Assembly (NCBI GenBank): GCA_000827325.1
Contig: KN832885.1
Location: 682,001 to 746,000, forward strand
From: Oidiodendron maius Zn
Lineage: Eukaryota > Ascomycota > Leotiomycetes > Myxotrichaceae
Direction of reading: 5' to 3'
Length of the DNA stretch: 64,000 nt
Part shown: piece by piece, positions 1-64,000 of the stretch
Position numbering within the stretch: the stretch's first letter is position 1
Layout of the letters: each line of letters starts with the position of its first letter
Program-made: the position numbers and the translations under genes
The notes under the pieces: generated by a model
Told to the model about the DNA's origin: nothing
Seen by the model: the letters and a program-made list of their open reading frames with translations, nothing else
The model's database searches: none

Positions 1-804
1 TATCCTGAAAGCGACTGCGGCGGGACGGACAATCTCACAACGAATGGCTCAGAAATGGAAATCTTCATTGTGGGGTCATTTATTTCGTATCCCTGATAAG
101 GCTCTGACCGTGATCGCGTCTCCTACGGGCGTATATGTGAATAATGCATAGCTATGCGTGGTTTGCGGATATAGGGTAAGGAGTCCAGTGTTGCAGAAAA
201 GCTCTGCGTGTATTGTGGGTTTTCACGGCGCATACTGTCGATTGAAGGGACTGATTGAGTGCAGGTACGCTGTTGAGCTTTTGGTTTTGGGCCCATCCTC
301 AGTCAGTGCGGCACTTTCTTAAGTGAACCGGGCTAATTCATCTCGAAACCGACATTAGATGGTTCAGAGAGGCAGAGGGAGTATCTCTCTTGCTCCTTAC
401 CTGGCTATACATAATATTACGTAGTTGACCGCTAGTCACTCTAATTCATCTGATCAGAAACCACAAGCGCGGAAGCACGACTATGAAGAAGGCGAAAATG
501 TAATAATCGATGAAAAGAAGAGACATGATAAGTATAAACACTCTTAAGTTCGGTATTATGGTGGTAAATAACTTGAAAATTAACTGCTGCAATCCAAATT
601 ATGAAGGAAGCTTTGACGAAGTACTCAAAACCGAAATCAAACGAAAAGTATCGCGATCTCATACTCCTTACGATGACCGGGATGAAAGTATTTGATCCTC
701 ACATATTTTAACTAAGACACGACACTATACCTCATACCGCTGGAAAGATTCCGCACAACACACTTATATTCGTGGATAGATAAAAGGTTGCGGTATGTAG
801 CAAT
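1..804. other. No supported gene at the left edge
   Basis: Only short, overlapping open frames on both strands, none with a recognisable domain or convincing splice sites. It may be the flank of a gene lying left of the window. Confidence 0.5.
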
Positions 805-2179
805 CTAGATAGGGTCAACCTGAAGCGCATGCACAGTTCTAATGCGCCCTCTCAATATCCTCTCCAATTCAGTAGCCTTATACTCGGATATCTCACTCCC
901 GTCTTTAAGGAGCCATGTGTTTTCTCTCAATCTCTGATTAATCACCTTGCTGGGCCAAGAAACGAATTCGCCCACTGCATTGGCAATTTTGGCTTTAACG
1001 ATGTTCCGATCATTGATGGACTCGTGGATATATTCATTGGTGTACATTGCATCATCGTTTTCGTCTGTATATTTCAAGGGCGTCCGGTTTGAGTATCCAA
1101 AGACGAAAGCTTCGATGTACTGAACCACTTCCCACGTCTCGTTCCGTCCGATGTCGGTGGGCCACGGTAAATCCCCGTGCTGTATTGGCGGTGGAGGATT
1201 GTCCATGAGATAGTCCAGATCAAAATCAAGCTGATTATGCTTGGTGCAGTTGGAGATCATCCATGCCAGAGTGATGTTCGACAGTCTAGGATCCGTGTCA
1301 CCGCCTCCAACATCACCATGGCCTCCGGAAAACCAGACTTGTAATAGCTCCTGATCGTCGACCTTGGCTGGACAGTGCCACAGAGTGGGTGAGAAGGCAT
1401 GCCTCGTCTCGTCCAGAGATAGTGCATGGAAAGCGTACCGGACTTCAGGAGACAGAGTTGTGTTGGGAAGCTCAAATTTCTCGCCAAACAGCCAGGAATT
1501 GAGGCGAGAGTCGTGAAAACCGACCGTGTCGAACACTCCGATGATCTGAATCGTGAAGCGTGGCAGTGGCGGCCTGAATCCAAGGCGCTTTCTAGTATCA
1601 TTGTCATAACTTAACTTCTTGTACTTGTAGTAATCGTTGTACACCGTACTAAAATTGTCCAAGCCTCGCGGGGTCAGAAGTCCCATATCGGCGACCAGCC
1701 CAGCAACCGCTCGAGCCGTGTACGCTCCTCGCGAGAAACCGAAAAAGTACAGCTCATCTCCGTCATCATAGTTCTCAGCTAGGAAGGCGTAGGCAGCTCT
1801 GACATTGGCACTTAGCCCGGCGCCGGATAGTCCTACGTGACCACTTTAGCAGAGGTTTGATTTATGACCTGCGAAACCTACTCACCGCCAATATACTGAT
1901 CAACAACACCAGTGCCGACGCCCTTTTGGTAGTACGTTATTTGAGGCACCGACATAATCACCCCATCTCTTTCGACCTTCGCATACTGTTTCAGGCAACG
2001 ACTGAGGCGGGTGATGTTGCTCGGAGGCGTCTCGATCTCGGAGGTGCCATCCTCCCACGTCCCTGAAGTCAAGTCAGGTCAGACGCTGTCTCTCCATGAA
2101 TCTCATGATAAGATATACCGTCGCAACAGACTATCAGCCTCTTAAAAGTCCTCAGTGGAAGCTCCTTAGCACTGGCCAT
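805..2179 (-). CDS. DUF2235 (Tle1-like) alpha/beta-hydrolase domain protein
   Basis: Three exons on the minus strand: 2119..2179, 1886..2062 and 805..1832, giving 421 residues. The joins restore two hallmarks of the DUF2235 family. VCCDGTW (residues 17-23) is split over the first intron, and the nucleophile-elbow motif GFSRGAY (about 111-117, Ser113) follows the second. A later WFSGGHGDVGGG stretch matches the conserved aspartate/histidine region (family form H-x-D-x-GGG). DUF2235 proteins are predicted lipid-hydrolase-like enzymes; the bacterial Tle1 relatives are phospholipases, and the fungal members are mostly uncharacterised. No signal peptide is seen, so a cytosolic location is likely. 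The ATG at 2179 was chosen because it opens the exon encoding the first motif and lies just upstream of it. The family call is strong; the substrate is unknown. Confidence 0.88.
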
Positions 2180-3560
2180 CTTTTCTCGTATTGTCGCGAC
2201 CTGCCACTCGTGGTCGGGAAATTAAAGAGGAGAAAATTCTCTCGGCGATTTTGCCTCAGCGGGATGAGCGATCGGAGGTCCGCGATAGCCTCATATATTA
2301 GATCGTCGCCCTCGGGCACTTGATCGTCCTTGCATGCCGTCCCGTTGTGGTGAGGTTTTCAGCTGCAGCTGATCCATGACTTCTGATGAATTTGGCGCCT
2401 GAGCTGGTTAAGATAATGGTGATTGTTGGTTAGCTAAGGAGCTACTAACCACTGTAACGCATGCGTCGCAGCGCGTGCTGGGATTAATTGGACTCCAACT
2501 GGGCCAAAATGTCAGCTGTGGCGGGTCGAACGGGGTCGGGTGAGCGGCCCAGGCCGCGTTCGACGAAGAGTGACATGCACTCTGAATCCAGATGTCGCAA
2601 TCACGAATCTCGAGCAGATCAGTGGTCGGTACGTGCATTGCAGAGTTCTTTTTGCATGACCGTTGAGGCGTGTTTTCATTATCAGTAGCCGTTACCGCGA
2701 ATGCTGCTCCATCTAGACCACGGCGGAGGGCTGGCCGAACAAGTGGCGTTCGGCCGATTTGTTCCGTTCCTAAATGGCATATTCGTGCAGTGAAGATGCT
2801 TTCGTCGTAAATATCTATCCCGAGGTAGCGCAGCCGTATTAACCAACTATTGGGACATATAGATAGCTTTCCCTCTTTCCCATCTCGTGCTTCCTGAAGA
2901 TACGCCCGGTCAAAGCTGGATTGGGGAAATGGTAGGTCGGTATGTGGTTGTGGCTGTGACTGCGGGATTCTTGGCTCTGGGCTTTCGGGTGAACTGTGTC
3001 GCAAGGCTGCAGTGGATGTTGTGCGCTTTATATCCTCATGAGCCCCTCATTTAGCCTTATATTTGGGACTCTAACATCATATCCTCGGTAGCTTCATGAA
3101 ATTATAGTGTAGCGTTTTACACATACAAGAAGCTGTGGCCCCACTAATCGCACTGATCGGCTGAACGATCCAAGGTGAAGGGCATACCATGGTCCCCGTC
3201 ATCCTGTTTGCCTTCGGGCTAGACGATTCTTTCTTCTTTTATTGCCCTGGAAAGACCATCTAGTTAGTAGTATCCTATATCGTAAACAATTGTTGCAATG
3301 TATGCACCCTGACCACGCTCCCTCCAGCCATCGAACAAACTGGGCATTTTCAAAGACAGTTCCCCCAAGGTTGAAAACCCCGTATAGTGTGGCTCTTGGG
3401 CCAGCTGATAACGAATACTGTGCTTTATATATAAGCAAAACAAATGATCTCTATCATTCAATCAGTTCGTCTCGGCTATCCGCCGCTTTTCTTAACTCTT
3501 CGTCACTTGTTTTAAAGGTTAATTCTCTTAGATGTCCTAACTAGCACGCATCTAAAACCG
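2180..3560. other. Upstream region with one doubtful ORF
   Basis: The longest open frame is on the minus strand at 2408..3004 (198 codons). Its translation is Pro/Ser/Cys-rich with no recognised domain, and it ends in a low-complexity tail. Small frames at 3199..3461 (-) also show nothing recognisable. I do not call a gene; an unrecognised gene with introns cannot be excluded. Confidence 0.35.
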
Positions 3561-3599
3561 GCTGTGAGCTTCTTAGTCTCACACTTCAAAGCCCACCCT

Positions 3600-4201
3600 C
3601 AGGACATCCTTCGCAGTCATCTCGTCCTCGGGCCTGACAACACATATATTGCCATCACCCCCTCGGGAATACTCTGGAATGCGCCGGAGTCGTTTGCGCA
3701 ACATGGCAGCAGGACGCGGATACGGACTTAAAGGCTCTGAGATTCCTAACAAGGACTCGCTTATAGCGAATGCCGCACTCGGGCAAGGCGGAGCCTGGTG
3801 GGTGAAGTTTCGCGACGGATCTGTTATGTGGGACCTCGCGGGTGGATATGTGGAACTGCAACTACTCCTCAAGGAGAACGCGGCAGCTCATAATAATATC
3901 AATGTGAGTCTGGTCTTGTACAAGATTAGTTCCTGTGTAGTGAGCTGATGAGGAAGTCTAGTACCTAGCACTCTCGCCGTATTCTGAACAGCATTATTTT
4001 CTGGATTATGAGGATAACAAGGTCCGGTATTCGCTGCCAGCTGGGTATGCCAGACTTATTGGACCAGAGATTGACGAATATCACGCCTCTCGCGTCACAG
4101 TCAGTGGAGCCCACCTTGCTATTGGAGGAGCAAGTGAGAGGGATGCTGACTCTGGGGCCCAGTATAATGAACCACCTCCTTATTCTGCGCCTAAAACATA
4201 A
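3600..4201 (+). pseudogene. Small repeat protein with C-terminal PPPY motif; upstream part out of frame
   Basis: The clear part is an exon ending at 3903 (N-N-I-N), an intron 3904..3961 (GTGAGT...TAG), and a second exon 3962..4201. Two repeat-like units follow each other: one with GGAWWVKFRDGSVMWDL, one with EQHYFLDYEDNKVRYSLP, each a hydrophobic strand, a charged turn and a Trp/Tyr-bearing strand. The tail is basic-poor and ends in EPPPYSA, a PPxY-type motif. A third similar unit (DNTYIAITPSGILWN) lies just upstream at about 3635..3680 but in a different frame, with no room for an intron between. So either the gene carries a frameshift or the true start is internal (ATG near 3703). The unit pattern resembles repeat proteins of unknown function seen in Aspergillus relatives; no function is assigned. 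Confidence 0.5.
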
Positions 4202-5137
4202 GGCGGACTGTGTATTAGGTGAGAGGAGCAATAAGAGATCTGAAAGTGTCGATGACATATAACTTTGGTAGGTGAAATGTCTGGAACACATAATTTTGGA
4301 GCTGCGCAGCCGAGTGGTTCAATGAGGAGAAGCCTAAATTAATATCTATACTTGAGTCGAGCAATACTTCTACTACCTGAGGCTATATTCTTGATTGAAA
4401 ATTCTTGACAAACTTTCCTGAACATTTATCAACTCTGACTGCAAATGTCCAATCTACATCCTTGTAGCTAGCCCTACAACAGCGACAGGGCAATATGTAA
4501 CTTTCACTAGCGTAGATTTTAAAAGAAGTTTAGATATTCCACCTGCCGACGAGACGGGGAAGGGGGGGGTAACTTCAAGGAAATATGGAAGAGTAGCAAT
4601 ATTTTGCTGTTTGGAAAGCGATGTTGCATCATAGCAAGGAGAGGAAACCACTGACAGGGTAATGCCAAGAGTACTATACATACCTATAGCTGAGCCCTGA
4701 TATTATCGGCAGACGTTTAAGGTTCTTTCACGCTGATCCGTGCGGGCTCATTCGCCCTGGTCCGTCACGGCACCCGGTATCAAAACGGTGTGATCATTCT
4801 GCCTTCTGCATAACAGATGCCTAATCAAGAAGTGAAATTGCATCTGCACTACTCGTTACCTATGAAGAAGAAGCTTCATGGAAAACAGACGAATTGGAAG
4901 GAGAGAGCAGTTGGTTGACTGATTTAAGCATACGTATTAGGTGTGGCGGTGTTGACTCCGCTATGGCCAAATTGGGCAACCACGTTGTTGCTAACCGCAT
5001 CTGGACGAGGCTGATAAAGTATCCAAGGATAGGACCGAAGATTCCTTTTATTATATATATCGCAAAGATTCCCTCTTTCTTCGAATGTTAACACAATCTT
5101 CAATCTTCCTTCACACGCATATATACAACTCCTAACC
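4202..5137. other. Intergenic, nothing recognised
   Basis: No open frame with a domain or splice support. The 100 bases before 5138 are CT/TA-rich with a short TATATAT run, as expected for a fungal promoter and 5' leader of the next gene. Confidence 0.5.
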
Positions 5138-6776
5138 ATGGGTCGCCTTGTTAAACTCATTGGATCAGGTATTGGTCTTGCTTCCGAAGCTATCGCTGCC
5201 CACAAAGCGGAGAAAGCGGAGAGAGCTGCCAATGTCAACGCCGGCGAGGGCAGCAGCTCTGGTCAAAGCAGCAGACCACCCATCTCTCAAGAGACATCTA
5301 GATCAATTAATCCGGGATACGACGACTTCCCTCCCCAGTACGCCGAAGTGACTGACCAGCAAGCCGACCAGCTTATTGCCAAAGGCAAAGCTGTGCCTCT
5401 TGATTCCAAAGAGGAGCTTCGCCTGGCGCAGAAGCTACACGAAGCCAATTTACAAGACGAGGACGACGATGCGACGTCCGAGGAAGGCGACGAGGAACAA
5501 TGGGATCTGGATGATGCAATTGAAGCCGAAACACCCAGCGCAGAAGATGGCCCAGCTACCCGCACCAACGAGCAGATCATTGATGGTTTCATGCGAGACC
5601 ATCCTCCGCCAGCATATACTGAGAGAGCGACTTCTCCCCGAGGACAGTTGCCATGTCCAGTCATCATCCCACAGCGGCGACCGCGAGACAAGAAGCGGGG
5701 GTTTGTGAGGGCATACGCGCCGGTGCTTGAGGATTGCGGCATAGATCAAGCGGCATTTTTAGACTTCTTGAAGGCATTCCACCAGAGCAGCAAAGAGGAC
5801 CCATGGCTGAACGTGGTGAACTTGGCAGCTGCAGGGGCTGGGTTTGCTCCCAGTGCAATTGCCATGGGCGTGTCCATCGCCGTGCAGTTCGCGGTGGGCG
5901 TGGCAATGGAGGTTCAGCGACGGACTAGGTATGCATTGTCATTATAATGTCTATGCTGTTAATAACTAATGGATTTCGCAAAATAGGACAAACTCCTTCC
6001 TCGATCGTATTAACAACGAATTCTTCAAACCTCGCGGCCTCTACTGTCTCATCGTAACCTACAAGCCTGAATCTACCTCCGCACACGAAACCCTCGACAT
6101 CACCAAAGCAATCTCGAACCATGCGGCCCCTGCTGAAGGCAAGATGAAAGCATTTGGCCAATCTATGCGCCTTTCCTCCGGCAAGACCTATGGTGAGATG
6201 GAACTCCCCGAAGCGGCACCCCTCATCTTCCCCGCCCTAGACCTCGTTGCAGAAGACAACTCTGCAGAGGGGGTTAAAAAGCAGAATAAGCTCAAGAGCA
6301 AGCAGAAATTCGTCGCAGATTACTTCGATCGCCGTGCGCAGGCTCGGTATGCTGCTGAAAACCCAGGTAGTTCCCTCGCCATTCCTACTGGTGAGAAGCA
6401 ATTCGCCAGTCGATACAGCGACCCGAACCACCCCGCGAATTCCGGGTCTTTGGTTAGTTTGCTTACCGGAGGAGCGATTGATCTGAAGAACAGGAGAGAT
6501 CGCAGGAGGGGTGCGAAGAGAGTGCGGAGGGCGCATAGAAGAGGAGAGGTTATTACCGACAAGACGCATCTGAGGAGAGGTGGGAGAGAGGGAGTTATTA
6601 AGAGAATGCTGAAGAAGGATGTGCTGTATCTTATGATTGTCAACATACCTTCGGAAGAGGAGCTGCAGGCTGGCAAGAACACTGTTAAAAACGAACAGCA
6701 GCCACAGGGTCAGCAATCGCGCCCGCAGTATCAACAAGGATATCAATCGCAGAACGACCAGCAATATCGCCAGTAG
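5138..6776 (+). CDS. Conserved fungal protein of unknown function with acidic N-half and Gln-rich tail
   Basis: Two exons, 5138..5928 and 5987..6776, joined across a GTATGC...ATAG intron, give 526 residues. The start ATG is in good context (ACCATGG). Visible parts: an N-terminal hydrophobic stretch (GRLVKLIGSGIGLASEAIAA), a Ser-rich then strongly acidic region (about 100-140), a Pro/Tyr motif (PPPAY), and a conserved-looking core from about 185. The core has a hydrophobic Gly/Ala-rich segment (FAPSAIAMGVSIAVQFAVGVA) that could insert in or lie on a membrane. After the intron come a Lys/Arg-rich segment (DLKNRRDRRRGAKRVRR) and a Gln-rich C-terminus. The architecture resembles a widespread but uncharacterised Pezizomycotina family. 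Glutamine codons continue in the same frame beyond the stop (see next entry). I cannot assign a function. Confidence 0.85.
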
Positions 6777-7058
6777 CAGCAGCAGCCCTAGCCCCAGCCC
6801 TAGTTACAGCAGAAGCAACAGAAGGCAGCTGAAGCAACAGAAGGCAACAGAAGGCAGCGGAAGCAGCATTGGCAGCATTAGCAGTATTAACCACAGGAGC
6901 AATATCAGCAACAGGAACAGTACCAGCGTCAGCAAGACTGCCAACAGCAATACCAGCAGCAGTATGACCAACACTATCAACAACAGCGGCAATGGCAATA
7001 ACGGCAGCAATAGTAATAACAGCAGCAATGACAATGACAGCAGCAAAGATAACTGTAA
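6777..7058 (+). repeat. Stop-riddled CAG/CAA tract continuing the upstream reading frame
   Basis: Read in the frame of the preceding gene, this stretch is dominated by CAG and CAA (Gln) codons with Pro, Tyr, Lys and Arg, exactly like the last 30 residues of that protein. It is broken by TAG/TAA codons at positions where CAG/CAA would be expected, and by two TGA codons where CGA would fit. All are explicable as C-to-T transitions. The other frames are Ser/Asn-rich low complexity and are treated as shadows. Confidence 0.7.
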
Positions 7059-7533
7059 CGGCAAAAGCCGAAATGATAACTGCTGCACTGAATAAAATAA
7101 ATGTGTTTTCCACAGATTTGAGACAAATTGGATAGAAATGATGTGAACAATGCGGCAACTCACGACAATTCTTCGATTTCTCTTTGTTGCTTATGTAGTT
7201 CGGACAGAACTGTCTTTATATTACGCCTGGCAGAAGCGATATAGGCAGTGGTGATTCAGGCAAGACTTTGTGGCTTATGGTGCTGGTATTCTCAGCAGGA
7301 AGGGATAACAGTCAGACAACAGGCCAAATGTAATCTGAACCAGATAGATATGAGCTATCTAGGCATCAACAACTACCTTCCACAACTTTCAAAACATCCA
7401 TTTCGTATCGTAAAAAAAGCCAGGGTATAAAATATACCAAGTTGAGACTAAATAGTGTAAGACTAGAATTTCATCCAAATAACTACCTATTACCTCCCTA
7501 GCCCGTCAAGATGCTAGGCGCACTGACCTATCC
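7059..7533. other. Intergenic between convergent genes
   Basis: No gene seen. The region separates the 3' ends of the unknown protein (+) and the amino-acid transporter (-). Confidence 0.5.
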
Positions 7534-9480
7534 CTAGGCATTAAGGTTAAGAGGCGATCTGCAAGAGAACGAATTAAGCTGCGGATTCTTAAACGCAGTG
7601 ATCAGACCTGCAGGGAAAAGGATTAGTAAATATGCATTGATGCCGGTGAAGAATACGACAAAACTTACCTTTAACAGCAGCATACATGCCCAAACCGCAC
7701 ATAGAGAGCGACGCTAGGAAGTACAGTGTGTGCCAGATGTTTTTCGCCACCTGGAAAAGCCCTCCGCTGAAGTAGCCACGGACAATTCGGGCCCAACCAT
7801 CATTGTGCCTGATCACGTTTCCGGTGCTGGGATCGAAGCCCTCATCCTGGTCTGCGCGCACAGCGTTCATCTGGATATCATAGCCGAGCGCGAATAGGGG
7901 CGGCATGGTGTATGTCAAGTTTAGCAACATGGAGGCGGAGATGACGCTCACGAAGCCAAAGTAATCCGGGATAGCCGCGGCAAGGATGAAGGCGATGATC
8001 CACCAGACGGGCACGATGGCGGCATAGAAGAATTTACCGCGCTTGGTGATCAGCGGCGGCGCGTTGAAGATGTCGATCAGAATGTTGTTGTAGAGCACTT
8101 TAATCCCGATGTTGCCATACAGACCAGCTGCGATAAGCGCTCCGATCAGAGTGATCACATTTCCGACAGTCTGCCATGCGTACGGGCCGATGCCCTGGTA
8201 GCTGGGATAGTAACTGTATTGGCCTTGGTAGTGGTAGATGAAGCATCCATAGATGAGGTACACGGTGTAGATGAAGAATTGGGCTCCCCACATGGCCTTG
8301 ATGAAGTCGCGGGGACGTCTCATCTCAGCCAGGAATTCCACGAACAATTGAGCGCCGGCATATGCCAACACTCCGGAAAGCAGGCCGTTGATGGAGCCAA
8401 TAAGGCCATTGGGAGGAAGATTGTTGTAATGAATGATAGGTGGGTACGAGAGATCTGGGAGCTGAGTGATAGTTGTGGGGTCAACAGCGCCTCCGGCAGA
8501 TCCCAAAATCGCAACGCTGTAGTTTGGCTCCGTGTGCGCAATGACACCCATCGTAATGAAGATAGCTAACAGATTCAGCCACACAGCAAGATTCGCCACC
8601 CATCCATACGCCTTGAGGGTCCGGATCTGCGTGAAGAAGAAACCGACACAGACGAAGATGACGGGGCAAACGACGTAGCACAGCTTAAACTTTGACATCT
8701 GTGAAATGTTCTGGCCGAACTGGATGGTAACCTGACCCAAGATGAGTAGCAGACCGAGAGCCTGGCAGATATTGGTTATGTGTCGCGCGGTCGAGCCCCA
8801 GGTCCTGAATGCGAGATCACCATAGTTGCGCGCGGGGAATTCGTAGCTGTCGATGCCGAGATAGACGTGCCAGATCAGATATCCGGAGTAGCCAGCCATG
8901 AAACCGAAGACAGTGTAGAAAGCGATTCCTGCGAAGTGATTAGGCCATTGCGCATTTCAGGCCGTACTGGGAAAAAAAGAAGATATTCTTACCTGGGCCC
9001 CAACCCAGCGTGCCCAGAGAAAAGCCGATGCCATAAGGGCCAAGAATATCCGTCGTGATCAGGTAGAAGCCTTCGGTACTTTAGTTTCAATTCTACTTGC
9101 ATACATGGTCGCGAATACTTACAAGCGCCCCACGACGCCGTTCTGAACGCGCGACTCGCATTCGTCCACTCCTCATCTGTAATCTCGAGACGGTGCGACT
9201 CCGAGAGGTGTGCCTGATCTGGGTCGAAGGTTGGAGGCTCTACTTCAGCTTCGTTCTTCTTCCGGAGAAGGACTTCGCGCCAGTTAAGACGCGGCGACTG
9301 CACGTTCCTCTCTTCTTCCCGCGTCCTCTTCGCATAGTAATGGTACTCCTCGAACCGGACTGTGGGGTCATGTGGCTTACGATGCTGCGGCTTGATGTAC
9401 GAACTCAGTGCCGTGGCGACCCCATTTGAGTCCCCGTTTGCCGGGGGGGTATCGAGAGCATCAACCTTCTCCTCCGACAT
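7534..9480 (-). CDS. AAAP-family amino-acid transporter (Mtr-like)
   Basis: Four exons (9123..9480, 8993..9070, 7669..8928, 7534..7607) give 589 residues. After a hydrophilic N-terminal tail of about 110 residues comes the conserved entry to the Aa_trans domain: RTASWGACFYLITTDILGP, then GWGPGIAFYTVFG, each built across an intron. About ten to eleven hydrophobic helices follow, including a Gly-rich GLLSGVLAYAG segment and a final YFLASLSMCGLGMYAAVKG. This is the arrangement of Neurospora Mtr-type neutral/aromatic amino-acid permeases, proton-coupled importers of the plasma membrane. The N-tail is longer than in Mtr (roughly 490 residues in total) and could carry trafficking signals. Substrate is not deducible from sequence alone. 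Confidence 0.9.
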
Positions 9481-10437
9481 GGTGGTTCAGTGATCGCGGT
9501 GAGGTCAAAAAAAGGGCGTCAGGTTGCGTGCGACGGAACGAGGTGAGACAATAAACAAAAATGAGGGAGCATGGAGAAGAGTTCCACCGGCCGATCCGGT
9601 GTAGCTTCAACCCCGAGTAACAACCTCCCTGATACGGAGATGATCGATGAATGGTTCTGGAAGGGGACTTGCCCGACCCCAGCTTTCCCAGGCATGATAA
9701 TCACCTCCTGATTGGGTGGTGAGGTGGCGAACCTCCAGCCAATTCCGCTGGTAGCCTTTGCCAAGAACGCTACCTAGCACACATAAGCTCTGGCTAATGA
9801 TAAGTGGCCGGCTTGGCCAATGCCAGTGCTCTGGCTGTGGCTACTCCGCCAAGGGAGATCGCAATAACTGCCGGCCTGTTCATGAAGTTTCAGCAACAGA
9901 ATCGGCCATCCAGTCGTCGAAAAGGGGATGCTTCTCGCTGATGATAAGGGGATGATTAGCGCCATGAGGCTCTCCACTTTTTGTCCATCTAGAACTTCTA
10001 GCGTGTTACTCTCCTCGTATTAGTATGTCAAAATAAGACGGAGGATCCTGGATCCATCTCTCTTGCCGCAGATACCCGAATTTTACATGAGAAGTATTGC
10101 AACAGCCCCGGTCGCCGGGGTAGCTCAAAGGGACCCGTAGCGAATGAAAGGTAAGGCATTGGGACTGTATGCATAACGCAATGAGATCTACTGGTACGGT
10201 AAAGGCCCCGGGGGGGCGAGAAGAAGGGGCGGGGTTTGGAGTAAGTTATGCTTTGTATAATCACGTGATATACAAAAGTAAGACCCTGAGAATAGGTACC
10301 TCCTAGGTACAATATACGTACAAAACCCCCACCTTTGATTGACAATGTTACCTACTGACTATTGTGTGAATCGTCGAGTGCAGTCACTCTCTGATTTCTA
10401 AGCATGTTATGAGGTTTTAGGCTTCTTCTGTGCCAGA
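9481..10437. other. Intergenic, divergent promoters
   Basis: Region between the transporter (-) and the acetyltransferase (+). No supported gene; several short frames with no domain. Confidence 0.5.
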
Positions 10438-11031
10438 ATGGACAGTCCTCGACTTCGTCTAATCCAGATTGCCCCTGAGCACGCTGAGGACTTCCACCAA
10501 ATCTGGTCCAATCCAGAAGCTACACAATGGAGGTGAGTAGAGAAATTTGAGGGCAGGAGTGTGTCACTGACTTCTATAAGTCCACGCGGGATATGTAAAA
10601 CTCTCGACGAGAGTAGGCAGTGGATGAGCGGAATCCTCCCTGAAAAGAATCCGGATGGGCTGAACTATGCAGTCTTCACCCGCCCAGAACCATCAACAAA
10701 CCAGGAGTCCATGATGATCGGTGTTATTGGTGTGTATAGAAGCTCGCCCAAAGCCGAGCTGGGATATATCTATCATCCTTCTGCATGGGGTCAGGGATAT
10801 GCCACAGAAGCACTTACAGCATTCCTCAAATTGTTCTGGGAGTTGAAGCCGGGGGTCGAGACAATGGAAGCACTTACGGACTATGAAAATCATGCTAGCA
10901 TAAAAGTGTTGACGAAATGCGGGTTTCATGAGACGAGGAGGCTGAAGGAACACGTGGTTGTTCTATCGAAGGGGGCTGAGAAGAGAGACGTATTGGTGTT
11001 TGAGATCAAGAACCCCGCACCCTTGAACTAG
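10438..11031 (+). CDS. GNAT-family N-acetyltransferase
   Basis: Two exons, 10438..10532 and 10581..11031, joined by a 48-nt intron (GTGAGT...TAAG), give 181 residues. The start MDSPRLRLIQIAPEHAEDF is typical of RimJ/RimL-type GNATs. The acetyl-CoA-binding region reads GYIYHPSAWGQGYATEAL (motif A, Q/R-x-x-G-x-G/A). The C-terminal ENHASIKVLTKCGF matches the motif-B pattern N-x-x-S-x-x-V-x-x-K-x-GF. Such enzymes acetylate small amines or protein N-termini; the substrate here is unknown. It probably acts in the cytosol, since no targeting signal is seen. Confidence 0.88.
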
Positions 11032-11902
11032 CATCTTCCTTGCATGAATCTCTAGCGTGTTTAGCACAGTGATGCATATAGAAGCACCATCATGGTCATA
11101 TCTCCGTGGCTCTCGATGATACAAGCAAGTGCAATGCACCTTATTCCCTAAGATACAAGTAAAGCGCCTTTACGAAATCCTATCTCATCAAATCGTGTGA
11201 CTAGTTGCGAGTTAATTCATTCATATTCTTGATAGTCTGGGCGGATTGCTCCGTCCCACGCTCTCTCTTGAATCCAATGTTGTAATATTGCGGTATCGGT
11301 GAGGGGGAAAATAGTTTCCAGAATTTTGTAAATCTCTTAAGGTATCAGCTTTCTCCAAGTTGACTGACGCCAGATTGATATTCCTGGCATTGTCTTCAAT
11401 TTATACCACATGATAGGGGTAACAGGCATATTAATTTCAAGATAAATGAGAAATTGGATAAATGTATATGGTAGCGATAAGATTGTAACGACATGTTTAG
11501 TGTTAAGCCCGCTAATGGTATTGGTTAATTCCACGATACTTGCTGACTCTACGTAGCCCTGAATATTCCGTTAATATTACCTTTATCTACTAAATAGCTG
11601 GAGGAAGATTAGATACGAGCCAATTATTACCACTAGACCGGGGAGCTGACGTTGAAGTTGTGCGTGGGCCGTTATCCGTAAGACAAGTGCATGTAGCAGC
11701 TATGTCAGGTAGTAAAACGTATTACTGTAGTAGATGTTACCTGGCAGAATTTCGGCAATGTGGAACTTAGATTTTATAAAATTATAGCAAAGTTTCTAGT
11801 AGATTACAAAAATAGATTGCTTAAGGCGAGCCATGTTAAGATCACACGCTCTAGAAGCTGAAGAAAGGTAGAGAGATGCTGCAAGGGCGAGGACCGCAAT
11901 AA
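11032..11902. other. AT-rich intergenic
   Basis: AT-rich spacer between convergent genes; no coding signal seen. Confidence 0.5.
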
Positions 11903-13528
11903 TCAAACACCAATTGAACTCAAATTACGCCAACTGAGAGGTAACACCCCATCATCACGGAACGAAGCAATGAAATGATACTGTGCCAGGAACTGTGGCT
12001 GATATGGCTGAAGCACAACTCCCAATTCCATATAATCGGCTCCTCCCGTTCCATACTTCGGCCAAGTTGCGCTAGATGCCGAATTGGGATTCCCATTCTT
12101 AGCAAAGTTGACCCAGTACCCCATCACCTCCTTTGAGAACGTCACGTCTTGTGGATCTGGCGGAACGACGGAGCCGATGACGGGGTTGTTGACCAAGTTG
12201 CCGAAGACGAATGGCATCTCTGCCGTGTGAGACGGAATTGGTTCGTACATGGAGGCATAGGTGTAGTAGTATGCGAAGACTGGCATGTTGGTAGTTTTTC
12301 GGTGAGTGTAAGCCGCTTCCCATGTCTGTTCTCGAATGTATAGATCCCCGATTAAGGCCCCTGACGACGCGTTGAGGAAAGCCGAGATGTTGTCAGGATA
12401 CAGCGACAAGAACTCAGGCATGCGGTCTCCAAACAAGATTTCTGCTGCTGATTTAAACTCTTTCGAAGTATTGTGCGGTAGTTCATTTCCTTGGAATACA
12501 TATTGCTCGTTGGAGTTGAAACCTGCGAGGAGTGGGATCTTCATCTGCAGTCCGTTGTGAAAGGCGCGTCCGGGAACGATAGGTATGACATACCCGTCGA
12601 CGCTTGGAGAGAAATTTGTAACGCCTGGGTCATGGTTTAATGAAAATGGCTGTGCATTGTTGATATCCTGAGCCGATATCGCTCGCAGCTCCGCAACAGA
12701 GGTGACATTCAGTTTCTTTTTGAAGTTTGCGCCGTACTGGCGAGCCTCATCATATGTCGTGAGCGGACCATGCGACCGGTCCCACCAAGCACCACTCTCC
12801 ATGATTGCTTTATGGAAAAGCTGTTCCTTCTTTGCGATGGGGGAAGACATCAACAGTCCAACTGCATGAGCTCCCGCTGACTCGCCAAAGATCGTGACCG
12901 AATCCGGATCTCCTCCAAAAGCTGCAATGTTTGATTTCACCCAACGTAGTGCAAGCAGCATGTCTTGGAGGCCATAGTCGCCAGATGGAATTCCTTCTTG
13001 ATCAAGCTCGTCCAAGCCCAGGAACCCAAACACACCCAATCTGTAGTTGAAATTAACAACAATTACTCCCTCTCCCGCCATCGTGGTGCCATTATATGTC
13101 GGATCACCTGCACTCCCAAATTGGAATCCGCCGCCGTATATCCAGAACATGACAGGACGTCTCTCGCTGCTGTCGGTAGCGCCAGTCCAGACGTTCATAG
13201 TCAGGCAATCTTCGTCATCGGGCGTAGCACTAGCAACTACACCAAAGCCGGCAATGTTGCTCCAGCAGGAAAAGCCAAATTGAGTTGCGTTAAGTGTGCC
13301 AATCCATGGTGCCGGAGGTTGTGGTGGTGTCCAGCGCAGAGCTCCCACAGGTGGCGTAGCATATGGGATGCCCTTGAATGACAAGATGCCACTGCTGTCA
13401 CGATCGTTGCCAAAGATTGCACCGTCTGCCAGCAAGACTGTCGACCCCAATGGACTTGCGGAAGATACGGCATTATGAAGAGCAGGCCATAGAGCCAAGG
13501 AAATCCATGAGAGCGTTCTTGCGTTCAT
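11903..13528 (-). CDS. Secreted type-B carboxylesterase/lipase
   Basis: Single exon. The first in-frame ATG is at 13624 (573 residues), but the second at 13528 (541 residues) places a clean signal peptide (MNARTLSWISLALWPALHN) at the N-terminus and is preferred. Numbering from the upstream ATG, the alpha/beta-hydrolase triad is visible: Ser249 in GESAG, Glu373 in GFNSNEQYVF, His466 in SHTAEMPFVFGN. The oxyanion loop WIYGGGFQFGS and the EDCLTMNVW motif of family-B esterases are also present. Several N-glycosylation sequons fit a secreted enzyme. It should hydrolyse carboxylic esters outside the cell. The family also includes cholinesterase-like and feruloyl or lipase-type members, so the substrate is open. 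Confidence 0.93.
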   Translation of the reverse strand: MNARTLSWISLALWPALHNAVSSASPLGSTVLLADGAIFGNDRDSSGILSFKGIPYATPPVGALRWTPPQPPAPWIGTLNATQFGFSCWSNIAGFGVVASATPDDEDCLTMNVWTGATDSSERRPVMFWIYGGGFQFGSAGDPTYNGTTMAGEGVIVVNFNYRLGVFGFLGLDELDQEGIPSGDYGLQDMLLALRWVKSNIAAFGGDPDSVTIFGESAGAHAVGLLMSSPIAKKEQLFHKAIMESGAWWDRSHGPLTTYDEARQYGANFKKKLNVTSVAELRAISAQDINNAQPFSLNHDPGVTNFSPSVDGYVIPIVPGRAFHNGLQMKIPLLAGFNSNEQYVFQGNELPHNTSKEFKSAAEILFGDRMPEFLSLYPDNISAFLNASSGALIGDLYIREQTWEAAYTHRKTTNMPVFAYYYTYASMYEPIPSHTAEMPFVFGNLVNNPVIGSVVPPDPQDVTFSKEVMGYWVNFAKNGNPNSASSATWPKYGTGGADYMELGVVLQPYQPQFLAQYHFIASFRDDGVLPLSWRNLSSIGV

Positions 13529-14191
13529 GGTGATGATGCTGCAAGACTGAGGCGATGGGAGAACGGCCAAGCAAGAAGCAAGCAATAAGCAAGAAGAGAG
13601 CTCCAGTTCTAACCACCGTCTCATTAATATACAATAAGCTATCTAGGACACAACGCTAGAGCATCGTGATTCTCCGCACTACATGATATTGCTGCTCGGA
13701 CACGTTGGCACCTGGCTCCCGAACTATGCCGAACTGCTGGTCCCATTCTGATCCTCCGGGAGTAGACAGGCTATGTCAAAAGTGTGGCCCAGGGTCCTTT
13801 TCAGGGGGTTCTAGACTAGTGCTGAGGCTTTTAGACATCGGATCAAGGTCTTCCCAAGTAAATTAATGTAGAAACGAAAGGCGAACCAAGAATAGGAGGA
13901 GATTCGTCGGCAACGGATTCATGGGGAGATCTGACGTTTACAGCCTAACGGTTGACGAATTAGTTCGGCCAGCAAGCGGACCCTGCATTTACAAGGTAGC
14001 TTTAAACCAAACACCGAGCCCCGAGTGCAACTTTAAGCTGACTGCATGACTGTTTGGCTGCTCCCACCACTGTTCCGGTCCATCGCAACGGCGTCTCGTT
14101 ATTCGAGTTGACACCTCAGGGATCAAGACTGCTCGGACAATCCATTCTAGTACCGACGAATCGAAGGTGATTAGTGCCATCAGTCACCGCA
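13529..14191. other. Divergent intergenic region
   Basis: Promoter region shared by the esterase (-) and the SDR gene (+). No gene is supported apart from the possible 5' extension of the esterase frame to 13624. Confidence 0.5.
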
Positions 14192-15143
14192 ATGCCATTC
14201 CTCACTCCGGAATCCGTCGTCCTCGTCACCGCCAGCTCGGCGGGCCTGGGTGCAGCAACAGCCCGTGCCTTTGCTGCCAAAGGCGTTAATGTGGTCGTAA
14301 ATTATCTAAATAGTCGGGACAAAGCAGACAGCCTGGTGCAAGAACTCTCGTCACTGGATCCGCGCCCTCGAAATGATCCTCAATCAGCTGAGAGTACTGC
14401 ACTGGCGACACCGAGATTTATCGCCATACAAGCCGATCTATCCAAGAAATCGGAGATAAGCCGACTAGTGGCAGAGACACTGTCGCAGATGGGGAGGCTC
14501 GACGCCGTGGTCTCAAACCAGGGATGGACCAGAATGAGAGATTTCTTCAATTTGGATGAGAACGTTGACGAGAGCGACTGGGATAAGTGTTTCAATGTGA
14601 ATGTCAAGTCACACTTGTTTCTGTTCCACGCCGCCAGGGAGCACCTCGACAAGGTTCGCGGTGCCTTTGTTTCCGTTGCATCTCTGGCGGGCGTCAAGCC
14701 GAGTGGGAGCTCCGTGGTACGTCCGTTAGTCCCACCTCCATCTCGTATTCTGACATGCATACTAGGCGTATTCAGTGACAAAGGCCGCTCAGATTCATCT
14801 AATTAAATCCCTCGCACTTACATGCGGTCCGATCCGTGTAAACTCCGTGTCCCCCGGCATCTTGCTTACGGTCTGTTTGCTCTTAAATCTGCGGATTAAC
14901 GTAATTAACTGTTTGTGTAGGAATGGGGTGCACAATTTCCGCCGGAGAGACTTAATGCCGCGACAGAAAAGAGCCCGTTGAAGAATCTTGCCGCAGTTGA
15001 GGTAACAGTTCTATCCAAATTGGCAGAACATGTCAAAATTAATCGTTGAGGCATAGGACGTTGCTCAGCAGATCCTCTGCCTCGTGGACTGCACGTCCAT
15101 GACAGGTATGAATGCGGTCATTGATGCGGGTCTGTCAATATAA
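14192..15143 (+). CDS. Short-chain dehydrogenase/reductase
   Basis: Four exons (14192..14716, 14766..14870, 14921..15001, 15057..15143) give 265 residues. The Rossmann cofactor motif is TASSAGLGAATA near the N-terminus (classical TGxxxGxG with Ala for the first Gly). SNQG replaces the usual NNAG. The catalytic Ser lies in SVASLAGVK, and Tyr/Lys in YSVTK, which is restored only after the first intron. RVNSVSPGIL and a C-terminal GMNAVIDAGLSI complete the classical SDR pattern. It probably uses NAD(P)H to interconvert an alcohol and a ketone. It sits at the left edge of the enzyme cluster running to 38 kb and may belong to it, but its membership is not certain. Confidence 0.9.
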
Positions 15144-16682
15144 TAAGATTAACCAATCCACGGATATCATCGTAGCGTGGCAAAGTCACAGAAGCACCCT
15201 GCTGTGTTCAATTGATCGGCGTGTCTCACATCTCATATATGAACACGGACTTCGAAGGTCACATGGGCAACTAAGTACAATTTCTGAATAAGAACGATAT
15301 CTAGAGTGATGGATGTTTCATTTAATCTAAATATATTGCAGTTTAGCCCATCTTAAGTGAACGACTTTTAAGAGAGTATCGTGAAAAAAGATCATGCTTG
15401 GAGACTTTACAAGCTCGTTCTATCCCACTATTAACGCAATCTATATTAATAATTGGTTAACATGCCTCTGCCTGTAAAGCGCGTCTTTTACTTGATTACT
15501 TTGCGTCCAGTGCTACCCGCCGCGGGTATTTGCAGGTGGTTGAAGGATTCTAAGTAGAAAGTTTTCTCGAAGACTTCCTAAACCGTATATTGTTTGTTTC
15601 TACGCCATTATACATGCACTTCGCCATATTAAGTGCAGATGAAACGGCTGGAGCCTCCATATTGTAAAGAGGGATATAATTAGGGCTAAATTTTGCATAT
15701 AATACAATAATCGAACACTGAACACATGACCCGAGCGGATGATAAATCAGATATTAGAATATTTGTATTGCAATTGGGATTTAAATTGAATTGCTGCTCC
15801 CCGAAATAAGGAACAGGGGACGAAATAACACTTTCTTATCAGTGTAAAGCTAAGAATCAAGTTCTTCCGACTCCTTCTCAACACGGAAATGGGGAGTCGG
15901 CAAATCGACCAGAGCACTATTCGGCTGGTCTGATGGCTTTGGATAGGAGATAGTAATTCTTCTCGGGAGCTCGGAGGTGGCGGTTGCGAAGCCTGTCCTA
16001 GATGTAGGACCGAGAAATCCTGGCATGAAGCCCCGCATTTACCAGTCTCCCGGCACTATGGAGTCTTAGTATTGTATGTTGGATAAAGATACCGTGCGGT
16101 AGGAAAGAACCCTTTTTGATTATCTGACAGATACAAGAATGAGATTAGGTGAACGTGAGTGATATTTATAATATTACTTTCACCAGTCCATGGGCATTCT
16201 CTTCCCTTGGTGTTGGCAAAATCGTTTTGTTTTAATGACCGCTGTAATGATCCTACTTCCCGCGATTCCAAATGAAAGTTTAGAAACCATGAACGGAGGG
16301 TTTCGCGTATGGAATTTAGCAATTGGAGATGAGATCTCTAAATAAGCGCCAAATTTAAGTGTCTCGTACTACCTGGCAAGTATACGGGCGAGATATGTCA
16401 CCAGTTCTGCTGTTGGTTCTACCATAGAGAGTAACACTCCCGGACACTCGGCATAATGTGCGATGGCACCGAGCCCCGAGATCGCGGGGCGGGATGGTAA
16501 TTCCCACAACTTGTAAGTCAAATGCGGATTTCTTCCTTACCCCTAGACTAGTTTAATTATTTATACTTTATTTGCCTTACCTATTTTAAACTTGCACCAT
16601 ATTAACTGCCTATCAACATTAAGGTATATTGGCACATCGATTATTATATTTCTTCGCTTGCCCAGTTTGCTCACTGTCTGCA
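15144..16682. other. Long AT-rich intergenic region
   Basis: About 1.5 kb without a supportable gene. Small minus-strand frames at 15850..16038 and 16056..16322 have no domain. It probably holds the 3' flank of the SDR and the promoter of the MFS gene. Confidence 0.45.
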
Positions 16683-18491
16683 ATGGCAGTTATCGAGACA
16701 GAGAAACCTAGCCTCGTTGGTCACGACAATATCTCTGCGGACGTCAAAACCGCTGAGAAAAATGTGACGGCAATCCATGTTGAGGGAGATGCTGCTCTAC
16801 ATAGAATGCGGTATTTGCATATCGACGAGGAGTTGCAGAAGCGTGTCGTGCGCAAGTTAGACTGGAATATTATGCCCATCGTCCTTGGGCTCTGTATGTC
16901 GTGAATTCGATCCCAGTTTCCGCGCCCCTCAGCATGTCAGATGCATCTAACATACGATACAGATCTCTGCTCCGTCTTAGATCGCGGGAACATTGGTAAT
17001 GCACAGATCGCTGGCATGAGTGTTAGTTTGCGAATGAGTGACGATCAGTATCAATGGCTCTTGACCGTTTTTTATATCCCATATATCATATTCGAGCTCG
17101 GAGCCCTTATGGTACGTGTTATAAAGGTTTAGAGAACTTAGTCATGTCCTCATTATCCAATCTTTTAGTGGATGATCTTACCGCCACATATCTGGGCCTT
17201 TGGTACCGTTCTTACCTGGTAAATGCTGATCTTCTTGTCATCGAGTTATATCTGATAATATATAAGGGGAATTGCGGCAACCCTTCAAGCTTCTGCATTC
17301 AACTGGAGTGGTATGATGGCCGCTAGATTCTTCATGGCCGCTGCGGAGGCTTGCTATGGACCTAGTATTCCATACCTTCTGTCCTTCTTCTATATGCGCC
17401 GAGAACTTGGCTTCCGTTGTGGTATTTTCTTGTCTGCGGCACCCTTGGCAAATTGCTTTGCGGGTTGGTCTGGAGTTGCTTGGGTGATTTGCGGTATCAG
17501 CTAATTGGCTATAGGAGCACTTGCATACGGAATTACCTCTGGCCATCCAACTTTCAGCAGCTGGAGAGTGCTGTTTTTAGTTGAGGGGTTGCCTACAATT
17601 TGTATGGCTTTTGTCGCTCTAGTCTTCTTGCCCGACTCTCCGGATAAGGCTCGATATTTGACAGAAGCAGAGAAAGATATTGCTAAAGCACGAGCCATAC
17701 GACAGGTCGGAATTGAGGGCGCGGACCGTATCGGCGGCCTTTCATTTGAGGATATTGTGCCGGCTCTTCTAGATATTAAGAATTGGATTACGGCAGTAAG
17801 TCATGCTTTCTATAAGCAGAATGTAGATTTACTGATTTGTTTTGCAATGCAGCTTATGTATTTCTCGGTCAACGTCTCTTTCGCCTCACTCCCAGTATTC
17901 CTACCGACGATCCTCAAAGGCATGGGATTTAGTGACATAAACGCACAAGGACTCAGCGCCCCTCCCTATTTCCTAGCGTTCATAATTTCCCTCGCATCCA
18001 CGTACATTGCTGATCGGGCTGGTCAACGTGGCATCGTCATCATTGTGACTTCACTTACAGGGGCAATTGGCTACACAATTCTGGCTACAGTTAAGGGCGT
18101 TGCTCCTCGATACTTTGCCGTGTTCCTCGCTGCAGCTGGAATGTTTCCAGCTATCTTCAATATTGCTCCCTGGGTCATAAACAACCAAGGAAGCGATACC
18201 AAACGTGGGATTGGTATTGTCCTGCTACAGATGTTCGGATGCTGTGGTCCGCTTCTTGGTACCAGGCTCTTTCCCGCAAGTGAGGGAGTATATTATGTGA
18301 AAGGAATGGCTGTATGCGCTGCTTTCATGTATCTCTCTACTATTCTCGCCTTTGTCTTAAGGTGCTATCTTGCCTGGGAGAACAAGAAGGCCGACGAACG
18401 TGAAGTAGCAATCATACCCGCGCTGGATGTCGAAAAGATTACTAATGTGGCAATCGAGAACGATGGAGTTGGTTTCCGCAATGTGCTGTAA
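16683..18491 (+). CDS. MFS transporter, anion:cation symporter (Dal5/Tna1-like) type
   Basis: Six exons (16683..16893, 16963..17111, 17169..17218, 17267..17463, 17515..17795, 17853..18491) give 508 residues. The joins reconstruct the family landmarks: RKLDWNIMPIVLGL then YLCSVLDRGNIGNA at helix 1 and its loop; FYIPYIIFELGALM; RFFMAAAEACYGPSIPYLL; FAGALAYGI; and the LFLVEGLPTI segment with a PDSPDKARYL loop. Twelve hydrophobic helices are discernible. ACS-family proteins import organic anions such as allantoate, nicotinate, pantothenate or aromatic acids across the plasma membrane. At the head of the cluster it is a reasonable candidate importer of the cluster's substrate (inference). The 51-nt intron inside FAG|ALAYG contains an in-frame stop, so splicing there is required. 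Confidence 0.92.
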
Positions 18492-19400
18492 CAAATGCCA
18501 TGTTTATTACCGGATCTGAATGATGTGGAATTGCTCTTTGATTAATTGGCGCCTTGGGTGTTAAGGTTTGGTTATTTGATAGCTAGTCGAGGCCGGAAGG
18601 GAAAACCACGAATTGATACATACGTAGCAAGAGAGTAAAGATTACGATCGGAATCACTTATTGCCTTCTTGTTCTGTGAGGTTCGGAATTGCAATGTTCA
18701 TAGGCTTGAAATATATATTCTGGAGGCTCCTATCGTAATGGCCCAGTTTTACACCCGAGAGAATGACTTCTTCTCACGAAGATCCTTCTAAGGCACTGTC
18801 CACCACCTAGCACCAGCATCTACATCTAGATCTTCGTCTCAGGAACGTACTATACCTGATTTGCTTCCCGTTTCTCACCTTCGGCCCCATCGTCCCAAGG
18901 CCACTTCCCCCCGAATTTTAGCTACTTCTTTCGCTCCTTCGGGTCTGACAGCTCCGAAAGCCGAAAGCCTAATTGTGTGAGACCATTTCAAGATGAGATG
19001 GTGTATCACTACCCCGAAAGGAAGACTTTCCTAAATTGAAATGTATTAAAGCGATATTTGAAATAGGAATCGCACACTATACATCGGAGGCGAAATAACT
19101 TCACACAGCTGCCTCGGATGCCTTTCGCGGGAATCAACAGACGGCTTCTGAGCGATGGCCTGACGACGTACGCGGCATAGTGGGGTGTGGAGGGCCGGTG
19201 TGGAGGGCCGGTGGGGTGGCACTGAGGGGTTGACGGTAAATATGGCTATAACGACATTGTAGCGAAACCATGCCGACTCGATTTGATTGGTCTCTAAAAT
19301 TGAGCCGACAGGTTTATCTTGGTAATAATGCCTTTAACCCACCACTCTTGGAGCAGTTACGTTTCTGGATATGAGCATAGCTCTCACTATAACGTTCAAA
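18492..19400. other. Intergenic, promoter of histidinol-dehydrogenase-like gene
   Basis: No gene seen. A short tandem repeat (GTGGAGGGCCG repeated, about 19187..19215) lies about 190 bases upstream of the next start codon. Confidence 0.5.
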
Positions 19401-20843
19401 ATGGCCCCGAAATTCCTGAAATCGAAGGCGTCTGCAACAGAGAGTAATTCTACTGCAAGTAAAGTCCCTGATATTGTCAGTAGTGTCATCGCCACCATCC
19501 GTTCTGGCGGGAATGCCGCGGTTCGCGAATATAGCGAGAAGTTCGACCGCTGGTCTCCAGAATCCTTTAAATTATCAGAAGAAGAGATCTCCAAAATAAT
19601 TTCGACTCTGCCAGAACAGACCGTTAAGGATATTAAGGAAGTCCAACACAATGTGCGCAGGTTTGCTGAAGCTCAGCGAAAGTCTCTCACGGATTTTGAG
19701 CTTGAGATTGAGCCTGGTGTTCATCTCGGGCAAAAGAATATACCAATTGCGGCTGTGGGAACGTAGGTTTCTCATTTAGTTTTCCTTGATATCTTGTAAT
19801 ATACACCGTTTTCTTACTTCCTGCTCTAGTTATATCCCAGGAGGTCGATATCCCCTCCTCGCTTCAGCGCACATGACAATCCTTACAGCGAAAGTCGCTG
19901 GCGTGAAAAAGGTAATAGCATGCACGCCTCCCATTGCGGGTGAAATCCCGGCAGGAACAGTGGCTGCTATGCACCTCGCTGGCGCTGATGAGATATATAT
20001 TCTTGGTGGGGTGCAGGCAATTGCCGCCATGGCAATCGGCACAGAGACTATTCCTAAGGTCGATTTCATTGCCGGGCCAGGAAATGCATTTGTAGCCGAA
20101 GCAAAGAGACAGTTCTTCGGGGAGGTTGGAATTGATCTATTTGCTGGACCAACCGAGATTCTTATAGTCGCTGATGAGTTTGCGGATCCATTCATGCTTG
20201 CAACAGACCTTCTCTCGCAGGCGGAACATGGGCCCGATACGCCTGCCGTGCTTATTACCACATCCGAAGATGTAGGGAACAAAACCATAGAATTAGTCGA
20301 CCGTCTCCTCGAGACATTATCTACTGCAGAGATTGCTAGTGTTTCATGGAAGAACTTTGGTGAAGTAATCGTTGTCGGCGACCTAAAAGAAGCGTATGAA
20401 CTAGCCGACGCGTATGCATTTGAGCATGTTCAAATTCTGACGAAGAATCCCCGAGAAGCCTTGGAAAACATGAATAACTACGGAGCTATATTTTTGGGTG
20501 ACAAGACTTGTGTGTCTTATGGCGACAAGGCAAGTCGACTTTTCATTTCAAATATTTAGAGGCGTTTTTGCTGTGAAGCTAACAAATTGATAAGGTGATT
20601 GGCACGAATCACGTCTTACCAACAAAGAAAGCGGCGAGATATACCGGAGGCCTCTGGGTAGGAAAGTATCTTCGAACAGTCACCTACCAGGAGGTCACCT
20701 CTGCTGAGGCCTCTGGTCATTTGGGACGCCTGTGTGGAAGGTCTGCGAGAGCAGAAAACTTTGAAGGCCATGCTCGCTCTGGAGATCTCAGAGCGAACTA
20801 TAATCTAGGAGATGAATTTGATTGGATTACAAAAGGCAAATAA
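19401..20843 (+). CDS. Stand-alone histidinol-dehydrogenase-family enzyme
   Basis: Three exons (19401..19762, 19830..20529, 20595..20843) give 436 residues; an in-frame ATG at 19371 would add ten. The second intron begins GC (AAG|GCAAGT) and ends AAG. The join restores [15 protein letters not shown], a family signature. Residues that bind zinc or act in catalysis in bacterial HisD are recognisable: Gln and His in LSQAEHG, the Glu-His pair in AFEHVQIL, the Asp of YGDK, and a late His in FEGHARSG. Fungal histidine synthesis normally uses a large multifunctional His4 protein, so this monofunctional copy is more likely a paralogue oxidising another amino- or hydroxy-alcohol in two NAD-dependent steps. 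It lies inside the catabolic cluster and shares its likely role. The exact substrate is unknown. Confidence 0.88.
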
Positions 20844-21024
20844 TAAGGGAGGGCATAAGAAATGACATTTGGGCTTTTTTATTCGCCTTTAAAATGATAT
20901 GTCCGCCCCGATTTATTGCAAGATTTTGGCTCTCACCAGATGAGTGCAGTAAGCTCTAAGAGTTTGACCTTTGCACAGAAATGTCTCATCCCACCAAAAG
21001 TCTTCGCTTTCAATATATCTAGAT

Positions 21025-21794
21025 CTAAAATTGAACATCCTCGCCTTCAACCCAAGCTTTCGCCTGTAAATACAAGGCGTCATGCATCTCACCGTTTCTA
21101 TTCTTGTCCCTGATATGTCCGGGCATATCTAACTTCACCTTCACTCCCATTGTCTCCTCCTGGCAATATGCCAAGTATCTGTACCCCGTTGGATATGCTT
21201 TCAACTTTTCATCATCCAAATGAGGTACCTTTCTCGGGTCCACAGGAATTAATTTATCCTTCTCATACCAATGCCTTATGCAGTTCGCGCCCCACCTTTC
21301 CGTCTCAGGATCCTTTGACCAGAAGTAGCAAAACCGGCAGTCCGCCTCGGCGTCAACCTCACATCCATCAATCACGAATCTTTGCGTGATGGTCGCTTTC
21401 ATCTTAGTTACAGCTCGAGTAGCAGCAGCATTAATATCCGTCGTCAAGCCATGGGTCCTATGAAGCACGAAAGCCCCTCTATCCATCCCTCTTTGTGAAG
21501 CGGAAATGAAATCCAGGTACGGCGTCTTTCCAGTCCAGGTAGTGAACATATATGCGCCCGGATGGAAAACTGACTTGAGATTTGCCCATTCCCCTGCATC
21601 GCTATGTGATTTTCCGTTTCAGAGAGCTCTTTGCTCTTAGTCGGAAGAAATAATACTCACCGATAACAAGGCCATCCTTCAGCCAATTCCCGAATCTTGT
21701 ATCTCTCAATCGCGAGGTTGTTAGGACCGTTATTGCTTATGGCATTTTCAGGTCGGAATCCCTCGGGGAGACCGTGGAGATCTCTCATTATCAT
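21025..21794 (-). CDS. SnoaL/NTF2-like domain protein
   Basis: Two exons, 21661..21794 and 21025..21601 (intron GTGAGT...CATAG), give 236 residues. The N-terminal helix ([42 protein letters not shown]) followed by strands matches SnoaL-like proteins of fungal clusters (RYxIxDLxxxWxxxRDxxxWxxLxxxFHPDA). Conserved polar residues of the pocket such as HRTHG and CRFCYF are visible. Members act as small cyclases, hydroxylases or dehydratases, or have no known activity. It lies between the histidinol-dehydrogenase-like gene (convergent) and the FAD monooxygenase (same strand), which suggests it acts on an intermediate of the same pathway. Function is inferred only from fold and context. Confidence 0.78.
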
Positions 21795-22094
21795 CACGGT
21801 TGCAGCTGGGGATGTATTGGACACTCTCTAGAACCGCTCTACATGTGAAGCAAGATAGAGAAAATTAACATAGTATCGGCTCGGGACATATATACATGCG
21901 GCGCGTGGTAAATACAAGAGAATCTGTTCGGAAGACGTCGTTTATCACATGTGCCATCAGCCCGGCTATCCTCCTTGCTCGGCATTACAAGCCCGAGCCG
22001 CCGAGCCAAATTCACGAACATAGAGGTTTCAGTTCCTAGATGGATAACTTGAAAGCCTTATTATATCTAGTTAACTAGCCATGCTTGTGATGTA

Positions 22095-23817
22095 CTAAAT
22101 AAATGGTTTTGACTTGAGAGCGATGTCCACTTCTTCATGCGCGTCATATCCAAACAGCCATGACTGAACGACGGGACAAACCCTGTTGAATGAATTGTTT
22201 AATTTAGGGATGAAACTAAATAGGTATGTAAAGTAAACGATTTCAACATACCAACAAAGAGCAAATTTCTCTTTAACTTCAAGCCTGTGGTCGGAATATC
22301 TCTCCAGGAGCTCGTCTCGTTGTATTTGATCAGGGCCATCTCGCATTTGGTATAGACTTCTCTATTCGAATATCAGCGATCCGACTCTTACTCTTGATGC
22401 AGGATGAAGGAATGATGTTCGTACTATTTTTAGGGACTCTCGGGCAATTTCTTCCCCACGTGGCTTACGAATTGACTGATACAGTCGTAGCGCCTGGGGA
22501 AGTTGCGACATGCAAGTAACCTTGCCAAGCAGAAGACCAATGACTGTGCCATCCTCTATGGATGAATTTGCACCCTGGGCAAGATATGGTATCATTGAGT
22601 GGCAAGCATCGCCCCTGTTCAAGTCAACTTTCCTATGTCCACCACAAATTGGCACGGTATGCTCACATTAAAGCAAAATTTCCCTTTTCGTTAATCCATG
22701 TCTCCATTTCTGGCCCTATGTATATATGATAAGCACAATAATTCCTTATACGCGTAACTGCATTATGAGTATACGAACGGTACATCAGTCGCCATTTGTC
22801 GACGTGTGTAACAAGGTCCAAGTACTGCGACAGTCTATACTATCAATCAGATCACAAATTCCATACGGTGGGACTCAAACTAACATTGGATCCCAAGTAG
22901 AGAATAGCTGTCTCATTTCCTCAACTGACCCTGGCTGCTTGGAGACATCGGGCGGAAGGTCGTCGGGCACCATGAGAACAATATTGATCATCGTCCCATT
23001 CCGCACTGAGTATGAGACAACATGACTATCGGGCCCAAACCAAATGTTCAATGCTGGTTTCGTTACCCGGTCTCTTAATTCACCGGCGGGGATATCAGTC
23101 GCCTTCAACGTGATGCGATAAGCAATATCTCCTGTTGGGCTTGGCTTGTCCTGATATCCCAACAGGACTTCCCTACATCTTGACCATAAACCATCAGCAC
23201 CGATAATGAGATCTCCCTCAAACACATCGCCCGATGAAGAGATCACTCTTGCATCGTCCATTGCGACGTCAACGATCTTGCAGCCGAATTTAAACTTTAC
23301 ACCTAGGTCCTTGGCACGGTTGAGTAGTGCATTTTGAAGATCAACTCGGTGGATATTGACAAATGCGGAGCCGTATTTTTTCTCGATATATTGCCCATAG
23401 TCATGCTCTCTGAACAAGATTTTACCGTCTGAATAACGTCGAATGTTTAGCGCGTCTGGTTTTGCAATGGATTTCCACAAGTTTTCAGACAACCCCCATC
23501 TCGCCAGCAACCTGGAAGAGTTTGGTGTTATCTGAAGTCCTGCGCCAACCTAGGAAAGATTAGCACTACTATGTAGGCTGCAGGATAATATAAGAGCATG
23601 ATTTAATATTTAATTGTTTTATATGCGCATTCTGTGTACGAACCTCTCCAAGTTCTTTAGCTGATTCTAAGATCAAAACAGAATGACCGGACAAAGCGGA
23701 TTGGATGCCTGCACCTAATCCACTAAGACCAGCACCAACAATAATGACTCTCAGCGAAGGCAAATCAGCCCTGTAACCACTGTCTCTGTTACCGCGTCCG
23801 TTTACAGCCATATTCAA
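22095..23817 (-). CDS. FAD-dependent monooxygenase, salicylate-hydroxylase-like
   Basis: Seven exons (23644..23817, 22881..23549, 22779..22824, 22667..22715, 22392..22614, 22252..22361, 22095..22182) give 452 residues. Class-A flavin monooxygenase motifs are in order: GAGLSGLG (about 28-35) for the ADP moiety of FAD; the R-x-D-L pattern in HRVDLQNALL; IGADGLWS (DG motif); and GDACHSMIPYLAQGANSSIEDG (about 313-334), which is restored only by splicing. The nearest types are salicylate and 6-hydroxynicotinate hydroxylases, which use NAD(P)H and O2 to hydroxylate, often with decarboxylation, an aromatic acid. The small fifth-exon donor (C|GTTCGT) is weaker than the rest. The last intron (22183..22251) is 69 nt and has no in-frame stop, so retention would add residues rather than truncate. 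Confidence 0.87.
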
Positions 23818-24349
23818 TGCGACGAGGTTTATTAGTGAAGTTTGGAGGGGTTAAAGATCTACGTAAGTCTCTGAGAATAATAATGCTATCAAATTGCGGT
23901 TTCTTACCATTAAGATGTCCACTATGAATGATCTTAGAACAAGGTTCATGTATTCGCCGACCTCGTGACGACAACGATACTCTTCTTGAGACGAAACTCT
24001 TTGTCGGACTTCGGCGCGGGTGCAATTAGCTTCGGACCGAAGTAGAAGCCGCCCCGAAATCAGACTTCCGCGCAGAGTGTATTGCTTGTGTATGAAACGA
24101 AACCCAGAACCCATGGAGAGGCGCTAATCAGATATATTGTAGCACGGCAAATGAATTGGATGTGAACTGTGAACTGTGCAGAAGTCCCATTCATTATCCA
24201 CATGCAGCTTGTATATATGGATTGAGTGCTAGTGTGATTTGGTATAACATAGAATATGATATATATTTTCAAGTGCAGATTGAATTAGACATATAAATTA
24301 GACTCTACTGTAACTATGTATTATCCCTGTTCTACTAGATTTTTGAGTG
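23818..24349. promoter_or_regulatory. Promoter region of the monooxygenase, with a perfect CGG-N-CCG palindrome
   Basis: The 13-base palindrome CTTCGGACCGAAG at 24030..24042 sits about 210 bases upstream of the monooxygenase start. A CGG/CCG pair with 1-base spacing is the type of site bound by Zn2Cys6 dimers. A related core, TCGGGCCGA, occurs at 26642..26650, before the dioxygenase-like gene. No gene is seen in this stretch. Confidence 0.4.
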
Positions 24350-24904
24350 GTGTTTGATCCTGTCAAATCCATCAGTATTTAAGTCAAATATATGAGAACT
24401 GTTGTAGATCATAACTTACACACCACACTTCGTAGAGTTTGATTCTTAAGCCAGAAATCGTCCATTCTATAACAATCCTTGCAGTAAAACTGACTTCGGC
24501 CTCCTTCCCACTCCCAGCTACGGCCACAAGTCTTCCAATTAACATCAAATCTTGCCCTTCAGCATCGCTTGCGTACACCTTGATAACCTGGTGGCGTCGA
24601 CTTTTAATACTCTCCCAAGCACGCTCCCTTGACTTTGAGATGGCTATACGTTGATTTTTAGTCTTTTCTCTTACCTTTAGTATATAAAAAGTCCCTGAAT
24701 TATAGAGCACGTACCTTCAAATCCGATTGATTTGCCTGTTGCTGCAGCCATGACGCCAAACTCCGTGAAGATTTCTCCTGCCAATTTGTTCCCAGAATTT
24801 GGATCTGGCAGATCAACAATCGCGAAAAATTTAGCAATTAAGCCTTTCACATCATCAGATATGACTATAAAGGGCCAACTTGTGTTCTTCAAAGCAGTAT
24901 CCAT
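24350..24904 (-). CDS. Small SnoaL-like protein
   Basis: Exon 1 is 24715..24904 and exon 2 starts at 24643 (intron GTACGT...TATAG). Translation reads MDTALKNTSWPFIVISDDVK, then AISKSRERAWESIKSRRHQVIKVY, then AVAGSGKEAEVSFTARIVIEW and IKLYEVW. The alternating strand pattern and length (about 146-155 residues) fit an NTF2/SnoaL-like dimeric cup fold. The 3' end is uncertain. The frame runs to 24384 without a further intron (149 residues), but a GTGTAAGT donor after EVW and a TTTGACAG acceptor offer an alternative ending near 24350. It is the second SnoaL-like gene of the cluster, and the two flank the monooxygenase. Function is unknown. Confidence 0.65.
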
Positions 24905-25214
24905 TGTTTACTAATACGTTTTCAATGTGAACGGCTTAGGCGCCATAAAATATAAATTATCTGTTTCCGTGCGTGGATATTTAAATGACTATTAGTAATT
25001 ATACGCTGCGCGTTATACGGACTTATTGCTACGAGGCATCATCGTTGAACAAGGAAAACCTATTCTCGGTTGAAAAATTACTTCCGGCCGGGCTCGGTGG
25101 TAGAAGTGAGACAGGTCCCCAGTATTTCCGGCGACGAGAGATGCCCCTCCGTCCTTCTCACATGTTAGATATCTAATTGAATCTTTTCTTGATACTTGTT
25201 CTCACTGAGAAAAT
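24905..25214. other. Divergent promoter, SnoaL-like (-) and FAH (+)
   Basis: About 310 bases; no gene seen. GC-rich CCGGCCGG and TTCCGG stretches occur between 25080 and 25135, but no clear paired site. Confidence 0.45.
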
Positions 25215-26293
25215 ATGTCTAAATTTCAACGATTGATCAGATTTGAGGATCCGCAGGGCCAAGTACACTATGGTGAACTGGATGGTTGCAACGTAGACGA
25301 TTCGGGTTACGAAGGGCTCGAAGTACAGACCTACAATGGATCATCGCCTTGGTCTAGCGATTTTTATTCTACAGGGGTGAAGGCAACTATTAGGAAGGTG
25401 CGTGAACCAACAATATATGCTTTGACATATTGGAACTAAAGAAGTTTGGAGGTGTTGTGCCCAATTCCTTACACCCCTATTATCATCGGAGTCGGTCTTA
25501 ACTACAGGAAACATGCGGAAGAAGCGGGCGTAAGTTCTCATAAGCCTATGCTCAGTATGGCTTGGGAAGTTTACTCTTCGGATAGTTTCCAATCCCAAAA
25601 TATCCTGTCACCTTTACAAAATATGCCGGTAGGAGCCTTCTCTTCCTATATACACAATTGGCGATTCTGAACTCATTTTGCGAAGATTCGCTTGCTGGAC
25701 CGTATGAAGACATTCCCATAAGTGAAGATGCGACTCAGCTTGACTTTGAAGTAAGATAATTATAATAGTTATCTCATAACCAGCATACAACTTATGGTAT
25801 TTTCCAGGGCGAGCTTTGTATCATTATTGGCCAGACATGCAAGAACCTGTCGCCAGCTGACAACCCTCTTGATTACGTCCTTGGCTATACTGCTGGAAAT
25901 GACATTTCCTCGCGCTTCTGGCAAATCGACAGAGATCGCTCAGGTGGACAGCATGGGTACGCAAAGTCGTTCGACAAATTTGCGCCGATCGGTCCAGTTC
26001 TCTGCTCAACTTCGCAAATTCCTGACCCAGCTAAACTTCGCCTCAAAACGACAGTAAATGGAGTAGAGAAGCAAAATACCGGAGTTGACGATTTGATATT
26101 CGACGTTTCTGCGATTATTAGACACCTGACCCGAGGGAGGACCTTGAGGGCGGGGACAGTGATCATGACAGGCACGCCGAGCGGAGTTGCAGCTTTTGAG
26201 AATCCACCCGGATGGCTAAAAGATGGAGACGTGGTTCAAATTGAAATTTCTGGAATTGGAAGTATTGAAAATAGAATGGTCTTTGAGTACTGA
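25215..26293 (+). CDS. Fumarylacetoacetate-hydrolase (FAH) family enzyme
   Basis: Five exons (25215..25397, 25452..25529, 25586..25628, 25686..25750, 25808..26293) give 284 residues. FAH_hydrolase landmarks are IIGVGLNYRKHAEEAG, PVTFTKYAD, the metal ligands Glu123 and Glu125 in DFEGELCIIIG (joined across an intron) and Asp155 in GYTAGNDISSRFWQ. KSFDKFAPIGPVL, VSAIIRHLTRG and MTGTPSGV near the end complete the pattern. The family cleaves C-C bonds of diketo acids or decarboxylates and isomerises oxo-enoates in meta-cleavage pathways (e.g. 4-oxalocrotonate decarboxylase and 2-hydroxyhepta-diene-dioate isomerase relatives). Beside a dioxygenase-like VOC protein it is a good candidate for processing a ring-opened product. 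Confidence 0.9.
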
Positions 26294-26967
26294 ATAATGG
26301 AGATTGAATGCTCGTTCTATTTCAACTCTTCGAAACTAGCTATGACAAGAGCGACACGCCAATAAAGATAAATAGTAACAGCACTTCATAATATATCTAC
26401 AGGTATAGACGCTATGCAATTGATAGTTATTTACACTATATGTTAAATCATACTCATCAAGTTACCTGTTTTCCTTCGTCTATTTCTCTAAATGAGATGA
26501 AACGTCAAAATGCTTTCTTTGCGACCACATACGCAGTAGCACATTACGTTGTGCAACTACGACCAAGAACTCAAATAATGCGGAGCCTAGTGAAACTGTG
26601 ATGCGCTGTATCAAGTGAATATCAAAGTCAGTTTTACTTGCTCGGGCCGAACTACATCATAGAGGTCCGATAATGAAAGTGGAGTATACTGGCGGACCTC
26701 CGTGATGTTCGCAACTCGGATCTCTGTACGTTGTCTTTACAATCGAAAATAGGGTTACTCGGCATTTGATACTTCATATTGGTGCCACAGTTTCGCGGAT
26801 GCTCCATGTATATGCATTACCCTTTATATATACCAATTTCGTTCCTATTTAACCCCTTTTAGCTGCTCATTTTACTCCCTAGACGGATGGCAACGCGAGC
26901 TTAAGCGTCTTGACGTACCGTTACTGATTTCCATATTCCATCAGTCCCCACTCATATCGATTTCACA
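26294..26967. promoter_or_regulatory. Promoter region of the dioxygenase-like gene with TCGGGCCGA site
   Basis: Intergenic stretch of 670 bases. TCGGGCCGA (26642..26650) is a CGG-N1-CCG palindrome matching the one at 24030..24042. A further CGGACCTC stretch lies at about 26693. A TATATATA run at 26825..26832 may be the core promoter. No gene. Confidence 0.35.
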
Positions 26968-27567
26968 ATGTCACCCTCAGCAACAGAGGTTAGTATTGCA
27001 AGTAAGGGCCAGGATAAAGTCCTCAGTCCTAGTTCCCTAGCCCATGTCGTCCTCCGTACCGCCAGATATCAGGAACTCGTCGACTTTTGGACTATGTTTC
27101 TCGGTGCGACTATAACACACAAAGATGATACTCTTGCTTTTCTGCGTTATGATGAAGAGCACCACCGAATTGCCATCATTGCAGTTCCCGGTACTTTGCC
27201 ACGTGCAGGTACAACAGCAGGACTTCACCACATTGCTTTCTCATATAGCACATTGGCAGACTTGCTTCAAGCATATAGACAACGCAAAGCATTGGGTGTG
27301 ATGCCTAAATGGTCTGTGAACCATGGACCGACGACAAGTATTTACTACGAGGATCCGGATGGGAATCTGGTCGAGACACAAGTTGATAACTTCGAAACGT
27401 CGGAGGAGGCAAATGACTTTATGTCGGGGCCATTATTTGCAGAAAATCCAGTAGGAACAGATTTTAATCCAGAAGAGTTGTATCAGACAATGCAGAGCGG
27501 TGTTGCTGATGGCGAATTGAAGAAACGAGTTGAGATTGGTCCTCGATCAATGCCCGCTGGACTCTGA
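26968..27567 (+). CDS. VOC-superfamily extradiol-dioxygenase-like protein
   Basis: Single exon, 199 residues. The vicinal-oxygen-chelate fold is seen as LAHVVLRT (His26), a beta-alpha repeat, GLHHIAFSY (His88) and YYEDPDGNLVETQ (Glu136), giving the 2-His-1-Glu metal set of type-I extradiol dioxygenases and glyoxalases. The phrase HGPTTSIYYEDPDGN is typical of biphenyl-2,3-diol dioxygenase-like fungal proteins. At 199 residues it is a single-module form, smaller than bacterial BphC (about 290). Placed next to the FAH gene and monooxygenase, aromatic ring cleavage is the simplest hypothesis; an isomerase or glyoxalase role remains possible. Confidence 0.85.
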   Translation: MSPSATEVSIASKGQDKVLSPSSLAHVVLRTARYQELVDFWTMFLGATITHKDDTLAFLRYDEEHHRIAIIAVPGTLPRAGTTAGLHHIAFSYSTLADLLQAYRQRKALGVMPKWSVNHGPTTSIYYEDPDGNLVETQVDNFETSEEANDFMSGPLFAENPVGTDFNPEELYQTMQSGVADGELKKRVEIGPRSMPAGL

Positions 27568-28197
27568 GGTGAAGAAGCAAGAAAGGATATTTAAACTGAG
27601 CTCTATAGACGCTCAGTTGTGCCGCCATGTTTAGTGTATGCTCAGAATTGCCTCCTGGCTTTGTGGTATTGCGTTTAATCTCTTTGTATTTACATATAAA
27701 TATTCATACCTATCCTGCTCTCAATCAGTGGTACAGCAATATTGTAGATAGCAAATTGCCATGGCTCAATGTATATTATAGATAATGATTCACTAAGCAT
27801 GGAATATACACTCCTCTGACTGACTGGTCATAATGCCAGTGAGATATTACCACCCCTTTATCACGACATACATCCCACGCCACCGCTGCATCAGCCACTT
27901 ATCATGTTTACCGTGTAAACCTTATTCCGCTAAATTAGTCCAGTCGTCTCAAATCTCTCTTGCAAAACGTTACTTCCTATCTTCGGCAGTTAGTGTTTAG
28001 ATGCGTTGGCCTCTCCTCCAGTGTACAGACTACGATCATAGCGAATAGGGCTCAACAAGATGAAGGTGTTTTCCGCTATGTACGTGGATGGATTCGTCGA
28101 CCATGTCTATGTCGATGTCCACAATTAGAAGCTTTAGGTGGCTCATCGATAAATTCGTCCTGATTTTGTGGTTTTGGATGGCGTCCAAAGGGGAGGC
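27568..28197. other. Intergenic between convergent genes
   Basis: No gene supported in this 630-base spacer between the VOC gene (+) and the regulator gene (-). Confidence 0.5.
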
Positions 28198-30887
28198 TCA
28201 AGGGTATGATACCCCACCAAGACTAGATATCTCAGCTGTTCCCATGGCAGAAAAGACATTCCATCCTTCCATATCAAAGTCAAGGGCACTCAATGTGTCA
28301 AGCTATTATATGTAATAATCAGGGCTCCTGCACCAGGTGAAAAAAGGGCCATGACTCACATCATTCCAGCTCTCTGAATTTGGACGCGCTAGTTCGGCCC
28401 ATGAGTTGTCCGATGCTGCTCCTTCAGTTGCAGGTCGCTCCTTTGCTTTTTTAACAGTTGCACGTGCCATCGCAGCTACCTCTCGTGTGAAAGGGAAAGC
28501 AAGTTCATTTGAAGTCATGAACTCTAAGTGCCCAAAATGCCCTGCCGCAATATCAAGAAGTGCAACATCTGATTGTGCTGCTTGAGATGACGGTCTGATC
28601 AAGATCGAAACAAAAAGGTTAATGAGCCCGACCATAGGATAATAAAAAGTAAGCCTATATAGAAGTTAGAGAAGAGTATAACTTTAAAAGGGATGAGAAG
28701 CTGATTGTACGGTGCAGGAGAGGCAACATTAATTTCGATATGCCTTGTGGTAAGAATTATATTTCGCGCGGCCTGGGCCACAGTTTCTGTGCTGACAGAT
28801 ACTTGGTCTCGGAAAACTTTGTTAGCCTCAGTGCCGAATATAACTGAAATCCATGGGTAGGTGAAGATTGTGTGAACTGCCATCAGGCTGCCATAGTAGG
28901 CGAAATGCAGGTATAGTACACAGTCACGGTTTCTGGAGCCTGATACTATTAGAAATGCTTTCGAGTTTCCGATTCGCAATGTGACAGGTAGTTCTTCTCG
29001 CCATTGCTGTAGTTGTTGGTCCAAAATTCGTACGGTTTCGATCACATCCTCCGTGCTGCGCCGAAAGGCACTAACGGAACCAAGTTTCTTGGAGATCTGT
29101 GAGGCAATCTGCGCGTGTTTAATGGCATGTGTGAATATTTCAATATCGATCGTGCTGCCAGACACAATTGTAGTGGGTATTTGGCAGCTAATGTCGTCGT
29201 CATCAATAGCCTACGTTGATAATAAGTAGGTGAGAGGGTGACAAGAAGGAGTAACTCACCGAAGGACGTCCCGAACGATTAATAATAGCCTTTTCGCAAC
29301 AGTATATTGCCCAAAAAAGCCAATTACGATGTATTATTTCCGACTCAGGAAGATTCCACAACCTTGCCGGTTGCCGATGAAGCCCTTTGGACTGCGCAAG
29401 TCTAGCAGCGCATGAACAAATCATGTACTCCAACGCAGGGCTTCCCAATCCTTCTGCATAAAAGGCCTATAAATGAGTTAATATTTGGTTAGAAAATATA
29501 TCATGCAAACTCTTACCATGAGGGCCAATGCTTGGACTGCAGAGAGGCCTGTGGGGGTATATAGAAGCTCTGTGTGAACCGATAAAGCATTCTCGAAATA
29601 TTGCCATGCTTGTGATTGTGCCTCACCGAAGGTAATCGATGTATTTTTTGACAGGATGACGCGACATCCCGATGCATATACTGTATTTCGTAGTGCGAAC
29701 CAGGAAACATCATCTTCGAAATCAGCATCCTGGGCAAACTGCGACTTGAGCCGCGCCTCGAATGTAGGACGGTGGACAACGCCAAACGCAGCGTAGTGGC
29801 ATTCTTCAAAGTATGCTTCATTTGGCACAGTATTGTCAATATTTTTAAGCTAATGTGAGCAGTTTCTTACCTTGGCTATATAACCAGGCGGTCTCCAAAT
29901 CAAGTTCCGGTGCTTTATGTCGACTCATAGAACCCTGGAGTTTCAATCGTTTAGTCCATCCTAATGTCAACCCCTTTGCGCTTTCTTGGAAACCCGATGT
30001 TTCTGTTCTCTCGCATACCCATTTTATGCCCGGATTTGAACAAATGGATAACCAAGATCCAGGTCCTAGTTGTGGCTTTAGCGAACAGAAATGAATCATA
30101 TTGCAGAGGATACTGACCGTGGTGCTCCCAGTTTACCTACTAACAACATTAGCTGGAAACATATAGGCACGGGGCGCATTACATTATCTGGAGAAAGAAT
30201 ACTCTCTTCCTTATCAATTGGCGCCCTCGACGTTGCTGGAGTCAAAGGATCTTCGCTGTGGCAAATGATATTCGGCAGTGGTCCTACTGACGGCCTTGTG
30301 CCTGTTGATGGCGGCGTACACAAAATCGACCGAGGGGTCTCAATGCTCGTCACGGGAAGATTTCTGTCAGTATCCTGAAGGCTGATCTTATCGCTGTGGC
30401 TATGGGCTATGGAAACGCCGTCTGGAGATCTATAGTTGGTATGTTCATGCACGTTGTATTGACCAACCGAATGGCTCGGCCTATGGTAATCTGGCGAAGG
30501 AGGTGCTTGCATGTGCTGAAACGAGTTTGGGTCGTGGAACTGTCCACTGTGATCATGATTCTTTGTTGTTTGGAGGAGCGCTTCCATTTGTTCCAATCTG
30601 CGCTCTAACATAGGATTGATACTGCTGCTTCGCTTCCCTTTCCTCCTTTGAGGCGGGGGATAGACACATTCCTTCCCATGATCCTATAGAATAATATAAG
30701 CAGCTGGTCAGTGCGGCATGTATTTACTCTACCCACAATACAGTTCTTGCATCGAATTCCGCCAGAGCCTCATAAAGGTTAGCAAGTTACACTGCACAGG
30801 ATATTGGCCTTTACATTTAACTTTCCGTGCACGGCAGCAGCTGCACGCATTCGCGCACTTCGGCGGGTGAATCGGCTGATAGCTCAT
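28198..30887 (-). CDS. Zn2Cys6 transcription factor with fungal_trans domain
   Basis: Nine exons are proposed: 30798..30887, about 30737..30751, 30137..30683, 29871..30065, 29517..29815, 29260..29466, 28711..29210, 28360..28654 and 28198..28302, giving about 750 residues. The zinc cluster begins CANACSCCRARKVKCKGQYP in exon 1 and continues CKNCI in a tiny exon and DHGKECVY in exon 3, giving C-x2-C-x6-C...C-x2-C-x6-C. The middle domain has GPGSWLSICSNPGIKWV, AYFEECHYAAFGVVHRPTF and ALEYMICSCAARLAQSKGLHR, typical of the fungal_trans dimerisation and effector region. All junctions from exon 3 on keep frame. The boundary before CKNC lacks an AG at the expected place (see findings). It is probably the nuclear pathway-specific regulator of the surrounding cluster (inference). 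Confidence 0.82.
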
Positions 30888-31625
30888 GGCGAGAGATACC
30901 TAAGATCGTCAGATATAAGTACTACCACAATGTCAGAATCTACCGAAGGATCAAAAGCAAGTCGGCTAGATTTCTCACTCACTCGAGATGTCATCCAAGA
31001 CTGCATGGTGTAGGGTATCAGCGATCTCTAGCCGAGAAGCGGGGTCCTTGTTCAGGGTGACACAATGCTCTAGGCAGCCGCCGTGCAGTCCAGCTACAGC
31101 CTTTACGTGGCTATCCTTATCGAGCAAGAGCAATCACTTTCGTCCATTGAAATCGAGTATAAAATATGTTACAATGTAAATAACGGTGTGAAATGACGAC
31201 CGCGCATTTACTTGTCCCAATGATGATATCAGTCATCTATTGTCAGCCCCTTATGGTTACTCCAGGGCTTTACGTTACACTCAGGTGTAATCCCCTGCGT
31301 GTACTAATTTCAGTACGGGTTGTTGTCGCAAGATCCTACGAGAATCGGACAGTGGTGAGTCCGAAGGCCGAGTCTTGTCACACCAGGAATCCCTTCTGCC
31401 GTGTACGGACGCTAGGCACCTTCCCCTGGTTGAACAAGAACTTCCTCTGGATATAAAAGAGAAGGCAGAATATTATAATCATGTCTCACACTAGTTGGAT
31501 AAGAGAGGGTACAAAATATTGTCCTTTAGAGGGACAGCAGAATATCGGACTCATCACTTGTTCCCTTCAAAAATATCACTCTATGAATTTTTTCCAGTAA
31601 CAATAAAGATTACCAATTGTCCAAA
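30888..31625. other. Divergent promoter region, regulator (-) and MFS (+)
   Basis: No supported gene. A TCGG-N12-CCGA arrangement lies around 31346..31365, of unknown meaning. Confidence 0.4.
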
Positions 31626-33346
31626 ATGTTAAGCAATAAATCGCAAGCGTCCGATCTTAAGAAGGTAGAAGACTATCTTTTCACTGCCGGGGAGCCGGAA
31701 TCACGACACAGAGAGGATGTTATGGTCCTGGACATTAGTGATGCCAAAGCAGATGGTCCAACCCATCTTAAGCTTGCTTGCAACGGCCACGTAGCAGTTT
31801 CTCAACCATTCTGCAACGAATATATACTAAAAGTTTATTAGACCGTGCTGGTTCCCCAACCATCGGACGATCCCAATGATCCCTTGAACTGGTCTGGCAC
31901 GAAGAAAGGTCTAATTCTTGGTACCATCTCAGTTGCCGCTTTCTTAGCTGAATTTCAGTGCACAACTGGCAATCCATGCATTCTACTCCAAGGTGCCGAG
32001 TGGGGAATCTCTCCTGACCATGTTAACTACGCAAATAACCTGAACGTTCTCATGGTGTAAGACTCATCACTGAATACATTATTGTTTTATTACTAACGTA
32101 TTAAACAGTGGTGTTGGTGGCGTTTTTTGGATCCCGTTGATATCTGTTTGCGGTCGAGCGCCGGTTCTATTGTACGCTTGTCTTGCTGGCACCCTTTTCA
32201 CACTAGGATGTATATTGGCTCCCTCTTTCTCCGTGTTCTATAGTCTGCGAACAATCCAGGCATTTTTCCTTACTGCTCTCCAGACAATTGGGCTTGCTTT
32301 CATTCAAGACATGTTCTTCTTCCATGAACATGCTAAGAAGATAGGGATCTGGACATCATGCTTCATCATATCTCCTTATTTTGGACCCCTACTCGCAAAT
32401 TTCGTGTTATGGAGCACAAATTCATGGAGAGCGGCATATTGGATGGTATTTGGACTAGGCTGTCTCGTCCTGGGCCTCGTCTTACTCTTCGTCGATGAGC
32501 CCTGGTATAGACGGGACATTGCGCCCGAAAATCAACCCACTAAGGGGAGCCGACTTTCTAGAGTTCTCGGACTATGGCAGGTCAAACATCACGCTGGCTA
32601 TTTCTTAGGTCCAGGTAAAGCTTATCGACGGCTGCTATATGTTTTGTTGAAGCCCATAATGCTGCCAATTATGATATACTAGTAAGTGTCCGCATCCTGA
32701 CGAAGAATATCATCTTGATAATGATAGCTGCTTCACGTTCATGTGGGCTGTGGGAATTAACCAGAGTTCTTCAATTCTTTTTGCCACCCCAGTTGCCGCA
32801 GGCGGGTATGGCTTCACTGATCGTTCACTGGGATTCATATACTTTACGCCTGTTGTTGCTATCATCATTGGTGAAGCATTTGGCCATTTTTTCAATGATT
32901 ACCTCTTCGCCCGCTATATTCGAATCCATAGCGGCATCTTCCAACCAGAGGCTCGACTGCCGTCAAATTACATAGCAGCCGTATTCATGATCCCAGGCAT
33001 CGTTCTAGTGGGTCAGGCACTGCACAAGCATCTACACTATGTCGCGATTATTATGGGATGGGGCATGTTTGTCTTCGGTTGTATGGTTGCCTCAGTGGCT
33101 ATAACGGCGTATGCCTTAGATTCATATCCTACTGGCTCTGGAGAAGTGTCTGGATTAATCAACTTCTCGCGAATTATCGGTGGATTTGCAGTGCCTTATT
33201 TTCAACAACCCTGGGGCCTTACTGATGGTTACAATATCACCTTTGGAGTTCAAGCTGCTATCATCGGGTTTGCACTTTGGATCCTTGTCTGCATCCACGT
33301 ATTTGGTGCACGGCTGAGGGCGCGGGGTGGGACGCTGGACAGTTAA
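31626..33346 (+). CDS. MFS transporter, DHA-type
   Basis: Four exons (31626..31790, 31842..32056, 32109..32681, 32728..33346) give 523 residues. It has a hydrophilic N-terminus, then PQPSDDPNDPLNWSGTKK, the standard lead-in to helix 1 of fungal drug:H+ antiporter-type MFS proteins. Further landmarks are LNVLMVGVGGVFWIPL, the loop-2/3 segment CGRAPVLLY, FIQDMFFFHEHAKKIG, YFGPLLANFV and SWRAAYWMV. The second half includes a charged loop and ALDSYPTGSGEVSGLINFSRIIGGF. It has about twelve helices and should lie in the plasma membrane. It could export a toxic intermediate or import a substrate; direction is not decidable from sequence. It is adjacent to and divergent from the regulator. Confidence 0.9.
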
Positions 33347-33791
33347 TGGGGATCGGTGATGGGACTAAAGAATAGATTGTGCACAGGGTAGAAAAAGTTG
33401 ACCGTTATCTGCTTGTACTAAATATTTCCCGAATCTACAATAACTTGTGATGATATATTCTTCTAGAATGCATGCAGCGCATTTGTTGTCACGGTGGGGC
33501 TCTAGGGATCTATGCCGCATATGCCCGCAATCCTGACAGTCGACGGGATATACAATGCGGGGTATTCCCATAGCTAGCTCACGGTCCCACATTCCGTGGG
33601 GTTGTAAGCCCTTCTCACTGTGGATCCTCTTTCTGTCCCCTGAAGTGAGACAGCCTCCGAACATCCGCGAGCCGTCGCTTGCCGAGAGTTGGGGCAAGTT
33701 GTTTCAAGATGACACGGGTTTGCCTGGGTGTCTCCTTATTACTTCAAGAATAATGAATAGTAGCAAGAAGCAACACGGTAATTGAACCAAG
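33347..33791. other. Intergenic before E1-alpha
   Basis: No gene supported; an opposite-strand frame at 33365..33697 has no domain. Confidence 0.5.
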
Positions 33792-35360
33792 ATGCTGTCA
33801 TTACGATACCAGTCACGCTGCGGTCCACTATTGCGGCTCCCGCTGACACCAACTCTACGACACAAAATATTCGTGCGATGGGCATCTGTTACAGCCTCAG
33901 AAGATGCACCGTCAGTTCCGTGAGTAGTATAAACGTTAAACCATAAAAGACAATCATTTGATGACTAAAAATTTAGACGCTTTCCTGGGGCAGTCAAAAG
34001 TCCTCTCGTAACATCCATGGATTTCCTGGAACCATTAACGCTGCCAAGAATACCAACATACCGAGTTATGAGCGATGACGGCTCTCTGGAGGACCCAAAT
34101 CGAGCTGAACCAGATGTTACAAATGAGCAGGTACTTACATGGTACAAAAATATGTTAACAGGTGGGATCAAAAGCCAATGGATGACAATTTATAGGTAAC
34201 TGACTTCATGTAGTGAATATATTAGACTCCATCATGTTCGAGGCCCAGAGACAAGGTCGTTTGAGTTTCTACATGGTGTGTACATTATATATGCGTAAAT
34301 CCTTCCTAAGCTGATGTGACTGAATAGGTATCTGCTGGAGAAGAAGGCATTACCGTTGGGTCGGCCGCGGCTTTAGAACGCGACGACATTATTACTTGCC
34401 AATATCGAGAGACTGGAGTCTACCAACAACGAGGCTTTACGCTCAAAGATTTTATGAGTCAATTATTCTCAAATCGACATGATCCTGGTAAGGGACGGAA
34501 TATGCCAGTTCACTACAGTGGAAGGGAGAAAGTTGGAGCAGTAAGTCCTCTGAGGTTATTTAAAGAATGTCATATTAATGTGCGTTCCCTAGCATGCCGT
34601 AGCTTCCACACTCGGAACACAGATACCTCATGCCACCGGTGTTGGATATGCTCTGAAAATGCATGCCAAGGAGAATCCCACGGATCCTCCACGAGTTGCA
34701 GCCTGCTATTTCGGAGAGGGAGCAGCAAGTGAAGGAGATTTCCATGGTGCTCTTAATGTAGCCGCCACAAGAGATTGTCCCGTGATATTCATGTGCCGTA
34801 ATAATGGGTTCGCAATATCAACTCCGACGACAGAGCAATATCGTGGCGATGGCATCGCTAGTCGGAGCATTGGATATGGCATTGATAGTCTCCGAGTCGA
34901 TGGCACTGATATCTTCGCCGTTTATGAAGCTACCAGAGAAGCTCGTCGAAGAGCATTGGAAGGAGGCGGTCGTCCGATTCTCCTTGAATTCATGAGCTAC
35001 CGCGTTCAGCACCATAGTACGAGTGATGATAGTTTTGCCTACCGAACTCGGAGTGAAGTGGAAAATTGGAAGACTCGATATAATCCCATTACTCGGCTCA
35101 GAAAGTGGCTAGAGAAGAAGAATCTGTGGGACGAAATAATGGAAAAGAACACCAGAAATGAGATACGCAGAGCAATGCTACAGGAACTCACAGCAGCCGA
35201 AAAGGAGAAGAAGGCCCCTCTGAAGTCGATTTTCACAGATGTTTATGCTGAACTTACAGAGGAAGCGGAATCTCAGAGGCAGGAGCTCAGGAGAATTATG
35301 TTGAAATATCCTGAGGAGTATGATACGGATAATTACGAGGGTGGCATAAAAGGCCTGTAA
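33792..35360 (+). CDS. 2-oxoacid dehydrogenase E1 component, alpha subunit (branched-chain type, mitochondrial)
   Basis: Five exons (33792..33919, 33977..34161, 34214..34275, 34328..34540, 34593..35360) give 451 residues. The N-terminus is Arg-rich and free of acidic residues for 30 residues, as in mitochondrial presequences. Landmarks of branched-chain E1-alpha are YRVMSDDGSL, QGRLSFYMVSAGEEG, QYRETGVYQQRGF, and the thiamine-diphosphate/Mg motif GEGAASEGD (237-245) with RNN (265-267). The phosphorylation-loop region YRVQHHSTSDDS is also intact. It decarboxylates 2-oxo acids with the beta subunit and passes the acyl group to a lipoyl domain. It is convergent with the beta gene, only 171 bases apart, and lies next to a lipoyl protein gene, so these are either the housekeeping BCKDH genes or cluster-dedicated paralogues. 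Confidence 0.94.
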
Positions 35361-35531
35361 TGTTGAGCAATGTCGACAGAGGTCATTACATGAGAATTTC
35401 CTGTGCGACAACATTTAAATTCCAGCAAGAAGTAGAGTAGACATTCATAGCTGCGAAAATTTATTTGCAAAAGGTTTAAAAGTGTGATCGATGCTTCTTC
35501 CATTAAACAAATGTGAACCTCGAATCACTGT

Positions 35532-36830
35532 CTAATACTCTAGAACTTCTCGTATGGCATCATATACCCCTAAGAGTAAAAGTCAGGATCATTTATGAGA
35601 AGTAGCTACAAAGATAATGAGACTAAGATGACTCACTTGCAACATCTGGCAATATAAATTGTTCGTATGCCAACCCAGTATGGGTGGTCCACCCTGCAAT
35701 CCTTTTTATTGGAGCATTCAAATGCAAGAACGCACCTTCCTGGATAGTGGCAGCTACTTCGGCTCCAACACCAAAGTTAACCATGCTCTCGTGCACAATT
35801 ATAGCACGTCCCGTCCGAGACACGCTCTCGAGGACAGTTTGTCTATCCCACGGATATATTGTTCGTAAATCAATGAGTTCGATATTAGCACCCGTGATGT
35901 CTTTCTCTGCAGCTTCAATCGCCGCAGAGCAAGTATACAGAGGACGACCGTACGATATAATAGTTAGATCCGATCCAGGTTTCAGAATCTCAGCTTTGCT
36001 TAGCGGAAGCGTATAAAATTCATTGGGTACTTCCTCAACCGCAGCGCGGTAAAGAATTTTCGGCTCCATGAAAATGACCGGATCCTCCGATTCCAGAATT
36101 GCTGATAGGAGAAGACCCTTAGCCTGAGTAGGAGAGCGAGGCATGACAACTCGGAATCCCGGTACGTGGCAAAATAACGCTTCTGGAGATTGGGTATGAT
36201 ACCTTGTCCATGGATTAGCATGCGGGAGTTGAGTACCAAAGACGAGACATACAAAGCACCATGGCCAACACCACCACATGGCATCCTAATAACGAGACCA
36301 CCTATATTTCCACCTGTTGCGCCTTCACGATACCGAAACTTTGAGGCCTCATTCACAATCTGATCAAAAGCGGGGAAGACATAGTCGGCAAATTGGATTT
36401 CAACCACAGGCTTCATTCCCTCTGCGGCCGCCCCGATGGCCGTGCCCACAAAGCCCTGTTCCGTCAGAGGCGTATTAAAGACTCTGTCCTCACCAAACTC
36501 TGACTGGAGACCCATCGTACACCTGAATACCCCACCAAATGCCACATCTTCCCCAAAGCAGAGCACTTTGCTCGAGGTGCCCAGAGCTGTTCGCAATGCC
36601 GAATTCACTGCTTGGTAGAGATTTAGGCGTTGAGAAGGACCATTCTGGGGTAATCCAGGAGTGGTACCAAGCGTATCAGCGGTATGGTGGAGAAGGGGTG
36701 TCTTGCTGAAATCTATTGGAACATTCAGTCGCGGCCTCGCAATCGCAGATGCACCAGTAGAAAAGGCACGCAAGGATGCGACCTTGAGGGTGGCTTTAAC
36801 TGAGGTTCGAAGAAGCATCCTGAAGAACAA
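35532..36830 (-). CDS. 2-oxoacid dehydrogenase E1 component, beta subunit (branched-chain type, mitochondrial)
   Basis: Three exons (36253..36830, 35637..36202, 35532..35569) give 393 residues. The N-terminal [20 protein letters not shown] is a plausible mitochondrial presequence. Transketolase-type motifs are [70 protein letters not shown] (restored by splicing), [10 protein letters not shown] and a C-terminal domain ending [12 protein letters not shown]. Length and motifs match full branched-chain E1-beta. It forms an alpha2-beta2 heterotetramer with the neighbouring alpha product in the mitochondrial matrix. It is divergent from the lipoyl-domain gene downstream. Confidence 0.94.
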
Positions 36831-36896
36831 TGAGCATCGTTCCGCACACTCCCATTCTCATATCACGAGCTTTGAGCTTTCACCGTTCAACGATGT

Positions 36897-37186
36897 CGTC
36901 ACGTAATCCTGTGCCTGCCCCTCTGATTACCTATTCCATCATCCCCCACAGTCCCTCGATATTCGAGATCCAGACTTGCCATCTCGGGTATTTGCGGCGT
37001 AACGAATCTGAGGCTTGTGCCCGTCTCGCTACAGACTTCCTGCTCTCGGCGATCGACACACAGCCTCTAGTTGTCTCGCTTATTCATGATGTTCTTCGCC
37101 GACGGCCCGAAGTTGTCTCCGAGCAAATGGGATGTTCTGCCTGCCTCCGAGCTGTACCATTAGGCATTCAAGGGAGTATTCCCTAG
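36897..37186 (+). CDS. Possible small unrecognised ORF
   Basis: An open frame with ATG at 36893 encodes about 97 residues (starting MSSRNPVPAPLITYSII) with coding-like composition but no recognised domain. It starts 60 bases upstream of, and divergent from, the E1-beta start codon, within what should be its promoter. It could be a gene fragment or chance. The rest of 36831..37422 shows nothing. Confidence 0.2.
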
Positions 37187-37422
37187 AGCACAATACCCTT
37201 GTTGAGGCTCTAGCTGCATTCATCCAACTAAAATGACAGAAGAATGTCTAGTCGTTCCTTCGTTCGACCGGCACTGGTGTCTAATACCGCCTGCTGAAAT
37301 CAGAGTGGTTCTTAGAGTGTATATTTGCAGACAGGGCTGCATGAGGCACCTTTCCCTGATACACATATCTAAATTTTACATCGTGTCAGAATAGCTGCTG
37401 GATTTTGAATAAAATACTTCAC

Positions 37423-37986
37423 ATGTGGTGCCGACTTTCTCGACGAATGCATTGGATCTCCACATCTTGGAGGTTGGGGCCTTCCCGAACGAAGCTCCGC
37501 TTCACAGCACCAAAATACCAACTCTCCCGCTATTTCCAATCATCGCCAATAGTGCATAGGGTAATTCCATATAACCTGGCAGATATTGGAGAAGGTAATG
37601 CAATACGCAAAATAATGGCAAAATAAATTCTTACGAAGGTGATGATTGCGCTAGGGATCACGGAGTGTCAAATTCTCAGTTGGTCGGTCAAACCTGGAGA
37701 CCGAGTCCGGCAATTTGACAAGATCTGCGAAGTACAGTCAGATAAGGCATCAGTTGAGGTAGGTGTATTGAATTGTTGCGCACTTCCTATTAAATCGATT
37801 GTACTGATTTCCAGGACCAGATCACCTCTCGGTTTGATGGGGTTATCAAAAAGCTCCATTACAAAATAGATGATATGGCGAAAGTTGGAAAGGTACCATT
37901 TTATATCTAAAAGGGATCCGCATATAATAGCTAATAATAAGTAGCCACTTGTTGATATCGATGTTGACGACAATCTCCAAAACTAA
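37423..37986 (+). CDS. Lipoyl-domain-only E2-like protein (branched-chain acyltransferase N-terminus)
   Basis: Four exons (37423..37594, 37655..37758, 37815..37892, 37945..37986) give 131 residues. The Arg-rich N-terminus is a plausible mitochondrial presequence, followed by [15 protein letters not shown] and a complete lipoyl domain: [15 protein letters not shown], the lipoylation site [10 protein letters not shown] (Lys), [12 protein letters not shown] and [13 protein letters not shown] stop follows within four residues. The peripheral-subunit-binding and acyltransferase domains of normal E2 (about 300 further residues) are absent. Just downstream (38050..38090) is a sequence repeated at 42.5 kb, so an insertion may have cut the gene. 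Alternatively it works as a free lipoyl carrier for the neighbouring E1 pair. An acidic QDGRDTAEQSPVQET-like stretch at about 38008..38052 could be a remnant of the E2 linker. Confidence 0.85.
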
Positions 37987-38669
37987 TTGAATCCCGCAAT
38001 ATAATTACAAGACGGACGAGATACTGCTGAACAGTCGCCCGTTCAAGAGACTTGATACAGTCGCTTGCACAGCCGGCTTCCCCTACCCAAAACTTTTGCG
38101 GCCTATTGTGCAAATGAGGTTAAGCGCAAGGCGCTATTAAAGTAATCCTTCACAGCGCTTGACTCGTAAGAGTATATAAGGACTTGCGGCGTGTGTGGCT
38201 AACCATCTTCTTCAAAATCCTTCCAGGGATACTTCTACAAGTCAAGCTGCTTGTAGGATCAATTAGGGATCAAAGTGGAGCAGGTTGAATTAGGCAGGGG
38301 GAGCAGACTACGCCTCTACAACCGTACAATTTAATACTCTTCGAAGGAAATACCGTGATAGCTACGAGCGTTAGTGAATTTTATAACCTAAGGCGTTAAT
38401 GAATTCCTATCGATTATAAAAAAGAAGTCAAAAGGCTTGAACTATTACTAAGTGGCTAATTAACTTTTCCAAATGGCGGTGTATTGTTTTCAAGTGCAAT
38501 TCTCAGGGGGTACCACAGGCATCCCCGAATTATCCGCTCGCAATGGCCTAGGACATTGCAAACTTCCAAAACTTACAACGACAGAAGACCCCAAGTCCAA
38601 ACCATCAACTGCACGTACATCCCTTGGGACATTACTTATCATTATAGCATCCAGACGCCAAAAGAAACC
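37987..38669. repeat. Post-E2 spacer containing a dispersed repeat copy
   Basis: Bases about 38049..38090 (ACAGTCGCTTGCACAGCCGG and onward to CTACCCAAAA) recur in inverse orientation at about 42518..42560 with one or two changes. No full gene is seen between here and 38670. Confidence 0.5.
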
Positions 38670-40110
38670 TCATAAATGGTTACTTGCCTGGAGCTGGCCA
38701 GCAGCAATCTTCGCTCTCGTCTCGACCGAAAGCCGCTGTCGATGAATCGATGGTTTAAAAACAGCCTGAGACTGTTGGAGCACCGGTATACAGCTTGCTA
38801 TCCTGGCGTACCGTTGATCATCGTTCATCCTTTTCGCCATCTTCAGCCAACCCTTGGTCATGAAAAGGATTGATCGGTCCGAGAAGTTGACTGTGTTGAC
38901 GTTGGCGCCGGATTCTAGGAGTTGTTCAACAGTAGAACGAAATCCTTGTCGAGCTGCTATCACTAATGCAGTATTGCCGCGACGATCCTTCAAGTCAATT
39001 CCAATGCCCAGCTGCAGAAGCTCTTCAGTGCATCTGTAGCGGTCCTTGCTATCACACCATTCGTCCCACGCTTTCAGCATCGCTATCTGCGGCGAATCAC
39101 CTTTGGCGTCAATTAACGACGAGTAGCCAAGTGCTTTAACAACAGCAGACCAAGATTGACCTGTTCTTTGAGTTGACGAGCAGAGTTTCTTGAAGTCTAG
39201 CATAAGGTTACCCGAGTTGAGAGAGCTTGCAAGCGACATTTTGGCCATCAGAGCTTCGTAATGCTCTCGAGATCCCTCGTTCCAGAAAAAGTGGTCCTTA
39301 AGATCAAGATATTGACCAACACAGGGTCAATCAACTCGTTGTAAAAGGTCATTGAATCATCTTGGACTATTCCTAGAGTTGCGTGCCGAAAATTTGGTGG
39401 TCCACGTGGGAGCCGATCCCAAACAAAGCAGTCCATGAAACTTTCCCCGGAAGAATTCTGCACCATAATATCGGCACCATTGGCAACCAAAGTTTTCAAA
39501 CCCTTGACTGAGAAGTATGTGCTGCTAATGTAGTAAAATAGTGACGTGTTGTCGTAGAAGTCTCTCTGCCTCAACTCACGTTTAGTATACGGTAATTCCG
39601 CAACACCTGCGTCAAGTGCTATCTCCTGAAACGTCGAGCAACCGCAACTTCCACAGCGATAGTCTCCATCCACTTCAACATCCCATATCGCAACACCAGC
39701 TAAGTGTTGAGATCTACAAGGCCGAAGCTCCACCAACAAACAACTTCGGGAAAGAGGAGGCTTCAGCTTCCTGTTCTCAGATGCTGTTCGAAGTAATGAT
39801 CGCCTCGCAGCAGTAGGATTCTCTTCAATGACTTCCGCGTCATCATCGTCGGGATCGAGTTGATCGTCATCAAGATGTCCCAACCCCGTTGCTCCTCTTC
39901 TGTAAGAATGGACCGGAGCTTTGATGAGAGTCGCTTCAGTACAGTGGCTAAAGGTTTGGCCCCCCAGCTTATTCTTTCGCTCTCATGGTTGGAACTTCCT
40001 CTGTAGATTGAAGACGTCTCACTGGATCGAAAAGTAGACGTTAGAGAAACCCAGGAAGATGTCAGTGTACTCGTCATAGAGTGACAGTAAACTCTGGTGA
40101 CGGTTCTCAG
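38670..40110 (-). pseudogene. Ankyrin-repeat protein gene, apparently damaged
   Basis: Read 5' to 3' on the minus strand: a fragment with SLLSLYDEYTDIFLGFSNVYF ends at a GTGAGA donor near 40023. An acceptor TTCTTACAG near 39904 leads into RGATGLGHLDDDQLDPDDDD and a frame with NTSLFYYISSTYFSVKGLKTLVANGADI (ankyrin-like). Around 39290..39320 the frame shifts by one base, and the protein continues DLKDHFFWNEGSREHYEALMAKM. A clear ankyrin repeat follows (RRGNTALVIAARQGFRSTVEQLLESGANVN). No start exon could be found, and the frame change is too tight for an intron. I therefore call it a pseudogene or a gene with a sequence error. Ankyrin proteins of this type are large, variable families in fungi, with no known function here. 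Confidence 0.6.
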
Positions 40111-40846
40111 GTGTGCGGGCAAGTATTTACTTCCAAGCTTATTCACGCGATCTGTAACATTTAGATCTAGTTGTTTCTTGACCGGAATCTCGACACCTCC
40201 CGGCCCTCTGCTCACATGATCCCGCGCCGCTTTTGCTCACCTCGGCTCAGGCCCGGCTCAACTTCAGCTCAGGTCTACTCAGGTCGGCTCAGGTCAGAAA
40301 TCGTCAACTTTTGTCGGGAGCCCGAAAGGCCTTCTTTCCCAGCCAGGGGTCCCAAATCGGTTCACACTGTACGCTTATTCCTAGACAGTCATCACCCCGT
40401 TCTGCCTATCTTCATGCAGGGACCTTGTTCTGTGTCTTGCTTCAAGGTGTTTTACGCTGTCCTCTCGTGGTGGGCTCACGGCAGATTGTGGTATTGCATG
40501 GTAAACAGGAGCCATTTCCAAAAGATATCAAGAGGAAATGTAGTTTACTATTCAAGGCAGCTATTCCGAGAATGTCTATGACCCCGGGTGGATGTTAGGT
40601 TTGTTGTGCTGAAGAGTATATGTGGTGTCTCGTCACGGTGGGCATCTCGCCACATAGAGATGGACGTTAGTCGCAGATAGCATGGGAATATGATGGCAAA
40701 AAAGGCCACAGCCCCTAAAGGAAAGGGGTCAAACAATAGTCTTACCAAAGAATGAAGTACTGCTGTCAGTTACAATATCACTGGTACTACACTTGTGATT
40801 CTCTGCTAGATAGCTGATCCGGTATTATTGGCTATTATAACTCCTC
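40111..40846. repeat. Intergenic with a GGCTCAGGT-type short repeat
   Basis: At about 40238..40300 the unit CTCAGGTC/CGGCTCAGG repeats imperfectly five or six times. No gene seen. Confidence 0.5.
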
Positions 40847-41519
40847 TTACACCTCTTTTAAACCATTCTCTATATATTTCCGATTAAACACCTTTCCTGT
40901 CCCTACGTATTCCTCCTCATCCCAGCTTAGTGTAACCATCTCTATAGGAACTCTTATATACAAATGGGCGTAGAAATCAGTAATTAGCATCCTATCGTCG
41001 CCTCCCGTATATCCGACTCGGCATGTCTTGTTCTTAATCGTGTGCTCGTCAAGGATAGTAAAGGTAAGTTGGGCGAAGTTAGGATGTTCGTGCTCTCTCA
41101 TCCAAGCACGAATCTCATCATCTGACTTGCCGAAGAACGGGGACTCGAAGGCTCGCATAGGCTTACGGGAGCCATGGGTAATCGAGTCTAAATCGGTGGT
41201 TGTAAGGATACAAGGAGAGACCCCAGGATCGCCGACATCCATATCCAAGAGGCCCTTATAGGATTCTTCTATAAACTCATCAAGGATCTATAAGGGAGCA
41301 TTAGAAGGGAGGAAAAGGTTAATAGCTCATTATTTAAGAAAGAAAGTAAAGAAATTAAACCAACATGTAAAAACTATGGGCATAAGAAGGAATAACTGAT
41401 ACTCGTACATTTAGAGGGATACTAGCGATACAAAAGACAGGATACATCGTCGCACCGCCTGCGATTGTGTCTTCTGCTTGGATATTAGGTTGATGCTCTT
41501 GCTTCATAGAGGAGGGCAT
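40847..41519 (-). CDS. Small unrecognised protein
   Basis: Two exons, 41409..41519 and 40847..41287 (intron GTACGA...TATAG), give 183 residues; an in-frame ATG at 41549 would add ten. Translation contains GGATMYPVFCIASIPLN, ILDEFIEESYKGLLD, SPFFGKSDDEIRAWMREH and AQLTFTILDEHT, and ends RKYIENGLKEV. It is a balanced, soluble-looking protein without signal peptide or known motif. The clean splice and coding-like composition support a real gene. It lies in an AT-rich accessory region. Confidence 0.6.
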
Positions 41520-41549
41520 TTTCGTGAGGAAATAGAGTCTGTTCAGCAA

Positions 41550-42997
41550 TAGCTTAATATATTAGAGTAATAAGATTTTGATATCTTCTCTCTGTAGAGG
41601 AGATGCTCTTTTTGCCTGTTAACTGCTAAAGTATTAAATTGGGGGCCTCATTATCCTAACCGCAGCTATATGATATTATATACTCCAAACTTCCCAGCCT
41701 GTGACGTAATGTAGCTAATCCAATTACGTATATATTATACCAAGTATATCAATGACGAAGGAAAAGCATAGTAAGATCTTACCACACTGTCCACGCCCCT
41801 AATAATTGTTCATTCCCCACTTTTTTACTACTCCCTACTTATTTACCATAGAACCCTCTAGAATACCGATTTTTTTAGCAGAATATAAGCAACACCAATG
41901 ATACTTACACCTAGTATAGAGTATGTACTGCTGAATCCTCTCAAACATAGCTTTTCAAGAGTTGAAACTAACGTATAAGACCCTCCCTAAGTCAGAAATT
42001 CTGACTGATTCTAAGCTAGATGATCAAATACTAACCACCTCATTTGATACAAGATATGACCAGCACATTGCAATTAAGACTACACTCTTATTTTTCCTTT
42101 TTCTACCTATTAGCATATCCACTTGTTAGCAGTGACGAGCGAGGAACTGAGATGATGGAAGAACTTAAGTAGTTTGGCAAAGAAACGAAGGCCAGACAGA
42201 AATCTTAAATTAGGGAGGGACTATTCTCCTTGGGAAAGGGCTAAGGCTACGCCATGTTTGCAAGAAGCATATGCATGGGGATGTATTTTTGTGGGGGGTT
42301 TCCTGGGTAGACTCCCTAGAAGCCTACTTAAGTCTCCCTGAGTATGGTCTTGTAGGGTTGAAAGTATTCGTATGGTAGAGCCAAAGAATATTAAAGAATA
42401 TTTGGCTACCGAAAACAAGAGTAGGAACGTGATTGAGCGCGGGAGTAGAGCCTGAGCAACCTTGTCAAGGAATTTGAGCGCATAGAACCCCTGGCCAACA
42501 AGAAGTCAAAAAATTTGGGGTAGGGGAAGCCGGCCGTGCAAGCGACTGTAAACTTCGAGCCTAGCCTAGAATTGTTCAAAAATGACATTCAATTGAACAT
42601 GCGTTGCGCCTTTCCCTAGATGTCGGCTCCTCTGCCAAGGTAACTCATTTGTTAATTCCAGCTTTAGTTATATCCTTAAACGTTTCAATGTTAGCGTTGC
42701 AGATGTAAGGAAGAAGTAAAAATAGTTGAATTGTCAAGGACCACATCCTATATAACTTATCAGAATCGTCCCCTACCTCGCCGCATCATATAACGAGTAG
42801 GAGCCGGCAGTTAAGAGACTTCCTAATTTGTGTTCAATTATATCTGTGAAGCTTGATATTATGAGCCGCTGACTTAATATCCTGTATTTTCTATATATTC
42901 AAATCTCCAGTCCCATTTCGACAGGAAACCGATCTAGATACATCTCATCTTTCGGGTACAGCTTCACATAACATTGGTAATGTTATGAACACGTCTA
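41550..42997. other. AT-rich region with a dispersed-repeat copy
   Basis: About 1.4 kb with no supported gene. Bases 42518..42560 share a near-identical stretch, inverted, with 38049..38090. The surrounding 42221..42590 open frames look like mobile-element noise rather than genes. Confidence 0.45.
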
Positions 42998-43594
42998 TCA
43001 ACTTGAAACTATAGTGGGGGTTGTAGAGGCGATTTGCTTCAGTACATGAGCTAGGCACTCCTCCAGGCCGACTGTCGAATCTACGATGATAACATTGTCA
43101 TCTGGGCGGCACGGATTTTCCCACTTCTTGAAGAGCGCATGAGAGTCTTCGGCGCTGTGACTGGTTCCGCTGGCGCCGGCCGGGGGAAGATTCACGCCTG
43201 TCCGCTGACTTCTCAGCGAGGTTCTGGTTTGCAACCTTCGATCCAGTAGGTCGATATCGCCGACCTTGCACTCGATGTACTTGTAATCGTAGCCATACTT
43301 TCGGGCAAGGGCGATTCCGTCGTTTATCAACTCATTATAATTGCAGACAGAATCGATAATAATACTACGGCCTTGCTTAATCATATCTTCAGCCAGTGTC
43401 CAGTCAAGACGGTACGCAAGTTTTGCCGCTTGATCAAGAGACATATCCAATTCGAGAAAGAAAGACTTGATAAGGTCATGGTTAATAACCACCGCGTTAA
43501 TCAGTTCCGATTGTGCCAGCAGGTTCGCGATAGTGCTTTTCCCGGACCCCGGCGCACCTGACATTTGGATGATTAGCTTGAATGGCGAATGCAT
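42998..43594 (-). CDS. P-loop kinase-like protein (AAA_33 / zeta-like fold)
   Basis: Single exon, 198 residues. A Walker-A motif GAPGSGKST (residues 13-21) follows a first beta-strand (FKLIIQM). INHDLIKSFF and IIIDSVCNYNEL resemble the substrate-binding Asp and the Walker-B-type strand of small P-loop kinases. The length and the helical middle fit polynucleotide- or zeta-type small-molecule kinases. It would phosphorylate a small molecule or nucleotide using ATP. The frame is intact; the substrate is unknown. Confidence 0.8.
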   Translation of the reverse strand: MHSPFKLIIQMSGAPGSGKSTIANLLAQSELINAVVINHDLIKSFFLELDMSLDQAAKLAYRLDWTLAEDMIKQGRSIIIDSVCNYNELINDGIALARKYGYDYKYIECKVGDIDLLDRRLQTRTSLRSQRTGVNLPPAGASGTSHSAEDSHALFKKWENPCRPDDNVIIVDSTVGLEECLAHVLKQIASTTPTIVSS

Positions 43595-44259
43595 GATTAC
43601 TTTTTTTCATGGAATGTTAAAGATTCCAACCCGAACGGGAAAGATGCAGACAACATAACAGATGGTTGTTTGTGTCAGACATTGCTTATATAATTGATAC
43701 CCAATCCGGTGGATTGAAACCCAACCCTACAAGCATATAAACCCCTAAGCCATAGGATTATATCCTTAATTAATCAAAGTAGTTACACGTTCTTTATAGC
43801 TGTATTTATATGCCCTTTACGGTTCATCCTTCAGGATGTGATATCTGTAGAGATCTCACCGATCCTTAGTAGTTGTAGCCGCATTGAGTTTAGCGCTGCA
43901 TTGCTTGTAAACCTTAACAGTTTGACCTGAATCCTCACCTGCACGGAATCTGTTTCCGTTTGGAAAAGAGAGCAGGGCTGCTTTATCGGCTATGCTGGGT
44001 GAAGCGAGGGTGAGGCGGGTGAGCAGTGATCAGTGCACTCCTTTTGCAGTTCTTCCAATCTATGTCTATTTAAAAGTACAGAATCAATACACTACAGTTC
44101 AAGTGGGCGATATAACGTTATTCAATTATCTAAGGTTGTAAGCTGTATATAGCCACACTATAATTGCATTGTGCGCTGCCAGTCGCTACAGATATTCTGA
44201 TCATTCGTTCGGACCCGAATATCCGAATCTTGGCATCAAGCGTCCAGTCCTTGAGACAT
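43595..44259. repeat. Intergenic with copy of a dispersed ~120-bp repeat
   Basis: The stretch 43921..44030 (TTTGACCTGAATC...GGTGAGCAGTGA) recurs at about 57227..57345 with mainly transition differences, followed in both by GGTGAAGCGAG/GGGTGAG repeats. No gene. Confidence 0.6.
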
Positions 44260-44620
44260 TTAGAGCTCTGATATAGATTCCTTCATAGTTTCAGAGACTT
44301 GTATCTTTGTCGAGATATTAGCCAGTTCGGTTGGATTTAAGTGATTGCATTCGTCTAGATCAGCTGACGCGCCGTGGTCAATATATATTGATGCAGCAGG
44401 TCCTTCAAAGTGATCCTCTTCTTTTAGACTTAGACTGAATACAACCTTTGTTTTTGCACCTTCTTTTGCCTTTGTATGCAACACCTTTGACCAGGTCTTT
44501 TAACAATCTCCGTGCCCTTCTGTAGAGAGCAGCAAAGCCGAATGCCTGGCCAACGGAATCAGTGGGTTTGGGAGCACCCGCTGAGACGGACAGAATCAAG
44601 AGAAACAAGATAACTCTCAT
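44260..44620 (-). CDS. Short frames with signal peptide, directly abutting the upstream gene
   Basis: A frame begins at 44620 with MRVILFLLILSVSAGAPK, a good signal peptide, followed by a basic segment (LYRRARRLLKDLVKG) and ending at 44405. A second overlapping frame, 44260..44484, encodes an acidic, structured-looking C-terminal part (SLSLKEEDHFEGPAASIY). The two could belong to one small secreted protein, but no standard intron joins them. The start codon overlaps the stop codon of the upstream gene on the same strand (ATGA). Real expression is uncertain. Confidence 0.35.
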
Positions 44621-46515
44621 GGAATTTGATTCTGATCCTGTGTTGCAGCGAAATTATATCTCAAACATCCTGCATCTCGATAGCCGCCAGCTCCACCATT
44701 ATTACCTAGAATCACCTCAATATTAGCAACATATATATATCTCCTAGTAAGAAATATCTTAGCACTTACAATTTCTCCAATCCTCCGTTAGTAAACTAAT
44801 ACAATTCACTGTAGGATTGTCTGGACCAAGCGGTTGGCTCATACTTTGCTGTGTCGCCATTGTCACACAATTATCAATCCAGCTTACTGTATAATGATAT
44901 GGTTCAACGCCTATTATTGATTGCCCGTTTGCCTTTATAGGAGCTGAGGCAGAAGTAAACGTTCGATCGTATTTACTACAGAAGTCATGTACGTCACTGC
45001 TCTGTTGGTCTCCATTGATATCCATGTGACGCCCGAAATCATTTGCGCCGTAACACTGCTGAGCTTGTAGCGTTGGAGGAGATGGTGTTGGTGTTGGTGG
45101 GGGCTGTAATAGGGCCGGTATAGAAGTGGTTTGCGTACAGCTTGCTGGGAGAACCGGAATAGTTGGGCATGGCTGGCCTGCGGAGAGAGTCTCGTACTGA
45201 TATATGCAGTTGTCAAGTGTGACTTTAATACAGGGAGTTGCAGTTGTCTTTGGCGGTGCAGCCGATATCGACATTGCGAATGTGCCGCAGCTGTCCTGTA
45301 GACTCCCCGCCCCGTAAATAGTATGACTGTTGAATTCGCCTATTTGTTTTCTTAGCTTTTGTTTGCAATAGGTAATTAAGAGATAAAGATATCAAACTTA
45401 CAAGATGTAACGATTTTCGCGTAGCTTGCGTTACAGCCGAGAGCACAGGTGTTGGCTGTCTGGCTAAAGTTAAAGAATATAGAGGATCCGTATGTATTTT
45501 GTAAGCCTGTCGCATTCCCTTCTATAGTAGTGCTACTGCTTTTGGAGAGATCTAGGCCAGTACAGAATTTGTTAGCAAGGGCGTTGAAAACCACAACATC
45601 GACACCTGCGTTAGATTGGTTGCATTTCGCTGTTGCTGAGGGTGTACTAGTCGCAAAGTCATCACTTGTAGGGGTTGGTCCCGATGCAGTGAGACCAAAA
45701 TCGTAATCCTGATAGTCTGAGTATGGGCGATCGCCAATTGCCGTGACCGTTTTTACGGGACTGGTAGTAGGACTTGAAGTTAGTAGGGAAGGAGTAGTCT
45801 TTGAAGGACGGTTCGGCGTTATGTTAATATTTCCAAGGTATGGCTTCAACGGGAAGCTCTTATAAAGATACGCTCCTGCCGTGACCGGAGCAACAAGGCC
45901 AGCTGTAAGTATGACTGCTCCAAGTTGGGTTGCATCATCCACTGTAAGCACGAATCCTGATTTGGCCAATATTGTCACAATCTCAAGCCCAATAGCTTCG
46001 GCTGTCTTTCCACTGGCGTTATCTACAACCGGTTGTAAGGCTACAACTAATACTGGGGCAATAACAACGGCAGCAATTAACGCTGTCGGAGCTGCTCCTG
46101 CAGGGGCTGTTGTAGTTGTGATAAAGGACACGTATTGTGTTGATGTTGAGACTGTTATAGCGCCGTTTGTCACTGTAGTAGTAATAGGTTTAATGTCCAG
46201 ATATGAAGTCTGAGTCGCTGTCCAGACTGCCTCGTTGGTTGTAAGCGTGCTCCCAGACTCTGTTGTGGTAGTCGGTTCGACTGTAAGCCATTGGTAGCCA
46301 CCATCAAGAGTAACTAAGGGCGGGACACTGTTAATGCCAACGTTGCAACTTGTAATGTCGCCTTGAAGAGATATACAGGTTGGTTTGATTGCGTGGATCA
46401 CACCATTACCGGCAGATAGAGGGGTTCCATTTGCTCTGCCGATAAATGATAATAACAACGCAAAAAGAACAAAGGGTAGAAGTAAAGAGATATGGAGGAG
46501 TGAAGCCATGGACAT
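44617..46515 (-). CDS. Secreted mucin-like, cysteine-containing protein of unknown function
   Basis: Three exons (45402..46515, 44770..45339, 44617..44705) give 590 residues from the ATG at 46515; ATGs at 46548 and 46509 are alternatives. It opens with a signal peptide or anchor (LLHISLLLPFVLFALLLSFIG). A Thr/Ser-rich stretch, two hydrophobic segments (ALIAAVVIAPVLVVAL and LGAVILTAGLVAPVTAGAYLY), a Pro/Ser/Thr linker and a Cys-bearing region follow (CNQSNAGVDVVVFNALANKFC, NTCALGCNASYAKIVTSC, GSLQDSCGTFAM). The Cys region is restored by splicing. A second linker and a C-terminal Cys domain end RNCNNGGAGGYRDAGC. This is the look of a wall- or membrane-associated fungal surface protein. I know no assigned function. 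Confidence 0.72.
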
Positions 46516-46736
46516 AGCTGAAATACGAGTACAATAGTTATAAAACACTATTGGCTTAGCTTAGGGGTAGTAGGGAATAAAGAGTACTGGAAAGGAGACA
46601 ATGCTATTGATATAGAAAGTTTTAAAGAAGCAGACTGTTTGAATATAATATATAGCTTGATACTATCTTTATACCAACACTAGTATTTTTATAAGCATTC
46701 CTTTCTGCTATAGCATACTAAAATCCTTGCATCCTT

Positions 46737-47292
46737 TCACTTTCTTATAACTCCTTCTATACCACAATCAATAGGATCAGAATTATTATGTTGCTCGGCG
46801 GTACTATCATTTTCAGCCTGATTGTTTGGGACTTCCCATGGACGTGAATATGTAATACATCCTGTAAATCGATTGCGCCACGTTGTTTGTCCTATCTAAG
46901 GTCAAAAATAGAAAAACACGAATACAATATAACTGTCCTTTACCTCTGCTGTCTTTCTCCTGAATCCATGCTTCTGCCTTAGCCCAGTCATATAGACTTG
47001 TTTCCGGGTCGTAAGGTGTTGGTAGAGGCAAATGAGCAAAATCATCGTGATCTGGTAATGGTTGGCGTAGAGCTAAACGCATTTCCTCTTCGTAGTCGGC
47101 CATTTCCTGAGGTGAGAGCGTAATAGTAGTACCTGCAGGCCTCCCGATAGCCACACTCACTTCTTGTTCTATATGCTGCTCAGCCTGCTCTATGTTACCA
47201 ACCTGAGGGGCTGGACTTTGGTCTGGCCGATTCTGGCGTGGCAGGGCTGGTGGCTGATTGCCAGCATTCCGATCGGATTTAGAGGGAGCCAT
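46737..47292 (-). CDS. Small, probably disordered protein
   Basis: Two exons, 46944..47292 and 46737..46891 (intron GTAAAG...ATAG), give 167 residues. The N-third is Pro/Gln-rich (NQPPALPRQNRPDQSPAPQ). The middle is acidic with helix-like SPQEMADYEEEMRLALRQPLP, then SLYDWAKAEAWIQEKDS, and after the intron TTWRNRFTGCITYSRPWEVP. No signal peptide or known domain. Same strand as the mucin-like gene 220 bases further on. Confidence 0.6.
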
Positions 47293-48108
47293 GCTCGTTG
47301 GCTGGCTGTGTTGCGGACGCAGTTATTGTTGGAATGTGAGCGAGTCCTGAGAATTTGGAGAGGTCTTGAATATGTAGCCTAGAAGGAGGCGCAGGAGGGT
47401 GTGCTGTATTGTAGATGCGAAACTTGAGCGGTGGGGCTGAATGAAGGAAGAGGGCTGATCCAACATTCGATCTAAAACGGGGTATTAAAATAATTGATAC
47501 GTACCTCCTCCATCCTTTGTTATAGACCACACACCATTTAAGCCTATTCGGGACTAGATAAAGGCGGTTAGCATAGATGCCTAGATTTGGTACGGATCAC
47601 CAATGAAAATAAAGTACCTTGGATGCTAACGATACATTAAGTAGTTGGTATCTCTATTCTCGGCAATATACAGTGTTTTACTATACAAAGTACGAGTGTT
47701 CGGAGGTACCGGCAGAAATTCCTAAATAGGCTTAAATGGTGGTGGTCTATAAAGCGGGTGGTAGTACGTATCAATACCCAGAAACAACGCCTTCACTTAA
47801 CCGCCAACATCCAACCAACAGAATGGGATTCCAACACGGCCCTATGACGGAATCGGAAGGACCGGCTATGGCTCCGCTTAATCTTCCATATTCCTTCTTC
47901 GATTATCATTCTTTGATCCTCAGATAGTAAACATCCGGGATAAATACCAACGTACTTTAAAATAGATATCCCATACCGAGACAACATCGCTGTGCTTGGG
48001 CCAGATGGATTTGGGAATTCGTATATAACACGTCGACAGAATGAGAGAGATATCTTGGAATCACTCCCTGTTGTTTGATTCTCTTTCCCTTGTACCCCAC
48101 CATTCAGC
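47293..48108. other. Divergent intergenic region
   Basis: No gene supported. The minus-strand frame 47793..48314 overlaps the metalloprotease gene and is treated as its shadow. Confidence 0.5.
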
Positions 48109-49196
48109 ATGTCTCCAAGCATAGTCTTCACTGTCTCACGGCTGTTTCTCGCTGCCATCTGGTTGTTCTCACTCTTTCCCAACTTCTGTATAGCATGGAG
48201 TATTGCCCCTGATTGTGCAGTTTTCCCCCAGATATCAGAAGCAATGACCGAGGCACTTAATCTAGCAATATATGCAAAGTTAAGAGCAGTCAATGGCCCA
48301 CCCCGTCTGGGCACGTCGATGGTCGACTTACTCGCTGCGCCAAATGAAGACGATACTGATACTCTTGTTTTTGCGGGAAGTAAGTTTCTATTTATCCTTC
48401 ACATATAATTTTCTTGGCCACTTATTAAAACATTGCCTATAGAATGGTATCAAAATGTCATCAATGCTGCTAGTGTTCCAAGCCCTGGAGGGATTGTGAT
48501 TCACTGTAGCGATAATCATTTGACCCCGATCGACCTGGCGAATAGAAAATATATCGATAAAGAGAGGGATAATACAGTAGTATTTGGTCCGAAAGTAGCA
48601 GGCACCAAACCTACGGATAACGCTTGTGGAGGTGTTATAAAAGCTTTCGCATATTCAGCTGGCGGGCAACAAGTCATACTCCTATGTTCTGATAGTGTCG
48701 CAGGGGCATTGAAATCAAGTTTCTCATATCCAATCAGCAACTGGCGAGCTGAAGGAAACTTGAAGGACTATACGCCTGTTGTGGACAAAGGACTTGATGC
48801 CCTAGGCATGTTTCTGAGTACGATGATATTGCATGAGCTTATGCACGTAGCCAGCTTCGTGGAGCAAAATAAAGCACTACAACCTGCACAATGTAAGTGT
48901 TTTCTCACACTAGTAAATTAAATATCATTTCTATACTAACAATTCTCAAAAGTTCCAGCAATCCTTCCAGATAAAGTCCAAGGGGAAGCTATCGGCGAAA
49001 TGTAAACTTATAGAACCTGCATTGGTGGAACCTATAGCTAATAGACTATAGTTACCAATACTCTCCAATCTCTGGCAAGAAACTCGGCTTCTCAACATCA
49101 TCAGGACAATCAACTGCTAACAACCTCCAACACAACGCAGATAGCTTTGCTCTCTTAGCTGCAAGTATAGGCTCCTTATTTTTTCCCTCGAAATAG
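48109..49196 (+). CDS. Secreted zinc metalloprotease-like protein (HELMH)
   Basis: Four exons (48109..48379, 48443..48892, 48953..49001, 49052..49196) give 304 residues. The N-terminus has a signal-peptide-like segment (LFLAAIWLFSLFPNFCIAW). The zinc motif is LHELMHVASF (HExxH). After two further introns the C-terminus carries NLQHNADSFALLAAS, resembling the NADSY/F-type segment downstream of the zinc site in fungal M35/lysine-specific metallo-endopeptidases and their relatives, where an Asp serves as third ligand. It probably degrades protein outside the cell. The catalytic residues look intact; substrate unknown. It lies near the mucin-like surface protein gene. Confidence 0.8.
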
Positions 49197-49990
49197 ATAG
49201 GACTGCTAATATAAGTCTTTAGGTTGGTATTTGCCTCGCTATGCATGGGTTAATGGAAAGTGTGCCACTATAGGAACACCCAGACAAGCACCGGCCGTAT
49301 ACCCTAACACTCCTACACCTCCTGGACCATCATGAGTTCTTACGGTAAATTATCTTGCATATTATTGGTAAATCAGGTCAGTTCAGTGGGATTGAATGGA
49401 TGGCTAAGTCAGGGCTGCTTTAGACGTCAAGGCAACCCGAAATAAAGGCATTGATATTCCCCTCCGTCTAAGCGATAGCCCTATATCACACTTTCACACT
49501 CTAGACTTCTTCTCACCTCAAATCTGAATACAACCCATTTTATTATATCCTTTGTTTTGACCCACTTCGTAAGCCAGTCTTATGACACTGATGAGTTGTC
49601 TAGACTCAGATCGGCGAAGCGATTCTAAAGAGAATAACTGGCAGGATTCTAATACGGCTCGTCTGCACTTTATGCCTTACTCAGCCTAGTTAGTTGATAC
49701 AACTTGTCTGCTTCGGCCCCCTGTTATTGATCTATCAAGGTCCTTTATTCTAAGGACAAGAGTAACTGAATAGCTCGTCTGCTTTATAGCCACTTGCTTT
49801 ACAGCCATCCTTAGGTGTGTGATACAACTAATGGTCTGTAATTACTGCCACTAGAAGCTAGATCACGATTTGTACGTGCCACCCATGTATAACCGACCAG
49901 ACGACCTAATTGTGACGGCTCAAGCTGAATAGGGATCTCAGTCTAGAAGAGCACAGGGTATCACGGACCTGATTGCATCCATTGCATCAG
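49197..49990. other. AT-rich region without gene
   Basis: No coding signal. May be degenerate flank of the element described next. Confidence 0.4.
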
Positions 49991-49991
49991 C

Positions 49992-50350
49992 GTCCTCTCC
50001 CTTCCTCGCTTCGGCCTTCACGTGATTACAGGTCGTCTATATATATAATGCAGGTGTATTGCACGCTCCTTTTCTCTTCTTCCTTTAGCTTGTTCTCTTC
50101 GTTAAGACAATTGATAGTTGAATACACCTTTGCATCCAGCGCAACGCACTCACCACAAGGATCGAGTTCCCTGTTCAGCTTGAGCCGCCATACAGGGGTG
50201 CAGACTCGAGGGTGTATTCAACTATCAACTGTCTTAACTAAGAGAACAAACTAAAGAAGGAAGAAGATGGGAAAGGAGTGTATAATACACCTAGTCGCAT
50301 TTATATAGCTGAGCCACAATCAAGTGAGGGCTTAGGCGAGGCAGGGAGAG
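49992..50350. repeat. Large imperfect inverted repeat
   Basis: Arms at about 49992..50128 and 50211..50350 are reverse complements over most of their length, separated by about 82 bases. The best-conserved part is GATAGTTGAATACACC (inner end, left arm). Each arm carries a TATA-like run and a CT-rich stretch, as in LTR promoters, so head-to-head LTR fragments or a foldback element are both possible. Confidence 0.65.
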
Positions 50351-51050
50351 GTTACTGATCAAGGGTCCTGATCTGGTTCATGATGCTAGGAAGTAAAGAT
50401 GCCCATTAAATTGCCCATCAAATTGCCTACGGGCAATTTGTCATGTGACCAGCAGTCCAGTCCTGATCAGATCCGTGATATTACCCCCCCCTTCGAGAGG
50501 CTTGCCCTCAAGCCTTTTATAAGCCATAAGAAGAGAAATAAAGACTATATAAAATCAACGCTCACTAGCGCTCACCGTGCTCTGTAGCACACCCATTATC
50601 ATCCGGATGATCCTCTGGCTCATTGCTCTACAGGCAGCAGTCAATCCAGTATTACAAGTTCACTAGAGTTCTTTTAGCCTTTGGATACTGATCATAAAGG
50701 GCCTTAATCTTGTATAGAGCCTCTTTGAACCCTTTAGCGTTATAGAATTTAGGATCATGATCAATACCAACCTATTTGACCTAGTATTATAGATTCCTAG
50801 ACCACTTGCAGCTCTAAATCACCTACTCAGCCTCCTACTCAGGTGTCAGGAGTCTCTGTAAAGAGTGAACCGCACGATTATCGATAGGTAATAGGAGGAT
50901 ACAAGTAAGTTGAAGGGACCTCGCTAGTAGATCACTAGTAGATCAAAGTAATAGATATATTTCTAACTAAGAAAATAACTAGAGAAACTGAATACTGCCC
51001 CTTCCTTAAAAAGGGGGCCAGCCCCTTTTTATACGAATGAATTCCGATTA
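50350..51050 (-). mobile_element. LTR-retrotransposon relic (probably Gypsy-like), broken
   Basis: On the minus strand the end of a Pol-like coding region is followed by a G-rich, polypurine-like tract (about 50486..50494) and then by sequence joining the inverted-repeat arm. This is the layout of the 3' end of an LTR element. It is truncated and degenerate; family assignment is tentative and the age appears old. Confidence 0.4.
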
Positions 51051-51847
51051 TATAAACCTGAACCCGTAATACGCAATAACTAGTGAACTCCCTGTGATAC
51101 CTCGTTCAATCACCTGATAGAAAAGAGGATAAGGAAAGGGGTTTAAAAGTTGCGGGGTTATAACAGCTGAATAAGACATGTATTAAAACCCAAATTCTAG
51201 TCTTAGTTAAACAAAGGGGAGGTGAGGCATTGAGCTATTCTGGTAATAGGGAGCCCATTCTAATCATTGGGGACCTGTTCTGGCTCCCTCTTATCCAGCT
51301 CGTCAGGAGTTGATATTCTCAACATTGCTACCAGGATAGGACCCATGCAAAGGGTGACTAAGGATTTCGAGCTACTAGGGGGTAGTGAGCGGAGGTGAGG
51401 TGGTTGAGACTGCGCGTGAAGGGTGGGTGAGGCGAGGGTGAGCAGGGTGAGGAAGGGTGAGCGCGAGGTGAGGCGAGGGTGAGAAAAGCGGCGAGGGGTT
51501 ACATGCCCCGTCACTTGGCGAGCATGCAGAACGAGGTGATTATTCTGGTAAAACAACACATAGTACTCCAACAGGTAACCAACCCTTTGGCGTCGCTAGT
51601 CAACCAATTAGACATATCATTTAGAGACTGAGTTTTTCAAGTCTCCCGTGAGACCTGTTCCATTAACTTTTGTCTATACCGATGCCTTATCTCATGTGGT
51701 GAATTCGCAATTTATCAACTCTTTTTTGATATGCGTCTGGTATCGGCAAAACTGAGTTTTCGCCCTACAACAAACTTATCACTCGACTCTGGGTTAACGC
51801 TACGTGTATTGAGTAGTTACCAAAGCGTCTCTTTCCAAATATTTAAT
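51051..51847. repeat. Spacer with GGTGAG-type repeats
   Basis: Bases 51393..51490 contain many imperfect copies of GGTGAGGCGAGGGTGAG-like units, similar to units near 44000 and 57320. No gene. Confidence 0.5.
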
Positions 51848-53735
51848 TTAAATTAGACCGCTACTCACGTTACTCGTAGCAGCATTCCTTTTGTGCATGA
51901 GACTGCTTATTACAATGGCAAGCTCTGACCCCTTTTTTTTACTAGCGTATCTGGATCTCCAAGCGACGAAGTTATCTGGCCTGACTAAGAGAGCCCCTCC
52001 GCGCTTCAAGCCTTTCACTTTCTCCCATTGCTCATCATGATCTATGACACTTATAAAATTCGTGCCTCGCGGTCCAAATTGGGCAGTCGTGATCTTGATA
52101 TTGTAAATGGAGGCGCATTGTTGAGCCGTCGACACCCAATGGGATCCATACAAATCTGTAATCACCAAGAATGCTCCATCAGATCCAACAAGGTCATGTG
52201 TAGAGATTATAAAATTGTTTCTCTCTACCCAAGCATGCGGCAATCGGTGACCTGGTCGAGTCGTAGGTACATAAACTTGTCCAAACGGATCTGAATCTGG
52301 CGCATCCGTGCCGTCAGGAATGTGGAAGCCTTCGTTGTAGTGAAATCCTAACTCAATATCATGGGCTGAGAATTCAATACATTGTGAGTCAACGATTAAA
52401 GCAACTTGAGCTCGACGGCTTCGGCCAATCTCACTGTCTTCGAATAATTGAGTGAAGCTTGATTTGTTGGCTTCTTCCTGACCAGGTACAAGACCGATTG
52501 CGGCATTGATCACGTTCGAATTCTTGAACGCAAAGAGACCCCAGTCACAGTTGCGTCTACCTATGGGCCGTCTCTCGTACTCATATGTATCCAAGATTTC
52601 CGGTCCGATCTTTTTCTTAAGGACTAAGGCGAGTTTCCAAGCAAGGTTAAGAGAGTCCTCGATAGATGTATTTAAACCGAGTCCGGTTGTGGGCGGCCGA
52701 CGATGTGCGGCATCTCCGGCAAGGAAAACTCGTCCTTCAGAATATTTGTTAGCAAGAACGCGCTCGAGAATCCAATGGCTTGTTCTGAGCACTTCGATAT
52801 CCAGGTTTGGCAATTTCAACAATGTTCGAACGCGAGGTATGAGTTTATCCTCGTCGAACCGACTGCCATCATCCAGATCAAAACCAAAGTGGATAACCCA
52901 TTCCCCAGAGTGTCTTCCCCATATTGGACCTAAGGGGACCAACGCTCCACTCTCAAACACAGTTGCGCACGAGCCATTGATAAAATGACATGCAAAATAT
53001 CGATCGTCCCAATACTCAGAGAGGTCAGCCTTAAAGTAGATTGATACCATATCCGTAATATCCTTAGGCCCTTCCATCTGGACACCCAATTTTGGCCCAA
53101 CAAACCTTCCGCCATCAGCACCGATGAGATATTGACATCGGTATTGACCTTGTATTCCATTAGAGTCCTGAACGGTAACAAGAACTGAATGACTGTCGTC
53201 GATAAAATCGGAAACATTGTGACTGAAGAGAATTCGTCCCGGATTCCTCTCCTCTGCCAAGGCTCGAAGTATTGGCTCCAGTCTCAATAGAGGGAGATTC
53301 GCAGACCGAAGGGGCGCGTCACGCCTGTAATGAGAAATCAGTTGAATTAGTTCACTACATTATATGTCCAAAAGCCGGGGCGCCTCACTTATACATCTGA
53401 GCTTTGGGACTGCCATCATCTCCCCCAAAACAGGCCCGTTTGTGTATAAGTTGACGATCTGACGGCTCTGAGCCGCCCAAAGAAGTGGCCCACGCAACTT
53501 GGCAGAAATTCTCCAGAGGCGCACCTTGTATTATTATTTCATCTGCCATGTGATGTTGGCGTAGAATCTCCATTGTTCGTTGATTGAGGTAATGTGCTTT
53601 GGGGAGAAGTGAAGTTCCTTGGTGGCGCTCGAAAAGGAAATGCTCAATCCCAAAATCCGACAAGAAGCAAGACATTGTTAAGCCACATCCTCCACCGCCA
53701 ATAATGATGACTGGCACGTTGACGATATTAGCCAT
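51848..53735 (-). CDS. FAD-dependent monooxygenase, phenol-hydroxylase-like (PheA/TfdB type)
   Basis: Two exons, 53389..53735 and 51848..53324 (intron GTGAGG...TTACAG), give 607 residues. The FAD-binding GGGGCGLT motif is at residues 13-20. FERHQGTSLLPKAHYLNQRTMEILR is typical of phenol 2-monooxygenase and 2,4-dichlorophenol hydroxylase relatives. YLIGADGGRF is the DG motif, and FLAGDAAHRRPPTTGLGLNTSIEDSLNLAWKL the GD motif. The C-terminal thioredoxin-like domain (PGHRLPHAWV... FGPRGTNF) is present, so the length is complete. It should hydroxylate a phenolic compound using NAD(P)H and O2. A GTGAGT donor just before the stop could give a slightly different C-terminus. It is 14 kb from the cluster at 14-38 kb, so a shared pathway is speculative. 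Confidence 0.9.
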
Positions 53736-54324
53736 TGTGCTATTATTTCAAGCCAAATATGTAAAAATGTTTTGCGAGAGAAGCTGGGAAGAGAGCATGC
53801 ACGACTAGTTTGCTCCTTATCCGGGTTACGCTGTGCAAGTTAACAGGTAACTTGCTATTTCCATTCCCGAAAACCTTCGGCCTCTAAAAGGAACACGAAG
53901 TGGAGCCTCATGAAAAGCGCCAATTTGAATGTTCGAGATCGGTAGTCGCCTCCCCTACTGGACTCAGTTTCTTCCGAGGCCCGTAGGAGGTGGACCTGGA
54001 TACTTCGGGTTCAACACATTACCGGCCCGAGAGCGGACTTCCCCACTGATACCGAAGGGCGATGGTAAAATCTATCACTTAACATAAATTACCATGCTTA
54101 ACTGGGTAGGTGCCACCCAATATATCGTACATTTCCTGAAGTGCAAAACCTTTCACAAGGGAGTGTGATAGTATTGCCTGCTCGTTGGAAGGATTAAGTA
54201 ATTGCCATTTCGAGGCTACGGGGGCGGGACTTCAATAGCACTATTAAATTTTATTCGTTATATATTCAATTGTACGGTCTCGTATGAGTATACGCTCTCC
54301 GCAACTTGATGTGTCCACTTCCCA
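53736..54324. other. Intergenic, nothing recognised
   Basis: Promoter side of the phenol-hydroxylase-like gene and 3' flank of the glycosidase gene; no gene. Confidence 0.5.
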
Positions 54325-56893
54325 TCACTTGAGTGATTCGTTTCTTTTGACAGCTAAAAATGTCAAGCTCCAAAGTTGCACGATATCACTCTCTGTCGGA
54401 CTACTTCCTGGTGGTGGAGGAAGGGCACCGAGGTCAATAAAATCAAACTTTTTGTTTGCAGCATCATATGTCCATGACCACACTTCTGTGCTCAGATGAG
54501 CTGAATTTGCCTCGATGCTATCCCATAACAAGTTATACGCGGTTTTGACATTGCCATACACCGCACTGTCCGAGCAAAAGTCAGGAGCAGATGTCGAATT
54601 GCAACGGGAGAGCTGGAGCTCTAGCCCTCGGCCCATCATTGCCAGGGGCCACGACCATATAACGGTACCGTGATAGGCGGAAGCCGTCCAGTTTGCGGCG
54701 TACACAGGATTGTCACCATACGCTGGGTTTGCAATAAGCATTCCCACATCAGTCATGAGTCCAGCGGGGAAGGTAAGGCGTATATTATTTGCTGTGGAGT
54801 TCAGAAAAGCTGTAAGCTGTGACTGATTAGTGGTATTAAGGAGGAAATGTCTGAAGCAGGAATCTGTATTCATGACTTGAACCTGAGACAGATCATCGTT
54901 ACCATCAAGAGAGATGGCGTAAAACGTCACATTGCTATCAATTAATGAGGTCTGAGAGTCTAGCCCAGAGATTCCAGAGCTGCTGACATAGTTCTCGAGT
55001 CGCGATTGGGCATCGGCAGGTGCGATTGACACTTCGAAAAATTGAAGCGTTGAATCTTCCCAAACTTGGGCATATGAGTCCACAAGCTTCGCATCAAAAT
55101 CCAGTATCCCGGCAGCAGAAAGTGCTGCAATAGAGCGTAGCGCAGCAGGTGCCAGACCAGTGTTGACGTCGAACGGAATCCGACCGCCCCCGATGCCATA
55201 CGTGCTATCTCGCCACTGACCGACAATTTGCCCATCTTTCAGATGCATAAGATTATCCATGGTCTGATTGCCAGGAGCAGCAAATGGCGCTGCGAGACTG
55301 ACGATTTTAAGCGCATTTATTTGAGCAAGTTGCTTATACGTCAAATTTGAGTTTGCGGGAAAGAGGGTTGCCATTGTACTCAAAAAGTCAGACGCTCGAG
55401 ACTTCCCATTGGGGTCTTGAAGGAAATATCGATCCATTAATACTGGCAAATAATAATCGGAATCAATCTATCATTCATAAGCTAGAATATTTCTCGGGAA
55501 TTAAAGTGGTAAGTACCATTATATAGGAGCAAAGTGGATCAGTGCTCGTGATGTTATTCTGCAGATTTGACCAGGTCGCGTAGTCACTACACTCTTAGCT
55601 CCATGATTCATGGAAAAAGATCTACCACTTACCCAATAGTTTCTTCATGGCATACCGATCCATCTGTCATGTTCAGTCTTTCCAATACGCCGGCGATGAC
55701 TGCCTCGGTTGCACCTCCCTTACCTCCGCTCAGCACAGGCTCGAGCAATAGAGCAGAGATCATTGAATCACGACCAAAATATGTTAAGAAGCGCCACGCA
55801 CCAGCTGTGAGCTTAGATGTGTATGATAGGAATGATAGCGACGTCGTCTGCATTGGTGATTGAGTAATTAGATCTGATGATTGAGAATTGAGTACATCTT
55901 TCGAGCTCAGCTGCGTTAGCTGCGGATAATTAAAGGAAGCACTGAAGACGTATGATCCGGCTTCAAATTTTACCGTCTCATTGTCAAGTTGAATCGTTTG
56001 GTTGGAGCTAGTAAAGGATATTGAGGTCGTCGTAATGTTATCAAGCCAAAATCGACTCAACTCGACCCCGTTGTCAATAGTTGAGTACTTGATGGCGCTC
56101 TGGATGTCATCGCGAAGCAAACTCGGGCCTTCAACAAAGTCTCTAATAGTTCGAATACTGCCCAAGATAGCTACTGAGAGTACAGCTGACGAGTTGAACT
56201 CCAGCGTTGTAGTAACTCCAACAGTTGCATTCCCGTTGCCATTTTGTTGGTACACAGGACCTAAGGGGCTACCAATCGTGGAATTGAGCAATTGTATGCC
56301 CAGGGTTCCATTGATTCCATTTTCAGGCTCAAAATACGTAGCGATTCCAGAATTCCCGGCTGGCCAAGCAACAATGAGTCTCGGTCCAATGATGGTCAGG
56401 TTACTGTCCGGTGCTGGAGAGGTAACAACTACTTGAGCGGCTGAATGGCAGTCAGAATAGAAGTAATTCTCGTACGGCGAAGAGCTTAATCGCAGGGTCG
56501 TTGCTTCGCTGGTACAAGTTGCTGCCGGCCCCGTGGATGTTGTCGCCGACGCACTGGGTATCGGGGGATAAATCAAATGACCATCTCCGCACCTGTCTTG
56601 TCTGAGCGCAAATTCGCATCCTTGATATGTAGAAACTTACGAATACATCTCCGGCAGGTAGCAATCTCCCCCGCATCTCAGAGTTGGCTCGTCATGCAGT
56701 ATAGGGCATAGGAAATTGCCATCGTAGCACGTATACTTTTGGAATTAGCAAGAGCCATGGCGATAGAAGATCGCCTTCTCACCTTCGACGGGTAATAAAA
56801 TGCATCGCCACAAGGCTGTAGGTTTTGTTCGGAAGCTGGGAGAGCTAGTGCAAGGCTGGATAAAACCAGACTCGTTACAAAGACTCGAGCCAT
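54325..56893 (-). CDS. Secreted six-hairpin glycosidase-like protein with N-terminal Cys-rich (CBM52-like) domain
   Basis: Five exons (56783..56893, 56641..56735, 55633..56592, 55517..55586, 54325..55467) give 792 residues. A signal peptide (MARVFVTSLVLSSLALALP) precedes a Cys-rich module: CGDAFYYPSK, YTCYDGNFLCPIL, LRCGGDCYLPEMYSC, GDGHLIYP. This pattern resembles CBM52 of fungal beta-1,3-glucanases. A Thr/Ser linker and a large domain follow, with WRFLTYFGRDSMISALLL and CHEETIGDYATWSN, then YYLPVLMDRYF and GIGGGRIPFDVN. These are (alpha/alpha)6 six-hairpin glycosidase-type landmarks like those of glycogen-debranching relatives; the Asp in GRDS and the Glu pair in HEE are catalytic candidates. 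Many N-glycosylation sequons. It probably acts on extracellular glucan; activity is unproven. Confidence 0.82.
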
Positions 56894-58452
56894 ATCTTGG
56901 TCAATTATATACTAATGAGAAGATAAAATTTATGTACCGTAGATATCTGGAACCTCACTCAATTCATGTGAAAGTTATCTAAGACAAACATAGTCTTCAA
57001 AAAGTTATGCTGTCGACTTGACCGGGGAAATTCCCCGTGCCAAGTTTATGACACAGTGGGGCAAGAATTTCTGTAAACCCCCGAGATTCCACCGCCTTGA
57101 CGAGACGGGACGGAATAAGTACTGTATCCAGTAGAGTTTTACTGATCATCGCTCCCCTAGTGTTGATCGCCGGTGGAGTTCCTGACTGACAGAAGTGGGG
57201 TAAGCGGGGTAAAACAACTGGTTGTTTAACCTGAATCTACACCTGCACGAAATCTGTTTCTATTCGGAAAGGCGAGCAGGACTGCTTTATGGATGAGCTA
57301 AGGTAAGTAATGGTGAAGCGAGAGTGAGGGGCGGGTGAGCAGTGAGCAAGAGCGGGCTTGTCTTGGCTCCCTTATGGTTACATTCCCTATCTCTATGCGC
57401 AGATCCCACTTTAGCTCCCTTAAGACTGAGATTCCTCCAGAACCAATTTTGGATCTGCTTATGCACAGATGATAAAGATCTCAGCCTCATTATCCTATAA
57501 CGTCTCCTTGACATCCGTAAGGTCATCTACAGAGACGATTTTTATAAGATGAATTTCAGTGGCCCTTACTCTACCCCTTTTTACTTTGAAAACTTTTAAT
57601 ATTATACTTTGCTCGCATATTTCTTTTCTCGTTCTCCTTATCTTTACTTTAACTAGAAGGGGTCGAGGTGCTCTATTACTAGGTTTAGTTCCTGCATATC
57701 GATAAGATATTATATTACAAACCGGTTTAAACTAGTTCTATATCAGTAGCTAGTTAGGTAATTATAGTAAATAATTAGGATAACTATCTCTAGTTAATAA
57801 ATTGCTGTGATGTTATATTATAAAGGGACTACACTAAGGTATATATATGCTATGTAAGGGACAACTGTACTAGCTAAGCTAATAAAAGAAAGATCGCTGG
57901 TGGTATGTCTACTAGATAATAGACATTTAATAGCAGTAGGACTATGTTAGGGAGGAGTCATACCAATGTCAGTGTTACTAGGAGATTTATCTACACAGAG
58001 GGAGCAGAGGCTTGTAGACGTCAAATAGGGGTAGCGATTTATGCCACATCAATAGCGTGTCTAGGGAGCTAAGGGCCAGTAATATTGTGAGATTTATTAT
58101 AAGGCAGCAAACAGAGGCCAACAAACAGAGGCCAAGATGGAGTGTTACATCTCTTAAACAGACACTTTACCGTTCATATAACGGTTTGGATTTCGATTCC
58201 ACAACTGAATATCCCCTCAAGAAGTGGAGACGAGAGATCCGTTCAAGCCGCAATGACAATGTTTATGGAACTCTCATAGAAGCTACTCATGGGAACAGCA
58301 GATAGGGGCACAGATAGCCACTGGACGAGGAGAAGACGTTAATTCGCACCACTTCCTTCCTTTTCGTCGCAACTCCCTCACATAATCGCAACTAACCCAA
58401 CAACTCCACAGCTGTCTTCGAGAGCAACAGCCATCTCAGATCCCAAGTGACA
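56894..58452. repeat. AT-rich region with dispersed-repeat copy
   Basis: Bases 57227..57345 match 43921..44040. The stretch 57540..57960 is extremely AT-rich and shows no gene. An 82-codon frame at 58057..58305 has a tandem AACAGAGGCCAA repeat and no domain. Confidence 0.5.
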
Positions 58453-59611
58453 TCAAGTAATATATCCGTTATTCCCAGTTATGAATACAACACAAACAGC
58501 TGCGAAGCTACGAGAGTCATCAGCGTTTTCTTCAGTCATCCAATCCAAGGCAGCTACGACTCACGTCGAAGTAGCGGCGAAAATTTCCGCACGTCTCGCT
58601 CGAGTTGTCAACGCCAAACAGAACGCAAACAGGCCGGTGAACCCAACCGTTATTGCTAGCCGGTCAAGAATGTTGGACACAAAATAGAGGATAATGATGC
58701 TGGATATGGGAATTAGTGATGCGAGGACGGTGACGAAAATATTGATAGAAGAGTGCAGAGGTGCTTCTGCGTAATGCGTGATCTCGGAAGGCGGGTCTTC
58801 GGGGATGGGTTTCTGGTATGAAGTGTTAATAACAAAGACATATGACCGGAAATCGAGTCAAGGGAAGCGGAGACGGAACCATGAATGAAAAAGTGAGAAA
58901 CGAACTTTAAATCGCTTTCCGATGATATTATGGAACCAAGGGATGAACAAGTTGATTACCCATCGTGATAGAGGATCACTGCTTTCTCGACGTCGGATTG
59001 CGAGGAGATCGTCGGCGTGCGGGGTTGACCAGCTGTCGTGATCTGGCCCAAGAATGGGAAAGTTTCCCATTTTGGGTCGTTTCAGCCATTGACGGATGAA
59101 GTTGAGGTCGTAGGATTTGGGTGCTTGTAGACTCGAGAGGAAGACTACTTGCTGTAGGTGCTCATCTGTTGTGTTTAATCAGCAGGGTTTTGGGAGGACG
59201 GCAGCGGCAGAAAGGTGTGTGTGACGCGACAAGAATTTCTAGCAGAAGCTGCTACTCTCGAAAGGAAAAGGTAGAAGCAACGCCCAATAAGAATTGAATT
59301 CGATTTTAACAGGACGTACTGTACTCCTTCAGCTTCTCTCGGATTTGAATCACCTTTTCCCACTGCTCTCTATCGTCATGGTCCTCCTCGGACTGTGCAA
59401 GATACCACCAATGCTTGGAATATATGGCTCGATTGGGATCAGCCTGATCTCTCACTGCTACTTCTTTGAGATCTGCTTCAAGATGAGTTAACTCTGCTTG
59501 TAGATATAAAAGATTCTGGAAATTTAATTTCTTGAAACGGCGGAAAATAGCGAATTCTCCATGACAACTCATCAGAGCAGCTATCTTGGAATACCCTTCT
59601 TCATTGGCCAT
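58453..59611 (-). CDS. DUF6594 membrane protein
   Basis: Four exons (59320..59611, 58906..59165, 58565..58812, 58453..58507) give 284 residues. The N-terminal EGYSKIAALMSCHGEFAIFRRFKKLNFQNLLYLQAELTHLEADL is the signature start of this fungal family, followed by REQWEKVIQIREKLKEYNEHL. After a linker with WSTPHADDLLAIRRRE come about three transmembrane helices (NIFVTVLASLIPISSIIILYF, LAITVGFTGLFAFCLAL, FAAVCVVFITG). The first part is probably a cytosolic helical or coiled-coil region and the end is in a membrane. DUF6594 proteins occur in large families in Pezizomycotina and have no established function. Confidence 0.88.
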
Positions 59612-60264
59612 GATGCAGACATGAGAAGCAACAGAAACTCAAGGAAATTCTATTGAAATTTTCTCGAGGAAATCGAGGACATAGAGTCCCCACGAAAAGA
59701 GGCTGCTCACCAACTTTCGATTTCCTCGCGATTTGCCCTGGAGGTTGCCTTGGGAGGCTGCCTGATGCAACTCGCCCGCTGTGGCGAGGGCTGATCCAAT
59801 AGCCACACTCCACGCGATTAGATGTTTTCGACGATGAGGCTCCGACGACCGACAAGTTTGCGCTCTCACCTGCATAACGTAGAAAGTGAAACCCAAACCA
59901 GCCGCAACGCGAGAGTCCTGAGAAGGTCCAAGCTGGTAGGTCGAAAGATCTTGGGGTACATGTACGGTCAAGGAACAGGATGGAAGTCTCTACCACACCT
60001 TCGGAGCTCCCGACCATGTTTTGTATGCACCGTTGAAGAAGCAGAGGGCTTGAACAACTAACGATGATTGATTCTGGGTCAGATATTACACGCCACAGTA
60101 ATACTAGCAATGCTTTGACTCTTCATGACTATCTTGGGTTGACATAGAATAAAACATTGGGCTTACACCCATCTGAGGTTGTGCTTCCTAAATCTGAACC
60201 CGCGCACACCGGCAGAACTGATAACGGCTTGCTACTACCAGTCTTTGTCGACATTATCGACGGC
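59612..60264. other. Intergenic, divergent
   Basis: A minus-strand frame (59601..60110) with Cys/Ser-rich translation has no domain and is not called. Otherwise this is promoter sequence for the DUF6594 gene (-) and the next gene (+). Confidence 0.4.
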
Positions 60265-61414
60265 ATGTCTAACTACCCACAATTCACACCCGAGGAGGAA
60301 GCGAAATTCAAGAATTTAGAATTCCGACGGAGCAGGGCAGATGAGCTGTATTACTTCGATCGTGGGGTACCCACAAATGAACGACACAAGCAATGGCTTG
60401 AAGAGCAAAAGCGGCAGAAAGCAGAGCAAGAAGCTGGGGCAGCCGCACAGAAGTATGAACAGAACACACGACAGTACCCACAAATGTACGCGAACGATGG
60501 CCCAGCGGACTCCTCTGCTGACCCTGAATACCAAAATCCCGACCCATCAGAAAGTGCAACGTCGGTAGCTTCATACTCGGAGTCGACGTGCTCGGAGCAT
60601 GGTGCTACAGACGGTCAACGAAATAAACAGCTGAACGAAATTGCCGCGCAAAAGATGGTGGAGAATGGATTAAGAAAGGTATGTGATCGCTTCGCGGCTA
60701 TGAGAAATTTCTCCCCCATTATCCAAGCAGAGTAAACTAAGTTGGGAACTTAGTTTGGCAACAACCTTCGCGAGATTCGAATGCACTCGAAAAGAAACGG
60801 ATGGAAAGGTTTGGTGGCCACACTCGACATCGGCACCGAAGAAAATGTAAGTCATATCTCTGAAGCAGAAACAAATATGCTCTGGGGGGAATTTTGCTGA
60901 GGATTTCTTATAGTGGATCTGTAAGAAGAAAGCAGACCAGTTAAACCTCAAGATCAAAAGGGGATACAGCGTGAAATGCGTCACATTCGACGGCCACACA
61001 TTCTCTTCCGGTGAGGTTGTAGAACCTACGTGGGTTGTCGAAGGGCAAAGCAAGTCATATGTCACGCAATTTCGCGTAGCCTCTAAAGAGGCGCCTTTTG
61101 ATGTCCTTTTTGGCCGCAATATTTTATCGACTGGGGAGGTGGACTTCGACTCCGAAGAAAGCCCCGTTCAAATAAATGTACAAAAAGGAGTCAAGGCATG
61201 TGTTCATGGGCCTTTACGACTTGGGAGTCTGCAACTGACTTGGTAACAGCCCGACGAGAAGAAGACTATCGACGAAAACGAAGCCACTCATTCTGTCTAT
61301 AGACAGAACGATGCGTCCAAACCACATCCGGTGAAGAACAACAAGTCTACAAAGAAACAGACCCCAGCATCGCCAACAAAAGGCCCTCGAGATGCGGAAG
61401 GGAAGCGGAAGTAA
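60265..61414 (+). CDS. Protein with divergent retropepsin-like domain
   Basis: Four exons (60265..60678, 60754..60846, 60914..61195, 61250..61414) give 317 residues. The N-half is charged and helical (TPEEEAKFKNLEFRRSRADEL, then a Lys/Glu/Ala coiled-coil-like stretch and a Gln/Ser/Asp linker). A domain of about 100 residues follows: GLVATLDIGTEENWICKKKA, then TFDGHTFSSGEV, and APFDVLFGRNIL. This has the strand-flap-strand order of single-domain aspartyl proteases, the last motif matching the D-V-I-L-G-x-D/N pattern. The third intron appears to be GC-AG (AAG|GCATGT...AACAG, 54 nt); unspliced, the protein would end 17 residues later. The C-tail is Lys/Pro-rich. Similar stand-alone fungal proteins exist without known activity. 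Confidence 0.68.
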
Positions 61415-62225
61415 TTCAAGGCGAGCTCGAGCTCGCGAAGATAGGGCCGTCCTGGTCTTTGACGGGAGCAGTGTGAAGGTTGGGGAATGTGCGAAGAGGA
61501 CGCACCGGTCTTGCTGCTGAAGCGTTGGAGTTCATGTATAGACATTACTGGGAAATGCAAATTTGATCAGCACCTTATCCAAGCATCCCCTTCCGGTTGG
61601 CAATGCGGTGGCTGTAAGCTATGAACCTCGGCAGGTATACATTAGCGAGAGGGAGTTGGATTAAAGTATTCACTTCATGGCTTGAGTGCCTCGGGGCCGG
61701 ATTAACCGTGAAAGATGCTCCCATAGCATGCATTTCTCAATCTGCATCTCCTGGCTACTCGACTGCTTAAAGCCTTTTGATGTTCGAAGATGCGAAAGGC
61801 AAAGTTGGCAAAGCTCTTCCAAACGTCGCCCGAAAACCCGGTACCTGGGCGATGGTGGGAGGCGCTAACTCCGACAGTGCGACTAAGATGAACGGCTGCC
61901 AACACATATAGGGATGGTATTGCTTCGGCATGACCTGCAACCCTTCAATCATTCTCCACTTCACGACCCTTCATCTCTCGTCTTCACGAAGTGGATAGCA
62001 GGCCTTCCCATACTTTATAGCATCGAATTTATTCTCATTCTCATGCTCTTCATCATCGCGATTGCCGCGCCGAGCCGATAACCTGGTATCACGATAAGCC
62101 CCTCTTTGCGAAGAACGAGCACCAACGCGTCGCACATCAACACTATTGCCTCTCATTCGGCTTCTACCTTTCGCAGAGCGCCGGATTAGACGACCAGTCT
62201 AACGGCGACATTAGAAGATGCTACA
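61415..62225. other. Intergenic, nothing recognised
   Basis: No gene supported between the two related plus-strand genes; short frames only. Confidence 0.5.
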
Positions 62226-63278
62226 ATGGACAATAGAGTCATCGATGGCGTGGTGCGACTGGTAGAAGGAGGGAATAAGCTCCCGACCAGTCCTTCATGG
62301 CTAGCCCTGAGAGACGAGATCGCCGGAAGCCAAATCTTCTCAATCGAGAAACTCGAGCAATCGAAGGAATATATAATAGAGAAATTCTATCAATTTCGGA
62401 TCGAACGTTTGCAACAGGATATGGCGCAGCTCCTAGGCCGACCGACACCACCAAAAGACTCAACCAACCCCAGTCAGGATATGGCTTCGTCGCAGGGATC
62501 AAACAAAGATTCCGGGTTCAATGGGTCCTGTAAGTTATCTGAGTCGGGTAATGAAGGAGGCTTTGAGCCTACTGTGATCGAGACCATAAATGTGAGCAGT
62601 CCATTTGCGCCTGTTTCTAACTTGCCAGCGGCTGATGTATCATCGCAGGAGGAGAGATTTACCTTTATGTCGGTTGGTTTGAATGGTACATGGGAGGGCG
62701 CTGCCCTGGAATATTGTCGCGAGGATGAGAGTTTCATTAGCCCTCACTGGGTGCAGAGACACAACTTGGAGTTGACGGATGGGCAGATACTGTTGACTTG
62801 GAAGTTCGACAGCGACGATAAGACCCACTACACCAGGTTTATTCTCCTCGAGAACTTGAAATCAGATTTCATACTCGGCGTTAAATGCTGTGACGAGTCG
62901 TTCAATCGTGACAATAGGGTACCTAGAAGTCCAGGCGCATCACACAGTAAAGATCCCCTCTGGTTTGTCTACTGTTCAGAGGTTAACTGACCGTTTCTTC
63001 TAGGCTTCCGCGACCTTTCTGCCCTCCCATTGGAAAACACAAAGACGCAGGTCTGGGTCACTCACAACCAACCTAACATCGAATTCCTCAGCGATGTGCT
63101 GTACCGACTTGAGAAGAAATACAGGGCCGACACTCTAGACCCCAACTATTCCTATCTGTCGCCACAGCATGGCGGGGTGATTGAAGAGGATTGCCAGAGT
63201 CGGAGTAATACGTCGAGTGTGCCAAATCGTGGCCATAGACCTGGTCAAAAGTCGTCGTCATCGCGGTCACACAAGTGA
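62226..63278 (+). CDS. Second protein resembling the retropepsin-like neighbour
   Basis: Proposed exons 62226..62907 and 63004..63278 give 318 residues. Acceptor CTTCTAG at 63003 is clear; the donor could be C|GTGACA at 62908 or T|GTGACG 18 bases earlier. The N-third is helical (IFSIEKLEQSKEYIIEKFYQFRIERLQQDMAQLL), followed by a Ser/Asn linker. The domain then reads SVGLNGTWEGAALEYCREDE, SFISPHWVQRHNLELTDGQI and FILLENLKSDFILGVK, with the same order of elements as the gene at 60.3 kb (hydrophobic strand, W/I-S-x-x-x-x-x-x-L-x-L segment, D-F/V-I/L-L-G). The catalytic Asp position is not conserved. The Ser/Lys/Arg tail ends KSSSSRSHK. Function unknown. Confidence 0.62.
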
Positions 63279-64000
63279 CACAACACGAAACCTCTGTAAT
63301 GGCTTACCAGGCCTCCGTTTTAGGGACATCGCACTCGATTGACGACTTTCTCCTCACTATCGATTCTTCCACTGTTTTTTTACCATCGTGATTCAGCATG
63401 GCGTTTGGGAGGGGCCGAGATGACAACAAAGTTTTCGTTTAAAGCGGGCGACTGGAATGGCGTTCTGTAATTTAGATGGCGCTTTCTGGAGACTTTGTTT
63501 AGTATTTGGGTTTTGTTTAACGGTGTACAAGGTCCCTCAAAATATAGGAGCGGACAGACTCTTTATACCTAGAGCACAGGCATAGGTGGCTGCATGAAGC
63601 ATGCGGCTTTTGTCTCGGAAGGTGTTAGCACCCCCAAGACTTCGTAATTGGATCTTCTTGCGCCAGTTGTCCACATAGCAATGTAAGATACACTATTTGG
63701 TGTCTTGCCTTGGGTTTTGCATATGCATCATGTGCTGGAGATATTGGGTTTGTACACGTCGATGATCTACGCCCCCCTTGGCTGGTCTTGTATATATCGC
63801 ACCTCACGAAGCGTTCCTTCCCGACAGGGCAATTGCCTTCGTAGATTCACCTACCTTTGCTGACAAGCATGATGCTATGATGCTGTTAAGATCAACAAGT
63901 ATTATGGTGTGATATTCAAATTATTTGATAAAATATCGCAAGCATCTGTGTTATAATTAACTTCTGCCGAGGCGGGCTTCCGACCGCTCACACAAACTCC
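63279..64000. other. Right-edge region without supported gene
   Basis: 3' flank of the previous gene and AT-rich sequence; no domain-bearing frame on either strand. Confidence 0.5.

Follow-up and report, generated by a model that had tools for sequence, protein, structure and literature searches.

We analysed a window of 64,000 nt from Oidiodendron maius Zn, a heathland root fungus (contig KN832885.1, positions 682,001-746,000). In order, it carries genes for an SDR, an MFS transporter, a HisD-type enzyme, a SnoaL-like protein, an FAD monooxygenase (FMO), an FAH-family hydrolase, a VOC protein, a regulator and a second MFS transporter, followed by E1-alpha, E1-beta and a lipoyl gene, the stop of which is exactly the end coordinate of the region (37986). 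The E1-alpha and E1-beta genes are intact and of branched-chain type, and they adjoin a putative catabolic block of aromatic-acid type. Spliced models of the named genes were built and then scanned against Pfam cut-offs; those of the FMO and the regulator were pieced together, with X between exons, and the first FAH exons and the ends of the SDR, HisD and first MFS models are approximate. The genes of the block are:

11903..13528, minus strand: secreted-type carboxylesterase (COesterase, Pfam E=5e-109; gene model), divergent from the SDR gene
14192..15143, plus strand: SDR in about four exons (adh_short_C2, 2e-41; inner exon borders and 3' end set by eye)
16683..18491, plus strand: MFS transporter 1 (MFS_1, 3e-27)
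19401..20843, plus strand: stand-alone histidinol-dehydrogenase-family enzyme (Histidinol_dh; last exon border approximate)
21025..21788, minus strand: SnoaL-like protein 1 (SnoaL_4, 27.4 bits against a cut-off of 24)
22400..23811, minus strand: FAD monooxygenase, 3-hydroxybenzoate 6-hydroxylase/salicylate hydroxylase-like (FAD_binding_3, 2e-24; several exons, 3' end approximate)
24420..24904, minus strand: small protein, earlier called SnoaL-like (gene model)
25215..26293, plus strand: FAH-family hydrolase (FAA_hydrolase, 6e-62; first exons approximate)
26968..27567, plus strand: single-domain VOC (catechol-2,3-dioxygenase-like) protein of 199 aa, single exon (Glyoxalase, PF00903)
28599..30899, minus strand: Zn2Cys6-type regulator with Fungal_trans (exons approximate)
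31722..33346, plus strand: MFS transporter 2 in four exons (MFS_1)

Matches above the Pfam cut-offs were obtained for SDR, MFS_1 (two genes), Histidinol_dh, SnoaL_4, FAD_binding_3, FAA_hydrolase and Glyoxalase/VOC, and also for Fungal_trans, E1_dh, Transket_pyr with Transketolase_C, and Biotin_lipoyl. The gene content named in a preliminary description of this DNA is confirmed by these matches, apart from the second of its two SnoaL-like genes, the small gene at 24420-24904, for which nothing in Pfam reached E<=0.01, and the regulator's Zn2Cys6 motif, which scored 16.8 bits against a cut-off of 21 in the rough model, beside a clear Fungal_trans domain. The carboxylesterase is possibly the left-hand member of the block. 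The best NCBIfam model for the pieced-together FMO was 3-hydroxybenzoate 6-monooxygenase (198 bits, below the cut-off of 459), and its score with the salicylate_mono model was 114 bits (cut-off 446); the VOC protein matches PF00903 and scored 34.8 bits with catechol_2_3, below the cut-off of 320. The HisD-type enzyme exceeded the cut-off of TIGR00069 (456 against 244 bits), and a separate HIS4-like gene, an 828-aa open frame with a HisD domain, lies at C12. Some bacterial relatives of the HisD-type enzyme occupy catabolic surroundings.

We compared the block with the best 80 of 498 bacterial HisD loci, which hold actinobacterial relatives 63-69% identical to the window enzyme. Among these 80, an FMO was present in 15, an FAH in 14 and a VOC in 9. 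All three occurred jointly in nine loci, every one from Streptomyces, and these are not nine independent cases. Locus L094 from the Actinobacteria, with the order FMO-ABM-FAH-VOC-HisD-SDR, contains the same kinds of enzyme as the O. maius block, several bacterial gene labels being our own reading of the sequence; it differs in having an amidohydrolase and a two-domain extradiol dioxygenase where O. maius has a single-domain VOC protein. In the best-matching bacterial operons the FMO and FAH are ~28% and ~37% identical to their fungal counterparts, the fungal VOC gave no tblastn match within the 80 loci, and MFS1 and both small proteins were matched in none of them. Within O. maius itself, an FAH gene lies within 10 kb at three of the five other VOC loci, and relatives of the small protein (24420-24904) are found near two other VOC genes. 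Since relatives of the HisD, FMO, SDR, MFS and carboxylesterase genes were not found at those five loci, only the VOC-FAH pair, in part with the small gene, recurs there.

In addition, promoters in the block have a sequence word in common, which was chosen after the fact:

14012..14025, plus strand: promoter word CACCGAGCCCCGAG before the SDR gene, with 14 identical nt at 16467-16480 before MFS1
25090-25099, minus strand: first 10 nt of CACCGAGCCCCGAG, in the stretch that separates the FAH gene from the small gene

The word CACCGAGCCC has 70 copies in 45.9 Mb, three of them in promoter regions of the block: those of SDR, MFS1 and the small gene/FAH pair. Against its significance, 1 of 20 shuffles also produced a 10-mer common to three promoters. 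With one mismatch allowed, there were four copies in the window against 2.2 expected, and 19 of 100 shuffles had as many, so there is no excess. The joint occurrence of FMO, FAH and VOC with HisD in Streptomyces, the recurrence of VOC with FAH and the common promoter word together support the earlier proposal that the block genes resemble one aromatic catabolic set.

To the right of the block lie the E1 genes:

33792..35360, plus strand: E1-alpha paralogue of branched-chain type, 451 aa (exons 33792-33919, 33977-34161, 34214-34275, 34328-34540, 34593-35360)
35623..36818, minus strand: E1-beta paralogue of branched-chain type, 381 aa (exons 36253-36818 and 35623-36202)
36819..37422: divergent region of 604 bp common to E1-beta and the lipoyl gene (from the gene models)

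The two genes encode a full-length E1_dh alpha chain and a full-length Transket_pyr/Transketolase_C beta chain, of branched-chain rather than PDH type. Among solved proteins, human BCKDH alpha (E=7e-122) and beta (E=6e-113) match best, the domain order is that of the mitochondrial BCKDH E1 (alpha2beta2), and the window E1-beta is 55% identical to the human chain. The N-terminus of E1-alpha is arginine-rich, with its first acidic residue at position 37, and by eye looks like a presequence. E1-beta is annotated as OIDMADRAFT_106209, with ends that differ from our model.

The preliminary description had asked whether another BCKDH set exists in the genome, and one was found, unclustered, with E1-alpha at C7:1107124, E1-beta at C7:1381634 and an E2 that we take to be C6:963547. 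The window E1 is 58% (alpha, tblastn) and 63-66% (beta) identical to these housekeeping copies; at 27-30% (alpha) and 37-38% (beta), the presumed PDH copies of O. maius are much less similar. By sequence, the window pair is a second, non-housekeeping copy. It is hardly credible that the window E1 genes serve as the housekeeping BCKDH genes, or that they form a set of pseudogenes in decay, a reading to which the truncation of the adjoining E2 would lend itself: it is contradicted by the separate housekeeping genes and by both E1 frames, which are intact with GT-AG introns. In an E1-beta from another source, the 381 aligned residues show 6 substitutions and no interruption, though its frame reads through the intron. 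An independent E1-alpha record at 100% identity is intron-free across three predicted introns, which suggests that E1-alpha transcripts are spliced.

An unrooted E1-alpha tree of 50 rows was built with 48 of 120 listed relatives out of 6898 matches. Its housekeeping clade, of 11 rows, has support 100/100 and does not include the window E1-alpha, the position of which inside the paralogue group is weakly supported in this tree. The relatives listed span many ascomycete orders, and we take them to belong to Leotiomycetes, Eurotiales, Chaetothyriales, Hypocreales, Dothideomycetes and lichen fungi. In Scytalidium lignicola the E1-alpha and E1-beta locus tags are consecutive (B7463_g7387/g7388), and no S. 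lignicola VOC was among the relatives listed in the VOC search. We then compared 38 paralogue rows, the window included, with the 11 housekeeping rows in human numbering. Residues Q112, Y113, R114, S162, L164, N222, R287, H291 and S292 are invariant throughout; of the 38 paralogue rows, 24 have D at E193, one has C at R220, and one is gapped at 192-195. The window E1-alpha keeps Q112, Y113, R114, S162, L164, G192-A195, R220, N222 and H291, which we take to be ThDP-binding and catalytic sites, and has F at Y224. Eleven sites separate paralogue from housekeeping rows, five of them beside invariant catalytic residues (F110T, T159A, I160V, S161A and Y224F, each in 31-38 of the 38 paralogue rows); the E1-beta comparison had one fungal housekeeping row only. 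On this evidence the window E1-alpha is a member of a second fungal branch of BCKDH E1, which differs from BCKDH in lying outside the housekeeping clade and in group-specific residues beside the active site, although it keeps the ThDP, catalytic and phosphorylation-loop His/Ser residues. The window genes further differ from BCKDH in being clustered and in an E2 reduced to its lipoyl domain.

This reduced gene and the element beyond it are as follows:

37423..37986, plus strand: truncated E2, 129 aa (exons 37423-37594, 37655-37758, 37821-37892, 37945-37986)
38056-38097 and 42509-42550: pair of 42-nt terminal inverted repeats, 93% identical, also present elsewhere in the genome

The product has a presequence-like start and one lipoyl domain, and is annotated as OIDMADRAFT_59208 (76 aa) with an identical C-terminus. 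The E3-binding and catalytic E2 domains are absent from it, and no remnant of them lies within the window; in a genome search, PF00198 E2 cores turned up at just three loci, all of them elsewhere. The dedicated E1/lipoyl module of the preliminary description falls short of a full dehydrogenase, the E2 being cut after its lipoyl domain, and with that domain alone the locus does not encode a complete 2-oxoacid dehydrogenase complex. The first inverted repeat starts about 70 bases past the lipoyl stop, and 38056..42550 is likely a DNA transposon. The small lipoyl protein is probably a relic of a truncated E2, and possibly a carrier. The window lacks a partner E2 core, and the three core loci are the number expected for PDH, OGDH and BCKDH; the E1 pair might accordingly act without any E2, as a non-oxidative thiamin-dependent decarboxylase. 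The precedent is LumK/LumL of the lumichrome operon, described in PMC12746152 as two thiamin-binding proteins that decarboxylate a heteroaromatic acid. We regard this as very unlikely for O. maius, where the alignment of each subunit with human BCKDH covers most of its length and the phosphorylation-loop H291/S292 are kept in 38 of 38 paralogue rows.

The preliminary description had also placed the E1 and lipoyl genes in the aromatic pathway, as one route from an imported aromatic acid to an acyl-CoA in which they act on the 2-oxo acid of the FAH step. The comparisons do not bear this out: E1-beta, the subunit used as query, was matched neither in the 80 bacterial HisD loci (the best of 498) nor at any of the five other O. 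maius VOC loci, the E1 and lipoyl promoters contain the promoter word only as a copy with one mismatch, at 33349, and the E2 lacks its core. Such a single pathway is possible, if rather unlikely; what supports it directly is that the genes adjoin in a single genome. The block and E1 genes are contiguous, non-housekeeping E1 paralogues lie together here, unlike the housekeeping genes, which are spread over C6 and C7, and the active-site changes are compatible with another substrate. PMC12746152 further describes an extradiol catechol dioxygenase beside the LumK/LumL pair, together with a putative fumarylacetoacetate hydrolase, a likeness by description only, in a bacterial operon that differs in its P450, Rieske dioxygenase and xanthine-oxidase-type steps. 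A xenobiotic-induced Fusarium verticillioides cluster, FVEG_09969-09978, has co-induced SnoaL-like, SDR and transketolase C-terminal-domain genes, and differs in also having an amidohydrolase, a P450 and an ABC transporter (PMC10512309). The salicylate-hydroxylase class in the Gluck-Thaler and Slot scheme of fungal degradative clusters (as cited in PMC10735191) likewise combines an FAD monooxygenase, transporters, a regulator and dehydrogenases; relative to it, O. maius has VOC and FAH ring-processing enzymes, a stand-alone HisD-type enzyme and the neighbouring E1 pair. That the E1 pair works independently of the block, either supplying secondary metabolism with branched or aromatic acyl-CoA or clearing toxic branched 2-oxo acids, would suit its scattered lineages, which are usual for accessory metabolism, but we think it improbable, no polyketide or peptide synthetase domain having been found among the 19 window proteins scanned.

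We therefore favour, with a probability of about 0.58, two adjoining functional units, a degradative cluster and an accessory ketoacid dehydrogenase. Unit A (~11.9-33.3 kb) would degrade an aromatic or phenolic acid under the Zn2Cys6 regulator: an MFS transporter would import the acid, the flavin monooxygenase would hydroxylate it, the VOC dioxygenase-like protein would open the ring, and the FAH-family enzyme would release 2-oxo acid and carboxylate fragments by C-C hydrolysis, with oxidation of an alcohol or aldehyde intermediate assigned to the HisD-type enzyme and the SDR. Unit B (33.8-36.8 kb) would be a thiamin-dependent E1 (alpha2beta2) of branched-chain type, accessory and mitochondrial, that belongs to an old family of fungal paralogues. 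The substrate that it decarboxylates is most likely a 2-oxo acid different from those of valine, leucine and isoleucine, or one used in addition to them, and the acyl group most likely goes to lipoyl arms on the housekeeping E2; the small lipoyl protein is most likely the remainder of a co-duplicated E2. With the units adjoining and B no less compact than A, they could still form one coregulated cluster.

BCKDH is usually regarded as a single housekeeping complex, and we found no description of a second branched-chain E1 of this type (alpha-B/beta-B) in filamentous ascomycetes. A more speculative and doubtful extension is that this second E1 is widespread among them, has a remodelled active site and oxidatively decarboxylates 2-oxo acids from ring-cleaved plant phenolics, and that the O. 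maius copy sits beside its own ring-opening cluster, with a free-standing mitochondrial lipoyl protein shuttling acyl groups to the housekeeping E2. If true, alpha-B/beta-B would be a 2-oxoacid dehydrogenase system without an E2 core of its own. The association of HisD with FMO, FAH and VOC in both Streptomyces and O. maius is a lead toward a catabolic pathway. An E1 group that retains its catalytic residues in changed surroundings implies that many soil, lichen and plant-associated fungi have a second 2-oxoacid dehydrogenase activity, for which the O. maius locus offers a defined candidate for testing.

Gene models for contig C16 682001-746000 (64 kb of a 45.9 Mb genome) of O. maius, an ericoid mycorrhizal ascomycete, were drawn up partly by hand and partly by means of a small splice-aware scorer of coding sequence, and the proteins of 19 genes were scanned against Pfam. 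The gene list of the preliminary description was upheld by the models and by Pfam, except on two points: Pfam recognised nothing in the second SnoaL-like gene, and the regulator, whose gene model is rough, has a Zn2Cys6 motif that stayed below threshold. The features are as follows.

11903-13528: secreted-type carboxylesterase, divergent to the SDR gene
14192-33346: aromatic block (SDR, MFS1, HisD-type enzyme, SnoaL-like protein, FMO, second small protein, FAH, VOC, regulator, MFS2)
33792-35360, plus strand: branched-chain-type E1-alpha
35623-36818, minus strand: branched-chain-type E1-beta
37423-37986, plus strand: lipoyl protein

The carboxylesterase may also be a member of the block. A larger second aromatic hydroxylase (Pfam FAD_binding_3 and Rng_hyd_C; 51848-53735, minus strand) lies approximately 14 kb past the lipoyl gene, with likely transposon and ankyrin-repeat sequence between the two.

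Both E1 genes are intact, encoding 451 residues in five exons (E1-alpha) and 381 residues in two exons (E1-beta), with GT-AG borders at all introns checked, and the human BCKDH subunits are their best solved relatives. For E1-alpha, one public record is identical to residues 74-451 of the spliced window protein and continuous over three introns, suggesting that it derives from spliced RNA or from a spliced gene model. For E1-beta there is a near-identical record whose frame continues across the intron, so that it is genomic or unspliced; the E1-beta record of O. maius Zn is OIDMADRAFT_106209. The preliminary description had proposed a search for another branched-chain set elsewhere in the genome, and one exists: E1-alpha at C7:1107124 (58% identity to the window copy by tblastn, a slight underestimate because the match runs across an intron), E1-beta at C7:1381634 (65-66% identity for the single exons and 63% for the alignment as a whole) and E2 at C6:963547, the last assigned by lipoyl-domain similarity. 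More distant E1 copies in the genome were taken as PDH. The two housekeeping E1 genes lie approximately 275 kb apart on C7, and tblastn detected no block gene within 10 kb around either of them. An additional Transket_pyr gene, at C1:6403598-6404207, was not matched by the window E1-beta in tblastn.

A search with the window E1-alpha gave 6898 matches (7994 best candidates scored), of which 120 were listed; 48 of these, together with the window and housekeeping copies, were placed in an unrooted maximum-likelihood tree of 50 rows. Eleven rows, including the O. maius housekeeping, Aspergillus, Penicillium and Onygenales copies, formed a housekeeping clade with 100/100 support, and the window E1-alpha and 38 other rows fell outside it. 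On the strength of this tree and the separate housekeeping copies, we rejected the reading that the window pair are the housekeeping genes. The nearest row to the window protein was from the lichen fungus Hypocenomyce (83% identity), in a weakly supported placement.

We then compared 38 paralogue rows, the window copy included, with the 11 housekeeping rows in human numbering, setting aside P0121, a record identical to the window E1-alpha over its length. Q112, Y113, R114, S162, L164, N222, R287, H291 and S292 were invariant in the E1-alpha rows, the exceptions elsewhere being R220 replaced by C in one row, E193 by D in 24, and a gap at 192-195 in one row. Eleven sites separated the two groups, and five of these lie beside the compared residues: F110T (36 T and 2 C among the 38 paralogue rows), T159A (36), I160V (37), S161A (38) and Y224F (31). 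At these five sites the paralogue state looks derived, judging from the alignment, because the human protein and most housekeeping rows agree there. For E1-beta, 24 of the 25 listed rows (all but an insect protein) were compared with the human protein and only one fungal housekeeping row, giving six group-separating sites in 21-24 of the 24 rows, among them Y64F, A93P, A95V and T131V. In Fusarium solani-melongenae the listed E1-alpha (LCI18_005040) and E1-beta (LCI18_004783) do not have neighbouring tags, which argues against a fixed E1-alpha/E1-beta gene pair if the two are partners.

The preliminary description had further supposed a dedicated E1/lipoyl module. A full dedicated 2-oxoacid dehydrogenase complex at the locus was rejected for want of an E2 core: tblastn with the 429-residue housekeeping E2 frame found no further E2 piece in the window, and a genome search placed PF00198 at only three loci, all outside it. 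The lipoyl gene itself has four exons and encodes 129 residues up to a stop at 37986, with an arginine-rich start, a first acidic residue at position 54, and then a full lipoyl domain carrying the DKA lysine motif and sharing 62% identity with that of the housekeeping E2. Its C-terminus is the same in the public O. maius Zn record OIDMADRAFT_59208, and the housekeeping E2 match likewise ends past ADIGEG, as if by an intron. A 42-nt terminal inverted repeat begins at 38056, 69 bases past the lipoyl stop, has a 93% identical partner at 42509-42550 with TA at both ends, and occurs at seven other places in the genome. Two of the repeat sites, on C21, lie approximately 270 bp apart in opposite orientation and are MITE-like. 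A transposon adjoining the break fits the loss of the 3' part of an E2 gene; beyond it, too, the window holds no E2 sequence. The simplest reading of the sequence is that the lipoyl gene is a relic, while a working carrier is possible. A search restricted to candidates of approximately 71-226 residues (435 matches, 120 listed, 12 sequences inspected) gave no support for a conserved stand-alone lipoyl partner, the one near-exact record among those listed being from O. maius itself. Three other inspected proteins, from other sources (P0004, P0007 and P0010; 125, 130 and 132 residues, 66-70% identity), likewise consist of a single lipoyl domain behind a presequence-like start and stop shortly past that domain. 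Their ends are either natural or arise where the frame of an ordinary E2 gene breaks off at an intron, so short lipoyl proteins may form a wider family.

The established chemistry of the families represented in the block points to hydroxylation, ring cleavage and C-C hydrolysis yielding a 2-oxo acid. Matches below cut-off were obtained with the NCBIfam models of 3-hydroxybenzoate 6-monooxygenase, salicylate monooxygenase, catechol 2,3-dioxygenase and HpaG. Of 498 bacterial loci, the 80 that match the HisD-type protein best share 63-69% identity with it and all carry actinobacterial titles. By blastp clustering and sequence reading, FMO was present at 15, FAH at 14, VOC at nine and a cupin gene at 15 of these 80 loci, with FMO, FAH and VOC together at nine, all Streptomyces. 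One locus (L094) has the order FMO-ABM-FAH-VOC-HisD-SDR; of its proteins, the FMO exceeds the cut-off of a family model and the VOC and FAH match NCBIfam models below cut-off. The actinobacterial HisD relatives, which recur beside a cupin gene and a LacI-type regulator, are an unassigned, probably catabolic family. With the window proteins as tblastn queries, FMO was matched at 15, FAH at 16 and SDR at 14 of the 80 loci; no locus was matched by VOC, E1-beta, MFS1 or either of the small proteins. A LacI-type regulator, labelled by eye, stands beside the HisD relative at 35 of the 80 loci (L030-L109).

Within O. maius there are at least six VOC genes, five of whose loci lie outside the window. 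Within approximately 10 kb, three of these five have FAH (C24:397500-417499, L130 and L131; C8, L134 and L135; C33, L132 and L133) and two a relative of the Pfam-less second small protein; HisD, FMO, SDR, MFS, the first SnoaL-like protein, carboxylesterase and E1-beta were found at none. VOC-FAH is thus a recurrent unit in this genome. In other fungi, VOC and E1-alpha records were compared by the length of the longest contig given for each: the value is equal for Dendryphion nanum, Cladophialophora psammophila and one further record and differs for Phialocephala, which, with six or more VOC genes in O. maius alone, counts neither for nor against linkage of the two genes.

The promoters were searched for shared words; of 20 shuffles, 1 also produced a 10-mer that three promoters share. 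The word so picked, CACCGAGCCC, has 70 genome copies (reversed control 86), three of them in block promoters, and the 13-mer CACCGAGCCCCGA has three (reversed control four), two of them in block promoters. With one mismatch allowed, the window total for CACCGAGCCC did not stand out (4, with 2.2 expected). No exact copy is present in the promoters of the E1 and lipoyl genes, and a one-mismatch copy lies at 33349. Zn2Cys6 CGG triplets showed no convincing enrichment, the best spacing occurring in 6 of 10 promoters with three matches in control regions.

That the E1 and lipoyl genes act with the aromatic block in one pathway from an imported aromatic acid to an acyl-CoA, as first proposed, is in our view unlikely. 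The genes are contiguous, a paralogue set is gathered at one locus and the active-site surroundings of E1 are altered; LumK/LumL (PMC12746152) provide a precedent, and a xenobiotic-induced Fusarium cluster holds a transketolase-domain gene (PMC10512309). However, E1-beta goes unmatched at both the bacterial HisD loci and the VOC paralogue loci, exact copies of the promoter word are confined to the block, and the E2 is truncated. The riboflavin/lumichrome operon was rejected as a counterpart, 'histidinol' being absent from the main text of PMC12746152. A literature search, in which subscription papers were covered incompletely so that absence is not proven, found no description of a second fungal E1 group or of a fungal cluster joining BCKDH E1 with aromatic ring-opening genes, and neither 'oxoisovalerate' nor 'branched' occurs in the main text of the paper on toluene and Cladophialophora immunda (PMC5595782). 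In the mechanism we propose, the block would carry out hydroxylation, then ring cleavage, then C-C hydrolysis giving a 2-oxo acid. The window E1 pair would need an E2, of which only housekeeping copies are in sight, and would decarboxylate a 2-oxo acid.
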